In this document: in pieces, positions 1-28,943 of the stretch
How positions within the stretch are numbered: the stretch's first letter is position 1
Layout of the letters: each line of letters opens with the position of its first letter
From: Baffinella frigidus
Lineage: Eukaryota > Cryptophyceae > Cryptomonadales > Baffinellaceae
Assembly (NCBI GenBank): GCA_026770585.1
Contig: MU646528.1
Location: forward strand, 318,556-347,498
Direction: 5' to 3'
Length of the DNA stretch: 28,943 nt
Position numbers and translations under genes: made by a program
The notes under the pieces: model-generated
What the model was told of the DNA's origin: nothing
Databases searched by the model: none
Seen by the model: the letters and a program-made list of their open reading frames with translations, nothing else

Positions 1-206
1 GGGTTTGGGGTACAGGGTTAAGGGTTTAGGGTTTAGGGTTTAGGGTTTAGGGTTTACGGTACAGGGTTTAGGGTTTAGGGTTCAGGGTTTATATTTTCGG
101 GTTTAGGGTACAGGGTTTAGGGTTTAGGGTTCAGGGTGTATGGGTTAGGGGTTAACGGTTTCGGGTTTAGGGTACAGGGTCTAGGGGGTATGGGTTAGGG
201 ACGTAC
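1..206 (-). repeat. TTTAGGG-type heptamer array in intron
   Basis: Degenerate TTTAGGG repeats (G-rich on plus) with scattered TACAGGG, TTCAGGG and TTCGGG variants. It is internal intron sequence, since a coding exon follows; whether the window edge is near a chromosome end cannot be seen. Confidence 0.9.
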
Positions 207-278
207 AGTTTGGATCGTGAGGATGAGCACGCCCGTGTGGGACGAGCCGTTGGCTGCGGAGAAGCTCGGTGAGAGCAC
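207..278 (-). CDS. Exon 59, last in window (residues 2183-2206)
   Basis: Encodes VLSPSFSAANGSSHTGVLIL plus TIQT. Acceptor CAG after CCCCAAAC repeats; consensus-like donor GTACGT. The gene continues past the left edge. Confidence 0.88.
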
Positions 279-2159
279 CTGGTGTGGGGTTTGGGGTTTG
301 GGGTTTGGGGTTTGGGGTTTGGGGTTTATCGATGTAGCTTTTGAGGTGCTGGGTTTTGGGTTTTGGGTTTTGGGTTTTGGGTTTTGGGTTTTGGGTTTTG
401 GGTTTTGGGTTCTAGGTTTAGGGTTTTGGGGTTTGGGTTCTGGGTTCTGGGTTTTGGGCGTTGGGTTTTGGGTTTGGTGTTTGGTGTTTGGTGTTTGGGT
501 TTGGGGTTTTGGGTTTAGGGGTTGACGCCTCAGTACTAGTGATTGGATGCACTCATACGAAACTCATCATTCATATGCTAGTACGGGGCGCGCACTGCTC
601 TGGGTAGGACAGAGACCTGGCAGACATCCCGGGATTCCGTAGAGCCGCCCAGGCACGTGTACCCAGCCTCCACGGCACACTCGGAATCACACCCGTCGCC
701 GCTCGCCGAGTTGGCGTCGTCGCACACCTCCGTCCCCCCAACCTGTCCACGCCAGGTCATTTTACTACACGATCTTCGAGAAAAGTTGATTCTACCCGGG
801 AAACACGCCAAAAGTGTTGGGAATTGGAGCTCTTTGCCACCGGGTTTTTTAAAAATCTGTACCACGATACGCCATCTAAACACTTTTAGCGTTCACAAGT
901 GTGTATGAAAATCACACCCGTCGCCGCTCGCCGCATTAGCGTCGTCGCACGCCTCTGTGCCCCCCACCTGGTTTAGAGTTTGTTTGGGGTTTAGGTTGAG
1001 GATTTAGAGTTGAGGGGTTAGGGTTTAGGGTTTAGGGTTCAGGATTGAGGGTTCATGGGCGAGGGTTTGACGTGTGGGGTTTAGAGTACCTGTAACCCGA
1101 TCCGGCGGCCGTCCCCACACAGGGTGCGGCACTCCGTCTGGCCGCCGAAGGGTGTTCCGGGAACTCCGTCTGATGCGGCGCAGACCCAGCCGGACTCGAT
1201 TTGGCATTGGGAGGAGCATCCGTCGTTGTTGAGTGTGTTGGCGTCGTCGCACCCCTCCAGCTCGGAACGCACCTGCGTTTGTTGGGTTTGGGGTTTAGGG
1301 TTGCACGTGGACGAACCTGCAAAAATGATAGGTCTTGGTTTAAGGCGGTGACGACATATGCCGGACTCGGGTTGGCCGACTATTCTCAAGGTGATCGGTG
1401 TTGAGGTTGTTGCCGTCGTTCTAGGGACGAGGTTTCAGCGGTGTCCAACACACTTCAAGGCAGGCACCTGGCCGTCTCCGCACGCGACGAGCGCCCACGG
1501 CCCGCCGGCAGGCAGCGCGTTGTAGTAGGAGCGGGTGTGTCTAACACTCGACCGGACGTGCCTAACACTCAACCAGGTGTGTCTAACACTCGCCCGAATG
1601 TGTCTAACGCTCGCCCGGGTGTATCTAACACTCGCCCGGGTGTGTCCCATACCTGTCCGTCTCCGCACGCGACGAGCGCCCACGGCCCGCCGGCAGGCAG
1701 CGCGTTGTAGTAGAGCGCACTCGACGGCACGACCGAGAAGACGCCGTTAAGCCCGTCGCGACTCCATAGAAGCTGGATGCGCGCCTGGCCGGTGAGCTCT
1801 TTGTACTCGAGATTGATGTCGAAGAGGCCGTTGGCCGTGAGGTACGCTGTTGCTGAGAGCGACGTCGCCGTTGTGTACCTGGTTCGTGGATCGATTGGTT
1901 ATTTGTTGTGGATTTTTTTTTTGTTGGTGGTGGATTGATTGATGGTGTGTTGGTTCGTGGATGGATTGGTTATTTGTTGATTAATTGTTTGATGATTGAT
2001 TGATTGAAGTTTTTGTTTTTGGCCGGGTGTTGATTGATTGTTTGTTGGTTCGTGGATCGATTACTGTTTGAGGTTCGAGCGAGTGATGGTTTGAATTGAT
2101 TGATTCATGACCGAACCGTTAAGCGAGAAATTGCTTGCTGTTTGGATGATTTGATTTGA

Positions 2160-2202
<43 letters not shown>

Positions 2203-5200
2203 GCCGCAATTCACAGTCTTAGGTTCGAGGGCAAATACCGCTCATGAATCAGCGTCTCGTACTGCAGCGAGAACCGCACATCTTGACGGAACACAATTCA
2301 TCGCCTCACGCCGGATGATACGAGGGACGATACCACTCATCCAACGCACGCGGTAGTAGCTAGTCAATTTCACCACATTTCAGAAGGCTTTGCGGGTAAG
2401 AAAAACAAAGAGGGCGGACACCACTCGTCGATGAGAGTCTCGTACTGCAGCGAGAACCGCACGCCCTCCCTCGCCGTGAACGACGCACTCGCCTCATCCA
2501 CCGTCAGCCGGTCATCACTCTCGGATAGTGGAGATAGGAGGAGCGTTGTGCCCCCCGTGTCAGCCCTGGGTTGGGGTTTGGGGTTTGGGGTTTGGGGTTT
2601 GGAGTTTGGAGTTTGGGGTTTGGGGTTTGGGGTTTGGGGTTTGGGGTTTGGGGTTTAGGATTTAGGGTTGAGGGTTTATGGTTTAGGGTCTGAGGTTTGG
2701 GGTTTGGGGTTAGGGGTGTGGAGCTTAAAGTTCAGGGTTTAGGGTTTAGGGTGTACGTCTGCGTCCCCGTCAGCCCCGAGAGGGTGATCTTCGACGCGGA
2801 ATTGCCCGACATGGCAATGTTCAGCGAGAGGGTGACAGTGAGGAGGTTCACGATCCCGCACGCGTTGCACGGCCATGGGGATGACTGCCCGATCCTCTTC
2901 TCGAGAAACACCTGGGAACACATTTTCATGGGTTTAGGGTTTTGGGTTTGGGGTTTGGAGTTTAGGGTTTGGGGTTTGGAGTTTGGGGGTTAAGGTTTGG
3001 GGTTTGGTGTTTGGGGTTGAGGATTTATGGTTTATGGTTTATGGTTTATGGTTTATGGTTTGGGTTTAGGGTTTGGAGTGTAGGGTTCAGGCTTTAGGGT
3101 TCAGGGGTTCGGGTTTCGGGGTTCAGGTTTCGGGTTTCGGGTTTCGGGTTTCATGTTTCGTGTTTCGTGTTTCGTGTTTCGTGTTTCGTGTTTCGTGTTT
3201 CGTGTTTCGGGCTCAGGGTTCAGGAATCACCGGGTCCTGGATCGTCAACGGCGCCGCATCCCCAACCGACACCCCCTTCAGACCGGTCAGCTGCGTCGCG
3301 ACATCCTTATCCATCGCTAGACGGTCGAGAGACACTCCCGGGGAGTAGCGGCCGCCCGTGACGCGGATCGCGCTGATGACTACTGTGGGTGAGCCTTGCC
3401 CGAGGTCCGGGTTCCGCACCTGCAAAACAACCCCCTGTTAATGAAGTGTACAACTTCGTAACTAACTGTACACCGGTACAACTGTTGTAACGGTGAACTG
3501 TTTTCACAGGTGAAAACGGTTATACTGCATAACTGACTGTACAACTGACCAACCACTAACTCAACCACAACCCCATCACCAACCGGTTGAGTTGTGAGTG
3601 GAGGCCTTGTTCACATCTGGGAAGCTCCTACCAGGTTCACGTGAGAAGACGAGGCTTTCCTAGACCGTGGCGTGGAACAACTCACACTGGGACGGGGACA
3701 TCTCTGGTACAATACACCCCATGCGATTAGTCAACAGCCGTACGCCTTGATCCAACCGTACGGGTAACTCCTTTGATCATCCGCCACTAAACACCTCTCT
3801 ACGGGGGACTCCAACCTGGAACGAGAAGACATAGCGCTGAAACTCCGTCAAGTTCCCCCTCACAAACAGCGTCGCTGTCTTCCCCACATTATCCCACTCC
3901 GCCACCCCCGCTACCCCCCCCGGGGTGTTCGTGAACTCCGAGGAATCCGGGCCGGAGAGCTGCATGATGCCCGGGGCTGCGTCACCCCCCGTGAGGCCCG
4001 AGATGGAGACGACCTGGGGTTTGGTGTTTGGTGTTTGGTGTTTGGGGTTTGGGGTTTGGGTTTTGGGTTTTGGGGTTTGGGTTGTTGGGTGTGGGGTTTG
4101 GTGTTTGGGGTTTGGGGTTTGGGGTTTGGGGTTTGGGGTTTGGGGTTTGGGGTTTGGGGTGTGAGGTTCGGGGTTTAGGGTTTGGGGTTTAGGGTGTGAG
4201 GTTCGGGGTTTAGGGTTTGGTGTTTGGGGTTTGGGGTGTGGTGTTTGGTGTTTCGGGTCTGGGGGCTGGTGTTTGGTGTTTGGGGTGTGGGGTTTAGGGG
4301 TTAGGACCGCCTCGTTGGTGACGGGGACGTTGGTGGCGAGGGTCACGGTGATGGTGTTGGTCGCGCCGGGGTACGGGATGCTCTGCGCGATGGGTTTGGG
4401 GTGTAGGGTTAAATCGAGAGTGGGGACTTTGTTCGCCAGGCCCGGCACGCGTCAGTCTTGCAGCAGGCTACCAACATGCCACCGGCAGATTTCTGGGGAT
4501 TTCTGGGGTGGTAGAGGCGGGACCTGGCCGATGTTGCGCACGATGAATTGGGCCCCGAAGATCTTCATCGGCGCGGCGTCCCCGACCTGCGACACAGGGT
4601 GGGTTTGGGGGTCAGGGTCTGGGTGGGTCTGGGCCCAGAACCCACCAACGCGGCCCGGACCCACCCAGAGCGTTGATCCTCGAGATGAGGGACTAGGACT
4701 GATGGACAGGAGCTAGAGCTGAGGGACCCGCAGACCGCAGTCGCACCCACCACGAACTACCCCGGAATCGAGACCGATGATCATGGGAGGTGAGCGCCGC
4801 CCCTGGGAGCCCTCTCACCTGTTGCAGTCCCACACCCACCGCGAACAACGCAGGAACCGCGAAGGTTCTGCCTCCGGAATCATGACTGAACCGGACTAGC
4901 TTACTCCCACAAGCCCCTCGGCATACTCCAGAGTGGGACGGACACGCACCACGGGTGGTCAGGTCTGGCGTGATATCCAGCGCTGCTGTCTAGCTTTGCC
5001 TCGCTCGGGTTGACCGGCTATTCTCAAGTTGGCACGCTGGGATTCCGGTACAAACCCGTCAACTTTGGCGCGGAAAAGAGCCCGGGCGCACCAAATCGGT
5101 GAACCCAAATAGAGTGAACGAGAGCTAAGAAGGACACGCACCACGGGCGGCGGAACGGCGGTCGGGAACGGGGGCGCGGTGGTCAAATCCGGCGTGATCT

Positions 5201-8200
5201 CGAGGGCGGCCGTCGCGCCTGAGGGCATCCGTGCTGCGAGCACCCCGCCGGAGGCTCTCGCCGCCCTGGTGCGGGGTTTGGGGTTTGAGGGTTGGGGTTT
5301 GGGGTTTGGGGTTTGGGGTTTGGGGTTTGGGTTTTTGCGTTTAGGGTTTAGGGATTCGGGTTTAGGGTGTAGGGTTTAGGGGTTTGAGGGGGGGGATCAG
5401 CCATGCTTCAGCGCAACGTTTCAGGTGTGGGGAAGGACAGGGTGTCCGCCAAAGTGAAACGTTTCGGTTGGGACGATAGTTGGGGAAGGAACGGAGATCT
5501 AACACTCTCTCGGCGGAGGGAGGACCAACCCTCTCTCGACGTTCACGTTTCAGGAGAAATGGATGTGGGGGAAGGACGGGGCGTATGGGGGAGGGAAAGG
5601 AGACCAAACGGTTCAGGTGGAAGGGGTGTGGGGGAGGGACTGGAGACCGGAGGGAGCCGCGCACGGCGCGGTTGAAGGTCAGGTCCACGTCTCGCGCCAC
5701 CTGTCACGTCCGAGGTTAGTACCAGTCACATCCGGGCGTGGTACTGGGCACGTCCGGGCGTGGTACTGGGCACGTCCTGGGGGGTGTCCCTAGAGAGGGG
5801 TTGAAGGCCAGGTCCACTTCCCGCGCCACCTTGATGCAGAACGTTAGAGACGCACATGTTTCGACGCGACTTGGTACACAACTTACAATAGATAGCTTGC
5901 CAACCCATTTACAATAATAACTGTAATTGTGTGCACCAGAGACACGTCCCAATAAGTCCGCCTTGACCGATGGCTTTCGGGATTGACCTGGGAGACGAGG
6001 CAGTGGTCTGCGGCGCAGCCGGAGCGCGTGGCACCAGTCACGTCCGGGCGTGCCAATAGTCACGTCCGGGCGTGGTACCAGTCACGTCCGAGGGTGGTAC
6101 TAGCCACGTCCTGAGGGGCGACCCTGGAAAGGCACCTGGGAGACGAGGCAGTGGTCTGCGGCGCGCCCGGAGGCTGGTTTCCCGGCGCACGTGCACGCTG
6201 TCCCCGCCGCTGTCGATAGCACCGGGTCACCTGGCCCCGGTTCATATGGACATCAGCTGTAAATACAAACTTTTGACCATCAACGTTGAAACCCACGTGC
6301 ACGTGCTGTTCCCGTGGACCGCCGATAGCACCGGATCGCCTGCTCCGCGCGGTTCAGGGTTTAGGGTTGAGGAACCCTACACCTAAGCCTGCTCGCACGC
6401 CACGCTCAGGGTGCAGCGTGCACATGACCGTTTTCGAGGTCCTGATCAGACACAGCCTCGTCGGGGGGGGGTGCACACATGGCGGCCGTGTTGGTATTAA
6501 CAACGTTCTCTCTGTAGGAGGGGGGGGGACGCACTTGTGGAATAGCCAACGCCCGGGTGGTAGATGGTGACGTTGAGGATGGCCCCCGAGCGCTGCACCA
6601 TCGACGCTGCTGCGATCGACCGCGCCCCCGATACCGACACCTTAGGGTTTGGGGTTTGGGGTTTGGGGTTTGGGGTTTAGGGTTTGGGGTTTGTGGTTTG
6701 TGGTTTAGGGTTTAGGGTTTAGGGTTTGGGGTTTAGGGTGTAGGGTTTATTGTTTATTGTTTATTGTTTATTGTTTATTGTTTATTGTTTATGGTTTATG
6801 GTTTATGGTTTATGGTTTATGGTTTAGGGTTTAGGGTTTATGGTGTAGGGTTTATGGTTTATGGTTTGTGGTTTGTGGTTTATGGTTTATGGTTTAGGGT
6901 TTAGGGTTTAGGGTGTGCACCTGGACGTCCGGGGCCGCCTGCGCCACTGCGGAAGTGTTGACCTGATTCAGGGTTTAGATTGTTAGGGTTGATAGTTCCG
7001 GGTTTAGAGTTTATGGTTGAAGTGTTCAGGACTTAGGGTTAGGGGTTTAGGGTGTGGGGTGTAGGGTGTAGGGTGTAGGGTGTAGAGTGTAGGGTGTAGG
7101 GTGTAGGATTTAGGGTGTAGGGTGTAGGGTTTAGGATTGAGGGGTTGGGGTTTAGGGATTGGTGATTAGGGGTTGGTGACCTCCAGAGAGAACGCGTATG
7201 TGACATTCGCGTACATTGTTTTCCCGGACGCGACCGTGAGGACGAGTGTGCCTGATTTGGGGTTTAGGTTTTGGGTTTGAGGTTTTGGGTTTTGGGTTTT
7301 GGGTTTTGGGTTTGGGGTTAAGGGTTTAGGTTTCAGGGTTTGGGGTTTAGGGTTTAGGGTTTAGGGTTTAGGGTTTAGGGTTTAGGGTTTAGGGTTTAGG
7401 GTTTAGGGTTTAGGGTTTAAGGTTTAGGGTTTAGAGATTGGGGATTTTGGTTCATGGTTCATGGTGTAGAGTTGAGAGTGCACGGTTTGGGGTTTGGGAA
7501 TGAGACCTGATGACTGTGTCCACGCGCCCGTGCCGCCAAAGACGGACGCGAAGTTGGACTGAAGGTTGAAGGGTTTAGGGTTTAGGGTTTAGGGTTTAGG
7601 TTTTAGGAATAAGGGTTTAGGGTTCAGGGTTTAGGGAACAGGGTTTTGGCGAAGGGGCACACTTGGACGATGTTCCTGGAGTGGGTTAGGTTAGGTGTCT
7701 AGGTTTTAGGGTCTAGGGCTTAGGGTTTAGGGTTTAGGGTTCAGGGTTTCAGGTTTAGGGTTTAGGTTCTAGGGTCTAGGGTTTGCACCTGGATGATGTA
7801 GGTGGAGTGGTTGGACGCGGGCGTGGTGAGCGACGTGCCAAGCGTCGCGATGTTGGATACATAGGACACGATCGGCGCTGTTTCGGCAGGGACAGTCCCC
7901 GAGGCGTTCGTATACACCTGCCATATATGTCAGGGCGCTCAGTACATATATGGACGCTATATATGTACACGCTATATATGTACGCGTACTGGGTCAGTCG
8001 TGTGTCATGTTCAGAGCGCGGGGGCGGTCCCCGAGGCGTTCGTATACACCTGCCATCAACGGCTCCAGTGTCACGGGCGTGAGGGGGAAGAGGAGGTTTA
8101 TTAAGTTGGCAAACACGACCGCTTCACGCTCGGGCGTGCCGAGCGTCGCGATGTTGGATAAATAGGACACGATCGGCGCTGTTTCGGCAGGGATCGTGCC

Positions 8201-11200
8201 TGAAGCGTTCGTATACACCTGTCATCAATGGCTCTAGTGTCACGGGCGTGAGGGGGAAGAGGAGGTTTATTAAGTTGGCAAACACGACCGCTTCACGCTC
8301 AGGCGTGCCGAGGGTCGCGATGAGGGAGAGGTAGGAGATGATGGGGGATGTTTCGGCAGGGACGGTGCCTGAGACGGTGGTGTACATCTGCCATGCGTCC
8401 TGGGTCAGTCACCGAGGCGGGTCAAAGACGTTTAGATCACTCATGTCAAAGACGCATATACCTTTGGATCACTCATCTCTAGGCGTGCGAGGTAAAGCAC
8501 ACCGTCGAATATTTCAGGTTCGGTCGCGACGCACGTCAACCCGACTGGAGCCTCAATCGGGTTCACCGACTATTCTTAAGTTGACATGCCGTGCGTACGG
8601 TAAAAACCCGTCAACGTCAGAGCGTACCGTGAGGTCGCAACCCTCAATTCTGAGCCCTGGAAACTTAACCCCGCACCCTAGACCCTGAACCCTTACCGTG
8701 AGGTCGCAGCCCTCGAAGATCTGGTCGCGGCTCGGGGCGGAGGACAGGAACACTTCCGTGCTGGGCGCAAGGTGTACAGACTATTCTTAAGTTGACATGA
8801 CCGACTATTCTTAAGTTGACAACGTTGGAGCGTACCGTGAGGTCGCAGCCCTCGAAGATCTGGTCGCGGCTCGGGGCGGAGGGCAGGAACACTTCCGTGC
8901 TCGGCGCCCCGTATACCACTGCCAACACCACACCCAGCCATGCGTCAGTCTCGCCGCAGGCTACCACCACGCACCATGCCCCCCCCCTCACGCGACACAA
9001 TCGCGCCGCACGGGGCTTGCTTCAACACACTGGCTGCATGTGCAGCGATTTCACGGGAGTTACAGACGAGTTTTGGGAAGACAATTTTTTCCAGGAAGTG
9101 AGGGGCGGATTTCTGGGGAGTGAGAGTGACCTGCATCCCCCGTGTCGAGCACCACGCGCAACCCCTGCAGCAGGAGGGTCCCCGTGTCCGCAGTCTGCGT
9201 CCCGTTAAGTCCCGCGAGGGATATAGCGTCCCCCGGGACCAGGTCGACGTTTGATGCGAGGGTGACGGTTATGGTGACCTGGTGTGGGGTGTAGGATTTG
9301 AGGTTTGGTGTTTAGTGTTCAGTATTTAGTGTTTAGTGTTTAGTGCTGATGGTTTATGATTTATGGTTTATGGTTTATGGTTTATGGTTTAGGGTTTGGG
9401 GTTTCTGGTTTCTGGTTTCTGGTCTATAGTTGATAGTTTAGGGTGTAGGGTTTAGGGTGTAGGGTTTAGGGTTTACAACAACGCCCGGCGAGGCGCGGGA
9501 TTGGGCGATTTCGCGGACGTGGAGCGCTGGCGCGTCCACCTGCCAAGAGGCGAAATCATAAGTTTAGAACCAGAATGGTTTCGATCGGAAACAGGGTTTC
9601 TGACTTCGCGCACAAAATCAGGATTTCGTGCGCCAAGTCAGAAACCCTGTTTCTGATCAAAACCCCGGTTTTCTAAGCCAAAATTCTGACAAGAAACCCG
9701 GTTTCTGAAGCGAAATTAGAAACGCCAGCGCAGGCGCGTCCACCTGCAAAGAGGTGAAACCAGAATCCGAGACCAGACACCCGGTTTCTGATCAGGGACC
9801 CAGTTTCTGACTAGAAACCCGGTTTCTGAAGAGAAAGTTCTGTGACCAGAGACCGAGTTTCGCGGTGGTGCGAAACGTCAGACTCTGCGGACTCGCCCCT
9901 GTGTACAGAGGCTGTGCGCGGAATCAGACACCCGGTTTCTGATTTCCCCTCTGGAGTTTCTGATTCATCAGAATCCGAAATAAACGCACGTTTCTCTCAC
10001 CCACTTAGCAGCCACCGGGTGCTTTACGGATACAGTCTAAACGATTTGAACTAGAATCTTATCCGTTTGCATTGGATTCTGACCGCATTTCCCCCAGATA
10101 TCCGGGGGAAAACGAACTCGGCCGCTGCTAAGTGGGGGGCGGACCTCGAGGGGGGCAGCGTCTCCCGGGAATCCGTGAAGGACGTTCGGCCTCCGGAGCC
10201 GGTCGCCATTGATCACCTCCGAAGGAATCGACGCAGACCTACACGAGTCAGTCAACCTCGGTCACTTTGCGGCGGACCCCTCCCGCAGCAAAGTGTGTAC
10301 ATCCGCGATCACCCCCCCCTCGTTCCCCCCGCAGACCTAAGATCGGTGTTGATATCAGGGCGAGCACAGGTCGAGTACACGTCGGTTGAGAATGAGCCAA
10401 CCACGGACAGTCTCCGGCGGACCCCTTCCTCATCAATTTATGGCTGAAACCATAGTCATTTGCAACCATATTCATGCAAAAAATCTGAAAACCACGAGGC
10501 ACTTCCCACAACCAGGAAAGGGGGGCGCGCCCCACCCGGTAGCGTTCACGGACAGCGCCGGCGCCGCCTGCGCGCTCTCCGGATTCACGACTGCGAACGC
10601 GAACTTATACACGTGCCCCGCGGCCATCGTCGTCCCGCTGGCGATTGAGAGCGTGAGCGTCCCGGTGTCCTGGGTCCATGTCCCCGCTCCGCCGAAGACT
10701 GCGGCGCTGCCCGTGTCGGCAACCTGGTTTGGGGTGTGGGCTTTGGGGTGTTTTGGGGTGTGGGGTTTGGGGTGTGGGGTTTGGGGTGTGGGGTTTGGGG
10801 TGTGGGGTTTAGGGTTTGTGGTTTGTGGTTTGTGGTTTGTGGTTTGGAGTTTGGGGATTGGGATTTAGGGGTTAGGGTTTATGGTTTTTGGTTTTTGGTT
10901 TATGGTTTATGGTTTATGGTTTATGGGTAAGGGTTAGGGTTTATGGGTCAGGGTTTATGGGTAAGGGTTCATGGGTTAGGGTTCATGGTTCCGGGTTTAA
11001 GGTTGAGAGGTTAGGGTTTAGGGGTTAGGGGTGATAGGTTATTGTTCATGGTTCAACCTCAGTCAGCGCCAGCGATGATGAATCAGGCGTCTGCGTTCCC
11101 GTCAGGCCTGAGATGGTGACGACGGACGCGTCGGTGGACGCGAGCGCGTAGCTGGACGCGAGGGACACCTGGGTTGGGGTTATTGTTTATTGTTTATTGT

Positions 11201-14200
11201 TTATTGTTTATTGTTTATTGTTTATTGTTTATTGTTTATGGTCTATGGTCTATGGTTTATGATTTAAGGTTCATGGTTTATGATTTATGGTTCATGGCTT
11301 AGAGTTTCGGGTTTCGGGTTTCGGGGTCCGGGTTCAGGGTTCATGTTTGAGGGATTCGGGGTTCGGGTTCGTGTTGTAGGGTTTAGGGTTTAGGGTTTAC
11401 TGCCCAGGGTTCAGGGTTTGGTGTCCAGGGTTAACACCGTGATCGTGTTGTTCGCAGCAGGGTACGGAGTAGCTTGTCCCGCGTCCTTCACGAGGAAAGT
11501 CGGCGCGAACACGCGGAGGGGTGATGCGTCGCTGGCACCTACAGCGCCGAACCCTTCCCGCTGGATCACCGCGGACCTGCGGTACCGCACGCCGTTTGTC
11601 AAAATGCGAATCGCATGACCACGCGACGCTTGCGTTGCCTGTCAAGTACGAGGAAGACGCACCAGTCTAATCCGGGGACAGGTTTATTTTAAAAGAAAAT
11701 GATTCCCTATTTGTTCATAGGAGTTAGACGAAGGTTAATTAGGGCCCTAAGTAAATTTTATCAGGGCCAGAATCCGGTTTGATAGTCCATTTCCCTTCAA
11801 TTTAAATATGTTTCCGGATGAAGTTGTGGTTTGGCAACTTTGGAAACTCAACAAGGAGATTGCACACATGAAGAGATGCTGCGGACAGAGTGAAGTCGTG
11901 CAGGGTCCAGCAAGGGTTCAGCATATCCCTCAAGTGTCTGCGACGTCCTGAGACGTCAAAAGGCTCAAATGTCAACTTTGGCCTGTAGTAAAGATCTCAA
12001 GATTTCATCGCAGCTCGAATATTTTTAGCAGAATCTGGAGCTGACGGCCAAATCTCGAGGATTTGCGCTTTCAGATTAAAAAAATGAAATTTAAAGGTCA
12101 AATTCCGGGAAACCCTCAACCTGACAATTCAAATTACTACACGTTTGTGTTGTAATCTTCATTGAAACGAAAGGCATCCAGGACTGTCTCGGCAGATAAG
12201 GGATAGGGTGAGGCACGCGTACCCATCGGGGTGGATGGCGGCGGATGACCCTGCCTGGGCGCGCAACACCGAGACAGTTCCCCCGCCCTGGTTTGGGGTT
12301 TAGGGTTCAGGCTTCAGGCTTCAGGGTTCAGGGTTCAGGGTTCAGGGATTAGGATTTCGGACCCGCCCTGCGTTGCTTTGTGCATCCGCGATACACTGCG
12401 CCCGGATAATTCAAACCCTCAACTGTACACCCTAAACCTAAACCCTGCATCCTACGTCTGCTGCAGTAAGACGCACCCAAATGGGAAGGTCTAAACCCCC
12501 GAACCCCGACCCATGAACCATGAACCCTCCACACAAAAACCTAAACACCTAACACGGATCGGCGCGTACCGTGGACGCGCTGACAGCAGTCGCGAAGAGC
12601 ACCTCATCCTCGACCTAAACCTATAGTGAGGCGCACCCACAGGGGACGCAAACTGCGCTCCATGGGGGGGTATGCACGGCAGCCGAAACGGAGCGGCACG
12701 GGTGTAGACCTCGGCATTACCCTTGGGCTGCGTCCATTCATTACCATTGGGGTGCGTCCTCCCTACTGCAGGGGTGCATTACCCTTGGGGTGAGACCTCC
12801 CTACTGTAGGGTTGAGCGCGTACCGTGGACGCGCTGACAGCAGTCGCAAAGAGCACCTCATCCTCGACCAGCATAAAGGTCCCCGCGGCAGGCAGCGTCC
12901 CCGCCATCATGAACGAGGTTGCCGACGCTGTGAGGCTCGCGCCGGAGAGCGAGAGGATCTGCTTAGGGTTTGTGGTTTAGGGTTTAGGGTTTAGGCCTGA
13001 ACCAGGCGGATTGCCATGAAACCTCAATCAGGCGGCTGCCGAAGCTGTGAGGCTCGCGCTGGAGAGGGAGATAACCTGCTTAGGGTTTAGGGTTTAGGGT
13101 TTAAGCCTAAATTGGGCTTTAGGGTTTAAGCCTAAATCAGGTGGATTGCCATGACACACGATGATGCCGAAGACGTGAGGCTCGCGCTAGAGAGGGAGAT
13201 TCCTAAACCATACACCCTGCGCCAGGTTATCTCCCTCTCTGGCGATAACCTGGCGCAGGGTTGACGGTTTATGGTTGAGGTTGCTTGCATCTGGTGACCT
13301 GATTCGATTTGAAACACCTTGGGCCTATGCTGGGGACGCCGACTGTGGGTCAGGAAAGACATGGCGAGGCAAAGGCGGATTACGTACATCAGTGTCAACT
13401 GGTTTGATTGAAAAAGCCTGTGACGAATGCTAGGGATCGAGTCTGTGGAATGATGGCTGATGGACTTGCAATTATGGCATCACCATGCAGAGGCCACGGT
13501 GAGGCGAAGATTGCAAGTCACACCCTTGACAATGCAGCGTGAAAGACCCGTACAGAACGCGTCGGATTAAGTTGACAGATGTGGGCTCCGCAGGTGGATG
13601 TGGCGGAGGCGTCTGGCGTGCATTGTCCCTTGACAATGCAGCGTGAAAGGCTCCTCGGTCGGAAGGACGCACCCCGAGGGTGATGCCGAGGCTAGGCCCG
13701 GCACGGACGACAATCAGCATTTAGGGGTTTGGGTTTAGGGTTTACGACAGCGAGGGTTTAGGGGTACAGGGTTTAGGGTATAGGGTATAGGGTTTAGGGT
13801 TTAGGATTTAGGGTTGATGATTTAGGATTTAGGGCGTCTCCTGGAGAATGCTCGGGGGGGGGGGTGCACGGGCGGGGAATGCACCCCGAGGGTTATGCCG
13901 ACGGAGGGTCCGACGCGGACGACAGTCAGGGCGTCTCCCGGGGAGTGCGCACGCGCTCCCGCGCCGCGCGTCACCCAGAGCGTGCGGGAGTGGATTTCCA
14001 TCACCTGTGTGGGGATAGGGGTTTGGGGATTGCGATTTGTGGTGTATGGTGTGTGGTTTGTGGTTTGTGGTTTGTGGTTTGTGGTTTGTGGTTTGTGGTT
14101 TGTGGTTTGAAGTTTGAAGTTAGGGGTTCATGGTTGATGGTTCATGGTTTATGGTATATGGTTCATGGTTTAGGTTGAGGTTTAGGTTTATAAATACGGG

Positions 14201-14545
14201 ACTGGGGTAAGGGTGTACCGCCATGACCTCACCGCTGACGGTTTATGGTTCAGAGTTCACGGTTCAGGGCTTAGGTTTAAAGTTTAGGGATTCGGTTGGC
14301 TTAGAGTCAAGGAATTGGGTTGGTTAGTTGGGGGATTGTGTACCGTCATGAGCTCGCCGTTAACGTTGACAGTCGACTCGATCGACACGCCAGACGCCTC
14401 CGCCACATCCACCTGCGGAGCCCACATCTGTCAACTTAATCCGACGCGTTCTGTACAGGGATCATGACTAAACCGGGCTAGCTTACTCCTAACCCCCTCT
14501 CGAAATACTCAAGAGTGGCGGGACTGCTGGGTGAGGGTGAGGTGA

Positions 14546-14580
<35 letters not shown>

Positions 14581-14595
14581 CGGGTGAGGGTGCGG

Positions 14596-14628
<33 letters not shown>

Positions 14629-17600
14629 ATGGGAGGGTGAAGAGGACATCGTACCCGGGCGTAGAGCCAGCAGCACGCGGCGACATTCGCGCACAGGCAC
14701 TTGGTGTATTCCGATGTGGACCCGAGCGATGCTGTCAGCGTCGTGTTGAAGGACGCTAGGAGCGTGGTCGCGTCCTCGGTCATATCCAAAGCGCTGCTCG
14801 ATCGCGTCCCTGAAAACGCGACGGTTGGCGTCACCTGCGGGTTTGGGGTGTGGGGTCAGGGTTTAGGGTTTAGGGGCACCTCACAGGTCTGCACAGGGAG
14901 TTAGGGTTTGGGATTTAGGGTCATCCAGTCTCCTTGTCAGATAACTACTCGATTCAGGTTAATTAACTAGCTCTGTCTTCAGTCTATTTGGGCCTACCAA
15001 TTCGGCGAGCCCGGGCTCTTTACTGCTCCAAAGTTGATGAATTTGTACCGCACACCCAGCATGTCAACTTGAGAATAGTCTGACAGTCAACCCGAGTGGG
15101 GCAGAGCTCAGACTTCTGATTGCCGAGAGGAGGAGAGTGTGTCTAAGAAGCAGGAGAGTGCTTCCAGGAAGTACGAGAGTGTGTCTCGGAAGCATGAGAA
15201 TGTGTCTAGGAAGCAGGAGAGTGTGTCTATAAATCAGTATAATGTGAATTGGAAGCAGCAGAGTGTGTCTAGGAAGCAGTAGAGTGTGTCTAGGAAGCAG
15301 GAGAGAGTTTCCAGGAAGAATGAGAGTGTCTAGGAAGCAGGAGAGTATGTCTAGGACGCAGCAAAGTGTGTCCAGGAAGCAGGAGAGAGTGTACCGCGGC
15401 AGGAAGCAGCCCTCCAGGGGGGTTTGTCAGCTGGAACGAGAAGCTGTAGAGGATCCCCGAACGGAAGATTGCGCCCGGCAAGACGGAGAGGGTGAGCGTG
15501 CCGGCGGAGAGCGACCTGCAGGAAAACAAACAAGGTTAGGCTTATTCCCAAGGATAGCAAACCAGGTTCGGTTCTTTCCCAAGGTCAGCGCACCATGTTT
15601 GGTTCGTTCCTCAGCCGCAGCACGGCCAGGTTACGATCCCGCGATTCGGGGAATGGTCCCGCTCGTGGAGTACCTACTGACTATGAGTGTGGTTCTGTGA
15701 GCAGGATGCTGCACAGACGTAGCCTCGGTCAGGGTGCATACATGGTGTCAGGCCGTGTGAGTGCTAATAAAGGTCTCTCTTCAGCTGGGGGGGCGTGCAC
15801 CAGTCCGCATAATAAAGGTCTCTCTATCTTTAGCGGGGAGGGCGTCGACCAGTCGGCAGTCGTGCCCAGAGCGGCGGAGGCGGGCGCGTAGATGATGAAC
15901 GTTGAAGTGTTCGTGACGTCCGTGAACAAGGAGACGTTCACCGTCACCTCTCTGCGCACATCGCAGGGAGTCAGCAAGTTTAGAAGGGCGTCAGCAAGTT
16001 TAGACGGGAGTCAGCAATAAATTAAAAAATATGCACGCCAATTAGAAGGGCGGTCACGCGTCCACAGCGTCCACCTACTCGCCAAAGACAATACCTGGCT
16101 GCAGAGTAGGACGCGATGCCGCGGGTATCGGTGATCCCCGCGGTCGTGACCGAGATGTAGAAGTTATCGTAGATCCCCGAGACATTGCTGGCGGTCGAAG
16201 GGAGCGTGAACGCCATGCTGGCATTCGAAGCGTTGCCGGATAAGACGAGACCGGACGTGATCCAGAGAGGCGCGTCCGTTAACGCGAGCGCCGCGTTGTC
16301 AGCAGTCACCTGCGGGACGCGACTAGTGTGTCAGACACCGGGAGATGACGCGGCCAGTGTGTCAGACACCACGGGGAGGCGCGACTGGTGTATCGGACAC
16401 TAGGAGAAGATGTGACGAGTGTGTCAGGAGAGGATGTGACTGGTGTGTCGGACACCAGGAGAAGACGCGGATAGTGTATAAGACATCAGGGACGGATGTG
16501 ACTGGTGTGTAATACACCAGGGATGGCTGTGACTGGTGTGTCAGACAACATGGGGGGACGCGACCAGTGTGTCAAATACCGGAAGAGGACGCGACCAGTG
16601 TGTCAGACACGAGGGGGCTCCCAGGGTCGCAAGATCAGGAAGAAGAGAAGGGCAGGGGTTTTAGGATTTTAGGGTTTAGGGCATACGGGGTTCACGGGTT
16701 TTAGGATTTGAGAATTTGAGGGGCTCATGGGGGGGGAGCAGACCGCAGATGCGAGGCCAGCGATGGTGATGTTGGATCCGTCGGCGCCGAGGAGGTCCAC
16801 GTTGCTCGCGAGCGTCACCGTCAGCGTGTTCACCTGCATTGTTAGGGTTATGGGTTTTGAGTTCTATGGTTCGGGGTTGTGGAGTCACGGTCAGCGTGTT
16901 CACCTGCACACGCCCCAGCCCCCGTCATTCCTTCTACACAAAAATGTCGCCAAAACGAACGAAAAAAGGGTCAAGTTCCTTACTGTGTTCGCCAAAAGAC
17001 GTTCGCTAAACGTTGGCACGGATGAAAACGCGAATCAACATTGTCCGCATTGTGGGCGTCGATGCGTCTGGAGGGGTTTGGTGGTGGACGCTCACCTCTC
17101 CGGGGTATGGGCTTGATTGGCCGATGTTGCGCACCACCACACCAGCTTCCCGCACGCGCAGCGGCATCGCATCGAACTCCAGCGCCCCTGCGACCCCCGT
17201 CAAATGCCATGGCTCAGACCTCTGTCTCAAACCGCCTCATTTTTGGCGACACCACCCCCCCCCCCCTCGAGGCCTTTTCTCCAGGATCGAGGCCTTTTTC
17301 ATTTTCTCTGGATTTCGTACGTATCAGACACAACGTCACAGTACGCAAGTTGCGGGGCAATTTGCGCGGTGAAGATCTGGGCCACAGGGCACTGATTTTA
17401 TAGATATCCAATCAATTTCATGGGGGCACTGACCGAGAGTGATGGGGAGCAGGTCCCTGGACTTGTCAACTTTTGCGAGCGCCCCCCCGAAGAACAGGGC
17501 CACGAAGGGCGAGCGCTGCGACGCGTCCGGGTTGACCTGCGCGATGGTTTGGGGTTTGTGGTTTGTAGATTAGGATGAAGGTTTCAAGGATTAGGGAGCA

Positions 17601-20600
17601 TGGTTCACCAAATCGATGGCGAAACCGAGCGCGCAATTGTGTTTGGGGTTCAGGGTTTAGGGTGTAGGGTGTACCAGATCGAAAGTAAAAACAAGCGCGC
17701 GATCCAGGGCGAGGGTTCAGGGTTTAGGTTGAGGTTTAGGGGTTCAGGTTTCAGGGATCAGGGTGCAGGCTTTAACAAATCCAAGGCGGAACGGTTTGCG
17801 GCTTCAGGATGGGGTTTGGGGGTTACGTGAGGGTTTGTGCAGGGGTTTACCAGATCGAAGGCGAAAATGAGAGCGCGGTCCGGAGCCAAGGCCGCGCGGA
17901 CGGACGCGCCAGACGAGTGGTTCGCGCTTGCGGTACCATCTTGGCCACGCACGACCGTGATGTCGTCCACGGATACGGACACGACTCGCACCTGTCCAAT
18001 CAGCATAATAATAATTATTAATAGTGACAGCAGCGTTATGATACGATCCACGTGAGAGAATCATTAATACGATCCACGTGATAGAATCATTAATACATAC
18101 TGAGTTGAATCAACCGATCCTGCATGACTGCGAATTCTCTCCTCTGGGGAGGCGCCAAGCACGTGCTATTCTGGCCACTGGACAAGCGAGCCAAGGGAAA
18201 GCGAGCCACGTTTGGACAAGCGAGACAATGATGCCCGGGCACAACAGCCAAAAGCGTACCAGCTTGTTCCCGACTCGGCTATGTGTGCGAAAATCACTAC
18301 AAATCGCCCACTTGTAAAGGAACCCCGGGTTTGAAATAGTCTCTTTTTTGTTACCAGCTTGTTCCAGCTCGTTCCCGACGCGGAGGTACGCGCCGGGGAT
18401 GGGAGAGCCGCTGAAGTTACGTGGCTATTTGTGTGAGTCATTACTACACATCGCCCAATGTCAAGGAACCCGGACTGCTACGCGGCTAATTGTGTAAAAA
18501 TTACTTGGCAGCTACGCGGCTAATAGTCTAAAACATACTTTTCTGGCCTCCAAGGGTTACCAGCTCGTTCCCGACGCGGAGGTACGCGCCGGGCGAGGAT
18601 GGGAGAGCCGCAGCAGCTGTGACGGAGAGGATGGTTGCAGAGGTGATCACGTCGGCGGAGAGGGTGGTGCCGTTTGCGATGCGTAGCACCACCTGTTGTG
18701 GGTTTGGGGTTTGGAGTTTGGGGATGATGGTGCGGGGTTTAGGGTGCGGAGTGCGGGGTTTGATGTTTGGTGTTTGGTGTTTGGTGTTTGGTGTTTAGGG
18801 TACAGTGTTCAGGATTTAGGGTTTTGGGTTTGGGGTAAGACCTGCCCAGACTCCTGGGCCCAGCTAGCCGTGCGCCCGAATATCTCCACCGCACCCCCCG
18901 CGCCAGAGTCGACGATCGGCAGAACCACCTAAGTGGTATTCGGGGTTTGGAATTTTGGGTTAGGAGGGGGCGATGTGACACGCAACTTTTCACGCGACGT
19001 CAAACTTTTTTGAACCGTCCATGTAGCCACTTTCATCAACTGTCAACTTTCAACGTCATCCAGATACGTCGGTGCTCGGTCAGATCCATGCAGAAGAAGG
19101 GCCTCTGACAGATGAACTTGCAGGCGGGTCCGTTATACGGCCTACCGACTATTGAATCACTCATCGTCAGACTCGAGAGTGATCACTAAGAAGCCGGGAC
19201 GAACATGGACGGTAGAGGCTTTGACATGATCGGCGGCAGCGCTCCCAGCGGCGCCTCGCCCAACCGTTCGGGTTTCGGTACTAATCTAATCACGGCGAGT
19301 ATTTATGATAAACATGTTGTGGCAACGAAATTTACTACACACATGGACCATACCAGCAATTATACAAGAACATGTGTAGTAAATTTCGCTGCCGTCACAC
19401 ATTTATCATAAATACTCGTCCGGATGAAATCCTTTCTTGGGTTTCAGGGATGAGGTTATGAACCTGGACGGAGGAGGCATTGACGTGGTCGGCGGCAGTG
19501 CTACCCGCCGCGCCGCGCCCAACCCCCAGCAGCCGATCGAGCGTGATGGCGCGCACCAGCATGATCTCGTCGTCCACCTGATTAAGGGTTGAGCGTTTAG
19601 GTTAAGGGTTTAGGGTCGAGTCTTCAGTAAAAAAGGTCTGCTAACATACAGTTTAGGTTTAGGGTTTAAAGCCGAGCATCAGCCCAACCCAGTTTTATTC
19701 AGGCAGAGCTAGATAATGCAAAGTCAAAAAAATCGTACGGCACACCCCACATATCAACTTGAGAATAGTCGATCAACCCGAGTGAGGCAGAGGTGGGATA
19801 CCTGGACGTGGGCCCCGACGGCCGAGCGGTTTTCACATCTGTTGGCCCCGAAAACAATAAAACGATGCCAAAATTTGATTGTTGATTACCAGCTTGTCAA
19901 CGTTTTGACATTGTGTTCTGGTTTTGATACCAACATATGAAAAAACCACCGACGCGCAACCTCCTCGTTACGAGAAGTATCAAAGATGCCTGCTTGAGAA
20001 GACTGCATACGGGGACACGAAAATCGAGAAGTCGCTCGAGAGTGATACGCTCAGAGCCGTTGCGCCGTGTAATATGATTGATGCTAATATCACACCGGTT
20101 CGAGTCACAGGTGGGATACCTGGACGTGAGCCCCGACGGCGAGACCAGCTTCTTCCGCGGACGCGACCGTGATCGTCGCCGCACTTGCGTTCGCCTGATT
20201 CGTTCACGGTTCAGCGTTCACGGTTCAGCGTTCAGGATTCAGGGTTTATGGTTTTATGCGCCTGATGTAGAGCGTTCACGGTTCAGCACACGCCAGCTAG
20301 CCTCGGATGCACGCTCTCAGAAACCAGGCCCGGGGAGGGTTGATCAACCTCGGTCACGCCGGGCCAGAGGACAGACATCGTGCTCGCTCAATCAGTGCAG
20401 GGTTGATTGGGCCAGCGGACTGAATTCGGGGGATTGCGTTGAGCAGGCAACCCCCCGGGTTCAATCAGTTGAAGTTCAATCACTGCGACACGGCATACGC
20501 ATGTATCGTGGGTGGGCCCAAAGAAGAGGTTGCGTGTCGGTTTTTTTTTTCATATGTTGGTACCAAAACCAGAACACAATGTCAAACGTTGACAAGCTGG

Positions 20601-22830
20601 TCATCAACAATCAAATTTTGGCATCGTTTCATTGTTTCCGGGGCCAACAGACGCGGGTGGGCACAGGGATACCTGGAGAGTAAGGGAGGTGACGCCCCCC
20701 GAGGAGGCAGTCTGCGAAGGCTGCAGCCCTGGTTTGTTGTTTAGGGTTTAGGGTTTAGGGTTTAGGGTTTAGGGTTTAGGGTCTGGGATTTAGGGTTTGG
20801 GGTTTATGGTTTATGTTTTAGGGTCTAGGATTTGGAATTTATGGTTCAGGGTTCAGGCTTTATGGTTCAGGGTTTGGGGTTTAGGCTTTATGGTTTGGGG
20901 TTTGGGGTTTATCGTTTACCCGACAGCGTGAGAATCGGCGCATTGACGGTCTGGATGAACGCCACACCCGGGACCAGCGTGACCGAGATGGTCGTGCGAA
21001 GCCCCGGACCGGACGTGGAGTGCCCGATCGAGGAGAATAGAAGGGCGGTTTGCGGGGAACACGCGCACGGATACGGGTCGACGTCGCCGGAGAACGCCGG
21101 TGTGCACGCGGTCGCGAGGTCGGCGCACGTGCACGTTCCTGTGCACGCGGTCACGGCGGATGGGACCCATCCGGTCACGAGGAGCGGCGCGGCAAGGCCC
21201 GTGACTGCGGACGTGATCCCGAGGATTGTGGTCGTGTCCGCTTGCAACGCCTGTCAGCACCGGACATGTTATTGCTGTGGCCCATGTTTTGTTCTTATTA
21301 TCGGACATTTCATGCTAATGCAGTTCACGTTAGCAATGAAGCGAGCGAGTCGGTCGGCTTCGTGCAAGTAGGCAATCCGTAGAGAGATAGGGCTGTTCCT
21401 ACGGGTATCGTAACCGACACTCGCACAATTTTGGCAGAAAAATCCCTTCGTATCCCGCTGCGTGTGTGTGTGGGGTAGGACCTGTGCGGGGAGGGACGAC
21501 TGTGGGAGGATGGCTTTGAGGACGTAGGAGCTTGTGAGGTCCGGGAAGGTGGCGAGGGGGGCCATCAGGATCACTGTTTGCCGCAGCAACGCCGCATCCT
21601 GCCGTCCGGGCAATAAAATCATTCTCGGTTCGGAGTATCCCATTTATGCTATGTTAGGTATCACTTTTATGCTATGTTAGTATCACGTTTATGCTATGTT
21701 AGGCACGGGGTTTATGCGCCGCATCCTATCGTCCGGGGACGAGCCAGGTCACGTTACAACCATAATTCCAGGCTGAGCACAGCCCATAATGTAAGGTTGA
21801 GTCCCCCTCCTTTGAAACGTGTTTCCTGGGACACGTGCAACATCATGGTACATGGCAATGGCTCCAATTCACTCGGAGTCAGAACATTTCGCCTAAGTCA
21901 ACTCACCCTGAAAGCCAGCGCCTTAAGTCAAATGCCGTCCATAGTGGCCAGGTCCATCTAAACGAAAACAAGGGAAAGTTAACTTACGTGAGCTGGTTGA
22001 CTTAGCTGAAATCTTGTGGCTCGGAGTGCAATTGACGACGTAGGGGCTGGCAGAGCTGGACGAACAAACCTATGCCCCTACGGATATCCTGCCGTAGGGT
22101 CCTACGGATCATTTACTTCTGGGTTCTTCACGAAATGCCTTTGTAGTCCGCTGTTCAAACAGCGGACTTCGAAGGGATTTCGAATCACCCCTACGCGATA
22201 AGACCTATGCCCCTACGGTAGGCAACTCGTAGGGACATAGGGGGGTTCCCACGGATAAGGTAACGGAAAGGTGGCCCGATTTGGGCCGAAAATCCCTTCG
22301 CAGCCCTCTGTGTGGGTGGCTGTGGGGCCAGACCACGTGGTAGAAGGAGATGAAGTCAGCAATCTGACCACGGTCCATGACCCCCCCCGTTGTCACCTCC
22401 ACCATGAACCCCGCCAGGTGCCCTGTTGAGGGGTTGGGTTTAGTGTTTAGCGTTTAGTACTCAGTGTTTAGTGTTGAGTGTTTAGTGTTTAGTGTTTTGG
22501 GTTCTGGTTTTCGGTTTCTGGGGTTCGGGTCCAAGATTCCGGGTTTCGGGCTTAGGGTCCCGGATTCCGGGTTTCGGGCTTAGGGTTCCGGGTTCCGGTT
22601 TCCGGGTTCCAGGTTCCAGGTTCCAGGTTCCGGATTCCGGGTGTCGGGTTTCGAGTTCCGTGTTCCGGGTTTCGGGTTTCAGGTTTCGGGATCAGACCAT
22701 CAAGAGCCCCCGAAGCCTCGAGCGCAAGCTGGTCCCCCAGAGCGAAGAGGTACGTCCCTTTGATGGGATCCACTACTGACAAGCCGCCTGCGGGTGTGGG
22801 GTTTGGGGTTTGAGTTTTGGGGCATGGGGT

Positions 22831-22862
<32 letters not shown>

Positions 22863-25800
22863 GGTGCAGGGTGCAGGGTGCAGGGTGCAGGGTTGAGGGC
22901 TGAGGGTGCAGGGTTGAGGGTTCAGTGTTCAGTGTTCAGTGTTCAGTGTTCAGTGTTCAGTGTTCAGTGTTCAGTGTTCAGTGTTCAGTGTTCAGGGTGC
23001 AGGGTTTAGGGTAACCGGTATCGAGATCAAACTGGTCGACGGCGCCGTAGACGTCCTCCACTGACACGCTGATGGATTGCGCAGCCTGCGGGTTTGGGGT
23101 TTGGGTTTTGGGTTTTCGGTTTTGGGGTTTGTGGTTGAGGTTTGAGGGTTGAGTGTTGAGTGTTGAGTGTTGAGTGTTGAGTGTTGCGTGTTGAGGGTTT
23201 CGGGTTGATGGTTCAGGGGCGATGGTTTCAGGGTTCGGGGGTATGCGGGCTTTTGCCGGACGTCTCTCCACACCAACAAAATTTTGAGAGCCATTCCGCA
23301 TGCTGCGGGAGTACACGGAAGATCGGCATCTGTTTAGTGTCGCCCCCTGGTGGCTGAGTCAACCATTCCCGATGCTACGGGAGTACACGGGCAGTCTGTT
23401 GATGCGTCGCAGAGTGTTGATGCAGGTGTTGATCGAGGAAGCCGTGTCAGTGTGTCAATCAAGGAGGGGAGATCGTTGGTTAGTTGAACGGCACACAATG
23501 TGTCAATCAAGGAGGGGAGATCGGCACCTGAGCAGCCGCAGGGTTCCGAACAGTGAAGGCGAACGTGAGCACTGTCCCTGACGGAATCGGCAGCACCGCC
23601 TGGAGCACCTGCGCCCCCCCGAAATCGTGCGTGCGTCAGTACCGTACGGCGCTTGACTCACGAACGAATACGCCGTCAGCGCATTTCGATACTTATCGTT
23701 TTTGTTTTGGAACACCAGCTCATCCACCGCCAGGAGAATGGTGTGGCACGTGCGGCATGTGCAATGTTGTTGCTGCCGAGCATCGGCGCGCACGCCAGCA
23801 CTGTGGGTGTACTCGGGTGACAGTGCTGACTGATAACCTCACCAAGAAACAACCAACTTACTTGCCGTCCAACTAACCACCGACTAATCATCCAACTAAT
23901 CTGTTAGCTGGACCACCGACAGTCGACAGAGAGGGGCCGTCGCACCAGCGTCGCAGCCGTCGGATCAAGCAGCGCCGTTCCGTTCACCCCAGCCACTCGA
24001 GAGGCCGTGAACGTCAGCGCCGACCTCCCCGTGAGCGTCAGCGCTGTGGCGCTCATGCCCGCGTCCGTTCCAGGAGGGGCAGCACCCGCGAAGCCCGAGA
24101 GGGTTATCGCAGCCTGGGGCGGGGGGGGGGGTTCTTGCGTCAGTCTCAGGAATTTCCTCGATGTGCGAGCTGGACGCAATGCCGCCTCACTGTGTCCAGT
24201 GGGTCGGCTCACATATGGTTTCCTTCCCGAAGAGACACACGTCAAGTTGGATCGCATCGACTCGCGTGAACGAATAGAAATCGATGGACATTGAATCTAC
24301 AGAACACACCGCTCCTGGCCGAGGGGCTGCATAATTCAGGGCTCTGGGTCTATGGTTTAGGGTTCTTGGTTTGGCACCTGGTCAGACAGCCCAACGTTGG
24401 CGACCAGAGTGACGGAGAGGGCGTTGAATACACCCTCTCTGCCATCTAAGAACATATCTGGGTGAAACAATTTCAAAAATCTTGTAATCATCATTACATA
24501 CATAATGTTCTCATCTATCTATGAGCTGAATCTTATTATTAATTGTAGAGCATGGAGGAACCTGGTCAGACAGCCCGACGTTGGCGACGAGCGTGACGGA
24601 GAGGGTGTTGGGCGCGCCAGCCAGGTAGGACGACTGCCCGATTTTCTTGAAGGAGAAGCCGGGGCACCCGACTTTGAGCGGTGCAGCGTCCCCTGCAACA
24701 CGCCCATCGCTATCAGTGCTAACTAACAACCAACTTACCAACTAATTAACCTAAAAACAAACGACCAACGAACTAACACGCCTTTTAAACACACGGTTGC
24801 GTCCCCTGCAACAGCGTTTCAGGGTTCAGGGTTCAGGGTTCAGGTTTCCGGGCAACGGCGTTCAATTTGAGGGTTCACTTCAGCGATTCAAACTCACAGC
24901 GACTGAATGACTGTGACTTTGAACCGCTGTGAGTGCTGACCAAAATCCTCTTCTGCCAACCAACGACCAACCAACTATCTTACTAACCCACAAGCCATGT
25001 GGATAGGTGGTAGTCTGCTATGGGATCACCAGGGGAGCCGCCAGGCAGAATGACATCCACCGGCGCCGATGGTATATTTATATACATATATATTATATAT
25101 TATTGATATTTATACATATATTATTATCATATATATATTATTATATATAAAAGTATTTTTCTTTGAGGGGAATCACCAGGGGAGGCGCCGGGTAGAATGA
25201 CATCCACCGGCGCGCCGATAACATGCGGCTTCCGCCCCGATCCGAGCTGCCCCCGCAGCACCTGGTGTAGGGTTCAGGGTTTAGTGTTTGGGGTGTAGGG
25301 TGTAGGGGTGTAGGGTGCAGGGTGTAGGGTGTAGGTTTTGGGGTTTGTGGTTTGGGGTTTGGGGTTTGGGGTTTGGGGTTTGTGGTTTAGGGTTCAGGTT
25401 CAGGTTTAGGGTTTAGGGTTTAAGGAAGCACCGTGACGTTGGCGCCGCTGATGTCCGTGATGAGCATGAACTCGTACCCGACCTGTGGGAGTGGTCCACT
25501 TAGTGCGACTTGTCTCCATAAGTGGCCAGTGATAACTTGTCGCCATAAGTGGCCATAAAGTAGCCACCTGAGAGTGTCTCTTCACGTGTACACATCTTTA
25601 TCAAATCAATGCATGTGCAGAGGAGGGCTTCTGAACCTGGATGTAACCGTCGATGGCCACCATAGAGATCTGCCCGAGCGGAAAGACCTGGTTTAGGGTT
25701 TAGGGTTTAGGGTACAGGATGGAGGGTTTAGGGTTCAGGGTTTAGGGTTTGGGGTCTAGGGTTTAGGGTTTAGGGTTTAGGGTTTAGGGTTTAGGTTTGA

Positions 25801-28800
25801 GGGTTTGGGGTTCAGGGTTTAGGGTTCAGGGTTTAGGGTTTAGGGTTGAGAGTTGAGGGTTGAGAGTTGAAGAATGAGGGTTTAGGATGTAGGGGAAAGA
25901 CGTCTTCGTCGGTGTCGATCTCTGCCCGGAGGTCCGTGCTGCCCGTCACTGGCAGCCCCGTCGTATCCGCGTCCTGGGGGTTAGGGTTTAGGGTTTTAAG
26001 GTTTAGGGGTGTGGGGTTCAGGGTTTAGGGTTTAGGGTTTAGGGTTTAGGGTTTAGGGTTTAGGGTTTAGGGTTTAGGGTTTAGGGTTTAGGGTTTAGGG
26101 TTTAGGGTTTAGTTGGGGGTTTGGCATTTAGGGTTAGGGTTTGGGGTTGAGGGTTGAGGGTTCGGAGTTTGGGTTTAGGGTTTAGGGTTGAGGGTTTGGA
26201 GTTCGGGTTTAGTGTTTAGCGATTATGGTTTGGAGTTCAGGGGTTCAGATTTAGGGTGTAGGGTTAGCCATGATAGTGGTCGCAATGTCGACTGGGATAC
26301 ACTCCCCGCCAATCCCGCACGACGTCAGGTCAGGAGCCCGTTTCGGGTCCATCGTTTCATGGTTCAGGGTTGAGGGTTTGTAGATTATCGGTTGGGTTTA
26401 GGGTCTAGGGTGCAGGGGTTGCCATGATAGTGGACGCGATATTAACTGGGATACACACTCCCCGCCAACCCCGCACGACGTGAAGGATTGGAGTTCACGG
26501 TTGGGAGTCTGGGGTGTAGGGGTTACCATGATACTGGACGCAATGTCGACTGGGATGCACTCCCCGCCAACCCCGCACGACGTGAGGAGCCCACCATCGT
26601 CGGCGAGCCCCGAACCTGGTTTGGGGTTCAGCGTTTACGGTGTGGGGTATGCGGCTTCCGCCCCGATCGCATATGGAAACACGTTGAATTTATAAACTTG
26701 GTTCAATGGAATTTACTACACACAACGATCTTTATAAGTAATGTGAAAGGACACGTGTAGTAACTTTGATCGAATCCAAGTTTATGAATTAAACGTGTTT
26801 CCACTTGAGATCCGGGCTGCCCCCGCAGCAGTGGTGTCGGGTGTAGGGTTTAGGGTTGGGGTTTTAGGATTTGGGGTTTGGGGTTTGGGGTTTGGGGTTT
26901 GGGGTTTTGAGGTGAGGAGCCCACCGGGGTCGGCGAGCCCCCAATTTTGGTGAGGGTTTGGGGTTTAGGGTGTAGGGTTTAGGGTTGAGGGTTTAGGACT
27001 CAGGCTTTAGGTTGTGGGGTTCGGGATTTGGGGTGTGGTGTTTAGGGTTTAGAGTTAGAGTTTAGGGGTTTGGTTGTAGGGTTTAGGGTTTAGGGTTTAG
27101 GGTTTAAGGTGAGGGGTTTAGGGTGTAGGGTTGAGGGTGTGGGGTTTAGGGTTTAGGATTTAGGGTTGAGGGTTGAGGGGTTTTACAAGTGTCGCCGGGG
27201 TTGGGGCCGGAGATGCACGTGAAGACGCCGCTGACTTCGAGGGTTATTGGCGGTGATCCCTGGTTTAGGGTTCAGGGGTTATGGTTTTGGGTTTAGGGTG
27301 ACGCATTAATCAGGTCGAACACGAACGTATATAACTTCCCAGCGGTGAGCTTCGAGGGTCATTGGTGGTGATTCCTGGTTTAGGGTTTAGGGTTTAGGGT
27401 TTAGGGTTTAGGGTTTAGGGTTTAGGGTTTAGGGTTTAGGGTTTAGGGTTTAGGGTTTAGGGTTTAGGGTTCAGGGTTCAGGGTTCATGGTTCATGGTGC
27501 AGGATTCAAGATTCAACACACACACCCCTCTAACCCTGAACACACACCTGGCCGTCAGACGGATTGATCAAGTCGAACGCAAACGTGTAAAACTTCCCAG
27601 CGGTCAATTTCGCCAAACCATGAGTATCAGCACCCAAATAGCGGGCTACACATCCATATCTTGAATATCCCATCCGTGGACAAGCTCCATGTCCCTGCAG
27701 TAGGCAATCCGGTGTTGTGGTCTATTCAACACACCAAGTCGAACGCGAACGTGCATAACTTCCCAGCGGTCAGCTTGGTTCTGAACACTGCCCCCTAAAA
27801 CCCAAACCCTCAACCCTCAACACACACCTGGCCGTCCGACGGATTGATCAAGTCGAACGCGAACGTGTAGAACTTCCCCGCGGTCAGCTTCGCCGCATTC
27901 AGCCCTGGTTTAGGGTTTTAGGGGTTCAGGTTTTTTGGGGGTTTAGGTTTTGGGTTTTAGGTTTCAGGTTTTAGGGTTTAGGGTTTAGGGTTTAGGGCTT
28001 GGGGTTTATGGTTTTATGGTTTTAGGGTTTTAGGGTTTAGGGTTTAGGGTTTAGGGTTTAGGGTTTAGGGTTTAGGGTTCAGGTTTAGGGTTTGGGGTTT
28101 AGGGTTTAGGGTTCAGAACCGGTAGTCCGGAGGATGATGGTGCCGTCGCCGCGCGAGAAGGACCCCGCCCCCCCGCCGAATATCGTGCTGGCTCCTGGAA
28201 TGGAGTTTGGGGTCAGGGGTTAGGGGCCGCATTGAGCCCGGTAGTTCTCAGGATGAGCGTGCCGTCGCTTCTCCCGCTGCCGAATATCGTGCTGGCTCCT
28301 GACATGGGGTGAGGGGTCAGGGGTTGGGGGCCGTATTGAGCCTGGTAGTTCTCAGGATGAGCGTGCCGTCGTCTCTTGCGAGCGACTCTGCACTCCTGCC
28401 AAAGATTTTGCTGGCTCCTGGAATGGGTTTGGGGGTTAGGTGTTAGGGACCAGGGTTGAGGGGTGGAGTGGCGTCCAAGGGTTGGCGCGCAAAATTGAAC
28501 TTCAAGTTCAGGAGCCCTCAACCCTGAACCATGAAACCCTAAACCCGAAACGGGCTCCTGACGCAAGTTGCGTCGAGATCAGTCCACCACTAACGTTGGC
28601 TTTCCGCATAACAGTTCAATACAGTAATCTCTCTCTCTCTCTCTCAGTAATCTCTCTCTCGAAAGTCAAGAGTGGATTCCGACCTGACTGGATCTCGTAG
28701 AGCGTAACGCCAGCGACGGGCATGAACGGAAACGACCCCGCCGAATCATCAATCGTCAGCACGCGGTCTGCTGTGTAAGATCGGATCGCCCGGTTGTGCG

Positions 28801-28831: not shown

Positions 28832-28943
28832 CTGGTTTTGATTTGGGGTTTGGGGTTTGGGGTTTGGGGTTTGGGGTTTGGGGTTTGGGGTTTTGGGGTT
28901 TGGGGTTTGGGGTTTGGGGTTTGGGGTTTGGGGTTTGGGGTTT
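28832..28943 (-). repeat. TTTGGGG array at right edge
   Basis: Nearly perfect TTTGGGG repeats from the exon 1 acceptor to the end of the window; the intron continues outside. Confidence 0.95.

Follow-up and report, generated by a model that had tools for sequence, protein, structure and literature searches.

Why should the introns of a gene hold extra copies of the ends of the exons beside them, splice sites included, and by what process do such copies arise? The question is raised by a nuclear gene of Baffinella frigidus encoded on the minus strand of the 28,943-base stretch of DNA analysed here (the window).

Exon-end copies in the window

The copies are real. Self-BLAST of the masked window recovers those named in the initial annotation, with identities up to 97–98%, and bears out its claim that adjoining introns carry extra exon ends with their splice sites. 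Ten of the eleven exons listed there as clear cases were matched, and exon 23, credited with three copies, has no clear matching set. The pairs named differ by 2–18% between copy and exon, and therefore are not stutters of identical reads. Coordinates are given in Table 1.

Each of 70 exons, with borders predicted by our own exon model, was extended by 40 nt on either side and compared with its two adjoining introns, which gave 39 matches; dinucleotide-shuffled introns gave none in the same scan. Nineteen matches carry a donor (18 downstream of the exon, one upstream) and 13 an acceptor (ten upstream, three downstream), and the others are mid-exon (four), whole (two) or inverted (one). End copies thus lie mostly on the intron side of their own boundary, as had been proposed, and mid-exon sequence is not copied as often as exon ends. 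An earlier scan with slightly different limits gave 18 donor, 13 acceptor, two mid-exon, two whole and no inverted matches. Its recount places a junction copy at 21 distinct exons, close to the ‘about two dozen’ first estimated; this figure excludes the predicted exon at 16456-16532, the source of five of the 35 matches in that scan, which lies within a 31-nt minisatellite and is probably a false prediction.

Placement is local and directional. Exon-touching local pairs with at least 85% identity (predicted exons) comprise 91 direct and 6 inverted cases. Among 52 copies with one splice edge, donor copies lie downstream in 24 of 25 cases and acceptor copies upstream in 26 of 27. The 15 listed window donor copies start 44–298 nt past the exon, within the intron. 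Among the copies listed for the window (15 donor, nine acceptor), two introns hold both kinds; in each of the two the donor copies come first and the acceptor copies after them, which is unlike the order from concatenated haplotypes.

Lengthening of introns had also been suggested, and the median is 536 nt for copy-bearing introns of the window (each of the 24 listed copies contributing its intron once) and 255 nt for introns overall. Of the 27 pairs shown, 26 have a gap of 5 to 297 nt between the copies, and the remaining one, a tandem array, overlaps. Sixteen fillers compared include minisatellite, telomere-like, SINE-like and hairpin-element sequences, among others; since they differ, a single shared filler is rejected. 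Telomere-like DNA is found in introns and in some fillers, and is strongly polarised to the sense strand.

Two exons illustrate the arrangement. Between exon 1653-1878 and its copy the filler is a 21-nt minisatellite, and the minisatellite part of the 1466-1533 region has matches at many other places in the genome; the Rhodomonas homologue P0121 runs from this exon into the next without a repeat. The GTA of the copy at 8694-8768 leads into a telomere-like filler of 48 nt; 21 repeated nucleotides come next, and after these the intron start of the parent. The CGCTC that follows the copy at 8625-8645 is the same as the intron bases after parent exon 8836-8918. The search yielded no near-identical transcript protein for the window gene.

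Table 1. Parent exons and exon-end copies in the window; exon numbers are those of the initial annotation
Feature	Position	Strand	Basis or identity
Parent exon 56	1653-1878	-	exon model; ends in ACGDGQ, then GT
Last 65 nt of exon 1653-1878 + GT, downstream intron	1466-1533	-	97% vs 1651-1717
Parent exon, DUF4215-type Cys-rich segment	617-742	-	exon model; P0121 match
Acceptor side, CAG + first 58 nt of exon 617-742, upstream intron	910-970	-	89%
Parent exon 41	8836-8918	-	exon model
Last 72 nt + GTA of exon 8836-8918	8694-8768	-	97% vs 8833-8907
Shorter third copy of exon 8836-8918 (last about 18 nt + GTA)	8625-8645	-	alignments
Parent exon 33	12824-12958	-	exon model
Last 46 nt + GTACGCGC of exon 12824-12958	12562-12615	-	98% vs 12816-12869
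Acceptor side, GCAG + start of exon 12824-12958	13034-13079	-	85%
Further upstream copy, start region of exon 12824-12958	13131-13200	-	78% to copy at 12996-13072
Last 45 nt + GTGC of exon 13885-14004 (exon 32)	13669-13717	-	82% vs 13881-13929
End of exon 18561-18692 (exon 22), 4-nt frame-breaking gap	18364-18411	-	92% vs 18560-18611
Second short match to exon 18561-18692	18257-18278	-	exon-versus-intron scan
Last 61 nt + GTTC of exon 19464-19577 (exon 20)	19201-19265	-	83% vs 19460-19524
Last 21 nt + 18 intron nt of exon 20120-20194	19784-19822	-	92%
Last 49 nt + 5 nt of exon 24562-24722 (exon 10)	24373-24426	-	91% vs 24557-24610
Copy beside exon 25202-25261 (exon 9; exon end uncertain)	25022-25066	-	91% vs 25169-25213
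End of exon 26527-26615 (exon 5), near-adjacent tandem	26405-26483	-	86%
Second donor-side copy, end of exon 26527-26615 (exon 5)	26268-26329	-	92%
Last 67 nt + about 21 intron nt of exon 27828-27904 (exon 3)	27526-27614	-	91%
Shorter copy within exon 27828-27904 sequence (exon 3)	27735-27776	-	93%
Further copy, exon 27828-27904 sequence (exon 3)	27300-27354	-	85%
Last 37 nt + GT of exon 6136-6230	5986-6024	-	95%
Acceptor side, AG + 31 nt of exon 5648-5700	5799-5831	-	91%
Acceptor side, TGCAG + 20 nt of exon 16744-16833	16884-16908	-	96%
Copy beside end of exon 2422-2565	2227-2279	-	83%
Tandem array, exon start + acceptor (169-nt unit + third copy)	7834-8394	-	self-comparison

Copies in CCT1, PRP8 and EF-G

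Duplication of splice junctions had been viewed as a recurring process, and the view is strengthened by three other genes of the same genome, CCT1, PRP8 and EF-G, whose introns also contain exon-end copies. Exon borders of CCT1 were taken from a transcript protein, 523 of whose 552 residues match the genome. None of the seven CCT1 intron copies is present in this protein (one isoform), which shows that in this gene they leave with the intron. Splice dinucleotides have been lost from the CCT1 copies of exon 2 (GT to TT) and exon 8 (CAG to CAC), and from the PRP8 copy of exon 22 (GT to CT). The suggestion that copied sites compete with the original ones is not upheld by these results. Mid-exon copies are one of seven in CCT1 and none of six in PRP8, and whole-exon copies are found in neither set (0/7 and 0/6).

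A PRP8 model without the copies aligns over its full length with PDB Prp8 chains, and the gaps correspond only to unmodelled residues (stretches of 16 and 19, plus some single ones). Among the best-scoring candidates, all four PROCN hits are on one contig. At PRP8 exon 18 the identity is 96% over the exon start and 31 intron nt, with a longer diverged tandem behind; the copy of exon 6 differs mainly at second codon positions, as judged by eye. In EF-G (L015), whole-exon copies are at 2648-2725 and 2859-2936, and seven of nine acceptor-side copies start exactly at exon base 1, one of the nine being a whole exon. In the EF-G intron flanked by the VHEGD and INII exons, donor copies likewise come before acceptor copies. 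The EF-G relative P0243 shows no repeats at the places where L015 holds copies. Homology supports removal of the copies with the intron in PRP8 and EF-G, and copies elsewhere presumably leave in the same way.

Ends of the likeness and divergence of the copies

Two properties are absent from the initial annotation: likeness stops just inside the intron, and copy and exon diverge mostly at synonymous sites. One edge of a copy is just inside the intron and the opposite edge is within the exon, with the likeness extending mostly 20–90 nt on the exon side. Edges 2–5 nt past the predicted border number 43 (from 35 pairs) against 3.2 expected, and those 6–9 nt inside the intron number 17 against 3.3. 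Edges of intron-side duplications number 29 against 63 expected (summed from -12 to 60 nt), the 6–9 nt bin not being depleted; because such duplications at the border are fewer than expected, CAGGT-directed cutting on either side is not favoured. In 37 cases, identity is 0.86–1.0 at printed positions 1–19 on the exon side; on the intron side it is, by distance, 0.92, 0.86, 0.73 and 0.70, then 0.43–0.62 at 5–11 nt and 0.28 at 25–60 nt. Pairs with at least 94% identity have 22 edges at 0–15 nt, two at 16–60 nt and six short of the border. Non-telomeric flanks are clearly alike past 10 nt in two of 32 cases. Clear intron likeness is still seen in some copies (PRP8 exon 18, window exons 3 and 5), and some carry 12–40 or more intron bases. 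Random tandem duplication with selection alone is insufficient here, as it predicts evenly spread intron-side extents.

After 17 donors, 81 of 136 flank bases of the copies match the intron of the parent exon and 40 of 136 the neighbouring exon; before 14 acceptors the figures are 46 and 23 of 98 (these sums omit five of 36 listed cases). As the flanks are closer to the parent's intron, the copied DNA was unspliced, and capture of spliced cDNA is rejected.

Differences between exon and copy fall mainly at third codon positions (50/40/159 for first, second and third), as do changes on the copies' own branches (9/6/34). Base composition predicts a third per position and is rejected as the source of the bias. 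Synonymous changes account for 142 of 233 changed codons, whereas neutral decay of the copy alone would give approximately 40% by our reckoning; the copy at 27526-27614 has six synonymous changed codons and no others relative to exon 27828-27904. Gaps are found in seven of the 52 copies, each of the seven having one whose length is not divisible by three, and indels to substitutions are 30:711 in exon-overlapping pairs versus 7:212 in intron-only pairs, an about equal rate. Both findings argue against frame constraint on the copies.

Origin of the copies and known systems

The explanation favoured here, held tentatively and with somewhat less than even confidence, is recurrent local duplication across the junction, combined with selection and with gene conversion between exon and copy. 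Short segments lying across an exon-intron border would be duplicated locally, head to tail and repeatedly. Duplications within an exon would harm the protein and be lost; those that span a border would be tolerated because the original junction is kept in use and splicing removes the copy along with the intron. Every event would place a partial exon copy, splice site included, on the intron side and so lengthen the intron. Gene conversion may keep the exonic half alike and its changes mostly synonymous, in that a bad amino-acid change in a copy could be copied back into the exon. The intronic half, with its telomere-like repeats, minisatellites and mobile fragments, would drift past recognition. 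It should be pointed out that gene conversion alone would not increase the proportion of synonymous changes, so that selection acting on the converted copies has to be assumed as well. The local direct pairs, their placement on the proper side, the scarcity of mid-exon copies, the absence of copies from the product, the own-intron flanks, the intron likeness kept by some copies, the longer introns and the third-position bias all support this explanation. The highly similar pairs, most of which stop no more than 15 nt from the border, count against it, as do the few flanks alike past 10 nt, the frame-breaking gaps and about equal indel rate, and the second-position differences of the PRP8 exon 6 copy.

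The abrupt ends of likeness could instead reflect break repair that leaves a long duplication of target-site type. A break a few bases inside the intron would be followed by duplication of 20–90 nt of the exon side, through fill-in or slippage, with filler such as telomere-like repeat, minisatellite or a mobile fragment between; the exon border would set one edge, for example as the point at which an R-loop of spliced mRNA, or the splicing machinery, stops. The edge excess at 2–5 and 6–9 nt, the depletion of intron-side edges, the fall of identity within a few intron nucleotides and the two copies of exon 8836-8918 with their telomere-like filler are consistent with this, but the third-position bias is left unexplained and the 12–40 or more intron bases in some copies do not fit, and on balance we consider break repair rather unlikely. 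A related and equally doubtful proposal is that exon borders bound the copied DNA: an exon-recognising break-repair or conversion process, guided by a spliced-mRNA R-loop or by engaged splice sites, might plant partial ‘shadow exons’ that remain in genetic exchange with the real exon and evolve in a coding-like manner, although never translated. Unlikely to a greater degree is templating from a diverged coding version (another allele, a homeologue or a paralogue) with different introns, where likeness would end at the splice site from the start. Differences that are synonymous-biased, also when private to single copies, and the EF-G copies that begin at exon base 1 are in keeping with such a source. 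However, among the best candidates scored, the exon part of one window query has no second locus, its matches elsewhere being minisatellite, and the PROCN hits share one contig; moreover, ectopic templates would not give local, direct and side-correct placement.

An assembly artefact, with divergent haplotypes or contig ends strung together, might be suspected in an assembly of 1364 contigs with several stretches of many N (not necessarily gaps). It is nevertheless very improbable: the window has no N, strung haplotypes would interleave the copies instead of placing donor before acceptor copies (2/2 window introns and one EF-G intron), and the CCT1 exons match the transcript protein exactly. 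There is just as little likelihood that the copies are real alternative or mutually exclusive exons. Their coding-like divergence, the whole-exon copies of EF-G and the array at 7834-8394 would suit such exons, but the 52 copies have one splice edge only, seven have frame-breaking gaps, the CCT1 transcript protein is free of copies, and relatives show no repeats either in EF-G (P0243) or at the exon 56 border (Rhodomonas).

Taken as a whole, the initial interpretation is partly supported. If true, the copies would form a continuing, readable record of intron growth, each copy dated against its exon, and would provide a ready test of whether exon borders bound DNA repair or conversion. They may also represent a natural collection of splice sites that compete at known distances, with which one could ask how the right site is chosen. 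Gene finders should be warned that the copies resemble exons with good splice sites; the first gene model of the window took several of them as exons.

A literature search of titles and abstract starts found no description of exon-end copies in introns, and several known systems can be compared. In the tandem genomic duplication model of intron gain, an AGGT is duplicated and the copied end of the upstream exon directly adjoins the newly formed acceptor. The likeness is in the local direct duplication with splice-site motifs that is removed by splicing; the window differs in that its 15 listed donor copies lie inside an existing intron and not directly before the acceptor. Break repair in plants and Daphnia leaves tens of bases duplicated directly around filler, and direct duplications flank filler here also (26 of 27 pairs shown). 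Breakpoints free of exon borders would be our expectation for break repair, whereas here edges concentrate at these borders (43 against 3.2 expected) and it is exon-side sequence that is duplicated. Tandem exon duplication likewise copies exon sequence locally and directly, but the copies described here are mostly partial with one splice site (two of 39 are whole in the window) and are not in the transcript protein of CCT1, the one checked. Introners, as excerpts of PMC9860276 present them, are transposon-like families, some with 3–9 bp target duplications or terminal inverted repeats. They share the recurrent genome-wide gain of sequence in introns, and differ from those excerpts in that the copied part here is the neighbouring exon itself, in direct orientation and tens of bases long; a dispersed family of introner type was not seen, as the exon part of one copy-bearing query matched its own locus only among the best candidates scored. 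Interstitial telomeric sequences inserted at breaks (excerpts of PMC7215372) resemble the telomere-like DNA of these introns and fillers, which, relative to the sequences those excerpts describe, is distinguished by its sense-strand polarity and its mixture with exon-end copies.

Exon-end copies in the window

The genome holding the window, which spans positions 318556-347498 of contig C226, is eukaryotic and comprises 382 Mb in 1364 contigs. The window gene lies on the minus strand, and its predicted introns mostly read CAG/GT...CAG/GT; the predictions, here and wherever exon borders are used outside CCT1 and PRP8, come from a small exon model of our own trained on the window itself, and this is a main weakness. 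Parts of the encoded protein match DUF4215 (9.1e-09, above the cut-off) and PA14 (7.8e-05, just below it). When searched against other proteins, it has its top match in Rhodomonas salina (51% over 74% of the query); the same search gave no transcript protein nearly identical to the window gene product.

The initial annotation held that introns contain copies of neighbouring exon ends together with their splice sites. Self-comparison of the window after masking of telomere-like 7-mers confirms this, the named pairs having 82–98% identity. Ten of the eleven exons listed could be matched; the three copies assigned to exon 23 could not. An exon scan gave 39 matches for 70 exons. Nineteen include the donor, 18 of them being downstream of the parent exon, and 13 include the acceptor, with 10 upstream. 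The remaining matches are four mid-exon, two whole and one inverted, although these odd classes are inflated by one predicted exon within a minisatellite. A previous scan with slightly different limits yielded 18 donor, 13 acceptor, two mid-exon, two whole and no inverted matches. Dinucleotide-shuffled introns gave no matches in four scans of the window and ten each of CCT1 and PRP8. Median intron length in the window is 536 nt where copies are present (counted per copy) vs 255 nt over all introns.

Other genes and their products

Copying of exon ends is wider than could be seen from the window. Twenty further stretches were taken, four beside the window and 16 around matches to the 21-nt minisatellite; they are therefore a non-random sample, which is the other main weakness, and one is almost entirely N. 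Together with the window they contain 276 local direct pairs, of which 150 have at least 85% identity and a length of 28–250 nt; 90 of these 150 contain a predicted splice border. The proposal of a recurring process is thus borne out, as copies are found in these stretches and in PRP8, CCT1 and EF-G.

PRP8 and CCT1 are housekeeping genes and were selected for conservation only. For PRP8, on contig C824, 23 exons were used, after seven predictions regarded as junk and those below 36 nt were left out and one was trimmed; there are two donor copies downstream, two acceptor copies upstream and two weak inverted matches. Several chaperonin loci were found in the genome, and that of CCT1 was analysed. 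Its 17 exons, with borders taken from the transcript protein, show three donor copies downstream, three acceptor copies upstream and one mid-exon copy. The EF-G gene is carried by a minisatellite stretch (L015) and has 3–5 copies per exon in the four exons followed. The EF-G P-loop exon is present as two whole copies (L015 2648–2725 and 2859–2936), both with splice sites and with flanks that differ.

The copies are absent from the CCT1 product and, judging by homology, probably from those of PRP8 and EF-G. The CCT1 protein assembled from the genome has as its top match an MMETSP transcript protein (96%), which is identical to the genome at 523 of 552 residues; the remaining 29 fall outside the fetched stretch. 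The first match naming an organism is from the cryptophyte Hemiselmis tepida (taxid 464990; 78%). Taken together, the protein matches suggest that the DNA is from a cryptophyte alga. This transcript protein contains none of the copies and is continuous across borders that have them. One CCT1 exon ends in ...FATE followed by GC (L035, the CCT1 stretch, 7740), so that the donor of this intron appears to be GC. The PRP8 protein model, built without the copies, aligns full-length with PDB Prp8 chains (1009 bits with 6zym_A and 1007.7 with hPrp8 3jcr_A), the only gaps being unmodelled residues, which form two stretches of 16 and 19 besides some isolated positions. A cryptophyte-like EF-G relative (P0243, labelled 'Tamp', which we read as Teleaulax) has no repeats at positions where L015 has copies, and the Rhodomonas relative has none at the exon 56 border of the window.

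Repeats and other elements nearby

DNA between copies is varied and includes the 21-nt minisatellite, telomere-like repeat, a hairpin element, SINE-like pieces and other DNA. Relatives of the minisatellite are widespread in the genome, with at least 65 matches, one of which is the window locus. A dispersed element of about 140 nt, which we take to be SINE-like from its box-like motifs, recurs in 12 of the 20 further stretches (E<=1e-3). The telomere-like 7-mers are polarised: CCCTAAA:TTTAGGG on the sense strand is 187:3 in the window, 54:1 in the CCT1 stretch, 55:0 in the EF-G stretch and 66:1 in the PRP8 stretches (L033/L034), the C-rich strand being the sense strand in all four.

Repeats and other elements in the window and in a further fetched stretch (L028)
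Feature	Location	Positions	Remarks
21-nt minisatellite	window	1532-1646	CGGATGTGTCTAACACTCGCC
~140-nt dispersed element	window	4988-5127	both orientations
Pieces related to ~140-nt element	window	14968-15113, 8550-8615, 19755-19792, 1366-1393	
Hairpin elements	window	19296-19418, 9577-9664, 13214-13261, 22069-22241, 26660-26817	self-complementary; mostly intronic
Inverted pair	window	13547-13620 / 14386-14459	98.6% identity
Inverted pair	window	19838-19969 / 20520-20651	91.7% identity
~170-nt element	L028	6005-6174 / 6520-6690	two copies, 95%; start TTATCTCC, end GGAGATAA

Edges, divergence and origin of the copies

Pairs that overlap an exon are direct in 91 cases vs 6 inverted; those without an exon number 59 direct vs 31 inverted. 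Donor copies lie downstream in 24 of 25 cases, and acceptor copies upstream in 26 of 27. The inner edge falls at varied positions within the exon. Outer edges are concentrated just inside the intron: 43 at 2–5 nt vs a mean of 3.2 (maximum 7) in 60 random shifts, and 17 at 6–9 nt vs 3.3 (maximum 9). It should be pointed out that both copies of one pair may count, the 43 edges stemming from 35 pairs in 10 stretches. With the window excluded, the counts are 36 vs 2.7 and 10 vs 2.8. These edge counts support a reading in which the exon border itself limits the copied stretch, which we nonetheless regard as rather unlikely. In the window, CCT1 and EF-G, 37 cases listed by hand show an exon-side identity of 0.86–1.0 at the printed positions 1–19; on the intron side identity starts at 0.92 and drops to 0.73 at 3 nt, 0.49–0.62 at 5–9 nt and 0.28 at 25–60 nt. 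What likeness remains in the flanks is to the parent's own intron and not to the neighbouring exon.

The manner in which exon and copy differ also bears on this question. Over 52 one-edge copies, differences at codon positions 1, 2 and 3 number 50, 40 and 159, where sequence composition predicts a third each, and changed codons are synonymous in 142 cases vs 91 other. Such a third-position bias between exon and copy is unexpected. In six exons with at least two copies, changes private to a copy show the bias as well, with 9, 6 and 34 at the three positions; the real exon has only a few of its own (2, 1 and 4). Indels per substitution are about equal in exon–copy and intron-only pairs, and seven of the 52 pairs contain gaps, in every case including one whose length is not divisible by three; the copies are therefore not simply translated. 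Much of their divergence nevertheless looks as if it arose under coding constraint. Its source may be gene conversion between exon and copy together with selection against exon-spoiling copies, templating by a diverged coding version, or an unrecognised use of the copies.

Coding-like divergence is explained better by fast loss of intron likeness combined with conversion of the exonic part than by a limit at the border, and we tentatively favour the former, at somewhat less than even chance. We read the process itself as recurrent local duplication across exon–intron borders; such duplications would be tolerated because splicing continues at the original border.
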